Shown here: piece after piece, positions 1 to 64,000 of the stretch
Numbering within the stretch: position 1 is the first letter of the stretch
Layout of the letters: every line of letters begins with the position of its first letter
Assembly: GCA_949825025.1 (NCBI GenBank)
Contig: OX463778.1
Location: 30,077,969 to 30,141,968, forward strand
Source: Siphlonurus alternatus
Lineage: Eukaryota > Arthropoda > Insecta > Ephemeroptera > Siphlonuridae
Direction of reading: 5' to 3'
Length of the DNA stretch: 64,000 nucleotides
The notes under the pieces: model-generated
What the model was told of the DNA's origin: nothing
The model's input: the letters and a program-made list of their open reading frames with translations, nothing else
Database searches by the model: none
Position numbers and translations under genes: made by a program

Positions 1-531
1 TAATTTATTTATTTTGCAAGGAATTTGTGGTGAGATTACACACAATTTAACTATATGTTTAGGCAATTTAAATGTGCTAGTTATGTTAAAGAAATGTAAC
101 TAAACAAATATGTCAGTTTTAGTATAATTTCATGTATTACAGCACAATTTATTTAAACTCTTTAGTCACATTTTTTTTTCTCTTGTTTGTTAATTAAAAA
201 ATTAATGATATAACATAATTATTACATTTCCAAAGATATGTTTCTTGTGTTGTTTAAAAAGTTTATACAAAAATTGGTGGAAGTTGAAATATTTATTATT
301 ATTTTTAAACAATCGTTTGCATTACTAAAGAGCTTTGCACAAGAAATTGTTTCCTCAAAAATATCTTATTAATGTGACCTTATTTTTTTTACACTAAAAA
401 AGTATATATATATAAAAACGCAATTAATTCTTTTAATGTTTCAATTATATGAGAATAAAATATACCGAATTATTGACAGTGATGTCAAAAAAAAAAAAAA
501 AAAAAACTTTTTGTTTTATTTGTTTTATTAG
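1..531. other. AT-rich non-coding sequence, probable intron
   Basis: No supported gene. The stretch is very AT-rich with A and T runs. Its last bases form a strong pyrimidine-rich splice acceptor (AG at 530-531) for the exon candidate that follows, so it is probably intron. Confidence 0.4.
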
Positions 532-698
532 TGCTTATTTCTGGTGCAAAGCTCTGCAGTGACAAACAATGTTACTGTGGGTGCCGAGATGGCGTCATTG
601 CGCCATCCTTGCTCGAGTGTGATTGTGTGGTGCCAGGCAAAGGCGGCCAGCTGGCACAATACGCCACAAACCTTTCTCTATTGATGTCTTTGCTGTGA
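532..698 (+). CDS. Candidate terminal exon, short cysteine-rich C-terminus
   Basis: Not recognised. A T-rich tract ends in AG at 530-531. Reading from 534 gives 54 codons before TGA at 696-698, so the exon enters with two bases of a split codon. The peptide has six Cys, including CYCGC and ECDC, and ends with a leucine-rich stretch (NLSLLMSLL). Base composition rises sharply above the AT-rich flanks, as in the other exons here. A tandem AATAAA follows at 1558-1567. The fold is unknown; the C-terminus could be a short GPI-type tail, but it is brief for that. The main alternative is a chance open frame. Confidence 0.4.
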
Positions 699-1557
699 TT
701 CCTCCAAGCATTATACAGCTATGCAGGTTTTCTTCAGTGAGCCAATATCAGTATTGTGGTTCTTTTAATGATTATTTTAACATTCATTTAAGAACTTGAT
801 TTTGTGTTGTTTTGTTTTCCTCATAATTATTATGGATCTCCCATATTTTTTAAAAAAAGGTTTAATATAATTATTTCCATTATTAAGTCTTTCAAAAATA
901 CAAAGGGAGATATTTATTTTTTTGGCATCTGTAGATTTTTAGTAACAAAAGGTCAGTAAATAATGTTGTCTGGGATTTTTATTAAAAACAAAAACAAAAA
1001 AATTACATAGATGTAATTTTCTGGTATTTATATATTAACCTCTTAGTGGAATATATTGCTGTGCCTCGGTGTTTATATAATTGCTTTGCCTTCTAAATAG
1101 CATTGATATAATTTAGTATTCCTGACATAATAAATTTGTAATAAATACAATCACATTTTTTTTTTTTTTTTTTAATTTTGGTACATTAATTATTTCGGGG
1201 TGTTGGAACAATGCTTAATTGGATTCTAGGTTAATTACTACAGAAAATATAGATTTCAGCTGTTTTTCTAGACCTTTGAGGACACAGTTACACATAATTA
1301 TATCAAGTGCAATATAATAACAGTTTCTTCTTCACTTTGTTCTAATACCTTGGAAAGCAAAGTTGAAAATAATAATGTAAAAGTCATTAAAAATAGAAAT
1401 ACCATTATTGCTTTTGGTATTTGTCATCTTTTAAATTTAATTAATTTAAATTTTAACCTTTTGAGGAGGCTCACTATTCTGTGTTGATGCTTTCTATGGA
1501 TGCCACGTTGTTCAATTTGTTGAGAACTTCTACTTACTCACTTTTATGTTGAGATTG

Positions 1558-1567
1558 AATAAATAAA
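1558..1567 (+). terminator. Candidate poly(A) signal
   Basis: Two overlapping AATAAA hexamers lie 860 bp downstream of the stop at 698, in the right direction to end the exon at 532-698. The intervening 699-1557 is AT-rich with no other gene signal and would be a 3' UTR. AATAAA is common by chance in such AT-rich DNA. Confidence 0.3.
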
Positions 1568-1568
1568 G

Positions 1569-2767
1569 TACAGCTCATCATTTTAAAAAAACAAACAATA
1601 ATTTCATTTTGTTGCAGATATTTTTCTGCAAGATCTACACCGTAATTAAATGTTCCCAGGACATGATGATTCATGAGTCACAATTTAGAAATCTTGTGAT
1701 TAATATTTATTAATTAGGGAATGATACTATATACCTACATAATTATACATGTAATAAAATTTAGCATTTTCATATTTTAGAATTAAATGGAAGTCTTTTC
1801 AAGTAACTCTTATTATTAATCGTAATTTTGTTTCAAAATTATTATCTAAAAAAAAAAAAAAAAAGTGCGCGCATTAATTAAATAAAATGTTATCGGTGGA
1901 ATTTCTTCCTATAGTGTTTAAGAATGCCAAGATTATCAAGAAAAATGATTCTGGCTGTGACATGTTGGCAAAGTAGGTTCTTGAAAATTGAATTTCAGAA
2001 AATGAAAAACATTTTAAAATGACGAAAAGTGAAATCCTGAATTGAAATGGAACAGTAGGGAATTTATGATCCAATTTTTATATTAGAGTCCTCTCTCTAT
2101 ATATAAGGACTCTAAGGAACTAAATCTGTGATGTGCATGCAAGAAAGAGAAGTGTTGGACAAATGGGTAAAACGGAGCTCAAATTGTTGAGAGGTAGAAG
2201 AAGGATGGTCGTTACTCATTTTGATTGATTTTGTGCACGAATTAAAAAAAAAAAAAAGAGAGGTAAACTTATTTATTATCATAGCTCGTACTTGTAGCTT
2301 CATAATTTCTTTATAATTTTCTGTGATTTTATGTAAAAAAGGAAAAAAAAATTACCACTGTTTTTTTGATTGTATAGATTTCATTTCGAAATACAACTTT
2401 TGTCTGATTGAATTAGAAAAATGAAGTTCTTTATTTCACCACCCTAGTTATTTGCCTTTATGTTTAATATTGTTTATTATTTGGTTGTCATGCCAACTGC
2501 TTTTGTAATTGATGGCCAGCATGAGGTAGAAATGAAGTCATGCTGTCACTCTGTGATATCACGCAAATTAGCTCAATGACTTTGCTGTCAAACGTAATGG
2601 AGACAAATTATACAAATAATGAGAAATTTTCACGTTCAATGTTTGATGTTTTGTTGACTAACTTGGAAAGGTCATGTATGGTGAGTTAACATATTTATCA
2701 CTATGACAGAAAAATCAATATTATATATAATTTGTGTAATAATGGATTAATTTATATCAAATTTCAG
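1569..2767. other. AT-rich non-coding sequence with one small hairpin
   Basis: No supported gene. A 10-bp inverted repeat (TTAGAGTCCT / AGGACTCTAA) spans 2083-2115 with a 13-nt loop. Minus-strand open frames here are T/F-rich translations of AT DNA and are not supported. Confidence 0.4.
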
Positions 2768-2935
2768 AAAATTCATCTTTATAGAGTCATGTATATTGGA
2801 GAACATGATTTAGATTTTAAATCAATGGAAGAATTGTTAAAAAATATATTAAAAAAGGCAAATTTAGATTTAAGGGACGAAACATTGTATGGATTAATGT
2901 TGTATTATTCAAAGTATTTTATTCTTACTTTAGAG
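2768..2935 (+). CDS. Internal exon resembling TEX47 / BLUF-like domain protein
   Basis: A phase-0 exon of 56 codons lies between a good acceptor (TTTCAG before 2768) and a consensus donor (GTGAGT at 2936). The peptide starts KIHLYRVMYIGEHDLDF, followed by a charged helix-like stretch and then LYGLMLYYSKYFILTLE. This follows the pattern I know for TEX47 and related BLUF-like sensory domains: a first strand 'hRvlYIg', an amphipathic helix, then 'GLLLyy...vLE'. In animals TEX47 is testis-expressed and of poorly known function. No partner exon was found in the flanks, so this could be a lone exon of a long gene or a stranded gene fragment. The exon call is firmer than the family call. Confidence 0.45.
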
Positions 2936-3491
2936 GTGAGTAACATAATTCAAATTCAAAATTATGATCAAGTGGATTTTATTATATATATATACACTGT
3001 ATGTACGTAATTAATATAAAGGTTGCAAGTGGGAAATTGTTGAAGACTAGCTATATTATATATATTATATACATATACGATTGAGTCATGTATATATGGG
3101 TAAGATTTTCTCATAATAAACATTGGTAACAATGAGGTTCACCATAAGCTAGTTGATGATTTGGACATATCATGCATATATGCTCTTATGCTATAATATA
3201 TCTAATCAACATTTCAAAATTATTTTGGAAAAAAACAAGGTTTGGCCATAGCACCCTGGAATAGAATGCTATGGTTTTTTGGCATATATGTGTATACGCC
3301 ACTCATTACCATGCACTTAATTAATTAATTAGCTATAGGTCATAACTTACATTATAGTCATAACTTTTTTTCTATAATAGATACATCAAAATTTCTTGAC
3401 GAACCATTTTCATAAAAAAATGGGGGGGGGGGGAGCCCCGGGGGCAGTTTTTTCCAAAAGTGAAAATTTTTATGAAAAAAAAACCATGATC

Positions 3492-3495
<4 letters not shown>
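2936..3495. other. AT-rich non-coding sequence with a G-rich tract
   Basis: No supported gene. It holds a G-rich tract near 3421-3447 and AT-rich low-complexity sequence. It is intron if the exon at 2768-2935 is real. Confidence 0.4.
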
Positions 3496-3555
<60 letters not shown>

Positions 3556-3577
3556 TATACATATATATATATATGTT
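3496..3577. repeat. (AT)n microsatellite
   Basis: Long alternating TA run with a few C interruptions near its end. Open frames of alternating Y-I residues crossing it on both strands are artefacts. Confidence 0.9.
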
Positions 3578-3604
3578 AATTAGTACAGGGGCATCATCCG
3601 CATC

Positions 3605-3652
3605 ATACATGACCAAAATGTGTCAATTGCCCCAAAATACCAACCAACCAAA
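3605..3652. repeat. Dispersed repeat fragment, copy 1
   Basis: About 46 bp (from CATACATGACCAAAATGTG to the ACCAACCAACC end) recurs with one or two changes at 59911-59959 inside the FOXRED2 intron. It is therefore an interspersed repeat, perhaps the end of a short transposon. Confidence 0.6.
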
Positions 3653-3925
3653 AGTTAGTACTTTTTATTACTTTTTTTTATACAGATTTTAGAGTGAGAC
3701 GGCCGTTAATTATGCACTTAAAAAAAATCAATTATATTAAAAAATAATATAAAACGTTTACTGCATGGTGAGCTCATTCATAAAAATTGAATTGAAGTAT
3801 TGTTACATTAATTAGTATGAGATTATGAAATAAATAAATAGAACAACAAGTATAATAAATTAAGTTTCTGCAGGAGGGGTACACCCCAAGCCATGTAAAG
3901 GTGTCCATATTATTGCACCTAGCAC
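3653..3925. other. AT-rich non-coding sequence
   Basis: No gene or repeat structure that I can support. Confidence 0.4.
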
Positions 3926-4246
3926 TGGGGAACGAAAAAAAAAATGGAGTATCAACCTTAACTTTTTTACTGCAGAATATTATTTATCGGAAAGAGCGTG
4001 CAAAGTTATGCTACCCTGATTTTTTTCAGATTTTTTTACAGACCGGAAACTATTTTTAAAAATTTATTGAAAGTCCTTTTTGTGACGCCACGCGCGGGCA
4101 GCAAGTCCTATTTTTTTTTTCTTAACGAGCAGCGCCTCGTGACGTCACAAAAAGAATTTTCAATAATTTTTTAAAAATAGTTTCAGGGCTCTAAAAAATC
4201 TGAAAAAAATCAGGGTAGCATAATTTTGCACGCTCTATCCTGTATT
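3926..4246. mobile_element. Foldback MITE (GGAGTATC family), copy A
   Basis: Imperfect inverted repeat. The inner-left motif TATGCTACCCTGATTTTTTT and its complement on the right flank a GC-richer centre containing GTGACGTCAC. The outer-left end reads GGAGTATCAACCTTAA. The same terminal motif recurs at 6744, 49883 and 61748, which defines a small MITE family. No coding sequence. Confidence 0.7.
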
Positions 4247-4253
4247 AAATTAA

Positions 4254-4256
<3 letters not shown>

Positions 4257-4322
<66 letters not shown>
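4257..4322. repeat. (AT)n microsatellite
   Basis: About 64 bp of alternating TA. In the duplicated copy at 7078-7092 the same tract is only about 15 bp, so its length changed after the duplication. Confidence 0.9.
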
Positions 4323-4325
<3 letters not shown>

Positions 4326-4455
4326 AAAATTGTATTCGATCTGATTGATTTAAAAAAATAAGAATTTCTAAAATTATAATATATATACATAATATTTTTT
4401 CCAGTCACGAAAAAAAAAAGTTTTATAAAACATAACATTATATTTTATAAAATAA

Positions 4456-4726
4456 CCCTTAGTTAAGCGGCACTTTTCGCGCGTAGGGATCCTCGTAAGA
4501 AACGCCCGCGACATTTTCTTTTCGCGTGGCAGAGGTGTTCCCGTCCGGAATTGACCCGGGAGACGGGGGCGCGGGGTGGAGGGCCTCCCGAGGATTCCGG
4601 AACCGCCTCCCTAAAATCGAGTTTCCGTTCGGGAGGGGCGCCGGAGGGCGAGAGAGGGCGAAAATCTCGAGCCGGGGACGAGATTTCGGGGAAGTTGCGG
4701 GCCTCCGGGGGCCCTCCCCGGCGTCC
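4456..4726 (+). repeat. GC-rich array unit, truncated first copy (U0)
   Basis: The first 271 bp of the 1.34-kb GC-rich unit described at 7226-8569, cut off at GCGTCC by the AGTGGT element. With its left flank from 3926 it is nearly identical to 6744-7496. The only differences seen in the GC part are single bases near 4589 and 4613. Confidence 0.85.
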
Positions 4727-4737
4727 AAAAATTAGAG

Positions 4738-5440
4738 TAGTGGTCATGATTTGACCACCTAAAATGAGTGGTCAGACCACTAGATTTAGTGGTAGGACCA
4801 CTAAATTTAGTGGTAGGACCACTAAATCTAGTGGTAGAGCCTAGTGGTAGTGGTCAGACCATGTGGTAGCCTTAGTGGTAGGACCACTAGACTAAGTGGT
4901 AGGACCTAAGTGGTAGTGGTCAGATCTAGTGGTAGTGGTCACACCAAGTGGTAGCTTTAGTGGTAGGACCACTAGACTAAGTGGTAGGACCTAAGTGGTA
5001 GTGGTCAGATCTAGTGGTAGTGGTCAGATTAAGTGGTAGGACCTAAGTGGTAGTGGTCAGATCTAGTGGTAGTGGTCACATCAAGTGGTAGCCTTAGTGG
5101 TAGGACCACTAGACTAAGTGGTAGGACCTAAGTGGTAGTGGTCAGATCTAGTGGTAGTGGTCAGACTAAGTGGTAGGACCTAAGTGGTAGTGGTCAGATC
5201 TAGTGGTAGTGGTCAGACTAAGTGGTCAGATCTAGTGGTAGTGGTCACATCAAGTGGTATGTAGCCTTAGTGCATGGTAGGACCACTAGACTAAGTGGTA
5301 GGACCTAAGTGGTAGTGGTCAGACTAAGTGGTAGCCTTAGTGGTAGGACCACTAGACTAAGTGGTAGGACCTAAGTGGTAGTGGTCAGATCTAGTGGTAG
5401 TGGTCAGACCAAGTGGTAGTGGTCAGAGTGTTAGTGATAA
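4738..5440. repeat. AGTGGTAG/AGTGGTCAG satellite
   Basis: Short tandem and higher-order repeats of AGTGGT with variable spacers (AGGACC, CAGATCT, CAGACTA). A composite of roughly 70 bp recurs several times. The motif pairs with the ACCACT repeats at 6495-6720. Confidence 0.85.
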
Positions 5441-5581
5441 GAGGTGTGTAATATTTTTATTACTTATTAATTGTTGGGGTACGGAGTTTCATGGCTTGCA
5501 AATAATACATACTGCACTGACCGTCCTGATCAACTGAAGATTTCCACGGTTCCCTCAGTCTCGATCACCTCTAACGCGTAA

Positions 5582-5796
5582 CAGGCGCATCAGATCCAGA
5601 AAAAAATTTGGGGCAGGGGGGGGGGGGGGGAGGCGGGGGCAGGGCGGGGGCGGCTGCAAAATTTGGAAGAGGGGCCGGGGCCGGGCTACCGAAAATGTTA
5701 AAAAAATTTAAGTGGGGGAAACGCCTATATTGCCCATGTTAAATCCAAAATTTTGGGGGGAGGGGCACCCCCCCCCTGGATTCGCGCCTGCCGTGG
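5582..5796. mobile_element. hAT-like MITE, copy 1 (diverged)
   Basis: Ends CAGGCGC...GATCCAG and CTGGATTCGCGCCTG. Its inner segment (CCTATATTGCCCATGTTAAA) matches the clean copy at 49351-49502. No convincing 8-bp target duplication here. It contains G-rich tracts. Confidence 0.55.
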
Positions 5797-5903
5797 CCGC
5801 ACCATATAAATATATCCGTTGTCAATAAAAAAAAAAAAAAAAAAATTGACCACTTAATTATCTAGTGGTCAGATTTTTTACCACTGAGCTCAGTGGTCAC
5901 TCT

Positions 5904-6033
5904 AGAGCGCATGCGCAACGTCACGTGATAAAGAAACATCATGGCGTCGCACACGAGGTCGAGCAAAGTGCGAGCTCTGAAAAACGTATTATCAAGCTGT
6001 TTTATGTCAGATAAGTACCTTTTTAGTACATAA
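5904..6033 (+). promoter_or_regulatory. Promoter-like segment with NRF-1 and E-box motifs and a short ATG frame
   Basis: GCGCATGCGC (5907-5916) is a perfect NRF-1-type palindrome, followed by the palindrome TCACGTGA (5921-5928) and then ATGGCG at 5941. The frame from 5941 runs 30 codons (MASHTRSSKVRALKNV...) to TAA at 6031-6033. A GT donor at about 6015 could instead end a first exon. This layout resembles TATA-less metazoan promoters and sits inside a repeat element, so promoter capture is possible. No gene product is recognised. Confidence 0.35.
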
Positions 6034-6494
6034 AACGTGTTATGAAATGTTCTTTTGTTAAGTTCTCGTTACTTTGTGTTGAATAATTTGTTCCAGGTAG
6101 CCTTTAACAGTCAATGATTGTCGGCTTCCTTTGGGACATGACAAAAATATCGCCGGAACATATCTCGCTGGTTGGTAATTATTCTTCAAAAACTTGCATG
6201 CTTTATAATTATTATTATATTTCTTTTGTATTGTAATTTTATTAATGTTATAATAATAAAAATGAACAATTCTCTCTCAGTGCATGCCTTTTTGTCGTTT
6301 TCTTGTACACACGCATGTATAATATATGTATCATTTTTACCTTGAATTAAGTGAAATAATTTACTTATTCAAGGTAGAAATGTGAAATAATAATTTTATT
6401 ACATGTTGTAGCTATTTTTTCCACTGTCTGAGGCTGAAGAAAGTGCTAACTGCTTCGTGATATACGGCGTGTGATCACCATCTACTAACGATTT

Positions 6495-6720
6495 TTTGAC
6501 CACTAGACCACGGCGCTACCACTAGAGCGTGACCACTAGAGTGACCACTAGAATTGACCACTAGAGTGACCACTAGAATTGACCACTAGAGTGACCACTA
6601 GAATTGACCACTAGAGTGACCACTAGGGTGACCACTAGGGTGACCACTAGAATTGACCACTTAATCCCTGACCATGACCACTGGCCAATCTACCACTAAG
6701 CAGTGGTCAAACGCTTGACC
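6495..6720. repeat. ACCACT satellite, opposite arm of the AGTGGT element
   Basis: Tandem GACCACTAGAGT/GACCACTAGAAT repeats, complementary to the AGTGGT arm at 4738-5440. Confidence 0.85.
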
Positions 6721-6743
6721 ACTGCGGATTTTTTGGACAAGGG

Positions 6744-7062
6744 TGGGGAACGAAAAAAAAAATGGAGTATCAACCTTAACTTTTTTACTGCAGAATATTA
6801 TTTATCGGAAAGAGCGTGCAAAGTTATGCTACCCTGATTTTTTTCAGATTTTTTTACAGACCGGAAACTATTTTTAAAAATTTATTGAAAGTCCTTTTTG
6901 TGACGCCACGCGCGGGCAGCAAGTCCTATTTTTTTTTTCTTAACGAGCAGCGCCTCGTGACGTCACAAAAAGAATTTTCAATAATTTTTTAAAAATAGTT
7001 TCAGGGCTCTAAAAAATCTGAAAAAAATCAGGGTAGCATAATTTTGCACGCTCTATCCTGTA
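6744..7062. mobile_element. Foldback MITE (GGAGTATC family), copy B
   Basis: Near-identical duplicate of 3926-4246. The match starts at TGGGGAACG in both and continues through the following (AT)n tract into the GC-rich unit. Confidence 0.7.
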
Positions 7063-8321
7063 TTAAATTAATATATGTATATATATATATATGTCAAAAT
7101 TGTATTCGATCTGATTGATTTAAAAAAATAAGAATTTCTAAAATTATAATATATATACATAATATTTTTTCCAGTCACGAAAAAAAAAAGTTTTATAAAA
7201 CATAACATTATATTTTATAAAATAACCCTTAGTTAAGCGGCACTTTTCGCGCGTAGGGATCCTCGTAAGAAACGCCCGCGACATTTTCTTTTCGCGTGGC
7301 AGAGGTGTTCCCGTCCGGAATTGACCCGGGAGACGGGGGCGCGGGGTGGGGGGCCTCCCGAGGATTCCGGAACCGCCTCCCTGAAATCGAGTTTCCGTTC
7401 GGGAGGGGCGCCGGAGGGCGAGAGAGGGCGAAAATCTCGAGCCGGGGACGAGATTTCGGGGAAGTTGCGGGCCTCCGGGGGCCCTCCCCGGCGTCCGTCC
7501 TCGGCGCCGCGGGAGGGGCGGACCGGTCCTCTCGGAGGTTCATGAAGCCCTTTTTCCACTTTCGTCCCTCCTCAGACGGGGCGAGGGCGAGACCGCCCCC
7601 GACCCCGCGGGACGGTGCGGCGTCTATCGGACCTCGCGGTTCTCGTGGCACGCGACCGGCGGCCCGCCGACGCGCCTCGAGACGAAGCGACCGATCCATC
7701 GCGTCTCTCGCGCCTCTTGCCGCGAACGCGCGTTCCGTCGGGGGGTCGCTCGGGGCGGGGGAACCGCGGAAACTTTATCATCGGGGTCGCCCCCGACGTT
7801 TGCTAACTCATCCGGGCACGAGAGTAGGTTAGGTCCGACATCGGTCGACGGACACGGCCGATCGAGTGGACCACAAATGAACAGAGAGCTTTTTTCGAAA
7901 GCGGGCCTGCTTTCCGTCAACGGGGACGTCAAAGTCGGGCCCACCTCTCTTTGAGCAACTTCGGGTGCCATTTCGTGATTTGAAATCCTGCCTCCGTTCG
8001 AGGGGCGTGTTCGCGAGAATGACGTCGCGACACCTTTCCATCGCGATTTTCATACTTTTCGTACTTACTCGATTGAAACGCTCCGTTTCCCGAGCTGACC
8101 GTGCGGTCGACGGGAAAAAAGTTAGGTCGTGGCATTCAGACGCGCTCACATACGGATGGATCTACATGACGTTGACAGCCATGACAGGGCGTAATGCCGC
8201 GTCGTCGCTAGGTCTACGTCTCACTCGCTTCATCTGAGAGGCGGAAACGGGACTCTCGATAGAGACTTCCTGGGGGAGTCTCGTGCCGGTCCGACACAAG
8301 CGGTGCACTATTTATTATACA

Positions 8322-8335
8322 TTCTGGAAGGTTCC
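8322..8335. promoter_or_regulatory. Perfect heat-shock element motif in U1
   Basis: TTCTGGAAGGTTCC is three inverted nGAAn blocks (TTCnnGAAnnTTC), the HSF-binding consensus, just after a TATTTATTATA stretch. The same 14-mer occurs at 38097, 43485, 44820 and 46166 and in U4 and U5. In U2 the central GAA is changed to GCA. Binding is inferred from the motif only. Confidence 0.45.
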
Positions 8336-8354
8336 GGGGCGGTACGAGAAAAGG

Positions 8355-8368
8355 CCACCAGGTGGCAG
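8355..8368. promoter_or_regulatory. CTCF-like motif in U1
   Basis: CCACCAGGTGGCAG fits the bilaterian CTCF core consensus CCASYAGRKGGCRS at every position. It lies about 20 bp after the HSE. Copies occur at 38130 (CCGCC form), 43518 (CCGCC), 44853 (exact) and 46199 (CCGCC). It is altered in U2, has a small insertion in U5, and in U4 is split by the solo LTR. Confidence 0.45.
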
Positions 8369-8569
8369 CACGGCTCGGAAAATCACCAGATATAGTGGCG
8401 ATCGCCGTCGAAATACTTCTACACTGGGTTCACAGATGGCGCGCAAATCCATTTATATGACACGTGCAATTTTTGGCCATCACCGCGTCGTCGCGACTCT
8501 CTTTCTCAAAAAGAAGAGAAAAAAAAAAAAAAAAGGACCGGCGACCACCCGCACCCCTAGTAATAATAA

Positions 8570-10380
8570 CCCTTAGTTAAGCGGCACTTTTCGCGCGTAG
8601 GGATCCTCGTAGGAAACGCCCGCGAGATTTTCTTTTCGCGTGGCAGAGGTGTTCCCGTCCTGAATCGACCCGGGAGACGGGGGCGTGGGGTGGGGGGCCT
8701 CCAGAGGTTTCCGGAACCGCCTCCCTAAAATCGAGTTTCCGTTCGGGAGGGGCGCCGGAGGGCGAGAGAGGGCGAAAATCTCGAGCCGGGGACGAGATTT
8801 CGGGGAAGTTGCGGGCCTCCGGGGGCCCTCCCCGGCGTCCGTCCTCGGCGCCGCGGGAGGGGCGGACCGGTCCTCTCGGAGGTTCATGAAGCCCTTTTTC
8901 CACTTTCGTCCCTCCTCCGACGGGGCGAGGGCGAGACCGCCCCCGACCCCGCGGGACGGTGCGGCGTCTATCGGACCTCGCGGTTCTCGTGGCACGCGAC
9001 CGGCGGCCCGCCGACGCGCCTCGAGACGAAGCGACCGATCCGTCGCGTCTCTCGCGCCTCTCGCCGCGAACGCGCGTCCCGTCGGGGGGTCGCTCGGGGC
9101 GGGGGAACCGCGGAAACTTTATCATCGGGGTCGCCCCCGACGTTTGCTAACTCATCCGGGCACGAGAGTAGGTTAGGTCCGACATCGGTCGATTGACACG
9201 GCCGATCGAGCGGACCACAAATGAACAGAGAGCTTTTTTCGAAAGAGGGCCTGCTTTCCGTCAACGGGGACGTCAAAGTCGGGCCCAGCTCTCTTTGAGC
9301 AACTTCGGGTGCCATTTCGCGATTTGAAATCCTGCCTCCGTTCGAGGGGCGTGTTCGCGAGAATGACGTCGCGACACCTTTCCATCGCGATTTAATTGCA
9401 TACTTTTCGTACTTACTCGATTGAAACGCTCCGTTTCCCGAGCTGACCGTGCGGTCGACGGGAAAAAGTTAGGTCGTGGCATTCAGACGCGCCCACATAC
9501 GGACGGATCTACATGACGTTGACAGCCATGACAGGGCGTAATGCCGCGTCGTCACTAGGTCTACACGTCTCACTCGCTTCATCCGACAGGCGGAAACGGG
9601 ACTCTCGATAGAGACTTCCTGGGAGAGTCTCGTGCCGGTCCGACACAAGGGTGCACTATTTATTATACATTCTGGCAGGTTCCGTAGCGTTAGGAGAAAA
9701 TGCCTATAGGTGGCAGCACAGCTCAGCAAATCACCAGGTAAAATTGATCGCCGTTGAAAGATATGGCTACAGATCTCGGTGATCGAGACTGATCCAATTA
9801 TACTGAACTTAACTAAATTGAACTGAACTGAACTAACTTGAACTGAACTAAACTGAACTGGACTGAACTGAACTAATCTAAACTGAACTAAACTGAACTA
9901 AATTGAACTAAACTAAACTGAATTGAACTAAACTGAACTCAACTGAACTCAACTGAACTAAACTGAACTGAACTAACCTGAACTGAACCGAACTGAACTG
10001 AACTGAACTCTGAACTGAACTAAACTGAACTGAACTAAACTGAACTACACTGAACTCAACTGAACCGAACTGAACTAAACTGAACTTAACTAAACTTAAC
10101 TGAACTTATCTGAACTAAACTAAACTTAACGAATCTAAGCTGAACTAAACTAAATTAAATTATTGATTGATTATAAGAGCTTGCACTAATTATACATTGG
10201 TAAAACAAATATATATATTTTTGCCCATTGAGTACACTTCGAAACTGGGTTCACAGATGGCACGCAAATCCATTTATATGACACGTGGAATTTTTGGCCA
10301 CCACTGCGTCCTCGCGACTCTCCTTCTCAAAAATAAAAAAAAAAAAAAAAAAGACCGGCGACCACCCCGCACCCCTAGAA
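8570..10380 (+). repeat. GC-rich tandem unit U2, interrupted by a pentamer satellite
   Basis: Matches U1 from 8570 to about 9750 and again from about 10236 to 10380. The interruption replaces sequence just after the CTCF-like position. HSE and CTCF-like motifs are both mutated in this copy (TTCTGGCAGG; CCTATAGGTGGCAG). Confidence 0.85.
9785..10150. repeat. AACTG/AACTA pentamer satellite
   Basis: About 360 bp of AACTG, AACTA and related pentamers inside unit U2, with unique AT-rich sequence (10151-10235) before the GC-rich unit resumes. Confidence 0.9.
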
Positions 10381-11092
10381 CCCTTAGTTAAGCGGCACTT
10401 TTCGCGCGTAGGGATCCTCGTAAGAAACGCCCGCGACATTTTCTTTTCGCGTGGCAGAGGTGTTCCCGTCCGGAATCGACCCGGGAGACGGGGGCGCGTG
10501 GTGGGGGGCCTCCTGAGGTTTCCGGAACCGCCTCCCTAAAATCGAGTTTCCGTTCGGGAGGGGCGCCGGAGGGCGAGAGAGGGCGAAAATCTCGAGCCGG
10601 GGACGAGATTTCGGGGAAGTTGCGGGCCTCCGGGGGCCCTCCCCGGCGTCCGTCCTCGGCGCAGCGGGAGGGGCGGTCCGGTCCTCTCGGAGGTTCATGA
10701 AGCCCTTTTTCCACTTTCGTCCCTCCTCCGACGGGGCGGGGGCGAGACCGCCCCCGACCCCGCGGGACGGTGCGGCGTCTATCGGACCTCGCGGTTCTCG
10801 TGGCACGCGACCGGCGGCCCGCCGACGCGCCTCGAGACGAAGCGACCGATCCGTCGCGTCTCTCGCGCCTCTTGCCGCGAACGCGCGTCCCGTCGGGGGG
10901 TCGCTCGGGGCGGGGGAACCACGGAAACTTTATCATCGGAGTCGCCCCCGACGTTTGCTAACTCATCCGGGCACGAGAGTAGGTTAGGTCCGACATCGGT
11001 CGATTGACACGGCCGATCGAGCGGACCACAAATGAACAGAGAGCATTTTTCGAAAGCGGGCCTGCTTTCCGTCAACGGGGACGTCAAAGTCG
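10381..11092 (+). repeat. GC-rich tandem unit U3, left half
   Basis: The first 712 bp of a unit, ending GTCAAAGTCG where the 26.6-kb element begins. The unit resumes at 37711 with CGGGTCCAGC, so the two halves rebuild one full unit. Confidence 0.9.
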
Positions 11093-11121
11093 CCCAGTGA
11101 CCACATGGACGTCCCCGGGAC
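11093..11121 (+). repeat. Left terminal inverted repeat of the giant element
   Basis: Starts CCCAGTGACCACATGGAC and ends CCGGGAC. Pairs with 37683-37710. Confidence 0.75.
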
Positions 11122-12273
11122 GCCCCGGGGACATCCCTCTAAGGTCCCCATTGGACGTCCCCAAGGACATCCCCCATGTCTATCAAAAAAGGACGTCCCT
11201 GCGGACGTCCTGTGGACATCCCTCGGGGATGTTCCCTAATTTTCACTTGCCAATTATATATTAATGCATCTTAAAATTTATATTAAAGAAGTTTAGGGTC
11301 TTTTAGAATGAGGACTACAAAATTACCATATAAAAAATTTGGATCCATCGGGAATCGAACCCAGACCTTTTGGTTGATAGACGACGTCGTAGACAACTTG
11401 GATATTGCTCTTCGTTACTAATGTGTGGTTTATTTGGGTATATAAATTGTAAAGTTTTGCGTGTTGTATAATATTTTTATATTACGAGCGAAGTTGCGTT
11501 TTTTTATTTTTTTAAGCAAACTGGTACATTGGGAGATTGTTATTATTTAATACAACATTAAAGATATTGAGATTTAAATTTTTTAAAAATAAATGAAAAT
11601 AAAATTTTATAATTTTAATAAAGGACATTAATTAATTACAAATTGCAACGCTCAAATGCATCTCTAATTGTTAACAAACTTCGACATTAAAAAAAAAATA
11701 TTTTTAATTTTTTAGAATTTTTTAATGGTTCCTCCGAGGACATTTGTGGGACGTTCAAGGGTCCCTCTAAAATCCCCGGGGGACTTTGATGGGACCTTGT
11801 TTATTTTTCATATATATTTTTTTCTACGAGGATATTTTATTAAAAAAAATTATTTTTCAGTACAAATTACGCACTTTAATATTAAGTAAAATTTCCCGTC
11901 TTATTTTAAATATTAATATTTTTTTATATAATACTTTAAATAATATTAATTATATTTGTATATTTTTAAAATCAGTACATAATATTGAACAGCACATATT
12001 ATGATTTTAATGAAAACATTGAATAAAGGGTCTTTTCAAAGTCCCCCGGGGATGTTCAAGGGACATGCCGTGTTGCATCCCCAGGGGATGTTCTGAGAGA
12101 CTTTCATAAAAATATTAAAAAACTCAGAAATATATTTTCGAAGTGTAGCTAAAACCTTTTTTAGAACATGGAAAACATATATGTTTAAAGTTAAAGGGTT
12201 TCGAAAACTAGCACGTAAAACGTTCAGGGATGTTGTGGGATCTTGCGGGGATGTTCGCAAGGTCCCCGGGATG
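11122..12273. repeat. Left subterminal region with dispersed GGACRTCCC motifs
   Basis: Two clusters (11122-11240 and 11730-12273) of variants of GGACGTCC, GGGATGTTC and CCCCGGGG are separated by AT-rich sequence. They lie between the outer and inner inverted repeats, so the left terminus is about 1.15 kb longer than the right. Subterminal motif clusters of this kind bind transposase in several DNA transposon families; that role is inference here. Short open frames across it are not supported. Confidence 0.55.
11339..11425 (-). pseudogene. tRNA-derived sequence
   Basis: Read on the minus strand it ends GGGTTCGATTCCCGATGGATCC, which contains a perfect pol III B box (GGTTCGATTCC) in a T-arm-like hairpin, preceded by an AGGTC variable-loop-like segment. 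The 5' half does not fold into clear D and anticodon arms. It is a tRNA pseudogene or tRNA-derived SINE head. Confidence 0.4.
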
Positions 12274-12314
12274 ACCGGACTGAAGATATCCACATCCACA
12301 TCCTCATCCACACT
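12274..12314 (+). repeat. Inner 41-bp inverted repeat, left copy
   Basis: Begins ACCGGACTGAAG and ends CATCCACACT. It matches the complement of 37644-37684 with one mismatch. Confidence 0.75.
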
Positions 12315-12564
12315 AGTGAAATGCAGGAAAGCAACATTAAAAAATATCACTAAATTTAGGGACAAACCAGAAGTTATCATCATCCACACTAGTGAAATGC
12401 AGGAAAGTAACTTTAAAAATGATAGAAAGAATAAAAATAAAAATTAGAAACATTTTATAATGAGATTAAATATATGACTTTTTGTCCCGCGCCCAGCGCT
12501 GATCCCAAATACGAATTTTTTTTATAAATATATAATATAGCTAGTTTTCATTGACATAATTATT

Positions 12565-15500
12565 ACAACACCATATATCAAATTTAGATTGATCAACCAG
12601 TAATTACACCGTAAAAAAAATAATGTGCATCCTCCTATTAAAACCATATATAAGTTTGATTTTTTTTACCGCCAATTCCAAATTGGAATTTCGTTCAAAA
12701 TTTAAATATAGGGTATAATTAGAATTTTACACAACATATATCAAATTTAGATTGATCAACCAGTAATTACACCGTAAAAAAATTCTTTGATTCCTTTTGT
12801 ATGCAGAACCAAAGTTTAATATTTTTTTTTCCCGCCAATTCCAAATAGGAATCTCGTTCAAAATTAAAATGTAGGGTTTAATTAGTATTTTACACAACAT
12901 ATATAAAATTTAGATAGATCAACCAGTAATTACGCCGTAAAAAAAATAATGTGCATAATTTCCTATTAAAACCAAAAGTTTGAATTTTTTTCCCGCCAAT
13001 TCCAAATAGGAATTTCGTTCGAAATTAAAATATAGGGTTTAAATAGTATTTTACACAACATATATAAAATTTAGATAGATCAACCAGTAATTACGCCGAA
13101 AAAAAAATAATGTGCATAATTTCCTATTAAAACCATAAGTTTGAATTTTTTCCCGCCAATTCCAAATAGGAATTTCGTTCAAAATTAAAATATAGGTTTT
13201 AATTAGTATTTTACACAACATATATAAAATTTAGATAGATCAACCAGTAATTACGCCGTAAAAAAAATAATGTGCATAATTTCCTATTAAAACCATAAGT
13301 TTGAATTTTTTTCCCGCCAATTCCAAATAGGAATTTCGTTCAAAATTAAAATATAAGTTTGAATTAGTATTTTACACAACATATATAAAATTTAGATAGA
13401 TCAAACAGTAATTACGCCGTAAAAAAAATAATGAGCATAATTTCCTATTAAAACCATAAGTTTGAATTTTTTTCCCGCCAATTCCAAATAGGAATTTCGT
13501 TCAAAATTAAAATGTAGGGTTTAATTAGTATTTTACACAACATATATAAAATTTAGATAGATCAAACAGTAATTACGCCGTAAAAAAAATAATGAGCATA
13601 ATTTCCTATTAAAACCATAAGTTTGAATTTTTTTCCCGCCAATTCCAAATAGGAATTTCGTTCAAAATTAAAATGTAGGGTTTAATTAGTATTTTACACA
13701 ACATATATAAAATTTAGATAGATCAACCAGTAATTACGCCGTAAAAAAAAATAATGTGCATAATTTCCTATTAAAACCAAAAGTTTGAATTTTTTTCCCG
13801 CCAATTCCAAATAGGAATTTCGTTCAAAATTAAAATGTATGGTTTAATTAGTATTTTACACAACATATATAAAATTTAGATAGATCAACCAGTAATTACG
13901 CCAAAAAAAAATAATGTGCATAATTTTCTATTAAAACCATAAGTTTGAATTTTTTTCCCGCCAATTCCAAATAGGAATTTCGTTCAAAATTAAAATGTAG
14001 GGTTTAATTAGTATTTTACACAACATATATAAAATTTAGATAGATCAACCAGTAATTACGCCGTAAAAAAAAATAATGTGCATAATTTCCTATTAAAACC
14101 AAAAGTTTGAATTTTTTTCCCGCCAATTCCAAATAGGAATTTCGTTCAAAATTAAAATATAGGTTTTAATTAGTATTTTACACAACATATATAAAATTTA
14201 GATAGATCAACCAGTAATTACGCCGTAAAAAAAATAATGTGCATAATTTCCTATTAAAACCATAAGTTTGAATTTTTTTCCCGCCAATTCCAAATAGGAA
14301 TTTCGTTCAAAATTAAAATATAAGTTTGAATTAGTATTTTACACAACATATATAAAATTTAGATAGATCAAACAGTAATTACGCCGTAAAAAAAATAATG
14401 AGCATAATTTCCTATTAAAACCATAAGTTTGAATTTTTTTCCCGCCAATTCCAAATAGGAATTTCGTTCAAAATTAAAATGTAGGGTTTAATTAGTATTT
14501 TACACAACATATATAAAATTTAGATAGATCAACCAGTAATTACACCGTAAAAAAAATAATATGTGCATAATTTCCTATTAAAACCAAAAGTTTGAATTTT
14601 TTTCCCGCCAATTCCAAATAGGAATTTCGTTCAAAATTAAAATGTATGGTTTAATTAGTATTTTACACAACATATATAAAATTTAGATAGATCAACCAGT
14701 AATTACGCCAAAAAAAAATAATGTGCATAATTTTCTATTAAAACCATAAGTTTGAATTTTTTTCCCGCCAATTCCAAATAGGAATTTCGTTCAAAATTAA
14801 AATATAGGGTTAAATTAGTATTTAACACAACATATATAAAATTTAGATAGATCAACCAGTAATTACAGCGTAAAAAAAATAATGTGCATAATTTCCTATT
14901 AAAACCAAAAGTTTGAATTTTTTTCCCGCCAATTCCAAATAGGAATTTCGTTCAAATTTAAAATATAGGGTTTAAATAGTATTTTACACAACATATATAA
15001 AATTTAGATAGATCAACCAGTAATTACGCCGAAAAAAAAATAATGTGCATAATTTCCTATTAAAACCATAAGTTTGAATTTTTTTCCCGCCAATTCCAAA
15101 TAGGAATTTCGTTCAAAATTAAAATGTAGGTTTTAATTAGTATTTTACACAAGATATATAAAATTTAGATAGATCAACCAGTAATTACGCCGTAAAAAAA
15201 ATAATGTGCATAATTTCCTATTAAGGTAGAGATAATATGTATCAGCTGGACCAATGCTAAAAAAATCCCATTCATAAAAATTATGAAAAAAATTTTAAAA
15301 TGTTCTCCTCTACATCCCCTATCAGTAGGTAAAAAATCAGGTATACAAAAACGAGCTAGTTTTCGAGTAATTAATTTTTAAAGTTCTCTAATTTAACATG
15401 GAAAAATGGAACTTCCATGTTAAATTAGTCAACTTTAAAAATTAATAACTCGAAAACTAGCTCGTTTTTGTATACCTGATATTTTACCTCCTGATAGGGG

Positions 15501-18500
15501 ATGTTGAGGAGAACATTTTAAATTTTTTTCATAATTTTTATGAATGGGATTTTTTTAGCATTGGGCCAGCTGATACATATTATCTCTACCTTAAAACCAT
15601 AAGTTTTAATTTTTTTCCCGCCAATTCCAAATAGGAATTTCGTTCAAAATTAAAATATAGGGTTTAAATAGTATTTACACAACATATATAAAATTTAGAT
15701 AGATCAACCAGTAATTACGCCGTAAAAAAAAATAATGTGCATAATTTCCTATATAGGGTTTAAATAGTATTTTACACAACATATACAAAATTTAGATAGA
15801 TCAACCCGTAATTACACCGTAAAAAAAATACTGTAACTCATTTCCAATTAACACCAAAAGTTTGAATTTTTTTCCGCCAATTCCAAAAAGGAATTTCGTT
15901 CAAAATTAAAATATAGGGTTTTATTAGTATTTTACAAAACATATATAAAATTTAGATAGATCAATCAGTAATTACACCGTAAAAAAAAATAATGTGCTTA
16001 ATTTCTTATTAAAACCATAAGTTTGAATTTTTTCCGCCAATTCCAAATAGGAATTTCGTTCAAAATTAAAATATAGGTTTTAATTAGTATTTTACACAAC
16101 ATATATAAAATTTAGATAGATCAACCAGTAATTACGCCGTAAAAAAAATAATGTGCATAATTTCCTATTAAAGCCATAAGTTTTAATTTTTTTCCCGCCA
16201 ATTCCAATATGAATTTCGTTCAAAATTAAAATGTATGGTTTAATTAGTATTTTACACAACATATATAAAATTAAGATAGAACAACCAGTAATTACGCCGT
16301 AAAAAAAAATGTGCATAATTTTTCCTATTAAAACCATAAGTTTGAATTTTTTTCCCGCTAATTCCAAATAGGAATTTCGTTCAAAATTAAAATGTAGGGT
16401 TCAATTAGTATTTTACACAATATATATAAAATTTAGATAGATCAACCAGTAATTACGCCGTAAAAAAAAATAATGTGCATAATTTCCTATTAAAACCATA
16501 AGTTTGAATTTTTTCCCGCCAATTCCAAATAGGAATTTCGTTCAAAATTAAAACATAGGGTTTAAATAGTATTTTACACAACATATATAAAATTTAGATA
16601 GATCAACCAGTAATTACGCCGTAAAAAAAAATAACGTGCATAATTTTCTATTTAAACCATAAGTTTGAATTTTTTTCCCGCCAATTCCAAATAGGAATTT
16701 CGTTCAAAATTAAAATATAGGGTTTAAATAGTATTTTACACAACATATATAAAATTTAGATAGATCAACCAGTAATTACGCCGTAAAAAAAATAATGTGC
16801 ATAATTTCCTATTAAAACCATAAGTTTGAATTTTTTTCCCGCCAATTCCAAATAGGAATTTCGTTCAAAATTAAAATGTAGGGTTTAATTAGTATTTCAC
16901 ACAACATATATAAAATTTAGATAGATCAACCAGTAATTACGCCGTAAAAAAAAATAACGTGCATAATTTTCTATTAAAACCATAAGTTTGAATTTTTTTC
17001 CCGCCAATTCCAAATAGGAATTTCGTTCAAAATTAAAATGTAGGGTTTAATTAGTATTTTACACAACATATATAAAATTAAGATAGATCAACCAGTAATT
17101 ACGCCGAAAAAAAAATAATGTGCATAATTTCCTATTAAAACCATAAGTTTGAATTTTTTTCCCGCCAATTTCAAATAGGAATTTCGTTCAAAATTAAAAT
17201 GTTGGTTTTAATTAGTATTTTACACAACATATATAAAATTTAGATAGATCAACCAGTAATTACGCCGTAAAAAAAATAATGTGCATAATTTCCTATTAAA
17301 ACCATAAGTTTTAATTTTTTTCCCGCCAATTCCAAATATGAATTTCGTTCAAAATTAAAATTTAGGGTTTAATTAGTATTTTACACAACATATATAAAAT
17401 TTAGATAGAACAACCAGTAATTACGCCGTAAAAAAAATAACGTGCATAATTTTCTATTTAAACCATAAGTTTGAATTTTTTTCCCGCCAATTCCAAATAG
17501 GAATTTCGTTCAAAATTAAAATATAGGGTTTAAATAGTATTTTACACAACATATATAAAATTTAGATAGATCAACCAGTAATTACGCCGTAAAAAAAATA
17601 ATGTGCATAATTTCCTATTAAAACCATAAGTTTGAATTTTTTTCCCGCCAATTCCAAATAGGAATTTCGTTCAAAATTAAAATGTAGGGTTTAATTAGTA
17701 TTTTACACAACATATATAAAATTTAGATAGATCAACCAGTAATTACGCCGTAAAAAAAATAATGTGCATAATTTCCTATTAAAACCATAAGTTTGAATTT
17801 TTTTCACGCCAATTCCAAATAGGAATTTCGTTCAAAATTAAAATATAGGGTTTAAATAGTATTTTACACAACATATATAAAATTTAGATAGATCAACCAG
17901 TAATTACGCCGTAAAAAAAAATAACGTGCATAATTTTCTATTAAAACCATAAGTTTGAATTTTTTTCCCGCCAATTCCAAATAGGAATTTCGTTCAAAAT
18001 TAAAATGTAGGGTTTAATTAGTATTTTACACAACATATATAAAATTAAGATAGATCAACCAGTAATTACGCCGAAAAAAAAATAATGTGCATAATTTCCT
18101 ATTAAAACCATAAGTTTGAATTTTTTTCCCGCCAATTCCAAATAGGAATTTCGTTCAAAATTAAAATGTAGGTTTTAATTAGTATTTTACACAACATATA
18201 TAAAATTTAGATAGATCAACCAGTAATTACGCCGTAAAAAAAATAATGTGCATAATTTCCTATTAAAACCATAAGTTTTAATTTTTTTCCCGCCAATTCC
18301 AAATATGAATTTCGTTCAAAATTAAAATTTAGGGTTTAATTAGTATTTTACACAACATATATAAAATTTAGATAGAACAACCAGTAATTACGCCGTAAAA
18401 AAAAAAATGTGCATAATTTCCTATTAAAACCATAAGTTTGAATTTTTTTCCCGCCAATTCCAAATAGGAATTTCGTTCAAAATTAAAATATAAGTTTGAA

Positions 18501-19490
18501 TTAGTATTTTACACAACATATATAAAATTTAGATAGATCAAACAGTAATTACGCCAAAAAAAAAATAATGTGCATAATTTTCTATTAAAACCATAAGTTT
18601 GAATTTTTTTCCCGCCAATTCCAAATAGGAATTTCGTTCAAAATTAAAATGTAGGGTTTAATTAGTATTTTACACAACATATATAAAATTTAGATAGATC
18701 AACCAGTAATTACGCCGTAAAAAAAAATAATGTGCATAATTTCCTATTAAAACCATAAGTTTGAATTTTTTTCCCGCCAATTCCACATAGGAATTTCGTT
18801 CAAAATTAAAATATAGGGTTTAAATAGTATTTTACACAACATATACAAAATTTAGATAGATCAACCCGTAATTACACCGTAAAAAAAATACTGTAACTCA
18901 TTTCCAATTAACACCAAAAGTTTGAATTTTTTCCGCCAATTCCAAAAGGGAATTTCGTTCAAAATTAAAATATAGGGTTTTATTAGTATTTTACAAAACA
19001 TATATAAAATTTAGATAGATCAATCAGTAATTACACCGTAAAAAAAAATAATGTGCTTAATTTCTTATTAAAACCATAAGTTTGAATTTTTTCCGCCAAT
19101 TCCAAATAGGAATTTCGTTCAAAATTAAAATATTGGGTTTAATTAGTATTTAACACAACATATATAAAATTAAGATAGATCAACCAGTAATTACACCGTA
19201 AAAAAAATAATGTACCTCATTTCCTATTAACACCATAAGTTTGAATTTTTTTCCCGCCAATTCCAAATAGGAATTTCGTTCAAAATTAAAATATAGGGTT
19301 TAATTAGTATTTAACACAACATATATAAAATTTAGATAGATCAACCAGTAATTACACCGTAAAAAAAATAATGTGCATAATTTCCAATTAAAACCATAAG
19401 TTTGATTTTTCCCACTCAATCCCAAATAGGGATTTCGTTCAAAATTAATATTTATGGTTTCATTAGTATTTTACACAACCTATATGAAAT
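12565..19490 (+). repeat. 161-bp satellite array, forward arm
   Basis: About 40 head-to-tail copies of a 161-bp AT-rich unit with landmarks CCCGCCAATTCC, AGATAGATCAACCAG and a CGCC(G)-A run. Copies are mostly a few percent apart. Higher-order repeats are visible: variant strings recur at five-unit (about 805 bp), six-unit (about 967 bp) and 19-unit (3058 bp, 15805 against 18863) spacings. Open frames inside are artefacts. Interrupted by a palindromic MITE at 15225-15590. Confidence 0.95.
15221..15594. mobile_element. Palindromic TTAA MITE in the satellite
   Basis: A 366-bp near-perfect palindrome (starts GGTAGAGATAATATGTATCA, ends with its complement) flanked by TTAA at 15221-15224 and 15591-15594. 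Removing the element and one TTAA restores the satellite unit exactly (CCTATTAAAACC). TTAA duplication is typical of piggyBac and Kolobok-type elements. No coding capacity. Confidence 0.9.
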
Positions 19491-20119
19491 TTGACGTATT
19501 AATTGAAAATGATGTTTTAATTAAAATAATCAAATTAATTTATAAAAAATTTGCTTTAACAATTAAGTTATCAAAAATGGGTGAAAAATATATTTAATAT
19601 ATAACATTCCATGTAAAAAAAATCTCCACAATATCTAGAGAGAGATCGGCACACGCTAAAAAAAATTATTTCATTAAAGCGCACTGGTGGCCTGACATAG
19701 AGCGAAGGTCACATTTAACTCGTCTGCTTAAATCTCAAGCGAACAGGCTTAAATACAAATATTAGTGCTCGGCTCTGTTTCACCGAAGACAAGTTCCCTT
19801 CGTATTTGATATAGAAATAAGATTTTTTTTTATCTAAATTCACACCTAATTAAAGTTTATAATTTTTTAGGTTGACATTTACAACAAACAAAAACTGCTT
19901 TATGAGATTATGAATCTCATAAAGCAGTTTTATAAGAACTACAGTATAAAAGTAACAGACGCAGGAAGCAATTAAGAAAGGTCAAGTGTGAGCTGCGCTT
20001 GCTGTTTTACAACCCCGGTTATGCGAGAGAAGATGAGGGATGGTTATAAATGTAATAGATTCCAAAACAATGAAATTGTGACTCTCATAAACCGTACTAT
20101 CTATTCTTTAATTAGGAAT

Positions 20120-20189
<70 letters not shown>

Positions 20190-21023
20190 AATATATATTT
20201 ATATATATATATATGTATATATTTATTTCCCTCTTATATTCGGATCAAAAAATTTGACTGAAATTGCATGCAGTTATTGCAGTTGATTGAAATATTCAAT
20301 TCCAGTCATTTTTAAAATCCAATTGTTTCTATTATTTCTTTTCTTTTTTTTTTCCTTAAAGCAATTATTATAGAATATGAATTATTTTATAATATATATA
20401 TTTATACATATATATTCAAATACTTATATCATCTTATATACTAACATTCTTTTCGCGGTACTAGACCATGGAGAAGTGAGGGAGAGTTTGCATATTAGTA
20501 TTTATAATAATTTTTTAATCTCTAATTTATGGCGAAATTAATTTTTTTTCATGATATTCAAAACGGTATGTTGCTCTATTTCACACATAATTGTATTTTA
20601 ACATTCTTTTCATTGCTGGTCACTTTTTCACCTATTTTTGTTTTTTTTTGTTTTTTGTTTTTTTATTATAGCAAAAATTCAATTGATGGATTATTATATA
20701 AAGAAAAAGTGGTTCCGAAGATCCGGTTTCGAATCCTCTTTTAAAGGAAGCGGTTCCGTTTGGATCCGGAATCGGATTTCCACGAATTTTAGCGTTTCTT
20801 CACAGGATCCTGTTTCCGGATCCAGTTTAAATTCACTCCCTGAAATTATATATATATATATATATATATGAAATGTGTATTATTTATTAAGCAAGTTGAT
20901 TTCACATTGGAATATCTTCCAAACATTTGTTTTTCACTTTGATTTTATTCTCCTATATTCTTATCTTTAGATTCTGCCTGTTAGCACCATTACTGTGTGC
21001 TTTTAAACTAAACCGTGTTTCAG
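19491..21023. other. Left core of the giant element, mostly non-coding
   Basis: AT-rich. A plus-strand open segment at 19631-19765 (44 codons, including KAHWWPDIERRSHLTRLLKS) lies after a CTAG acceptor-like site and may be a gene fragment, but it is unrecognised and weak. A perfect hairpin lies at 19891-19931 and an (AT)n tract at about 20120-20210. A small patch rich in GGATCC/GGTTCC sits at 20710-20825. Confidence 0.4.
19891..19931. repeat. Perfect 19-bp hairpin
   Basis: Arms AAAACTGCTTTATGAGATT and its exact complement enclose a 3-nt loop (ATG). The loop is too short for a typical pre-miRNA. More likely a tiny foldback element or a cruciform-forming site. Confidence 0.85.
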
Positions 21024-21584
21024 AAGCAACCAGAAATGGTGAGCCATTCCTACCACGGCAAGGTCATAGCAGTAAAAATGGGAAGGTTTTTTTTTTTAGT
21101 TATTTTTTTATTTTATCTTATTTTTTTTTGTTTTTGTTTTTTTTTTTTTTTTTGCTTTTTTTGGTCATTTTTTTATGTTTTTCAGGAACCTATTGTCACA
21201 TATTTGCCCACATCCCAAGTTTGTTTATGTACATCCTTTTCAATTTATTTACATAAGAGATGCAACGTTAAAGCAATCTCCTATTTATAATCCGAATGCA
21301 TTTTTCTTTTTCAATAGTTATGTATATATTTCGTCAATATAAATAAAAGACACAGTAGCCAGTATGTCACAACTCCTCGAAATGAGATTAATCTTGATGA
21401 GGCAATGAATGAGATATTCACAAGGTATAGTTGCCTGGAAAAATTTTTGGATCACTTCAAGGATTTTGAAAATTATGATTTCTGGATAGGTTACCCCTAT
21501 ACCAATAGCATCATAGTTACTGAGGCAAATCACCAACGGAAGGTAGTGGCCAAATGCAACAATCTGCATTGTAAACTGTTTTGA
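21024..21584 (+). pseudogene. Decayed spliced ORF in the giant element, unrecognised
   Basis: Three segments read like protein. Exon a (21024-21085) follows GTTTCAG and gives KQPEMVSHSYHGKVIAVKMG. It joins, across a T-rich intron with a poor donor (GTTTTT), to exon b from 21186 (TTTTTCAG acceptor), with the split codon AGG then NLLSHICPHPKFVYVHPF and on to IYNPN, ending at TAA 21340-21342. A second frame from 21318 to TGA at 21582-21584 (88 codons) continues with RHSSQYVTTPRNEINLDEAM and YDFWIGYPYTN. The switch of frame near 21318-21340 implies a frameshift or a missed junction. Could be part of the transposase of the ancestor, or captured host coding sequence. Confidence 0.4.
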
Positions 21585-21914
21585 AGTTCCCCACAACGTT
21601 AGATTACGCTTATCCTATTGTTTACTGATGTAGTCACCACCCGCTTCCTCCTTACTACTGTTCCTCAGAGACGGCAGTACCATCACCTATCCAGAGGTTA
21701 AATACAAAATACTTGAATCATTTTTTTTCATTTTTAATAAAAAAAATCATGTGCTAGAACTAACAGTAATTTTCTACGTTCCATTACTTTTAAAAATATT
21801 TAAGTACAAAGTTAAAAAATTATTCATTTACAATAGAGTTACATTGTAAATTTGGGTTCTCAAAACTTCAACTATCAGTATGTATTTGCAATGTAAATAA
21901 ATTCTACAGTGTAT

Positions 21915-23390
21915 ACATTTAGAAGCGTTTCTCTACAATATCAATTAACTTGAAAGAAGACATCAGGACTTATAAAACCATATGCACGCAGCGCAGTCTT
22001 TTCTTCTAAATTCATCACCGTTGTCAACTGCTGAAGCAAGTTAAATTTTGACAATTTGGGCTCCATGTAAAATTGTGCATTCCCTCTTCATCAAAAATAT
22101 AGTAGCTTTCACATAATAGGAATGAATTATTTAAATTCTACAGAAATTCTTTTCCTATTCTATTTGTAACAGTCACAATATCTCTAAACATCAATTATGT
22201 TCAAAGCTTAAAATTTTTCACATGAAATTGTGAAACTAAACTTAATTCGATAAGTGACAACATCAATTATAAAGAAAATACTATAAGTAATATGTACATA
22301 TGAGATGCGATTCTCTACGATATTAATCAACTTTAAAGAAGACATCAAGACTTATAAAACCAAAAGCACGCAGCGCAGTCTCTTTCTTAAAGGTGAACTG
22401 AAGGGATTGCTTTTTTCCCCTTTAGGGAACCTTAAATTACCTTTCCCATCCATCGGCACTAATTTTTTCATGGCTGATACTTATTGTGCTGCTGTAGGAC
22501 AATTAGTGAAAAAGTGAAGTTGTGACGTATCAGCGACGGTTGGTTGACTTAAAACTCGCCGCCGTGAAAAAACACACGAGCGCCCGCGAGCGCCCGCGGA
22601 AACTGCCGAGGGAGCGGCGATCGGCTCGCGATCGCCACTCTCTCGGCAGTTTCCGCGGTCGCTCGTGTGTTTTTTCACGGCGGCGAGTTTTAAGTCAACC
22701 AACCGTCGCTAATACGTCACAACTTCACTTTTTCACTAATTGTCCTACAGCAGCACAATAAGTATCTGCCATGAAAAAATTAGTGCAGATGGATGGGATA
22801 GGTAATATAAGGTTTCCTAATGGAAAAAAAAAGCAATCCCTTCAGTTCACCTTTAAAACCTTATCACCATTGTCATCTGCTGAAGCATGCTACATTTTGA
22901 CAATCTGGTCTCCATGTATAATGGAGCATTCCCTCTTCATCAAAAGTGTAGCAGATTTTACATAGGAATGCAGAATGTATAATGTATAGAGATTCTCTGC
23001 CTATTCTAATTGTGATAGTCAAAAATAATTCTAAACATCAATTATGTACAAAACTTAAAATTTTTCACTTGAAATTGTGAAATTAAACGTAAAACGATAA
23101 ATAGCAACATCAATTATAAAGAAAATACTATAAGTAATATGTACATTTGAGATGCGATTTTCTACAATATTAATCAACTTGAAAGAAGACATCAGGACTT
23201 ATAAAACCAAATGCATGCAGCGCAGCATTTTTCTTCAAACTTCATCACCATTGTCATCTGCTGAAGCATGCTAAATTTTGACAATTTGGGCTCCATGTAA
23301 AATGGAGCATTCCCTCTTCATCAAAAGTGTAGCAGCTTTGAAATAGGAATGCAGTGTATGCTTTAATGTACAGAGATGCTCTGCTTGTTG
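21915..23390. repeat. Three-copy tandem repeat, about 390 bp unit
   Basis: Copies start near 21915, 22302 and 23150, each with GCACGCAGCGCAG-like and TTGGGCTCCATGTAAAAT-like landmarks. The middle copy is enlarged by the MITE at 22387-22856. Function unknown. Confidence 0.8.
22387..22856. mobile_element. TTAA-flanked long-palindrome MITE
   Basis: Ends AGGTGAACTGAAGGGATTGC and its complement, flanked by TTAA at 22387-22390 and 22853-22856. Arms of about 200 bp fold back through a GC-rich centre (22556-22690) that is itself a near-perfect inverted repeat. Sister tandem copies at about 21997 and 23219 lack the insertion and give the empty-site context. Short open frames in the arms mirror each other and are not genes. 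Confidence 0.85.
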
Positions 23391-23426
23391 TTACAAATAT
23401 ATATATATATTATATATATATATATA

Positions 23427-26400
23427 TACAGTGTGTTCCACAATTCGTGTCCCAAATGTAACTCGTATAATGGAATTGCAAAAGTGCTCGTAGAAACTTC
23501 AAATTTCGTACAGTAATAGTAGATGGTCCTTTGTTTTGTGTTCTGGCAGTGAAAATTTTTTCCCACCCTTATTTCACCCCTTCTGGGGGGTGCGTTCCCG
23601 TTCTTTATCAAAACCTTATGGGCTTACAATGTTAATGAAAATGAAAAAGAAAAATTTTCGAATTTCAGTCTGAAAATTTCCAACTAGGGGTTTTCGAGTA
23701 TGAGAAAAACAGTGATGACATTATTTTTTTTCTGCCATTGACCTTTCACCCCTCGCAGGGGTCAATGTTGACCCCTAGAATGACTTTTTTTTTAATTCTC
23801 CGAATTTGTTGAAATTGATATGATTTTATGGGTTATCGACGATGAAAAAACCCATGAAAACACTTGCGAATTAATAAAATTGACCCTTGACCCTTGCAGG
23901 GGTCAGTAGTGACCCCTAGAATGACCTTTTTAAAATTCTCCGTTTTCAATAAAATTGATATGCCTCTATGGGTTTCGAGGTTGACAAAACCCATGAAAAT
24001 ACTTACGAATTGATAAAATTGACCCTTGACCCTCGTAGGAGTCAGTAGTCACCCCTTAGAATGACCTTTTTAAAATTCTCCGTTTTCAATGAAATTGATA
24101 TGCCTCTATGGGTTGTCGAGGATGACAAAACCCATGAAATCATTTGCGAATTGATAAAATTGACCCTTGACCCTTGCAGGGGTCAGTAGTGACCCCTAGA
24201 ATGACCTTTTTAAAATTCTCCGAATTTGTTGAAATTGATATGCCTCTATGGGTTGTCGAGGATGACAAAACCCATGAAAATACTTACGAATTGATAAAAT
24301 TGACCCTTGACCCTCATAGGAGTCAGTGGTGACCCTTGATAGGATATTTTTAAAATTCTCCGAATTAGTTGAAATTGATATGCCTCTATATATGGGTTCT
24401 CGAGGTTGACAAAACCCATGAAAATATCTGTGAATTGATAAAATTGACCCTTAACCCTCGTAGGGGTCAGTGGTGACCCTTGGAAGGATATTTTTAAAAT
24501 TCTCCGAATTTGTTGAAATTGATATGCCTCTATGGGCTGTCGAGGATGACAAAACCCATGAAAATACTTGCAAATTAATAAAATTGAACCTTGACCCCTT
24601 GTAAGGGTCAGTGGTGTACCCTAGTTAAAATTTTCCGAATTAGTTGAAATTGATATACCTCTATGGGTTATTGAGGATGAGAAAGCTAATGAAAACACTT
24701 GCGAGTAAATTAAAATAATTATTGACCTCGCAGGGGTCACTGCATTGTGAGCCTTGAAATTAATTTTTCCACATTCTCTCAATTTCATTGAATTTGATAT
24801 GCATCTATCGTTTATTGATAATGGAAAAACCCATGAAAACATTTGCAAATTCATCAAATTTTTTGTTGACCTCGCAGGGGTCACTGGTGACCCTTGAAAT
24901 TAATTTTTCCGAATTTTCTCAATTTCATCGAATTTTATATGCCTCTATGGGTTGTTGAGACAGATAAAATTAATGAAGATATTTTCAAGTTGGTTTACTT
25001 CATTCATTAATGACCCCGCAAGGGTCACTGGTGGCCTCTAGATTTTGAATAAATTTTGAATTATTGTTTTATTAATATCATTATTAAAACAATTTAAGTG
25101 GACCAGTCAAAATTGGAGAATACTGAGTCAGCCACTGTCACATGGGGTTCGATTAATTTTTTGCTAAATTTTCAGTGGTATATGACTCCAGTTGGAAAGT
25201 TGAAATTTGGCACACAGAAAGCCAAGGGTTGTAAGTTTCAAGGATATTTTTGTTGATTATTATTATTATTATTATTTTTTTTTTTTTAATTTTCTCTCAA
25301 CTGTTTGGCAGGTGGATTCACGATTTGCATTTATTCCTTGTGGGATTTCCATGTTAAATTAAGTTGATCTGATAGATTTTCTTGCCGATCTCCACCAAAC
25401 CACCAAAATTCGTATTTAAAGGTTTCAGAGTATGCGAGGTCAACAATAAATTTGATGAATTTGCAAATGTTTTCATGGGTTTTTCCATTCTCAATAACCG
25501 ATAGATGCATATCAAATTCAATGAAATTGAGAGAATGTGGAAAAATTAATTTCAAGGCTCACCATGCAGTGACCCCTGCTAGGTCAATAATTATTTTAAT
25601 TAACCCGCAAGTGTTTTCATTAGCTTTCTCATCCTCGATAACCCATAGAGGTATATCAATTTCAACTAATTCGGAAAATTTTAACTAGGTTACACCACTG
25701 ACCCTTACAAGGGGTCAAGGGTGAATTTTATTAATTCGCAAGTATTTTCATGGGTTTTGTCATCCTCGACAACCCATAGAGGCATATCAATTTCAACAAA
25801 TTCAGAGAATTTTAAAAATATCCTTCCAAGGGTCACCACTGACCCCAACGAGGGTTAAGGGTCAATTTTATCAATTCGCAGATATTTTCATGGGTTTTGT
25901 CAACCTCGACAACCCATAGAGGCATATCAATTTCAACTAATTCGGAGAATTTTAAAAATATCCTATCAAGGGTCACCACTGACTCCTACGAGGGTCAAGG
26001 GTCAATTTTATCAATTCGTAAGTATTTTCATGGGTTTTGTCAACCTCGAAACCCATAGAGGCATATCAATTTCATTGAAAACGGAGAATTTTAAAAAGGT
26101 CATTCTAGGGGTCACTACTGACCCCTGCAAGGGTCAAGGGTCAATTTTATTAATTCGCAAGTGTTTTCATGGGTTTTTTCATCGTCGATAACCCATAAAA
26201 TCATACCAATTTCAACAAATTCGGAGAATTAAAAAAAAAGTCATTCTAGGGGTCAACATTGACCCCTGCGAGGAATGAAGGGTCAATGGCAGAAAAAAAA
26301 TAAGGTCACCACTGTTTTTCTCATACTCGAAAACCCCTAGTTGGAAATTTTCAGACTGAAATTCGAAAATTTTTCTTTTTTATTTTCATTAACATTGTAA

Positions 26401-26591
26401 GCCCATAAGGTTTTGATAAAGAACGGGAACGCACCCCCCAGAAGGGGTGAAATAAGGGTGGGAAAAAATTTTCACTGCCAGAACACAAAACAAAGGACCC
26501 TCTACTATTACTGTACGAAATTTGAAGTTTCTACGAGCACTTTTGCAATTCCATTTTACGAGTTACATTTGGGACACGAATTGTGGTACAC

Positions 26592-26597
<6 letters not shown>
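23427..26597. mobile_element. Nested foldback element, 3.17 kb, TA-flanked
   Basis: Ends CAG(T/A)GTGT(T/A)CCACAATTCG and complement, in a TA setting (23427-23428 and 26596-26597) next to (AT)n tracts. TA targeting and the terminal motif recall Tc1/mariner-type MITEs. Each arm has tandem units of about 140 bp with landmarks TGCCTCTATGGGTT and GACCCTTGACC: left arm 23429-24900, right arm 25440-26595 in reverse. The middle (24900-25440) shows no transposase. Open frames in the arms are mirror images of repeats. Confidence 0.8.

Positions 26598-26656
<59 letters not shown>
26598..26656. repeat. (AT)n microsatellite
   Basis: Alternating TA tract bordering the nested foldback element. Confidence 0.9.
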
Positions 26657-26660
<4 letters not shown>

Positions 26661-27718
26661 TATGTATAACATGTAAATGAAGGTGATATTACTCATTCAG
26701 GATCACTCCGGTTCTACCTACTTAATTTAAAAGGTTAAAAAAGGAAATAAGGGCGTGTATAAGGCAAGTATTAATAATATTTATAACAAGAAAAAGAAAG
26801 CGTCATTCATAGGAAAAACTGGTCTGTAAATACGGGATCACGAAATAGAGTTTCTGAAAACAACATGTTCATTCTGCGCACTACATTTTTTTTTTTTAAA
26901 AAAAGTGAAATCAGAATATAAAAAATGGGTCATGAGTTACTTTTTTTCCAGACGCGTTCTAGCCAATCTTAATGACTTGGTGCAAGCTCATAACGTTACA
27001 TATAATTTTTATATATATTTATAGGCTAATAATATCATATAGATCATTTCGGAATTTTTCCATGTGATAATACGGGCAAAAATTTAATTTCTTTGTGTCT
27101 TTCATTTATTTTTAGAGACATAAATAAATATTTAATAAATTATTTATATATATGTGTTGGTGAGTGGGTATTCAATTTTAATTGCAAAAAGGTCTACACA
27201 GAAAAACGAATAAAAATGATAAAGTAATTTGTTAAGTATCACAAAAATTTTAAAAGAAAAAGAATAAACTTTCTTAATAATTCTCACTGTTTTATGATAT
27301 AAATTATTCTGCCATATACATCCACCTTGTTTCTAAAAAACAATTTTTAAAAACAGTTAAACCACTTTGGATGATGTCGGGAGGAGTTCCAAAAAAAAAC
27401 ATTCTGCTTTATAGATGGTTTTATCTCTCTGATTGCTATTTGTCAGTCTTGTGGCATGATCAATTATTTATTTTCCTTTTTGGTGGGGTTCTGCATGAAG
27501 GGCAATAAAAATCTTCAGATGCTGGGATAAGGTCGATTTAAATACGTTTCAAATGGAACTTTTGATTGCATTGTCGATCCTTTGCATCTATATTTTATTG
27601 CATCAGGATCATTGCATTTAGTTCCTAATGATCATAGCACCTTCCCATGTTATGAAGGAAAAACTCAGCTAACGCAACAAAATATGAAATCGTTCTCTTG
27701 TATGGAGCAGGTGCAGTT
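26657..27718. other. Right core of the giant element, non-coding or decayed
   Basis: AT-rich. Just downstream (minus strand) of the protease relic, 27600-27718 still reads protein-like in another frame (HETAPAPYKRTISYFVALAE), suggesting the protease gene once ran further and is frameshifted. Nothing else supported. Confidence 0.4.
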
Positions 27719-28203
27719 TCATGTATAAGATTTGTTATACGTTGCATATATTTTTGTTGATGCATTAATGACTGCATTCTGCATTCTCGCTACATGTGTT
27801 GCAAATTCTATACACACTTCCCTGCTAACTTGTGCCTGGAGAAGTTCATGCATAATCCAACGTCTTGCATGCTTCATGTCTGCGTGGTTAAATCTAAGAT
27901 TCGAGCCAGAGCAAATAATATGACTCCAAATCACCACATGAATTCCACAATCAACGCTTGATCCTTGCTGAACGATGTCTTTGGGGAAATAAATTTTCCA
28001 ATCTCTTTTCCAATTGATAAGACATGAAAATATAAGAAGATGAGCATGATATAGAATTTTTTTTTACATGTTTCAGGTATTGAATTCCATGTGCTTTGTA
28101 ATTTTCTTTATCAAAGAGTGAATCAATGCATGTTATGTATTTATTTTGAATATCAACAACAAAAAGAATCCAGTGACCCCCATTTGCATTAACAGGAATT
28201 ATA
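27719..28203 (-). pseudogene. Ulp1/SENP-like C48 cysteine protease, truncated and frameshifted
   Basis: Reading the minus strand from 28203, an open segment gives IIPVNANGGHWILFVVDIQN and then TCIDSLFDKENY. After a 9-nt T run (28057-28065 on plus) the frame changes and continues through DWKIYFPKDIVQQGSS then VDCGIHVVIWSHIICSG to TAG at 27719. His (GHW), Asp 17 residues on (IDSL), Gln and, six after it, Cys (DCG) match the spacing of the Ulp1/SENP catalytic residues (His, Asp, Gln, Cys). Such enzymes cleave SUMO or related tags; in DNA transposons they are accessory domains of large proteins. The N-terminal part is missing: the satellite array begins at 28204 in place of further coding sequence. 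The frame change and truncation make it non-functional as read, unless an intron spans the A run. Confidence 0.75.
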
Positions 28204-31200
28204 CCCTACATTTCAATTTTGAACGAAATCCCTATATGGGATTGGCGGGAAAATTTTTTTAAACTTATGGTTTTAATAGGAAATTATGCACATTATTTTT
28301 TTTACGGTGTAATTACTGGTTGATCTATCTTAATTTTATATATGTTGTGTAAAATACTAATAAAACCCTATATTTTAATTTTGAATGAAATTCCTATTTG
28401 GAATTGGCGGGAAAAAATTTAAACTTATGGTTTTAATAGGAAATTATGTACATTACTTTTTTACGGTGTAATTACTGGTTGATCTATCTAAATTTTATAT
28501 ATGTTGTGTTAAATCTAATTTAAACCCTACATTTCAATTTTGAACGAAATCCCTATATGGGATTGGCGGGAAAATTTTTTTAAACTTATGGTTTTAATAG
28601 GAAATTATGCACATTATTTTTTTTACGGTGTAATTACTGGTTGATCTATCTTAATTTTATATATGTTGTGTAAAATACTAATAAAACCCTATATTTTAAT
28701 TTTGAATGAAATTCCTATTTGGAATTGGCGGGAAAAAATTTAAACTTATGGTTTTAATAGGAAATTATGTACATTACTTTTTTACGGTGTAATTACTGGT
28801 TGATCTATCTAAATTTTATATATGTTGTGTTAAATCTAATTTAAACCCTATATTTTAATTTTGAACGAAATTCCTATTTGGAATTGGCAGGAAAAAAATT
28901 TTAAACTTATGGTTTTAATAGGAAATTATGCACAATATTTTTTTTACGGTGTAATTACTGGTTGATCTATCTAAATTTTATATATGTTGTGTTAAATCCA
29001 AATTAAACCCTATATTTTAATTTTGAACGAAATTCCTATTTGGAATTGGCGGGAAAAAAATTTTAAACTTATGGTTTACATAGGAAATTATGCACAATAT
29101 TTTTTTACGGTGTAATTACTGGTTGATCTATCTAAATTTTATATATGTTGTGTTAAATCCAAATTAAACCCTATATTTTAATTTTGAACGAAATTCCTAT
29201 TTGGAATTGGCGGGAAAAAAATTTAAACTTATGGTTTTAATAGGAAATTATGTACATTACTTTTTTACGGTGTAATGACTGGTTGATCTATCTAAATTTT
29301 ATATATGTTGTGTTAAATCCTAATTAAACCCTATATTTTAATTTTGAACGAAATTCCTATTTGGAATTGGCGGGAAAAAAATTTAAACTTTTGGTGTTAA
29401 TTGGAAATGAGGCACATTATTTTTTTTTACGGTGTAATTACTGGTTGATCTATCTAAATTTCATATATGTTGTGTTAAATCTAATTTAAACCCTATATTT
29501 TAATTTTAAACGAAATTCCTATTTGGAATTGGCAGGAAAAAAATTTTAAACTTATGGTTTTAATAGGAAATTATGCACAATATTTTTTTTACGGTGTAAT
29601 TACTGGTTGATCTATCTAAATTTTATATATGTTGTGTTAAATCCAAATTAAACCCTATATTTTAATTTTGAACGAAATTCCTATTTGGAATTGGCGGGAA
29701 AAAAATTTTAAACTTATGGTTTTAATAGGAAATTATGCACATTATTTTTTTTACGGTGTAATTACTGGTTGATCTATCTAAATTTTATATATGTTGTGTT
29801 AAATCCAAATTAAACCCTATATTTTAATTTTGAACGAAATTCCTATTTGGAATTGGCGGGAAAAAAATTTTAAACTTATGGTTTACATAGGAAATTATGC
29901 ACAATATTTTTTTACGGTGTAATTACTGGTTGATCTATCTAAATTTTATATATGTTGTGTTAAATCCTAATTAAACCCTATGTTTTAATTTTGAACGAAA
30001 TTCCTATTTGGAATTGGCGGGAAAAAAATTTAAACTTATGGTTTTAATAGGAAATTATGTACATTACTTTTTTACGGTGTAATTACTGGTTGATCTATCT
30101 AAATTTTATATATGTTGTGTTAAATCCTAATTAAACCCTATATTTTAATTTTGAACGAAATTCCTATTTGGAATTGGCGGGAAAAAAATTTAAACTTTTG
30201 GTGTTAATTGGAAATGAGGCACATTATTTTTTTTTACGGTGTAATTACTGGTTGATCTATCTAAATTTTATATATGTTGTGTAAAATACTAATTAAAACC
30301 TACATTTTAATTTTGAACGAAATTCCTATTTGGAATTGGCGGGAAAAAAATTTTAAACTTATGGTTTACATAGGAAATTATGCACAATATTTTTTTACGG
30401 TGTAATTACTGGTTGATCTATCTAAATTTTATATATGTTGTGTTAAATCCAAATTAAACCCTATATTTTAATTTTGAACGAAATTCCTATTTGGAATTGG
30501 CGGGAAAAAAATTTTAAACTTATGGTTTTAATAGGAAATTATGCACATTATTTTTTTACGGTGTAATTACTGGTTGATCTATCTAAATTTTATATATGTT
30601 GTGTTAAATCCTAATTCAACCCTATGTTTTAATTTTGAACGAAATTCCTATTTGGAATTGGCGGGAAAAAAATTTTAAACTTATGGTTTACATAGGAAAT
30701 TATGCACAATATTTTTTTACGGTGTAATTACTGGTTGATCTATCTAAATTTTATATATGTTGTGTTAAATCCAAATTAAACCCTATATTTTAATTTTGAA
30801 CGAAATTCCTATTTGGAATTGGCGGGAAAAAAATTTTAAACTTATGGTTTTAATTGGAAATTATGCACATTATTTTTTTTTAGGTGTAATTACTGGTTGA
30901 TCTATCTAAATTTTATATATGTTGTGTTAAATCCCAATTAAACCCTATATTTTAATTTTGAACGAAATTCCTATTTGGAATTGGCGGGAAAAAAATTTTA
31001 AACTTATGGTTTACATAGGAAATTATGCACAATATTTTTTTACGGTGTAATTACTGGTTGATCTATCTAAATTTTATATATGTTGTGTTAAATCCAAATT
31101 AAACCCTATATTTTAATTTTGAACGAAATTCCTATTTGGAATTGGCGGGAAAAAAATTTAAACTAATGGTTTTAATAGGAAATTATGCACAATATTTTTT

Positions 31201-34200
31201 TTTACGGTGTAATTACTGGTTGATCTATCTAAATTTTATATATGTTGTGTTAAATCTAATTTAAACCCTATATTTTAATTTTGAACGAAATTCCTATTTG
31301 GAATTGGCAGGAAAAAAATTTTGAACTTATGGTTTTAATAGGAAATTATGCACAATATTTTTTTTACGGTGTAATTACTGGTTGATCTATCTAAATTTTA
31401 TATATGTTGTGTTAAATCCAAATTAAACCCTATATTTTAATTTGGAACGAAATTCCTATTTGGAATTGGCGGGAAAAAAAAATTAAACTAATGGTTTTAA
31501 TAGGAAATTATGCACATTATTTTTTTTACGGTGTAATTACTGGTTGATCTATCTAAATTTTATATATGTTGTGTTAAATCCTAATTAAACCCTATATTTT
31601 AATTTTGAACGAAATTCCTATTTGGAATTGGCGGGAAAAAAATTTAAACTTATGGTTTTAATAGAAAATTATGTACATTATTTTTTTAACGGTGTAATTA
31701 CTGGTTGATCTATCTACATTTTATATATATTGTGTAAAATACTAATAAAACCCTATATTTTAATTTTGAACGAAATTCCTATTTGGAATTGGCGGGAAAA
31801 AATTTTTAAACTTATGGTTTTAATAGGAAATTATGCACAATATTTTTTTACGGTGTAATTACTGGTTGATCTATCTAAATTTTATATATGTTGTGTTAAA
31901 TCCCAATTAAACCCTATATTTTAATTTTGAACGAAATTCCTATTTGGAATTGGCGGGAAAAAATTTTTAAACTTATGGTTTACATAGGAAATTATGCACA
32001 AAATTTTTTTACGGTGTAATTACTGGTTGATCTATCTAAATTTTATATATGTTGTGTTAAATCCTAATTAAACCCTATATTTTAATTTTGAACGAAATTC
32101 CTATTTGGAATTGGCGGGAAAAAAATTTAAACTTTTGGTGTTAATTGGAAATGAGGCACATTATTTTTTTTTACGGTGTAATTACTGGTTGATCTATCTA
32201 AATTTTATATATGTTGTGTTAAATCTAATTTAAACCCTATATTTTAATTTTGAACGAAATTCCTATTTGGAATTGGCAGGAAAAAAATTTTGAACTTATG
32301 GTTTTAATAGGAAATTATGCACAATATTTTTTTTACGGTGTAATTACTGGTTGATCTATCTAAATTTTATATATGTTGTGTTAAATCCAAATTAAACCCT
32401 GTATTTTAATTTGGAACGAAATTCCTATTTGGAATTGGCGGGAAAAAAAAATTAAACTAATGGTTTTAATAGGAAATTATGCACATTATTTTTTTTACGG
32501 TGTAATTACTGGTTGATCTATCTAAATTTTATATATGTTGTGTTAAATCCTAATTAAACCCTATATTTTAATTTTGAACGAAATTCCTATTTGGAATTGG
32601 CGGGAAAAAAATTTAAACTTATGGTTTTAATAGAAAATTATGTACATTATTTTTTTAACGGTGTAATTACTGGTTGATCTATCTACATTTTATATATATT
32701 GTGTAAAATACTAATAAAACCCTATATTTTAATTTTGAACGAAATTCCTATTTGGAATTGGCGGGAAAAAATTTTTAAACTTATGGTTTTAATAGGAAAT
32801 TATGCACAATATTTTTTTACGGTGTAATTACTGGTTGATCTATCTAAATTTTATATATGTTGTGTTAAATCCAAATTAAACCCTATATTTTAATTTTGAA
32901 CGAAATTCCTATTTGGAATTGGCGGGAAAAAAATTTAAACTAATGGTTTTAATAGGAAATTATGCACAATATTTTTTTTACGGTGTAATTACTGGTTGAT
33001 CTATCTAAATTTTATATATGTTGTGTTAAATCTAAATTAAACCCTATATTTTAATTTTGAACGAAATACCTATTTGGAATTGGCGGGAAAAAAATTTAAA
33101 CTTATGGTTTTAATAGGAAATTATGCACATTATTTTTTTTACGGTGTAATTACTGGTTGATCTATCTAAATTTTATATATGTTGTGTCAAATCCTAATTA
33201 AACCCTATGTTTTAATTTTGAACGAAATTCCTATTTGGAATTGGCGGGAAAAAAATTTAAACTAATGGTTTTAATAGGAAATTATGTACATTACTTTTTT
33301 ACGGTGTAATTACTGGTTGATCTATCTATATTTTATATATGTTGTGTTAAATCCTAATTAAACCCTATATTTTAATTTTGAACGAAATTCCTATTTGGAA
33401 TTGGCGGGAAAAAAATTTAAACTTTTGGTGTTAATTGGAAATGAGGCACATTATTTTTTTTTACGGTGTAATTACTGGTTGATCTATCTAAATTTTATAT
33501 ACGTTGTGTAAAATACTAATTTAAACCTACATTTTAATTTTGAACGAAATTCCTATTTGGAATTGGCGGGAAAAAAATTTTAAACTTATGGTTTACATAG
33601 GAAATTATGCACAATATTTTTTTACGGTGTAATTACTTGTTGATCTATCTAAATTTTATATATGTTGTGTTAAATCCAAATTAAACCCTATATTTTAATT
33701 TTGAACGAAATTCCTATTTGGAATTGGCGGGAAATTTTTTTTAAACTTATGGTTTTAATAGGAAATTATGCACATTATTTTTTTTTAGGTGTAATTACTG
33801 GTTGATCTATCTAAATTTTATATATGTTGTGTTAAATCCTAATTAAACCCTATATTTTAATTTTGAACGAAATTCCTATTTGGAATTGGCGGGAAAAAAA
33901 TTTTAAACTTATGGTTTACATAGGAAATTATGCACAATATTTTTTTACGGTGTAATTACTGGTTGATCTATCTAAATTTTATATATGTTGTGTTAAATCC
34001 AAATTAAACCCTATATTTTAATTTTGAACGAAATTCCTATTTGGAATTGGCGGGAAAAAAATTTTAAACTTATGGTTTTAATAGGAAATTATGCACATTA
34101 TTTTTTTTTAGATGTAATTACTGGTTGATCTATCTAAATTTTATATATGTTGTGTTAAATCCTAATTAAACCCTATATTTTAATTTTGAACGAAATTCCT

Positions 34201-37200
34201 ATTTGGAATTGGCGGGAAAAAAATTTAAACTTTTGGTGTTAATTGGAAATGAGGCACATTATTTTTTTTTACGGTGTAATTACTGGTTGATCTATCTAAA
34301 TTTTATATATGCTGTGTTAAATCTAATTTAAACCCTATATTTTAATTTTGAACGAAACTCCTATTTGGAATTGGCAGGAAAAAAATTTTAAACTTATGGT
34401 TTTAATAGGAAATTATGCACAATATTTTTTTTGCGGTGTAATTACTGGTTGATCTATCTAAATTTTATATATGTTGTGTTAAATCCAAATTAAACCCTAT
34501 ATTTTAATTTTGAACGAAATTCCTATTTGGAATTGGCGGGAAAAAAAATTAAACTAATGGTTTTAATAGGAAATTATGCACATTATTTTTTTTACGGTGT
34601 AATTACTGGTTGATCTATCTAAATTTTATATATGTTGTGTTAAATTCTAATCAAACCCTATATTTTAATTTTGAACGAAATTCCTATTTGGAATTGGCGG
34701 GAAAAAAATTTAAACTTATGGTTTTAATAGAAAATTATGTACATTATTTTTTTAACGGTGTAATTACTGGTTGATCTATCTAAATTTTATATATGTTGTG
34801 TAAAATACTAATAAAACCCTATATTTTAATTCTGAACGAAATTCCTATTTGGAATTGGCGGGAAAAAATTTTTAAACTTATGGTTTTAATAGGAAATTAT
34901 GCACAATATTTTTTTACGGTGTAATTACTGGTTGATCTATCTAAATTTTATATATGTTGTGTTAAATCCAAATTAAACCCTATATTTTAATTTTGAACGA
35001 AATTCCTATTTGGAATTGGCGGGAAAAAAATTTAAACTAATGGTTTTAATAGGAAATTATGCACATTATTTTTTTTACGGTGTAATTACTGGTTGATCTA
35101 TCTAAATTTTATATATGTTGTGTTAAATCCTAATTAAACCCTATATTTTAATTTTGAACGAAATTCCTATTTGGAATTGGCGGGAAAAAAATTTAAAATT
35201 ATGGTTTTAATAGAAAATTATGAACATTATTTTTTTAACGGTGTAATTACTGGTTGATCTATCTAAATTTTATATATGTTGTGTAAAATACTAATAAAAC
35301 CCTATATTTTAATTTTGAACGAAATTCCTATTTGAAATTGGCGGGAAAATAATTTTAAACTTATGGTTTTAATAGGAAATTATGTACATTATTTTTTTTA
35401 CGGTGTAATTACTGGTTGATCTATCTAAATTTTATATATGTTGTGTTAAATACTAATTCAAACTTATATTTTAATTTTGAACGAAATTCCTATTTGGAAT
35501 TGGCGGGAAAAAAAATTAAACTAATGGTTTTAATAGGAAATTATGCACATTATTTTTTTTACGGTGTAATTACTGGTTGATCTATCTAAATTTTATATAT
35601 GTTGTGTTAAATTCTAATCAAACCCTATATTTTAATTTTGAACGAAATTCCTATTTGGAATTGGCGGGAAAAAAATTTTAAACTTATGGTTTTAATAGGA
35701 AATTATGCACATTATTTTTTTTTAGATGTAATTACTGGTTGATCTATCTAAATTTTATATATGTTGTGTTAAATCCTAATTAAACCCTATATTTTAATTT
35801 TGAACGAAATTCCTATTTGGAATTGGCGGGAAAAAAATTTAAACTTTTGGTGTTAATTGGAAATGAGGCACATTATTTTTTTTTACGGTGTAATTACTGG
35901 TTGATCTATCTAAATTTTATATATGCTGTGTTAAATCTAATTTAAACCCTATATTTTAATTTTGAACGAAACTCCTATTTGGAATTGGCAGGAAAAAAAT
36001 TTTAAACTTATGGTTTTAATAGGAAATTATGCACAATATTTTTTTTGCGGTGTAATTACTGGTTGATCTATCTAAATTTTATATATGTTGTGTTAAATCC
36101 AAATTAAACCCTATATTTTAATTTTGAACGAAATTCCTATTTGGAATTGGCGGGAAAAAAAATTAAACTAATGGTTTTAATAGGAAATTATGCACATTAT
36201 TTTTTTTACGGTGTAATTACTGGTTGATCTATCTAAATTTTATATATGTTGTGTTAAATTCTAATCAAACCCTATATTTTAATTTTGAACGAAATTCCTA
36301 TTTGGAATTGGCGGGAAAAAAATTTAAACTTATGGTTTTAATAGAAAATTATGTACATTATTTTTTTAACGGTGTAATTACTGGTTGATCTATCTAAATT
36401 TTATATATGTTGTGTAAAATACTAATAAAACCCTATATTTTAATTCTGAACGAAATTCCTATTTGGAATTGGCGGGAAAAAATTTTTAAACTTATGGTTT
36501 TAATAGGAAATTATGCACAATATTTTTTTACGGTGTAATTACTGGTTGATCTATCTAAATTTTATATATGTTGTGTTAAATCCAAATTAAACCCTATATT
36601 TTAATTTTGAACGAAATTCCTATTTGGAATTGGCGGGAAAAAAATTTAAACTAATGGTTTTAATAGGAAATTATGCACATTATTTTTTTTACGGTGTAAT
36701 TACTGGTTGATCTATCTAAATTTTATATATGTTGTGTTAAATCCTAATTAAACCCTATATTTTAATTTTGAACGAAATTCCTATTTGGAATTGGCGGGAA
36801 AAAAATTTAAAATTATGGTTTTAATAGAAAATTATGAACATTATTTTTTTAACGGTGTAATTACTGGTTGATCTATCTAAATTTTATATATGTTGTGTAA
36901 AATACTAATAAAACCCTATATTTTAATTTTGAACGAAATTCCTATTTGAAATTGGCGGGAAAATAATTTTAAACTTATGGTTTTAATAGGAAATTATGTA
37001 CATTATTTTTTTTACGGTGTAATTACTGGTTGATCTATCTAAATTTTATATATGTTGTGTTAAATACTAATTCAAACTTATATTTTAATTTTGAACGAAA
37101 TTCCTATTTGGAATTGGCGGGAAAAAAATTTAAACTTATGGTTTTAATAGGAAATTATGTACATTATTTTTTTTACGGTGTAATTACTGGTTGATCTATC

Positions 37201-37290
37201 TAAATTTTATATATGTTGTGTTAAATACTAATTAAACCCTATATTTTAATTTTGAACGAAATTCCTATTTGGAATTGGCGGGAAAAAAAT
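28204..37290 (-). repeat. 161-bp satellite array, reverse arm
   Basis: About 56 copies of the same 161-bp unit as 12565-19490, in the opposite orientation (landmark GGAATTGGCGGG). Higher-order structure: a two-unit block repeats at 28204/28528, a six-unit block near 31322/32291, and a ten-unit block of about 1.62 kb near 34225/35845. It starts directly against the protease relic. Confidence 0.95.
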
Positions 37291-37643
37291 TCAAACCTTT
37301 GATCTTTATAAAAATTGTTGCAAATTATATATTTTCCAGTGTAATTACTGGATGCCCCATTTGAAATTATTGTATGTCGTTCAAAATAGGCCTGGGACCA
37401 TTTCATATTAATTTAAAAGAAAATCGAAGAAAAATTTAATCAGGAATGGCGGGATAATTAAAATATTAACTTTGCATGGTGTTCCATTAGAAATTTTGCA
37501 AAGTGTTTTTTGCGAAGATTTATCATTGTACTAAGTTATTAGAGCGATGTCCTTCTAATATCTTCTTATTTAACACAAGAAAGCTTATTGTTCATCTCCT
37601 TAATGTTTATATAGGGATTTTTTGTTTTACATGTTGGTACTGC
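37291..37643. other. Right subterminal region of the giant element
   Basis: AT-rich, no gene. It opens with decayed satellite sequence (to about 37350) and leads into the inner inverted repeat. The long plus frame starting at 37503 crosses from here into the GC-rich unit and is not a gene. Confidence 0.5.
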
Positions 37644-37684
37644 AGTGTGGATGAGGATGTGGATGTGGATAACTTCAGTCCGGT
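37644..37684 (-). repeat. Inner 41-bp inverted repeat, right copy
   Basis: Complement of 12274-12314 with one mismatch. It runs directly into the outer terminal repeat here, whereas about 1.15 kb separates the two on the left. Confidence 0.75.
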
Positions 37685-37710
37685 CCCGGGATGTCCATGT
37701 GGTCACTGGG
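37683..37710 (-). repeat. Right terminal inverted repeat of the giant element
   Basis: Ends CATGTGGTCACTGGG, the complement of the left end at 11093-11121. Confidence 0.75.
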
Positions 37711-38344
37711 CGGGTCCAGCTCTCTTTGAGCAACGTCGGGTGCCATTTCGCGATTTGAAATCCTGCCTCCGTTCGAGGGGCGTGTTCGCGAGAATGACGT
37801 CGCGACACCTTTCCATCGCGATTTTAATACTTTTCGTACTTACTCGATTGAAACGCTCCGTTTCCCGAGCTGACGGTGCGGTCGACGGGAAAAAAGTTAG
37901 GTCGTGGCATTCAGACGCGCCCACATACGGACGGATCTACATGATGTTGACAGCCATGACAGGGCGTAATGCCGCGTCGTCGCTAGGTCTACGTCTCACT
38001 CGCTTTATCCGAGAGGCGGAAACGAGACTCTCGATAGAGACTTCCTGGGGGAGTCTCGTGGCGGTCCGACACAGAGGGTGCACTATTTATTATACATTCT
38101 GGAAGGTTCCGGGGCGGTACGATAAAAGGCCGCCAGGTGGCAGCACGGCTCGGAAAATCACCAGATATAGTGGCGATCGCCGTCGAAATACTTCTACACT
38201 AAGTTCACAGATGGCGCGCAAATCCATTTTAATGACACGTGCAATTTTTGGTCACCACCACGTCGTCGCGACTCTCCTTCTCAAAAAGAAAATAAAAACA
38301 AAACAAAAAAAAAAAAGGCCGGCGACCACCCGCACCCCTAGTAA
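37711..38344 (+). repeat. GC-rich tandem unit U3, right half
   Basis: Continues the unit split at 11092. Holds an intact HSE (38097-38110) and a CTCF-like motif in the CCGCC form (38130-38143). Confidence 0.9.
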
Positions 38345-39904
38345 CCCTTAGTTAAGCGGCACTTTTCGCGCGTAGGGATCCTCGTAAGAAACGCCCGCGA
38401 GATTTTCTTTTCGCGTGGCAGAGGTGTTCCCGTCCGGAATCGACCCGGGAGACGGGGGCGCGGGGTGGGGGGCCTCCCGAGGTTTCCGGAACCGCCTCCC
38501 TAAAATCGAGTTTCCGTTCGGGAGGGGCGCCGGAGGGCGAGAGAGGGCGGAAATCTCGAGCCGGGGACGAGATTTCGGGGAAGTTGCGGGCCTCCGGGGG
38601 CCCTCCCCGGCGTCCGTCCTCGGCGCCGCGGGAGGAGCGGACCGGTCCTCTCGGAGGTTCATGAAGCCCTTTTTCCACTTTCGTCCCTCCTCCGACGGGG
38701 TGGGGGCGAGACCGCCCTCGACCCCGCGGGACGGTGCGGCGTCTATCGGACCTCGCGGTTCTCGTGGCACGCGACCGGCGGCCCGCCGACGCGCCTCGAG
38801 ACGAAGCGACCGATCCGTCGCGTCTCTCGCGCCTCTTGCCGCGAACGCGCGTCCCGTCGGGGGGTCGTTCGGGGCGGGGGAACCGCGGAAACTTTATCAT
38901 CGGGGTCGCCCCCGACGTTTGCTAACTCGTCCGGGCACGAGAGTAGGTTAGGTCCGACATTGGTCGATTGACACGGCCGATCGAGCGGACCACAAATGAA
39001 CAGAGAGCTTTTTTCGAAAGCGGGCCTGCTTTCCATCAACGGGGACGTCAAAGTCGGGCCCACCTCTCTTTGAGCAACTTCGGGTGCCATTTCGCGATTT
39101 GAAATCCTACCTCCGTTCGAGGGGCGTGTTCGCGAGAATGACGTCGCGACACCTTTCCATCGCGATTTTAATACTTTTCGTACTTACTCGATTGAAACGC
39201 TCCGTTTCCCGAGCTGACCGTGCGGTCGACGGGAAAAAAGTTAGGTCGTGGCATTCAGACGCGCTCACATACGGATGGATCTACATGACGTTGACAGCCA
39301 TGACAGGGCGTAATGCCGCGTCGTCGCTAGGTCTACGTCTCACTCGCTTCATCTGAGAGGTGGAAACGGGACTCTCGATAGAGACTTCCTGGGGGAGTCT
39401 CGTGCCGGTCCGACACAAGCGGTGCACTATTTATTATACATTCTGGAAGGTTCCGGGGCGGTACGAGAAAAGGCCACCAGGTTGTTACCTAAATAGAAAG
39501 GCTAACTGGTTAGTAGCAAACGTTTATAACGCTACTGCTTGACTAACGTGACTGAGGGAACCATGCGACCTTATTACCGCAGGCCCTCGGGTTCGCCAGC
39601 GCCACACTCTCGTCCGCTACGATGGCTCGTACATGCCTAGCCCTGAAATGACCCGTACAGTAGGTCGCTAAAATGTAGGGTGGCAAACTAGCAATTAACC
39701 CTCCTACGATATTAGGCCTCATTGACGAGATAAGGGACAGGATTATAAACATAGGCACAATTAAAGATTGCAAAATCAGGTAAAATCGTTCCATATATTG
39801 AATAATTGATTTAGATACAGTAAGATAGCCGAAAAGATTGGTCGAAGTTAATTAACGGAACCTGATATTGAATAGTGAATAAAAATATGATTGTTAACAG
39901 ATGG

Positions 39905-39990
39905 TGACGTCATGAAACATAAAGCAAGACAATAATGACATGATCAAATATTACGTCGACATGACGTCATGACTTTTGTATGTGACGTCA
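39905..39990. promoter_or_regulatory. Three perfect cAMP-response elements in the LTR
   Basis: TGACGTCA at 39905-39912, 39962-39969 and 39983-39990, the exact CREB/ATF palindrome. They lie about 100-180 bp upstream of the TATA-like motif at 40088, as in an LTR U3 enhancer. Confidence 0.5.
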
Positions 39991-40810
39991 CCCGTTGGAA
40001 TGTGGCTGAAGGCCCAAAGTCAAAATGTTATGATTGAATTTATCCCCGTTAAAATACATAGTAAACCCTCCAAAACTCAAGACAACAAATAAAAGGCTGG
40101 CCAGCACGTATACTCAATGACAATAATATGATGAAACGTCGTTCGCCGGTCGCTGCATGTCACGACACGCGTACGCGCACCATACGCGTACGCTGGGACT
40201 TCTCGTTGGCGGACGTCTTCATCGACGAACAGGGTTGGAAATTAGACGGGAGGGTGGAAGGAAGATAAGGATATCAGGCAGGGTAGGTGGGTTAGAACGT
40301 AGTTACAGTGGTGGACGTGTAGACGACATCAGGCGTTAGGTGAGGCGTTGGCCACGACTGTGCACGATGCATACAGGCCCAAATCCGACGAACGCCGCAT
40401 GACCACTGTCCCAACATTTGAGGCAGTGGACCACAAAAGCCTGCAGCAACCCCTAACGACGGTCAGCCAACTACAACAATGGCTATCCCGTGGCCAGGGT
40501 TTTGCAAGCCGCACGCACTCACAAAACCGGTACAATTTTTACATCACCAAAACTGTAAGATACGTCCGAGCAGGCCGGTAGATAGACTCAGACTGACTCA
40601 ATCACGAGCTTACTGCCCCGTGATTGGCCGAAACGATGACGCGTGATCCTAGCCTGCATGCCAGTGACCACCGTAGGAGACAAAATGTACTGGGAGAATT
40701 TCTGTTATCCCAGACGGCGAAAAATTTAACAAACATAGACGAAACTTGACAGACAGTCACACAAAATGTCTTATGACATGTGACCTAAACACGAGTATAA
40801 CATTTTATAC

Positions 40811-40840
40811 TTGTTACGGTCCGAAATAAACCGTAACAAG
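40811..40840 (+). terminator. Poly(A)-signal hairpin at the LTR 3' end
   Basis: CTTGTTACGG pairs perfectly with CCGTAACAAG around a loop containing AATAAA. The right arm overlaps the LTR end and target duplication. Confidence 0.5.
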
Positions 40841-41045
40841 GTGGCAGCACGGCTCGGAAAATCACCAGATATAGTGGCGATCGCCGTCGAAATACTTCTA
40901 CACTGGGTTCACAGATGGCGCGCAAATCCATCTATATGACACGTGCAAATTTTGGCCACCACCGCGTCGTCGCGACTCTCCTTCTCAAAAAGAAAAGAAA
41001 AAAAAAGGAAAAAAAAGGCCAGCGACCACCCCGCACCCCTAGTAA

Positions 41046-42389
41046 CCCTTAGTTAAGCGGCACTTTTCGCGCGTAGGGATCCTCGTAAGAAACGCCCGCG
41101 AGATTTTCTTTTCGCGTGGCAGAGGTGTTCCCGTCCGGAATCGACCCGGGAGACGGGGGCGCGGGGTGGCGGGCCTCCCGAGGTTTCCGGAACCGCCTCC
41201 CTAAAATCGAGTTTCCGTTCGGGAGGGGCGCCGGAGGGCGAGAGAGGGCGGAAATCTCGAGCCGGGGACGGGATTTCGGGGAAGTTGCGGGCCTCCGGGG
41301 GCCCTCCCCGGCGTCCGTCCTCGGCGCCGCGGGAGGGGCGGACCGGTCCTCTCGGAGGTTCATGAAGCCCTTTTTCCACTTTCGTCCCTCCTCCGACGGG
41401 GCGGAGGCGAGACCGCCCCCGACCCCGCGGGACGGAGCGGCGTCTGTCGGCCCTCGCGGTTCTCGTGGTACGCGACCGGCGGCCCGCCGACGCGCCTCGA
41501 GACGAAGCGACCGATCCGTCGCGTCTCTCGCGCGTCTCGCCGCGAACGCGCGTCCCGTCGGGGGGTCGCTCGGGGCGGAGGAACCGCGGAAACTTTATCA
41601 TCGGGGTCGCCCCCGACGTTTGCTAACTCATCTGGGCACGAGAGTAGGTTAGGTCCGACATCGGTCGATTGACACGGCCGATCGAGCGGACCACAAATGA
41701 ACAGAGAGCTTTTTTCGAAAGCGGGCCTGCTTTCCGTCAACGGGGACGTCAAAGTCGGGTCCAGCTCTCTTTGAGCAACGTCGGGTGCCATTTCGCGATT
41801 TGAAATCCTGCCTCCGTTCGAGGGGCGTGTTCGCGAGAATGACGTCGCGACACCTTTCCATTGCGATTTTAATACTTTTCGTACTTACTCGATTGAAATG
41901 CTCCGTTTCCCGAGCTGATCGTGCGGTCGACGGGAAAAAAGTTAGGTCGTGGCATTCAGACGCGCCCACATACGGACGGATCTACATGACGTTGACAGCC
42001 ATGACAGGGCGTAATGCCGCGTCGTCTCTAGGTCTACGTCTCACTCGCTTCATCCGAGAGGCGGAAGCGTGACTCTCGATAGAGACTTCCTGGGGGAGTC
42101 TCGTGCCGGTCCGACACAAGGGTGCACTATTTATCATACATTCTGGAAGGTTCCGGGGCGGTACGAGAAAAGGCCACCATCAGGTGGCAGCACGGCTCGG
42201 AGAATCACCAGATATAGTGGTGATCGCCGTCGAAATACTTCTACATTAAGTTCACAGATGGCGCGCAAATCCATTTTTATGACACGTGCAATTTTTGGTC
42301 ACCACCACGTCGTCGCGACTCTCCTTCTCAAAAAGAAAATAAAAAAAAAAAAAAAAAAGGCTGGCGACCACCCGCACCCCTAGTAATAA
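41046..42389 (+). repeat. GC-rich tandem unit U5
   Basis: 1344 bp. The HSE is intact. The CTCF-like motif has a small insertion (CCACCATCAGGTGGCAG), which breaks the core spacing. Confidence 0.95.
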
Positions 42390-43724
42390 CCCTTAGTTAA
42401 GCGGCACTTTTCGCGCGTAGGGATCCTCGTAAGAAACGCCCGCGAGATTTTCTTTTCGCGTGGCAGAGGTGTTCCCGTCCGGAATCGACCCGGGAGACGG
42501 GGGCGCGGGGTGGGGGGCCTCCCGAGGTTTCCGGAACCGCCTCCCTAAAATCGAGTTTCCGTTCGGGAGGGGCGCCGGAGGGCGAGAGAGGGCGAAAATC
42601 TCGAGCCGGGGACGAGATTTCGGGGAAGTTGCGGGCCTCCGGGGGCCCTCCCCGGCGTCCGTCCTCGGCGCCGCGGGAGGGGCGGACCGGTCCTCTCGGA
42701 GGTTCATGAAGCCCTTTTCCCACTTTCGTCCCTCCTCCGACGGGGCGGGGGCGAGACCGCCCCCGACCCCGCGGGACGGTGCGGCGTCTATCAGACCTCG
42801 CGGTTCTCGTGGCACGCGACCGGCGGCCCGCCGACGCGCCTCGAGACGAAGCGACCGATCCGTCGCGTCTCTCGCGCCTCTCGCCGCGAACGCGCGTCCC
42901 GTCGGGGGGTCGCTCGGGGCGGGGGAACCACGGAAACTTTATCATCGGGGTCGCCCCCGACGTTTGCTAACTTATCCGGGCACGAGAGTAGGTTAGGTCC
43001 GACATCGGTCGATTGACACGGCCGATCGAGCGGGCCACAAATGAACAGAGAGCATTTTTCGAAAGCGGGCCTGCTTTCCGTCAACGGGGACGTCAAAGTC
43101 GGGTCCAGCTCTCTTTGAGCAACGTCGGGTGCCATTTCGCGATTTGAAATCCTGCCTCCGTTCGAGGGGCGTGTTCGCGAGAATGACGTCGCGACACCTT
43201 TCCATCGCGATTTTAATACTTTTCGTACTTACTCGATTGAAACGCTCCGTTTCCCGAGCTGACCGTGCGGTCGACGGGAAAAAAGTTAGGTCGTGGCATT
43301 CAGACGCGCCCACATACGGACGGATCTACATGACGTTGACAGCCAGGACAGGGCGTAATGCCGCGTCGTCGCTAGGTCTACGTCTCACTCGCTTTATCCG
43401 AGAGGCGGAAACGGGACTCTCGATAGAGACTTCCTGGGGGAGTCTCGTGGCGGTCCGACACAAGGGTGCACTATTTATTATACATTCTGGAAGGTTCCGG
43501 GGCGGTACGATAAAAGGCCGCCAGGTGGCAGCACGGCTCGGAAAATCACCAGATATAGTGGCGATCGCCGTCGAAATACTTCTACACTAAGTTCACAGAT
43601 GGCGCGCAAATCCATTTATATGACACGTGCAATTTTTGGCCACCACCGCGTCGTCGCGACTCTCCTTCTCAAAAAGAAAAAAAAAAAAAAAAAAGGACCG
43701 GCGACCACCCCGCACCCCTAGTAA
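42390..43724 (+). repeat. GC-rich tandem unit U6
   Basis: 1335 bp. HSE at 43485-43498 and CTCF-like motif (CCGCC form) at 43518-43531. Confidence 0.95.
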
Positions 43725-45069
43725 CCCTTAGTTAAGCGGCACTTTTCGCGCGTAGGGATCCTCGTAAGAAACGCCCGCGAGATTTTCTTTTCGCGTGGCA
43801 GAGGTGTTCCCGTCCGGAATCGACCCGGGAGACGGGGGCGCGGGGTGGGGGGCCTCCCGAGGTTTCCGGAACCGCCTCCCTAAAATCGAGTTTCCGTTCG
43901 GGAGGGGCGCCGGAGGGCGAGAGAGGGCGGAAATCTCGAGCCGGGGACGAGATTTCGGGGAAGTTGCGGGCCTCCGGGGGCCCTCCCCGGCGTCCGTCCT
44001 CGGCGCAGCGGGAGGGGCGGACCGGTCCTCTCGGAGGTTCATGAAGCCCTTTTTCCACTTTCGCCCCTCCTCCGACGGGGCGGGGGCGAGACCGCCCCCG
44101 ACCCCGCGGGACGGTGCGGCGTCTATCGGACCTCGCGGTTCTCGTGGCACGCGACCGGCGGCCCGCCGACGCGCCTCGAGACGAAGCGACCGATCCGTCG
44201 CGTCTCTCGCGCGTCTCGCCGCGAACGCGCGTCCCGTCGGGGGGTCGCTCGGGGCGGGGGAACCGCGGAAACTTTATCATCGGGGTCGCCCCCGACGTTT
44301 GTTAACTCGTCCGGGCACGAGAGTAGGTTAGGTCCGACATCGGTCGATTGACACGGCCGATCGAGCGGACCACAAATGTACAGAGAGCTTTTTTCGAAAG
44401 CGGGCCTGCTTTCCGTCAACGGGGACGTCAAAGTCGGGCCCACCTCTCTTTGAGCAACGTCGGGTGCCATTTCGCGATTTGAAATCCTGCCTCCGTTCGA
44501 GGGGCGTGTTCGCGAGAATGACGTCGCGACACCTTTCCATCGCGATTTTAATACTTTTCGTACTTACTCGATTGAAACGCTCCGGTTCCCGAGCTGACCG
44601 TGCGGTCGACGGGAAAAAAGTTAGGTCGTGGCATTCAGACGCGCCCACATACGGACGGATCTACACGACGTTGACAGCCATGACAGGGCGTAATGCCGCG
44701 TCGTCGCTAGGTCTACGTCTCACTCGCTTCATCCGAGAGGCGGAAGCGGGACTCTCGATAGAGACTTCCTGGGGGAGTCTCGTGCCGGTCCGACACAAGG
44801 GTGCACTATTTATCATACATTCTGGAAGGTTCCGGGGCGGTACGAGAAAAGGCCACCAGGTGGCAGCACGGCTCGGAGAATCACCAGATATAGTGGCGAT
44901 CGCCGTCGAAATACTTCTACACTAAGTTCACAGATGGCGCGCAAATCCATTTTTATGACACGTGCAATTTTTGGCCACCACCACGTCGTCGCGACTCTCC
45001 TTCTCAAAAAGAAAATTAAAAAAAAAAACAAAAAAAAAAAAGGCCGGCGACCACCCGCACCCCTAGTAA
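43725..45069 (+). repeat. GC-rich tandem unit U7
   Basis: 1345 bp. HSE at 44820-44833 and an exact CTCF-like motif at 44853-44866. Confidence 0.95.
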
Positions 45070-46406
45070 CCCTTAGTTAAGCGGCACTTTTCGCGCGTAG
45101 GGATCCTCGTAAGAAACGCCCGCGACATTTTCTTTTCGCGTGGCAGAGGTGTTCCCGTCCGGAATCGACCCGGGAGACGGGGGCGCGGGGTGGGGGGCCT
45201 CCCGAGGTTTCCGGGAACGCCTCCCTAAAATCGAGTTTCCGTTCGGGAGGGGCGCCGGAGGGCGAGAGAGGGCGGAAATCTCGAGCCGGGGACGAGATTT
45301 CGGGGAAGTTGCGGGCCTCCGGGGGCCCTCCCCGGCGTCCGTCCTCGGCGCCGCGGGAGGGGCGGACCGGTCCTCTCGGAGGTTCATGAAGCCCTTTTTC
45401 CACTTTCGCCCCTCCTCCGACGGGGCGGGGGCGAGACCGCCCCCGACCCCGCGGGACGGTGCGGCGTCTATCGGACCTCGCGGTTCTCGTGGCACGCGAC
45501 CGGCGGCCCGCCGACGCGCCTCGAGACGAAGCGACCGATCCGTCGCATCTCTCGCGCCTCTCGCCGCGAACGCGCGTCCCGTCGGGGGGTCGCTCGGGGC
45601 GGGGGAACCGCGGAAACTTTATCATCGGGGTCGCCCCCGACGTTTGCTAACTCATCCGGGCACGAGAGTAGGTTAGGTCCGACATCGGTCGATTGACACG
45701 GCCGATCGAGCGGACCACAAGTGAACAGAGAGCTTTTTTCGAAAGCGGGGCTGCTTTCCGTCAACGAGGACGTCAAAGTCGGGCCCACCTCTCTTTGAGC
45801 AACGTCGGGTGCCATTTCGCGATTTGAAATCCTGCCTCCGTTCGAGGGGCGTGTTCGCGAGAATGACGTCGCGACACCTTTCCATCGCGATTTTAATACT
45901 TTTCGTACTTACTCGATTGAAACGCTCCGTTTCCCGAGCTGACCGTGCGGTCGACGGGAAAAAAGTTGGGTCGTGGCATTCAGACGCGCCCACATACGGA
46001 CGGATCTACATGACGTTGACAGCCATGACAGGGCGTAATGACGCGTCGTCGCTAGGTCTACGTCTCACTCGCTTCATCCGAGAGGCGGAAACGGGACTTT
46101 CGATAGAGACTTCCTGGGGGAGTCTCGTGCCGGTCCGACACAAGCGGTGCACTATTTATTATACATTCTGGAAGGTTCCGGGGCGGTACGAGAAAAGGCC
46201 GCCAGGTGGCAGCACGGCTCGGAAAATCACCAGATATAGTGGCGATCGCCGTTGAAATACTTCTACACTGAGTTCACAGATGGCGCGCAAATCCATCTAT
46301 ATGACACGTGCAATTTTTGGCCACCACCGCGTCGTCGCGACTCTCCTTCTCAAAAAGAGGAGAGAAAAAAAAAAAAAAAAGGACCGGCGACCACCCGCAC
46401 CCCTAG
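45070..46406 (+). repeat. GC-rich tandem unit U8, last of the array
   Basis: 1337 bp. HSE at 46166-46179 and CTCF-like motif (CCGCC form) at 46199-46212. The array ends cleanly at CCCCTAG. Confidence 0.95.
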
Positions 46407-47059
46407 TCCTTATTATTAAACATCACTTTCGGGACCCCAAAATTAACCAGCGTTTTCCTATGCTGGGACGCACTTCCTTTGGGCGAGCGTCTGGGTTCGT
46501 CGGAACCCGACGAAACTTTTCCTGGGGGTTCCCGGGGGTGGCTGCCGTAACCGGGAAAATAATAAAAAATCCACGTCCGGGGAGGGACTGGGGGTGAATT
46601 TTTTTATCTAGATTTTTGGGGTTTTTCGGCCTCCGAGCTCTTCCGGTGCCCTGCGCTGGCCTTGGCCGGTGGAGGTCTTTGCCCGGTGAACTTTTGTTGC
46701 TGCCGAGTCGTGTTCGGTTCCGGACACCGGACACCCTTTCGGCAGCGCACGCCGCCCGTGCGGTTACGTTTGGAAATTTGGGCTCTTCGGTGTCGTGTGG
46801 TCTGTGTTTCGAATCACCGTGTGTTCGAGTGTTGGTGCGTGGTGTGTTGTCGTGGCCGTGTAGTGAGGACGTCATGCTATTGCGACGTATTACGTGTCAC
46901 TTTGATGTGTTATGGCCCTCTATCATGCACTTTGAATCACAAATGTGGACATTGTGGACACGGGGTGACCTTGTGCCGCGTGACTCCACGGCTAGGGTAT
47001 CTCCTCCCTGAGTTCATCTTTTCGTTGCTTTCGATTTGTGTTTTCTGATACGTAGACAT
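46407..47059. other. GC-rich single-copy stretch beside the array
   Basis: About 650 bp of GC-rich sequence not matching the array unit. Overlapping open frames exist on both strands (for example 46616-47011 plus and 46423-46875 minus), but none has a recognisable domain. It could be the edge of another retroelement or the flank of the array's source locus. Confidence 0.4.
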
Positions 47060-47340
47060 GTAACGCACAACGTACTAGTGCTACTTTTTCCATTTTTTAT
47101 ACATACAGTGTTTCCTGCCATTGGAAGGTTTATGGTTACCAACTTCAACAGCTTCTTTGTCGTTCAAGTTTGAATGTTGGTGGAAAAATGCAAGTCTACC
47201 ATTGGTAGAAAGAGTTCTGCTAACTGGGATTGACTGAAGCTTTTGCATATCGTCAATGCTTTGAAATTATTATACTTTATTAACTTTCTTTGTGCGACTG
47301 CTGCCATCCCATTGGCTGCTTCTGTTTAGAGGCAACATTG
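47060..47340. other. Non-coding sequence
   Basis: Moderately AT-rich, no gene or repeat that I can support. Confidence 0.4.
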
Positions 47341-47389
47341 CAAAAGGGGATCTGACTGCTCAGTGCAGTGATGTGAAATTCGCGCGAAG

Positions 47390-47486
47390 ATTGGTCCGCG
47401 AAAATGCGCATGCGAATATCCGCGCAAGTGCGCGCATATGTGCGTAAGATAGTTTCAAGATGGTGGCTGCCCGCAAATGTAATCAC
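47390..47486 (+). CDS. Candidate promoter and first coding exon
   Basis: A CpG-rich patch with GCGCATGCG (NRF-1-like, 47406-47414) and repeated GCGC leads to CAAGATGGTGGC, a YY1-like start context. ATG at 47460 gives MVAARKCNH, then a consensus donor GTAAGC at 47487 (phase 0). This is the layout of a TATA-less housekeeping promoter. The next phase-compatible exon seen is at 49119, but others may lie between or the two may be unrelated. Confidence 0.4.
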
Positions 47487-47594
47487 GTAAGCACAGATAT
47501 TGTAGACATTCAGAAGTTCGATATTTTTCCCATATAGATGGAGATGCCATATATGGTAGCACATTCCAAGCAAACTACTTTCAGGTGTGACTTA

Positions 47595-47965
47595 ATTAAT
47601 ATAACTTTATATAAAATTGATTATTTTCGTAAATAATGCTCGGATTTACTCCCAATTAGGTCTAGGGGGGGTTATAAAATTAAGGTGCAAGTAATGCGGG
47701 TTGCATACTTTCAGGGGCATGTAGGTTGTGGTTGCATACTTTCAGGGGAAGTTTGGTTGGGTTGCATACTTTCAGGGGTATGTAAGTGAAGGTTGCCTAC
47801 CTTTAGGGGTAACTTTTATAATAACTTTATATAAAAACGAATTTTTTCGTAAATAATGCTCGGATCATCTCCCAATTAGGTCTAGGGGGTTATCAAATTA
47901 AGGTGTAATTAATGCGGGTTGCATACTTTCAGGGGCATGTAGGTTGTGGTTGCCTACTTTCAGGG
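47595..47965. repeat. Two-copy tandem repeat with GGTTGCATACTTTCAGGGG motifs
   Basis: A segment with TTCGTAAATAATGCTCGGAT and CCCAATTAGGTCTAGG occurs near 47622 and 47848. Short GGTTGC(A)TACTTTCAGGGG units repeat within it. Confidence 0.75.
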
Positions 47966-48430
47966 GTAATTTGCGTTCGGTACATCATAGCATTACGAGG
48001 TTTAATTACAACTGGCCACTTCTTTGTGTTGAAGATGGGCAGTGTCCGGAGTAAGCCCATTGCCTTGCTCGCTCGAACACGACCGGACGCTAAGAAAATA
48101 ATTAACTCGAATCTCCCCAAACTCCTTAAAAAAATTATTAAATAAAATAAAATAAAATAAAATAAATAATAATAAAATAATAGGGGCCTAACAACTGCGT
48201 CTGACTCCTTAAAAAAATTATTAAATAAAATGAAATAAATAATAATAAAATAGTAGGGGTCTAACAACTGCGTCTGAGTCGTTATCTGAGCCTGTTCATC
48301 TTCGCTAATTTAAAACACTATAATATCTGTCAACCTATGGCTGAGAGATTTTTGGAAGTGCATCACTGCACTGGGTGGAAAGCAAGATGAATTTATCCCA
48401 GGGAGGGAGCGGCGTATTTTTATACTTGAA
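47966..48430. other. Non-coding sequence with AAATAAAAT low-complexity tracts
   Basis: Two similar tracts (about 48120-48200 and 48205-48275), each ending AGGGGYCTAACAACTGCGTCTG, look like duplicated retroposon tails. No gene. Confidence 0.45.
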
Positions 48431-48433
48431 ATG

Positions 48434-48502
48434 TTCACCCATCCAAGTATTAACCACGCTTGACGTAGCCTGATGACTTCAGTGATCTAACGAGAACCGG
48501 TC
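48434..48502 (-). pseudogene. 5S rRNA-derived repeat fragment
   Basis: The minus strand carries the 5S internal control region in degraded form: CACCCATCCAAGTATTAACC, then GATGACTTC, GTGATC and ACGAGAACCGG on plus correspond in order to conserved 5S segments. It is too diverged to be a working 5S gene. 5S-derived SINEs or pseudogenes are known in many animals. Confidence 0.6.
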
Positions 48503-48534
48503 AATGCATAACGCCACGCTCCACCTCTACTCTG

Positions 48535-48790
48535 AATTACTCTGAATTTTTTCAGATTTTTATGAGTCCTGCAACTATTTCTAAATAATTATAGAACGTT
48601 CTGTAATTTAAGTTGGCACCCCTGAATCGTTAATAAAAAGGATAGGACAGAGATGCCTGTTGACGCTTCCAGAGGGCGTGGCAGCACATTTAATAATTAT
48701 TTAAAAATAGTTCTGGGTTTCAAAAAAATCTGGAAAAAATCAGAGTAGCATAATTTGGTACCTTCAATTCATTTCTGTAATAAAAAAAAT
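48535..48790. mobile_element. Diverged foldback MITE related to the GGAGTATC family
   Basis: Inverted segments (TCAGATTTTTATGAG on the left; AAAAATCAGAGTAGCATAAT on the right) flank an A/T-rich centre and echo the elements at 3926 and 61748. Confidence 0.5.
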
Positions 48791-49118
48791 TCATGTAGGT
48801 TGTCCATTTTGCATTACAATACCGTTATGATATCACGTACTGAATACTTATATAGATGGCAACATATGATTGACAAAATTAATTAAAAGACTTGAAACCA
48901 AACGAGCGTAGGCGAGTTTACACCCCACCCCTAGTATCAATTAAAATATAATATTATGTTTTATAAAACTTTTTTTTTTCTCTTGACTGGAAAAAATATT
49001 ATGTATATTATAATTTTAGAAATTTTTATTTTTTTAAATCAATCAGATCGAATACAATTATGACATATTAAAAAAGTGGTTATTTAAATTTTTATTTTTT
49101 TTATAATGAACTGACGAG

Positions 49119-49217
49119 GGCTCGGAAGAGTCGATTCTGCGCCATGCGGACTTGCTGCTAAGCAACGGAACTCGTCTGGGGGAGACGAAAATTCTGATTA
49201 TGCTCCGCGTCAACCAG
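49119..49217 (+). CDS. Internal exon of an unnamed gene (exon 1 of 3 seen)
   Basis: 33 codons in phase 0 between AG at 49117-49118 and donor GTTAGA at 49218. Peptide starts GSEESILRHADLLLSNGTRL and ends ILIMLRVNQ. An in-frame TGA lies just upstream, so the start is set by the splice site. GC content stands out from the AT-rich flanks. It reads in phase into 49616-49759. Family not recognised. Confidence 0.5.
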
Positions 49218-49342
49218 GTTAGAAGTATAATATTAATTAATACTTATAAATAATAATTTAATAATGTTTCATACAATCGTAAGCAAATTATCTTAAGCGC
49301 CTAAAATGGTTTTTTATAATGTAAAGTATAATATACGTATAT

Positions 49343-49510
49343 ATACGTTGCAGGCGCGGATCCAGAAAAAAACTTCGGAGGGGGCTACCTTCATAAGGCC
49401 AATGTTAAAAAAAAATTGGAGTGGGGAAATGCCTATATTGCCCATGTTAAATCCAAAATTTTAGGGGGGGGGAGCTCTCCTTCCCCCCTGGATCCTCGCC
49501 TGATACGTTG
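49343..49510. mobile_element. hAT-type MITE with intact 8-bp target duplication
   Basis: Element 49351-49502 (152 bp) begins CAGGCGCGGATCCAG and ends CTGGATCCTCGCCTG. ATACGTTG flanks both sides (49343-49350, 49503-49510). An 8-bp duplication and CAG...CTG ends are hAT hallmarks. The perfect duplication suggests a fairly recent insertion into this intron. Confidence 0.9.
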
Positions 49511-49615
49511 TACAAAAGTTATGCGTATTATACATATATACGTGTCAATATAATCACCTATCCAATCACTTTTTTTTTTCACCACTTATTCTTTTGACTA
49601 TATAATAATATACAG

Positions 49616-49759
49616 AGGATGCTGGCGTCACCATGGCAGGCCCTCAAGTTGGTTGCGGCGCTTGAGTCTAGCGGTCGCTTGATGGAGGCGTGGCAGGAGG
49701 CTCGCGTCTGTGTGGCCAAGCTGCATCGTCTGGCCGGGGTGCTCGCCTCCAGGGATGAG
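49616..49759 (+). CDS. Internal exon of the same unnamed gene (exon 2 of 3 seen)
   Basis: 48 codons, phase 0, after ATATACAG and before donor GTGCGC at 49760. Only one frame is open: RMLASPWQALKLVAALESSG, then RLMEAWQEARVCVAKLHRLA and GVLASRDE. Mostly amphipathic helix, as in helical-repeat proteins. The other two frames stop, which supports coding. Confidence 0.6.
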
Positions 49760-49879
49760 GTGCGCTCTTATGGTGGTTGTGTTTTTACACTTAATTTAAT
49801 TTACACTTAAAACATATACACGACGCTTAATATATATTCAGTCTTGACTGTCTTGAGTAATTTTTACAAACGCTTTTTT

Positions 49880-49995
49880 AATGGAGTATCGACCTCATTT
49901 TTTTGTTATTGCAGAAATGAATAGAATAAAAGGTGCAAAGTTATGCTACCCTGTTTTTTTTCAGATATTTTAGAGGATTTTTGAAAGAAATTGTT
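49880..49995. mobile_element. Half copy of the GGAGTATC MITE
   Basis: Begins GGAGTATCGACCTCA and includes AAGTTATGCTACCCTG, as at 3926 and 61748. The right half is missing. Confidence 0.6.
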
Positions 49996-50567
49996 AAATT
50001 TGTACTTTTTTTGATTAAATTTTCAGGACTTATATATGCATACAATATATTTAAATAAATTTTAATATTATTTTTTATTGCTATATATAGATAAAATTTA
50101 AAATGTATTCATTCATTGCATATAATAAAATATGTTTCAATATTTTCAATCAAATAACATTATATAATATCTATAATATGTTATAAATTATCATTATAAT
50201 ATGTTGTCTCTAAGATTTTTTAAAAATATATATTTATATTTTATATAATAATATAATATAGAACGGACTGTAATTCATGCAACCATGGCAATGAAACTTC
50301 GATCATCCAATTTTCTTCTTTTCATCTTCATTTCTGAAATCATACAAATATTATAATTTGTACAGAAATTAGAATTTGATTTAAATTCATTTCAAAATGG
50401 TCTATAATTATTCGAAAAATCATATTACATCTTACATAAATTTTTGGCTAACTGACTTTTCAGTTTTTAGCCTATAGTTACAATCAACCACGTGCGCCAC
50501 ATCACTTATATCCTGAAAAGTATACTACTTGCAGCTCATACAATTATAACAAGTTGCATGAGTTCCT
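49996..50567. other. AT-rich intron-like sequence
   Basis: No gene or clear repeat structure. Confidence 0.4.
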
Positions 50568-50695
50568 GGGGGGTCTTCAAATAACACCACTTAACCTAAA
50601 CTTGGCCTAAGACTGTCTTAGCGCAACAATAAAGAATACACTAAGACTGTCTTAATTTTAGGATTGTTGTAATTTGTGTTATTTGAAGACCCCCC
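50568..50695. mobile_element. Small MITE with 20-bp perfect terminal repeats
   Basis: Starts GGGGGGTCTTCAAATAACAC and ends with its exact complement, 128 bp in all. A palindromic AAGACTGTCTT occurs twice inside. Target duplication not obvious. Confidence 0.8.
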
Positions 50696-50892
50696 TGGCG
50701 CTTTAAATTTAAAGTTGCCCTTAAAAACCACTCTTACTTTGTAGACAACCGGTATATCACATAAAGGCACACCTCGTATAACTGTTTTAATTTGGGAAGG
50801 AAAGGTGCATTGGGCAGAAGACAGAGGAGTTGCGAGATCTTTCCCTGAAGAAATAGATATGGAATTGTTACTTTTGACACAGGATAATATAA

Positions 50893-50903
50893 TTATATAA
50901 TTA

Positions 50904-50974
<71 letters not shown>

Positions 50975-51030
50975 TGTATGTATGTATGTATGTATGTATG
51001 TATGTATGTATGTATGTATATATATATATT
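50893..51030. repeat. (AT)n and (ATGT)n microsatellite
   Basis: An AT run to about 50946 followed by about 18 ATGT units, then AT again. The open frame of M-Y-V-C residues across it is an artefact. Confidence 0.95.
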
Positions 51031-51099
51031 ATACGGCTTCGCTATTATACCAATTTAGTTGTGTCTTCTTCTTACCTTCATTCAACTTGACACGTTTAG

Positions 51100-51244
51100 G
51101 CGAGCATGGGTGGCCCATTGTCCGATCGCTCGTTGCTGCCCGAGCCCCGTGCTCTTGCCTCACTGGTGCACGGACCGCTGCTGCTGGATACCGCGAGCTT
51201 CGTCCGCCGAGCCGTCTCGCCCCCGCCTGCACTGCGACACGATG
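51100..51244 (+). CDS. Internal exon of the same unnamed gene (exon 3 of 3 seen)
   Basis: A long pyrimidine tract and TTTAG precede 51100; donor GTACGT follows at 51245. In phase 0 with the previous exon it gives ASMGGPLSDRSLLPEPRALA then SLVHGPLLLDTASFVRRAV and on to PALRHD, ending in phase 1. LxxLVHGPLLLDTxxF faintly recalls the DHH-phosphoesterase motif of prune-type exopolyphosphatases (LLhGtIiLDxxNm), but the rest does not match and I do not assign it. All three frames are open here, so frame choice rests on splice phase. Confidence 0.5.
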
Positions 51245-51304
51245 GTACGTAGACGACGATTAGACGTACCGAGGTTTCAGAAGAAAATGTCAGGAAGACC
51301 TTAA

Positions 51305-51590
51305 CCCTCTTGGGGGCATGCCGGGTATGAGGTGGAAACGTTGTTTAATACTAATCACTCGGAGCAGATCCAGCCATCCAGCGCTTGTTTCCCCCTCCCC
51401 CCCCCCCACTTTCTCCTTTTTTTGCTTTTTCTTTTTGTTTTTTTATTTTTTTTTTCCTCTTAAATTTCTGATTTTTTAGCAAATGACGACAAATGACTTG
51501 TAATTATTATTTTTTTTTAAATTATACTAGCATTATCACTATCAGTATATATATCAGTATTATTATATTATTTTATATGTTGGCACCCAA
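51305..51590. other. Non-coding sequence with C- and T-rich tracts
   Basis: No gene. A pyrimidine-rich region (51390-51460) is followed by AT-rich sequence. Confidence 0.4.
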
Positions 51591-51895
51591 AGCCGAATTC
51601 GGCCCAAGACCGAAAAAAATACGCAGAACTAGAGATTGAAACATCGCGAAATGCTCCAAAGCCGAAATGAATTCAAATTTCGGCTTTGAGTCAAACCACG
51701 ATGCTCCAAACTAGTTCTGGCCAAATCAAAATGCTCAAAAGCCGATGGAGACTTTTATTTAGGCTTTAAGTATTTTCATTTGACCAGAACTAGTTTGGAG
51801 CATCGTGGTTTGACCCAAAGCCGAAATGAGATATTATTTCGGGTTTGGAGAAAAATTTGCCCACATCTAGTTCTGCGCATTTTGCAGAGTTCACG
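51591..51895. mobile_element. Foldback MITE with AAAGCCGAAAT motifs
   Basis: 36-bp arms with one mismatch (51691-51726 and 51778-51813, starting TCAAACCACGATGCTCCAAA). Outer arms with ACGCAGAACTAGA (about 51620) and its near-complement (about 51878). Short CAAAGCCGAA units recur. No coding. Confidence 0.75.
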
Positions 51896-53460
51896 TTACT
51901 TATTTATATTCCATCAAAGGAAGAATAACTCTGCTAGCAGCTGTTCTAAAATTATATGCTATATATTTTATTTATTTATATAATATAATATTATAAAACT
52001 TCTAGAAAACTCGGTGCTTAATTTAGTTTAGATTATGACTTCCGTAATAACAAAGTAATATTAAATTTTAATCATATTCAGCTCTCTCCTGAATTCAACT
52101 AATAACTAACAATTAATTTTACCGCGGGTCTCCGAGTCTAATTAATATAACAATTCTCCTTTGTTACATTTACGTGAGCATGCAGTAATTGAATTAAATG
52201 CTCTCTGTTACAGATCACGTGTGGCCTCCAAACGACCCAATTTAATGATTGATAAACTTATATATTCTCTAACCTAGCTACAACTGCATGTGTTTTAATT
52301 TCATAAAATCAATTATATTATATTACTTGCGTGAGAAGCAATAAAAAAGTAATTAAAAAAAACTAAATTTTATCACCAAATAGTATGAAAAGGCGGAAAT
52401 TAATGCTTCTATTGTATAAATACATATTTTGATGGATACTTAATTTTTTCATAAAGAAGGTTACACAATATTACAGTGACAAAAATATGCATGTACAAAA
52501 CGTATATATACTCCTTGCTTCTGAAAAATTCCCTTTGCAGCCTTGTAATCAACATGCTGTGTTTTATACTTACGGGGCATGATGATTAACAAGACTGCAG
52601 AAGGAAATTTTCAGAGGCGAGGAGTGTGCGTATTATCGTTAGGAATATAATACATAAATTAATGAGAACGTGTTCGAAAAACATCATCGACTGCAAAGAT
52701 AGCATTTAAAGTTTAATTACTTAAATTTACATGTAAAATAAAATTCAAATTGAAATTATTATTTACGCAGCAACAGTTACAGAACCAATTAATGTACCAA
52801 ATATTATAATAAAGTCAACATAATAACATGCTTAAAAAATAATGATGGTAAAACATAATTGAATTATAATTAAAAAAATAAACAGTAAAATAAAAGTCAT
52901 GCACAACTTATAGCAGAAATGTTTAAAACAGAGCATTCATCAAGTTGGTTCGAAATTGAAAGAACGAGGATTTAAATATATCCTTAATAATCTTAAGAAT
53001 AAAATATATCGTACATAGCAAATATAATAAAAACATTTTTCGAAAGTTCAGTATTATCTATATACATAAGATAAATTCATATTGAGAGCACTGAACTATG
53101 AGAGTTTGAGAGTTTTATTAAATCAAATACGAGTGTGTAATCTATTATAATATAATTATTTAATTATTATGCTGTGAAGAGTAAACGTATCTCGACGTAT
53201 TAAAAATATTAGACTTCTTTATATTATAATATACATGCTCCAATATTGTTTCACTATATTGTACTTGATAATGGAGACACCGAATATCGCAACCTATCCA
53301 TCATTTTTTTGTTTAATTCATAAATTATTTATATATTGACTAAATGTTACAAAGTTAAACTCTAATTAAACTAAAATATTTCAATAAAAACAATAGAGAT
53401 AACCTATCATAGATACATCATGGACTCTTCAATATTAGAAGATAAATCAGGAGGTACGAT
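51896..53460. other. AT-rich non-coding sequence
   Basis: No gene supported. A loose inverted repeat involves CCTTGCTTCTGAAAAATTCC (52513) and its near-complement around 52598-52625, another probable foldback remnant. Confidence 0.4.
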
Positions 53461-53665
53461 CCTAGGACCTTGTTGCGATATCTCTTGCTAGAGGCGGGGG
53501 CGGCGGTGACGTCATGACGCCGGGGGAGGCGCCTGCTGGCCCGCTAAGAGCACGGGAGGCGCCGGGCTGAGCACAGTCGCGACCTGGCATCCCTCCTGGA
53601 AGCACCCCCGCAAGCAGCTTCTTCCGAGTCCGCAGCGAGCGAGCGTGATCCGAGTCGCCTGCAGG
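53461..53665 (+). other. GC-rich exon-like or promoter-like island ending in a strong donor
   Basis: 205 bp of GC-rich sequence in AT-rich surroundings, ending CCTGCAG before GTGAGT. It contains a perfect CRE (TGACGTCA, 53507-53514). Reading 1: a 5'-UTR exon and promoter for FOXRED2, whose first coding exon (acceptor before 59658) lies 6 kb on. Reading 2: a further exon of the upstream gene, entering after TTGCTAG at 53491 (stops at TGA 53515) or after GCTAAG at about 53550, open to the donor with SRDLASLLEAPPQAASSESA. Reading 1 fits the CRE and donor best. Confidence 0.4.
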
Positions 53666-53864
53666 TGAGTGTGCCAATTTACCAAACTTGCAGTGGAATT
53701 AACGAAACCAATCACAGAAAGATAAGGCAAAACAATTTACCATTTATAAAATACGGCATTTATTACATATGATTATTTTTGGATAGTATAAATTTAAGCT
53801 AGATTTAATTCAAGTTTTGCTCAACTTATATTAAGTAAGCTGAAATTTTGACGTCTAGATGTAA

Positions 53865-53910
53865 AACCTTAATTCTGCATTATATTTATATATAATGCAG
53901 AATTAAGGTT
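53865..53910. repeat. Perfect 21-bp hairpin
   Basis: Arms AACCTTAATTCTGCATTATA(T) and exact complement with a 4-nt loop (TTAT). The perfect stem and tiny loop argue for a minimal foldback element over a microRNA precursor. Confidence 0.85.
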
Positions 53911-55995
<2,085 letters not shown>

Positions 55996-56780
55996 TATGT
56001 ATGTATAAAATATATCCCTCCCTTCTTAAACCATTTCTACATCATCTGTCCCTCGTGGCTTATAAAAAATTAATTTGTCCACAGTTTTAAAATATTTTAA
56101 CAACCTATATAGCATATATATATATATATAGCCTTGTGTTCCATTAATTAAATTTGAATAAAGAGATTTATCGCCGGATCTTCGTCATCTTCGACGCTGT
56201 ACAATTTTTTTGAAAATAACCTCGTGTTGATTTTGAATCGATTATAAGGAATATTAAGACCATCTTAAAACAATGATAGTTAATCAAAACAAAATCTGTT
56301 TTGAGCTACAATATTTCCTTTTAAATATTTCCTATATTTTTATATATAATATGTAAAAAGTGGTATTGAAATATCTCCGTTTTATTTTATTTTTTTTTTT
56401 TTTTATTATTATTAATTTTTTTCTGCTATTGATGGTCATTTTACAATTATGTTATGTAATATTTATATGAAAATGAGAATTATAGTTATGTATCACATAC
56501 CAGGCTTATGACATAATTATGCCTACCATGTCATGTAAAGGTAATATTTATTTTTTTCACATTTCAAACTGCCAAACTGGACATTACACTAAAATGACCA
56601 TATAGATAGTCTATGTACAGTACAATCTAGTTTATTCATGACTTGTACTGTGTAAGTATAAAGATACAAAGATCTCTATTATATAAGCATGCACAGGGAT
56701 TTTTTAATTTGTTTTCTATAATTAAAAAAAAATTAAAATACAGCTAATTTCTTAGCATAACCCGAAAAAAAAGTTATATT
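55996..56780. other. AT-rich non-coding sequence
   Basis: No gene or repeat family recognised. Confidence 0.4.
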
Positions 56781-56789
56781 TTAACCGTA

Positions 56790-56985
56790 TCACCTCTCGA
56801 CACCTGGTTAATCCTACCCGACTGGCACGAGGTGCGCACTGTGCCCCCCCCCCCCCCTTTCCTTCTGTAACCCCTGCTGTTGCCACCGGGCACGGTGAAC
56901 ACTATTTCACGCTCCGCCGCAGCACCGGCCTATATACCCTCCCACAGTCAAGTGGCGGTGGACCTACGCAGACAAGCATGCAGTG
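56790..56985. promoter_or_regulatory. GC-richer island with a TATA-like box
   Basis: Contains a C16 run (about 56844-56859) and GGCCTATATACCCTCCC near 56927, a TATA-box-like element in a GC-rich setting, followed by CCTACGCAG. A possible alternative promoter for FOXRED2 (coding start 2.7 kb downstream) or a repeat fragment. Weak. Confidence 0.25.
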
Positions 56986-57233
56986 AATATTCAATCTTTT
57001 TACCCTCCCACTGTAGCCCCGAGATATTCAATTATTAATGATTTTAAATGATGCCTTCATAAAGCTAGTGAACATTATAATGAAATTATTATAATGTTAG
57101 CATTTATCTATAAATTATAAAAGTTGATTAATATGCAAATTAGTGATTTATTTGAGATATATTCATGCACGCTTTGTAAAGAATTTAAAGGTTATAGAAC
57201 CACACAATTTTTTTATGTAACAGCATCAATTTC

Positions 57234-57317
<84 letters not shown>

Positions 57318-57860
57318 ATCCCGACATCCTAGCTGCTAAAAGTTTTATTTTTGTAAAATCCCTATATTATAATAATCCAGGATAGACATGAAAAAGTATA
57401 TGGGGGGTTGGCAAAATTAGTTGCTAACGGAAACTTCGCCCTTCACCCATATTATGTTCTTTTGGCCTATATGAACCCACAGTAGAAAGTCCTGTCAAGT
57501 CCTTCCTAGCCTTCATGGTCAAAAAGGATTAGTCTCGAATTTCAAAAAACATATTTTATCTCAAAATTACTTGTCGCACATCATATGCAAAAGGTATCAA
57601 AGTAAAGCTTAAACTACAAAACAAGGGTAAAAATTAACTTGCCTATTAATTAATTTTACTACTAATTGATTATCATATGATAATTATGAAAATAATTATC
57701 ATTCATTATCATATAATTATAGTAATATTTTGTTCAAATATTTTCATTCTGGATGTAAATTATAATATTTTTTATATAAAAATATAATGCATATTTATTT
57801 TCAAGTGTTTGTGAAGTGAAGTGAAAAAGTGTGAAGTGAAAGCATACAGCTAATTATATT
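56986..57860. other. AT-rich non-coding sequence with an (AT)n microsatellite
   Basis: The (AT)n run spans 57237-57315. No gene. Confidence 0.5.
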
Positions 57861-58091
57861 AATTTTGTATGTTGCTTCAAACTGTTCTAAACTTAAGTCA
57901 CGGACATAATCTACATTACATCAAGAGACTGACACTGTCATGCAAAATTGACATTTTTGATAATCATATTGTTGAAATAATTATCCCCATGCAATGTTAT
58001 TGTAAACATATTTGTACAATTTCTGTATTTCTAATTCATGGTAAGGTGGAGAAAAGACATTAATGTCTTAACCTCGCCATTAATAAAGACG
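57861..58091 (+). mobile_element. Probable non-LTR retroposon 3' end
   Basis: ACATTAATGTCTTAACCTCG then CCATTAATAAAGAC leads straight into the ATTCT run. An AATAAA-containing end followed by a short tandem tail is typical of some LINE or SINE 3' ends. The 64-codon frame from 57869 is not recognised. Confidence 0.4.
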
Positions 58092-58414
58092 ATTCTATTC
58101 TATTCTATTCTATTCTATTCTATTCTATTCTATTCTATTCTATTCTATTCTATTCTATTCTATTCTATTCTATTCTATTCTATTCTATTCTATTCTATTC
58201 TATTCTATTCTATTCTATTCTATTCTATTCTATTCTATTCTATTCTATTCTATTCTATTCTATTCTATTCTATTCTATTCTATTCTATTCTATTCTATTC
58301 TATTCTATTCTATTCTATTCTATTCTATTCTATTCTATTCTATTCTATTCTATTCTATTCTATTCTATTCTATTCTATTCTATTCTATTCTATTCTATTC
58401 TATTCTATTCTATT
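58092..58414. repeat. Pure (ATTCT)n pentanucleotide microsatellite, about 64 copies
   Basis: 323 bp of uninterrupted ATTCT. A long frame of repeating S-I-L-F-Y is its translation and not a gene. The same pentamer expands in human ATXN10 (SCA10). Confidence 0.98.
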
Positions 58415-59657
58415 AATCAGATTGTTTGGTATATATCTTCTGCCTCTGACTCGAATTCACTGCTAATATATTCATGATAAAAAAAATAAAAAAAAATATT
58501 AAAATAATAAAATTAATAAATTTAAATTATCGTCGTGACCTCCCCCCCTTTTTTTTTTTTTTTTTTTTTTTGTTCGCTGCATAAATTGTCATCTTTTGTG
58601 AAGACTCCGTGTCAATATTGAATTTATTCTTCAAGTCGTATAAGATAAAGTTCAGGTGAATTTTGATTGCAAGAATGGCGTACTCGAAAGCTTCATATAA
58701 CGGCAAAGTAGATTCATGATATATATGCACTGAAGTATATTAAAACCACACAAAGAAACTTATATACTGAGGGATGTGTGTCACAAAGGCGACGTTTGCA
58801 AATTAATCGACTGAACTATTGAATGTAATAAAAGTTCTAATTAAAGCCTTTAATTTATTTTATTATAAAGTCATCAGTTGGAAACTCAAGTTGTTATTAA
58901 TTTAGTGTTAAATTTATAATTTTATACATAATTAAAGGTTTTTGCAGTGTTTTTCTTTTCCTCTTAAAAATAAAATTTAAAAATAAAAACAAATAAAATC
59001 ATTTGCTTCACCAGGAAGAAACTTACTTTTCAACTGTTATGTACTTTTGTCATATAATCAAGTCCAGATAAAAAAACACGGAGCGAAACTACAAAGAGTT
59101 TTAACACAAACTTGAGCAATATTTTTAGAACATCAGAAACTTTTCTTCTTAACTACAGTAAAAGTTTAAAGAGTCTTTGAATTTATATATGATGATTACG
59201 ATGCTTCAATATATAATCTTCTGTAAAAAAAAGTGATAAAAAAAAATAATACATGGTTCGTGTTTTTAAAATTTTCATTTGAAAAAATGAAAAAAATACC
59301 TTGTAGTTTAAAAAGAAGTTTAATTTAAAGATGACTTTTTTGGGACTTAAAATTTCAATTAATTTGAATATTTAGTATATTATAATTTATTATAGTTAAG
59401 GTGCAAAGTAGATTTCATGTTCTATATTTACATTAATTTAATGCATATTTTGAATAAATATAATTATGTATTTCCATTAATTTATTATTATATACCCATT
59501 GTGGCATAATACTCTATACTATTTTACTTTATGTTTACTTAATTAATGTAAAATTAAGCCCCTGATCATTAAATTTAGTATAAAGGCAGTTGCGGTGCAC
59601 TAAAAATGATATGAATACATAGAATTTCTATAAGGTACCTGATGTGCCTGTCCACAG
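58415..59657. other. AT-rich sequence upstream of FOXRED2 exon
   Basis: No gene. A T24-type run follows CCCCCCC at about 58542-58571. The acceptor CTGTCCACAG lies at the end (AG at 59655-59656). Confidence 0.4.
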
Positions 59658-59669
59658 AGAGCGTGAGCC

Positions 59670-59862
59670 ATGCAACAAGCCGCGGCGCTGTTGCTCTCCG
59701 CCTTGGGCCTCATGCTCCAGGTCGCTCGACCCACCCCGGCCCACGGTGCACTCAGCACTGACTATTGCGTCATCGGAGCTGGACCTGCGGGACTGCAAAT
59801 GGGATTTTTTCTGCAGAAAGCCGGACGAGACTACGTCATTTTAGAAAGAAACAACATTTCAG
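59670..59862 (+). CDS. FOXRED2: FOXRED2, first coding exon
   Basis: FOXRED2 (ERFAD) is an ER-lumen FAD-dependent oxidoreductase that works with SEL1L, OS9 and ERdj5 in ER-associated degradation. This exon encodes residues 1-64: a hydrophobic signal peptide ([20 protein letters not shown]), then [20 protein letters not shown] with the Rossmann GxGxxG (36-41), then [12 protein letters not shown]. This matches the family N-terminus closely. ATG at 59670 is chosen because it precedes the signal peptide and follows an acceptor (CTGTCCACAG before 59657). Donor GTACGC at 59863, phase 1 (split Gly codon), exactly compatible with 62644. The 5' UTR probably starts in an upstream exon (53461-53665 is one candidate). 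Confidence 0.93.
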
Positions 59863-62643
59863 GTACGCTTTGTTTTGTATTGTCGTAGTCTTTGGTGATT
59901 TTTTGGGGGGCATACATGACCAAAATGTGTTAATTGCCCCAAAATACCAACCAACCAACCAAACTGACTGTGAGATTTTAAGACAAAATGTCATGGTCTG
60001 GAACAACAACTTTGCTAACAATTCATTCGTGAAATATAATGACGACGTTCAAGTACGACCAAATGAAATCAGTGAAACACTTTAATGGTCAGTGTATGAG
60101 ACATCAACTATTTAATATTAACCAAAACAGTATATGAGACAGTTAAAACTGCAGGTAGAGCAAGAATTAATTCTCCAGTAGCAAAGGTCCATCTCAATAA
60201 AAAAAGATGCAGGGAAACTCCAGTCACTTGTAAAGAACGATGGGCGGTGGTCATTAGCAGAACAAACACTTGAGCGGCGCATTTTGCGGTGACCAACAGC
60301 AACGACGTACGACATCATTAGCCGCGTTAGTTTGACGCCATTCACATAGTGAGCAAATGTTGACTGACTCTCGTCCGGCAAGCAAGGGATTCCTCGTGGG
60401 CTCAAATGCCAAGTCTTGATCGCGCATCGTTATCTAACTTGATGATACTAGACGCTTGAAAAATACTGCACGTGAACCCTTCGTATATTTTTACAGTTTA
60501 TTATTTTATCACAATGTATATTTTAAACAGAATGTTTAGAATAAATTAATAAAGCATACAAGGTGAAGCATGTAGAGCAAGCATATAATATAATAAAATA
60601 GTAAATATTATAATAATATAATACAATTAATATATATAATATATACATTAAAGTTGGGGTGAAAATAAAAATGTAAAATTTTTTGGTTTGAAAATAGACG
60701 ATGCCTCCATGCATGCCGAAATTGCAGAAGTGAAAGCAGCCCTAATATTTTAAATGGGCAAGATGAAATCAAAATAAAAATTTTAATTTGACGAAATGAA
60801 TAAATAAAAAATAATTTTAAAATTATGTTCAAAAAATCTTTTAACCGACCCTATAATGTACCGCGCATAATTTAAGACGGTTGATATTTTTTAAATAATT
60901 CCTAAATTTATGCTGCCTGCCCCTATACTCTATTAATACTGCCATATGGTTACTGCGAACAGTGGACATGGATAAGGCGGAGTGGAGGAGAGAAACATCA
61001 TGTATAAGTGAAACATTAGAAACATTACAAATATCAATGAAATTTGTAAAAAAATCAACTGGGCATTTTTTTTCTTTATTCAATAAGGAATCATGTATCG
61101 CAGTAGTCTTTGTTATCAATAATTATATTATATAATTATGCATTCATTTATTCTCACTTATCCTATGACATCTTTTGGGGCAATCAGGGTTATACTTATA
61201 AGAATCCATCCCAATGGAGCATAGCCCTGGGGGCAATTAAACAGAATCTTTATTTTGCAAAAACGAGCTTTAAAAAAACATTCAATTTTAAGAAAAAGAA
61301 AATACATGAGTTTCTCACTTTAAACGACTTTAAATTTTAACATTATAATTATGTATTATTATATTATTAAATTGCTGTATACATAAATGTAAACACCGTG
61401 AATTCTATTCTCATAACAGTGATAATCATGACGGCACGCGAAACAAAAATAAAGTTCTATTTGAAAAACATTGCTCAAACCTGTTGGAAAAAAATTCACT
61501 TTACCAAACTGCCATGATCGAACTATATGATTCTTTGCCAAAATCATTAAATATAGAAAGTGATGTTCTTTTTAAAAATAAAATAGAATCAGTACTTATA
61601 TTTACAAAGAATGCTATTCAATAAAAGAATTCAACTCTAATATAGGTTACCAGAAAATGTAATAATTGCATGGTTGATAATTTTTATTTAGAATATATAT
61701 GTTTGTTTTTAAATTGGAAATATTACGTTATGTTTATGTATGCTTAAAATAGCGTATCGACCTCAAAAAATTTTATTTAAAAAATTGAAAAATGAATAGA
61801 GGGTACATGCAAGGTTATGCCACTCTGATTTTTTTTTTTTCAAATATTTTAGAGCCCAGGAAGTATTGCTAAAATTTTTTGGCAAGGTTGGGTTTGAAAC
61901 CACGCCCCTTTTATCCTTTATCCAAGAACTGTATTGGATCCAATAAACAAATCAAATCAAATTAGGAGAGGCGTATAGCTTGCACCCTCAATCCATTTCT
62001 GCAATAAAAAAATTTGAGGTCGATACTCCGATATATAATTGTGGTTAAGTAATATATTGGTTTAATTGATAATTGCATGTTTTTTTTTCATTTTATTATT
62101 TTTTATTGACGTGAATCTTGTTATAATGTACACCTAGTTATTCAAATATAAATTATTATTATTAAATACTATACATATTACACTCTCTGCCGGGAAATTA
62201 GGGACAAAAATAACTTAATTCTAATACAATACTATAGCACCACTTTTCATGTATCTGAATGTTGTAATGCCGTGCAAGAGACGTTACGCGGCGATCTTAT
62301 TATTATTTTTTAATCTAGATGGCTAGAGTGTGAGTGCTGTTCGTAAACCTCTCCCAAAATTGCAAATCTACATTTCTTTTTCTCTAGGAGCTTAGCAAAT
62401 CAGATATATGAGTATATCCGTTCTACCAGATGTTGGTATCATGGCATTAATTCCGTCTCGAATTGTCATCATATTGTATCAATGAAATTATTATACTTCT
62501 CCTGAGCATTCGATATTGTTAATACCATCATCTATTTATAGATATCAGTCTTGCATATATACGGCATACGGCTGTAATGAATAACACAATTCGGAACAGT
62601 CAGCATGTTTATTCGCAGTGAATTCTAGCCTGTTGGGTTTCAG
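59863..62643 (+). other. FOXRED2: FOXRED2 intron 1 with repeats
   Basis: 2.8-kb intron. Holds a copy of the dispersed repeat of 3605-3652 (59911-59959) and a moderately GC-rich patch (60150-60420) with small unsupported frames. A retroposon-like tail lies at about 61925-61965 (GGATCCAATAAACAAATC) inside a MITE at 61748-62031. It ends GGGTTTCAG. Confidence 0.85.
61748..62031. mobile_element. Foldback MITE (GGAGTATC family) in FOXRED2 intron
   Basis: Begins AGCGTATCGACCTCA and ends TGAGGTCGATACTCCG. Inner TTATGCCACTCTGATTTTT matches the family core. The right half contains a retroposon-like tail. Confidence 0.75.
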
Positions 62644-62810
62644 GAAGCTTCTTCTCGATGTACCCGCGACATCGCACGCTCATCTCCATCAACAAGCGCT
62701 CCACCGGGCGCCGTAACCGCGAGTTTAACGCCAGGCACGACTGGAACTCGTTACTCAGTGACGATCCGCGCCTTCTCTTCGCGCGCTTCTCCCAGGACTT
62801 CTTTCCCGCG
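62644..62810 (+). CDS. FOXRED2: FOXRED2, second coding exon
   Basis: Enters in phase 1 after TTTCAG (the G of exon 1 plus GA makes Gly) and leaves in phase 0 at donor GTGAGT (62811). It encodes [19 protein letters not shown], then [20 protein letters not shown] and QDFFPA. This is the highly conserved YPRHRxLISINKR / RHDWNSLLS stretch of FOXRED2, within the flavin-binding domain. Exon junctions and sequence leave little doubt. The remaining exons lie beyond the window or were not found. Confidence 0.95.
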
Positions 62811-63402
62811 GTGAGTGTTGACTTGCCGAACAACTACTGGAGAGGCTCAATACTGTAGACGCTATTATTTTATTTTTTTAGGCATAAAGGAATCATGAGT
62901 GCCTCTGTCAGTCCAAGACTAAATTACAAGGGTGATTTTAGTAGTACTTTAATTAGTACAGAAACTGCCTTCCCACTAGTATTTTAACGCAACTTCTCCC
63001 CACTTCTTCTTGAATATGGTTACTTAGTTGTTTTTGTATATATATGAAACAGTTTGTACCTTTTAGCTAATAAAACGTAATTAATTTAACATGCTTCGAA
63101 TTCATGTAAATAAAATGATTAAAAATTAGTTCTGCTATTGAAAATAACGTATATTATATCAGTTACGCAAATTGAACAAACAAAACTCTAAACTTCATGG
63201 AAACAATAAAATTCTGCTATTAATTAGAAAGTAGAATTTTAACTTGACGTGAATGTAAATATTCATAATAATTAAATAAATACTTTGATACATAATATTC
63301 TATACCACACCGATCTTAATACATCAGTTTAAAAAAAAAAAAAAACTGTAACTTATAAAAATTATAAAACATGATAGAATATAATATAAATATACAGTAT
63401 AC

Positions 63403-63447
<45 letters not shown>

Positions 63448-63799
63448 TGTATTATGTGTTACATACAACTTTAAATAATGAATATGATCTTTATTTTTTT
63501 TTTAATCTTAATACTTAAATTTATTTAAAAAATAAAAAACTGATGAGTTCACACTAGCGGTGTAATTCTATTTGAAGCAAATTGGTTCTATGTGGTGGTT
63601 ATTCACTTTTTGTAGATGGGCATTTGCCTTTTTCAGCCACCAATTGGGTTATTTTGTTCCCTCCCAAGTATGTAATTTTTAACCCAATAAACAATTATTA
63701 TTATTGTTAAGCAGCTGGCAAACATTTCTGAAAATCGTTTTCACAACACTGTATTTTGATTTGACGCGTGGGTGTTATATTAATATATATATATATATA

Positions 63800-63862
<63 letters not shown>

Positions 63863-63909
63863 GTTTAACTGTGGGTTTATAACAGATTAAATAAATGCCA
63901 GCAGTACAG
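62811..63909 (+). other. FOXRED2 intron 2 (part) with microsatellites and a retroposon tail
   Basis: AT-rich. (AT)n at 63412-63446 and 63782-63860. A retroposon-like 3' segment with CCCAATAAACAATTATTATT at about 63682-63705, preceded by CCACCAATTGGG. No gene. Confidence 0.6.
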
Positions 63910-63992
63910 TTCAAAATGTTAAAGATGATCTCTCTTCTGTTGCTGGAAGTTGTGTGAACATGTATTTCACAATGGCTCGTCAGCTGCAGAAA
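63910..63992 (+). CDS. Candidate exon at the window edge
   Basis: After GTACAG (AG at 63908-63909) the frame QNVKDDLSSVAGSCVNMYFT then MARQLQK runs to a consensus donor GTAAGA at 63993. It does not match the FOXRED2 sequence expected after the second exon as I know it, so it may be a lineage-specific exon, another gene, or chance. No strong pyrimidine tract precedes it. Confidence 0.3.
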
Positions 63993-64000
63993 GTAAGAAG

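What the first reader, a model, noticed from the sequence alone, without database searches (positions are those of the whole stretch)
11093..37710. A 26.6-kb satellite-armed giant insertion with inverted ends in a single repeat unit
Seen: the GC-rich unit breaks at 11092 and resumes at 37711 with no loss. Ends are inverted (CCCAGTGACCACATGGAC...), a second 41-bp inverted pair lies inside, and about 7 kb and 9 kb of one 161-bp satellite face each other around a core with gene relics. Known: foldback transposons carry repeat-rich inverted arms, but arms made of a long satellite with higher-order structure, plus a protease relic, are not a form I recognise. Inference: a new giant, probably non-autonomous DNA transposon lineage, or an inversion-built satellite island mobilised as a unit.
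Basis: partly seen in the sequence, partly recalled or inferred. Interest (0 to 1): 0.88.

Follow-up and report, generated by a model that had tools for sequence, protein, structure and literature searches.

The report
Giant transposon with inverted satellite arms
A 25-kb jumping DNA element, found as about two dozen pairs of facing ends in this genome, carries two long arrays of one 161-base satellite repeat as its inverted arms, so this satellite is likely spread through the genome by transposition.

Summary
The outer inverted ends (CCCAGTGACC...) belong to an abundant 1.2-kb miniature transposon with a 2-bp duplication. Inside it sits the giant, 12274-37684 (25,411 bp), with 41-bp inverted ends and a perfect 9-bp duplication (CCCGGGATG).

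The window's own genome (455.7 Mb) holds 23 facing pairs of these ends, 0.56-45 kb apart (median 18.2 kb). Of 19 pairs with both flanks seen, 14 have an exact 9-bp duplication and 3 more 8 of 9 or 7 bp; two rearranged neighbours have none. The best of 306 mismatched controls is 6 of 9. The 161-bp satellite follows the right end in 19 of 20 loci read. The 100 listed (of 126) sites of a satellite word lie in paired elements (90) or beside an unpaired family end (10).

So the satellite is this transposon family's own arms. It resembles Rehavkus/foldback elements of the Mutator group (Rehavkus-1_TC has 164-bp repeats in inverted termini) but is larger, with kilobases of satellite per arm and a broken Ulp1 protease gene cut at the satellite edge. 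No transposase was found: membership is unproven and trans-mobilisation is inferred.

The parts
12274..37684 (+). giant satellite-armed transposon, 25,411 bp, ends ACCGGACTGAAG...CTTCAGTCCGGT
   Evidence: exact right end from 20 loci with different outside sequence; 9-bp duplication
12274..12314 (+). left terminal inverted repeat (41 bp, A-type at place 13)
37644..37684 (-). right terminal inverted repeat (41 bp, T-type at place 13)
12265..12273 (.). left copy of 9-bp target duplication CCCGGGATG
   Evidence: single and uninterrupted in the other miniature elements
37685..37693 (.). right copy of 9-bp target duplication CCCGGGATG
12563..19492 (+). left satellite arm, 161-bp monomers (41 anchors), interrupted near 15220-15605 by a dispersed repeat
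28197..37351 (-). right satellite arm, same 161-bp monomer inverted (57 anchors), with an internal duplication of about ten monomers
19493..28196 (.). core between the arms; parts of it are shared by other copies in the same orientation
27722..28205 (-). broken Ulp1/SENP-type cysteine protease (Peptidase_C48), two frames, cut at the satellite edge
   Evidence: (weak); fuller copy in L059
21318..21581 (+). 88-codon open piece of unknown function, near full length in 18 family places and partial in 5; its last ~35-40 codons resemble a dispersed repeat
23435..26589 (.). separate nested foldback element, arms about 1.16 kb at 89%, 140-bp tandem repeats, beside TA microsatellites
   Evidence: length arithmetic against shorter copies
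22390..22853 (.). separate nested hairpin element (near-perfect palindrome), TTAA on both sides
11093..12273 (+). left 1181 bp of the host miniature transposon (intact length about 1.2 kb), CG before it
37694..37710 (+). last 17 bp of the host miniature transposon, CG after it

Best explanation
The finding is a 25.4-kb DNA transposon (12274-37684) that carries its own 161-bp satellite as two inverted arms and sits inside a 1.2-kb miniature transposon within one unit of a GC-rich array; it likely lacks a working transposase and is predicted to be moved in trans by a Mutator/Rehavkus-type enzyme. Shown: precise ends, a 9-bp target duplication, an uninterrupted target in sister miniature elements, 23 facing end pairs in the genome, satellite inside 19 of the 20 right ends read, and the listed satellite sites all in or beside family elements. 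Inferred: transposition is cut-and-paste with a 9-bp stagger; the arrays grow and shrink in place by unequal exchange or replication slippage; growth or deletion at the array edge removed the 5' part of the Ulp1 gene in several copies; and each jump installs two ready-made satellite blocks facing each other at a new site.
For: Ends: 54 matches to the 35-base end pattern, 0 for the control; with the 12-base end (69 matches, control 8) 23 facing pairs, median 18.2 kb. Target duplications: of 19 pairs with both flanks seen, 14 exact 9/9, one 8/9, two with a 7-bp direct repeat (by eye), two none; off-pair control best 6/9 in 306 in-register comparisons. Empty target: the 9-bp site is uninterrupted in 20 of 20 miniature-element copies read, exact in 19. 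Satellite directly inside the right end in 19 of 20 loci (window included; the best 20 of 43 matches), over the whole 1.5 kb read in 16. Satellite word: 100 of 126 sites listed; 90 inside pairs, 10 beside an unpaired family end; 87 of the 90 face inward by a midpoint split, the other 3 are in an arm that passes the midpoint. Two further words: 100 listed of 1266 (all on C1) and 16 of 16, in or beside family elements. Core pieces shared. Core-to-right-end distance varies 2.7-13.2 kb in 14 copies. A copy on C11 (L059, L060) has 1.2 kb of non-satellite, partly open-frame DNA where the window has satellite. Young copy C1:46.08 Mb: 100% over 1491 bp of core and 286 bp of right end.
Against: No transposase found: Pfam scans of six frames of the core gave none, and 0 of 28 PF10551 (MULE) hits in the genome lie inside a listed element (compared by eye). 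Two pairs have no target duplication, C1:6698516-6714990 and C1:6695806-6696363. 11 of the 54 end matches have no partner. One of 20 right ends has no satellite behind it (L038). Most copy interiors were placed by search coordinates, not read, because letters from the genome were rationed. Two pairs (C11:4933634 and C11:45587236) rest on a 12-base end, for which the control shows some chance matches; 18 of the 90 satellite sites lie in the first of them.
Confidence: 0.88

Rival explanations
1. The satellite is a general genomic satellite that independently invaded, or was captured by, many copies of an ordinary transposon, so arms are cargo and not part of the mobile unit.
For: Left and right arms are separately homogenised (8.6% between against about 6.4% within), and in the C11 copy the satellite edge lies about 1.2 kb away from its place in the window (L059, L060).
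Against: 19 of 20 right ends lead into the satellite in line with the window copy; all listed satellite sites (100, 100 and 16 in three searches) lie in or beside family elements.
Confidence: 0.06
2. An inversion-built satellite island moved by segmental duplication or ectopic recombination rather than transposition.
For: Some copies are rearranged: the C1:6695806-6714990 cluster, unpaired halves on C1 and C9, inverted pieces at C11:4.96 and 5.06-5.08 Mb.
Against: Different outside sequence at 20 right ends, exact 9-bp duplications in 14 of 19 pairs, clean target in sister miniature elements.
Confidence: 0.03
3. One single 26.6-kb transposon from 11093 to 37710.
For: The CCCAGTGACC ends are inverted and flanked by CG.
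Against: 11093-12273 occurs alone as a ~1.2-kb element with its own far end GGTCACTGGG and 2-bp duplications in 18 of 19 copies with an intact right end; the giant's right end recurs at other sites without it.
Confidence: 0.01
4. Same anatomy, but moved by a transposase outside the Mutator group that also makes duplications of about 8-9 bp (hAT, P or Merlin relatives; recalled).
For: No transposase was seen in the element, and duplication length alone is only a clue.
Against: 9 bp dominates (14 exact of 19), and Rehavkus, Tm1 and Tetris combine 9-bp (8-10) duplications with tandem-repeat ends.
Confidence: 0.12

Closest known systems
Rehavkus (Mutator-related; Rehavkus-1_TC of Tribolium castaneum, Repbase; PMC10218199 and PMC6446971, passages read)
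   Same: 9-bp target duplication; terminal inverted repeats; in Rehavkus-1_TC a tandem repeat of almost the same length (164 against 161 bp) in the inverted termini
   Different: Rehavkus-1_TC is 9.5 kb with arrays of mostly 5 and 8 monomers; here the median is 18 kb, up to 45 kb, with 41 and 57 monomer anchors in the window copy; a broken Ulp1 gene and no transposase seen; the PHD-finger transposase listed for Rehavkus was not found
Tetris (foldback, Drosophila virilis; PMC4079207, passages and section 10)
   Same: non-autonomous, 8-10-bp duplications, ~220-bp tandem repeats inside inverted arms, array number varies between copies
   Different: arms up to 1,735 bp; its repeats also occur outside the element, whereas here no free array was among the listed sites
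Tm1 Mutator/Foldback (root-knot nematodes; PMC3169594, passages)
   Same: composite ends with variable numbers of tandem repeats, 9-bp duplications, mostly non-autonomous
   Different: elements of about 1-2.5 kb in the passages, 13-15-bp repeats, FLYWCH-MULE transposase known
Galileo and Drosophila Foldback elements (PMC3688188, start of abstract in a listing; rest recalled)
   Same: unusually long, internally repetitive inverted ends
   Different: [quoted passage not shown] the Pfam scans of the core showed no transposase of any kind
Satellite-carrying Helitrons/Helentrons (PMC7492417, title and start of abstract in a listing)
   Same: satellite-like arrays dispersed by a mobile element
   Different: no inverted ends or target duplication in Helitrons (recalled); here both are present

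Membership tests
Mutator (MULE) superfamily | about 9-bp target site duplication | tested here: met
   14 of 19 pairs exact, control best 6/9
Mutator (MULE) superfamily | MULE-type DDE transposase in the family | tested here: inconclusive
   none in the window core; 0 of 28 PF10551 hits inside listed elements; other copies' interiors mostly unread
Rehavkus | 9-bp duplication with 26-400-bp inverted ends | tested here: met
   41-bp ends; definition from PMC6446971
Rehavkus | mini/satellite repeats by the termini | tested here: met
   161-bp arrays next to right ends in 19 of 20; both orientations seen in 11 of 16 elements with listed sites
Rehavkus | transposase with PHD finger | tested here: inconclusive
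   no such domain by Pfam in the window core or in L059/L060; an autonomous copy was not found
Foldback elements | long inverted arms built of tandem repeats | tested here: met
Helitron | no terminal inverted repeats, no target duplication (recalled) | tested here: not met
   41-bp inverted ends and 9-bp duplications
Ulp1/SENP C48 peptidase (core gene) | Pfam PF02902 above cut-off, with His and Cys motifs (motifs recalled) | tested here: met
   31.6 and 21.4 bits against cut-off 20.7; GHW and DCG visible; 60 bits in L059

The most novel reading that the evidence does not exclude
This satellite family exists only as a transposon organ: kilobases-long satellite arrays are built inside a giant Rehavkus-like element, overrun its own genes, and are planted whole, as facing pairs, at new sites, making satellite seeding a transposition event rather than an accident of recombination.
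Probability: 0.6. Interest if true: 0.75.

Novelty: new variant of a known kind. Interest (0 to 1): 0.62.

Why it matters
How satellite arrays reach new places, and why some come as inverted pairs, is an old question. Here one genome holds about two dozen facing end pairs, most of those tested with clean target duplications, that carry this satellite, so array birth, growth and shrinkage could be followed copy by copy. It also stretches the size range: complete arthropod MULEs in a survey of 4268 genomes are 1.4-10.0 kb (PMC13359780, abstract and passages), against a median of 18 kb here. Long inverted arms at many sites are also likely rearrangement hot spots, as the broken copies suggest.

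Tried and rejected
Rfam scan of the window for RNA families, ribosomal RNA among them: nothing, so the array's identity stays open. Protein searches with one Ulp1 piece and the 88-codon piece against the large protein set: no homologue. Pattern scans: satellite in viral contigs and genome contigs, outer end and array unit in viral contigs, 0 matches each. The idea that the outer block on the right was lost by recombination was dropped once the miniature element was found. The idea that C1:46081877 and C9:4676215 are one split element was rejected: their flanks match at 2 of 9. Autonomous partner by the shared 12-base end near MULE hits: none by eye. The coding stretch in L060 was sought genome-wide: only itself.
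Full report
WHAT IS THERE. The window interrupts a GC-rich tandem array (unit about 1344 bp) at 11092/37711. Seven other units read straight through the same spot, and the interrupted one carries CG on both sides. Inside are two inverted end pairs, two facing arrays of one 161-bp satellite, and a core with a broken gene.

TWO NESTED ELEMENTS, NOT ONE. A search of the window's own genome (G000, 455.7 Mb, 102 contigs; window = C1:30077969-30141968) with 11093-11400 gave 40 scored matches of 259 candidates, at 96-100%, the window included. Twenty copies were read over 10 kb each (L009-L028): all align to 11093-12276, three with interruptions (L012, L023, L025), and then leave the window sequence; further on only scattered simple or dispersed repeats match. 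The stand-alone element is about 1.2 kb in 17 of the 20, ends ...CCCGGGATGTCCATGTGGTCACTGGG, and has a 2-bp target duplication, counted by eye, in 18 of the 19 with an intact right end (L024 differs; L028 has a damaged end). In the window it is split: 1181 bp on the left (11093-12273) and 17 bp on the right (37694-37710). CCCGGGATG, single in the other copies (one base different in L026), stands on both sides of the giant. So a miniature element landed in the array unit, and the giant landed in the miniature element.

THE GIANT ELEMENT. Its ends are ACCGGACTGAAG at 12274 and CTTCAGTCCGGT at 37684; after the final GGT the 20 right-end loci (L029-L048, the window among them) have different DNA. 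These are the best 20 of 43 matches to the right 311 bp. The 41-bp ends differ at place 13 (A left, T right). A 35-base end pattern with up to 3 mismatches hits the genome 54 times, its reversed control 0 times; the first 12 bases alone hit 69 times, control 8. Pairing ends that face each other gives 23 pairs: 21 from the long pattern and two (C11:4933634-4973466 and C11:45587236-45602603) whose left end rests on 12 bases. Lengths run from 558 bp to 45,071 bp, median 18,229. Of the 54 long-pattern matches 43 are in these pairs and 11 are unpaired, for example C1:34209748, C1:46081877, C6:26903442, C9:4676215, C11:5083556 and C11:25186556.

TARGET DUPLICATIONS. Both flanks were seen for 19 pairs including the window. 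Fourteen have identical 9-bp flanks; C3:27019013 has 8 of 9; C3:9451127 and C3:47793730 have a 7-bp direct repeat at the ends (read by eye; the control does not cover shifted matches). Two have none: C1:6698516-6714990 (1 of 9) and its neighbour C1:6695806-6696363 (3 of 9 by eye), whose flanks match crosswise (GGTTTCTTT). Among 306 wrong pairings of the flanks of 18 pairs the best in-register match is 6 of 9. This is the mark of transposition with a 9-bp stagger.

THE SATELLITE IS PART OF THE ELEMENT. Of 20 right-end loci, 16 continue through the whole 1.5 kb read into window-like satellite at 94-100%, three more (L041, L046, L047) do so for a shorter stretch, and one (L038) is a deleted form without it. 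One satellite word matches 126 places; 100 were listed: 90 in paired elements (18 of them in C11:4933634-4973466), 10 beside an unpaired family end, none elsewhere. By a midpoint split 87 of the 90 face inward; the other three lie in arms that pass the midpoint but on the outer side of the core landmarks. Of 16 elements with sites, 11 show both orientations. Two other words agree: 100 listed of 1266, all on C1 and inside paired elements by eye; and 16 of 16, four of them beside unpaired ends. The list limits mean that 26 sites of the first word and 1166 of the second were not seen.

HOW THE ARMS BEHAVE. The distance from the shared core edge to the right end varies from 2.7 to 13.2 kb in 14 copies; it includes about 0.3 kb of end sequence, and two copies on C11 with a partial or different edge were left out. 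In the window the arms are homogenised separately, and a block of eight monomers recurs exactly, ten monomers away. Decayed satellite-like sequence seems, by eye, to extend beyond the outer array edges. These point to growth and loss in place, by unequal exchange or slippage (inferred).

THE CORE. The minus strand at 28205-27722 encodes pieces of a Ulp1/SENP-type protease in two frames, including the His and Cys motifs; it stops at the satellite edge. Copies L057 and L058 have satellite at that same edge. Copy C11 (L059 and L060) instead has 1.2 kb of non-satellite DNA there, partly open frame and including the front of the protease domain (60 bits), before its satellite begins. So the satellite, or a deletion at its edge, likely removed coding DNA in other copies. 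More distant Ulp1 matches at 33-42% identity with frames up to 614 codons occur elsewhere. An 88-codon piece at 21318-21581 is near full length in 18 family places, 17 of them without a stop, and partial in 5 more; its tail resembles a dispersed repeat (150 of 551 candidates scored). Two insertions sit in the window's core: a foldback with 140-bp repeats (23435-26589) and a 464-bp hairpin (22390-22853). Subtracting them leaves 1.77 kb between two core landmarks, close to 1.68-1.69 kb in two of 13 copies measured (the window is one of the 13), which likely lack them; the other ten range from 1.3 to 6.1 kb.

WHO MOVES IT. No transposase was recognised in the core and none of 28 MULE-domain hits in the genome lies in a listed element. 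Mobilisation in trans is therefore an inference. Duplication length, end length and near-160-bp repeats in inverted termini match Rehavkus, a group allied to Mutator; I commit to that at about 0.75 for the enzyme group.

WHAT IS KNOWN. [quoted passage not shown] Rehavkus is tabulated with 9-bp duplications, 26-400-bp ends, a PHD finger and a minisatellite (PMC6446971, passages). Tetris has arms up to 1,735 bp with 220-bp repeats (PMC4079207, section 10). Complete arthropod MULEs are 1.4-10.0 kb (PMC13359780, passages). [quoted passage not shown] My literature searches listed no Mutator-group element that I recognised, from titles and abstract starts, as having arms of many kilobases; the library lacks most subscription papers.

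VERDICT. Ordinary in kind, extreme in degree: a new, large, satellite-armed variant of the Rehavkus/foldback type, with unusually clear insertion evidence. The host species was not identified. After rechecking the calls one fact changed (14 exact of 19 pairs, not of 18); the odds did not.

Noticed in passing
39482-40840: A ~1.36-kb block starting TGTTAC and ending GTAACA interrupts another array unit with AGGT on both sides (read by eye); looks like a lone LTR with a 4-bp duplication.
   Followed up: no
9802-10154: A block of ACTGA-type short tandem repeats lies within one GC-rich array unit.
   Followed up: no
7230-46410: GC-rich ~1344-bp tandem array of unknown nature; no RNA family in the window by Rfam. 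A piece of the unit also lies at about 4453-4726 with 97-99% identity.
   Followed up: partly
22390-22853: Near-perfect 464-bp palindrome between TTAA and TTAA, folding far better than shuffles (z -39).
   Followed up: partly
23435-26589: Separate foldback element with 1.16-kb arms and 140-bp tandem repeats, beside TA microsatellites.
   Followed up: partly
15220-15605: A ~385-bp stretch inside the left satellite arm matches repeats in several of the fetched miniature-element loci at 75-95%.
   Followed up: no
11093-12273 and L009-L028: The host miniature transposon: about 1.2 kb, ends CCCAGTGACC, GGACGTCC-like motifs by eye, 2-bp duplication of no fixed sequence (TA, AT, TT, TG, AC, GA, CA, AA, TC seen); superfamily not identified.
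   Followed up: partly
L038 (C1:6695806-6696363) and L047 (C1:6698516): The left flank of one element (GGTTTCTTT) equals the right-end flank of the next, as if an inversion within or between elements had swapped their ends.
   Followed up: partly
C1:46081877 and C9:4676215 (L030, L070): A right half and a left half, each 100% identical to the window over the parts compared, without a partner end and with unlike flanks; recent truncated copies or assembly breaks.
   Followed up: partly
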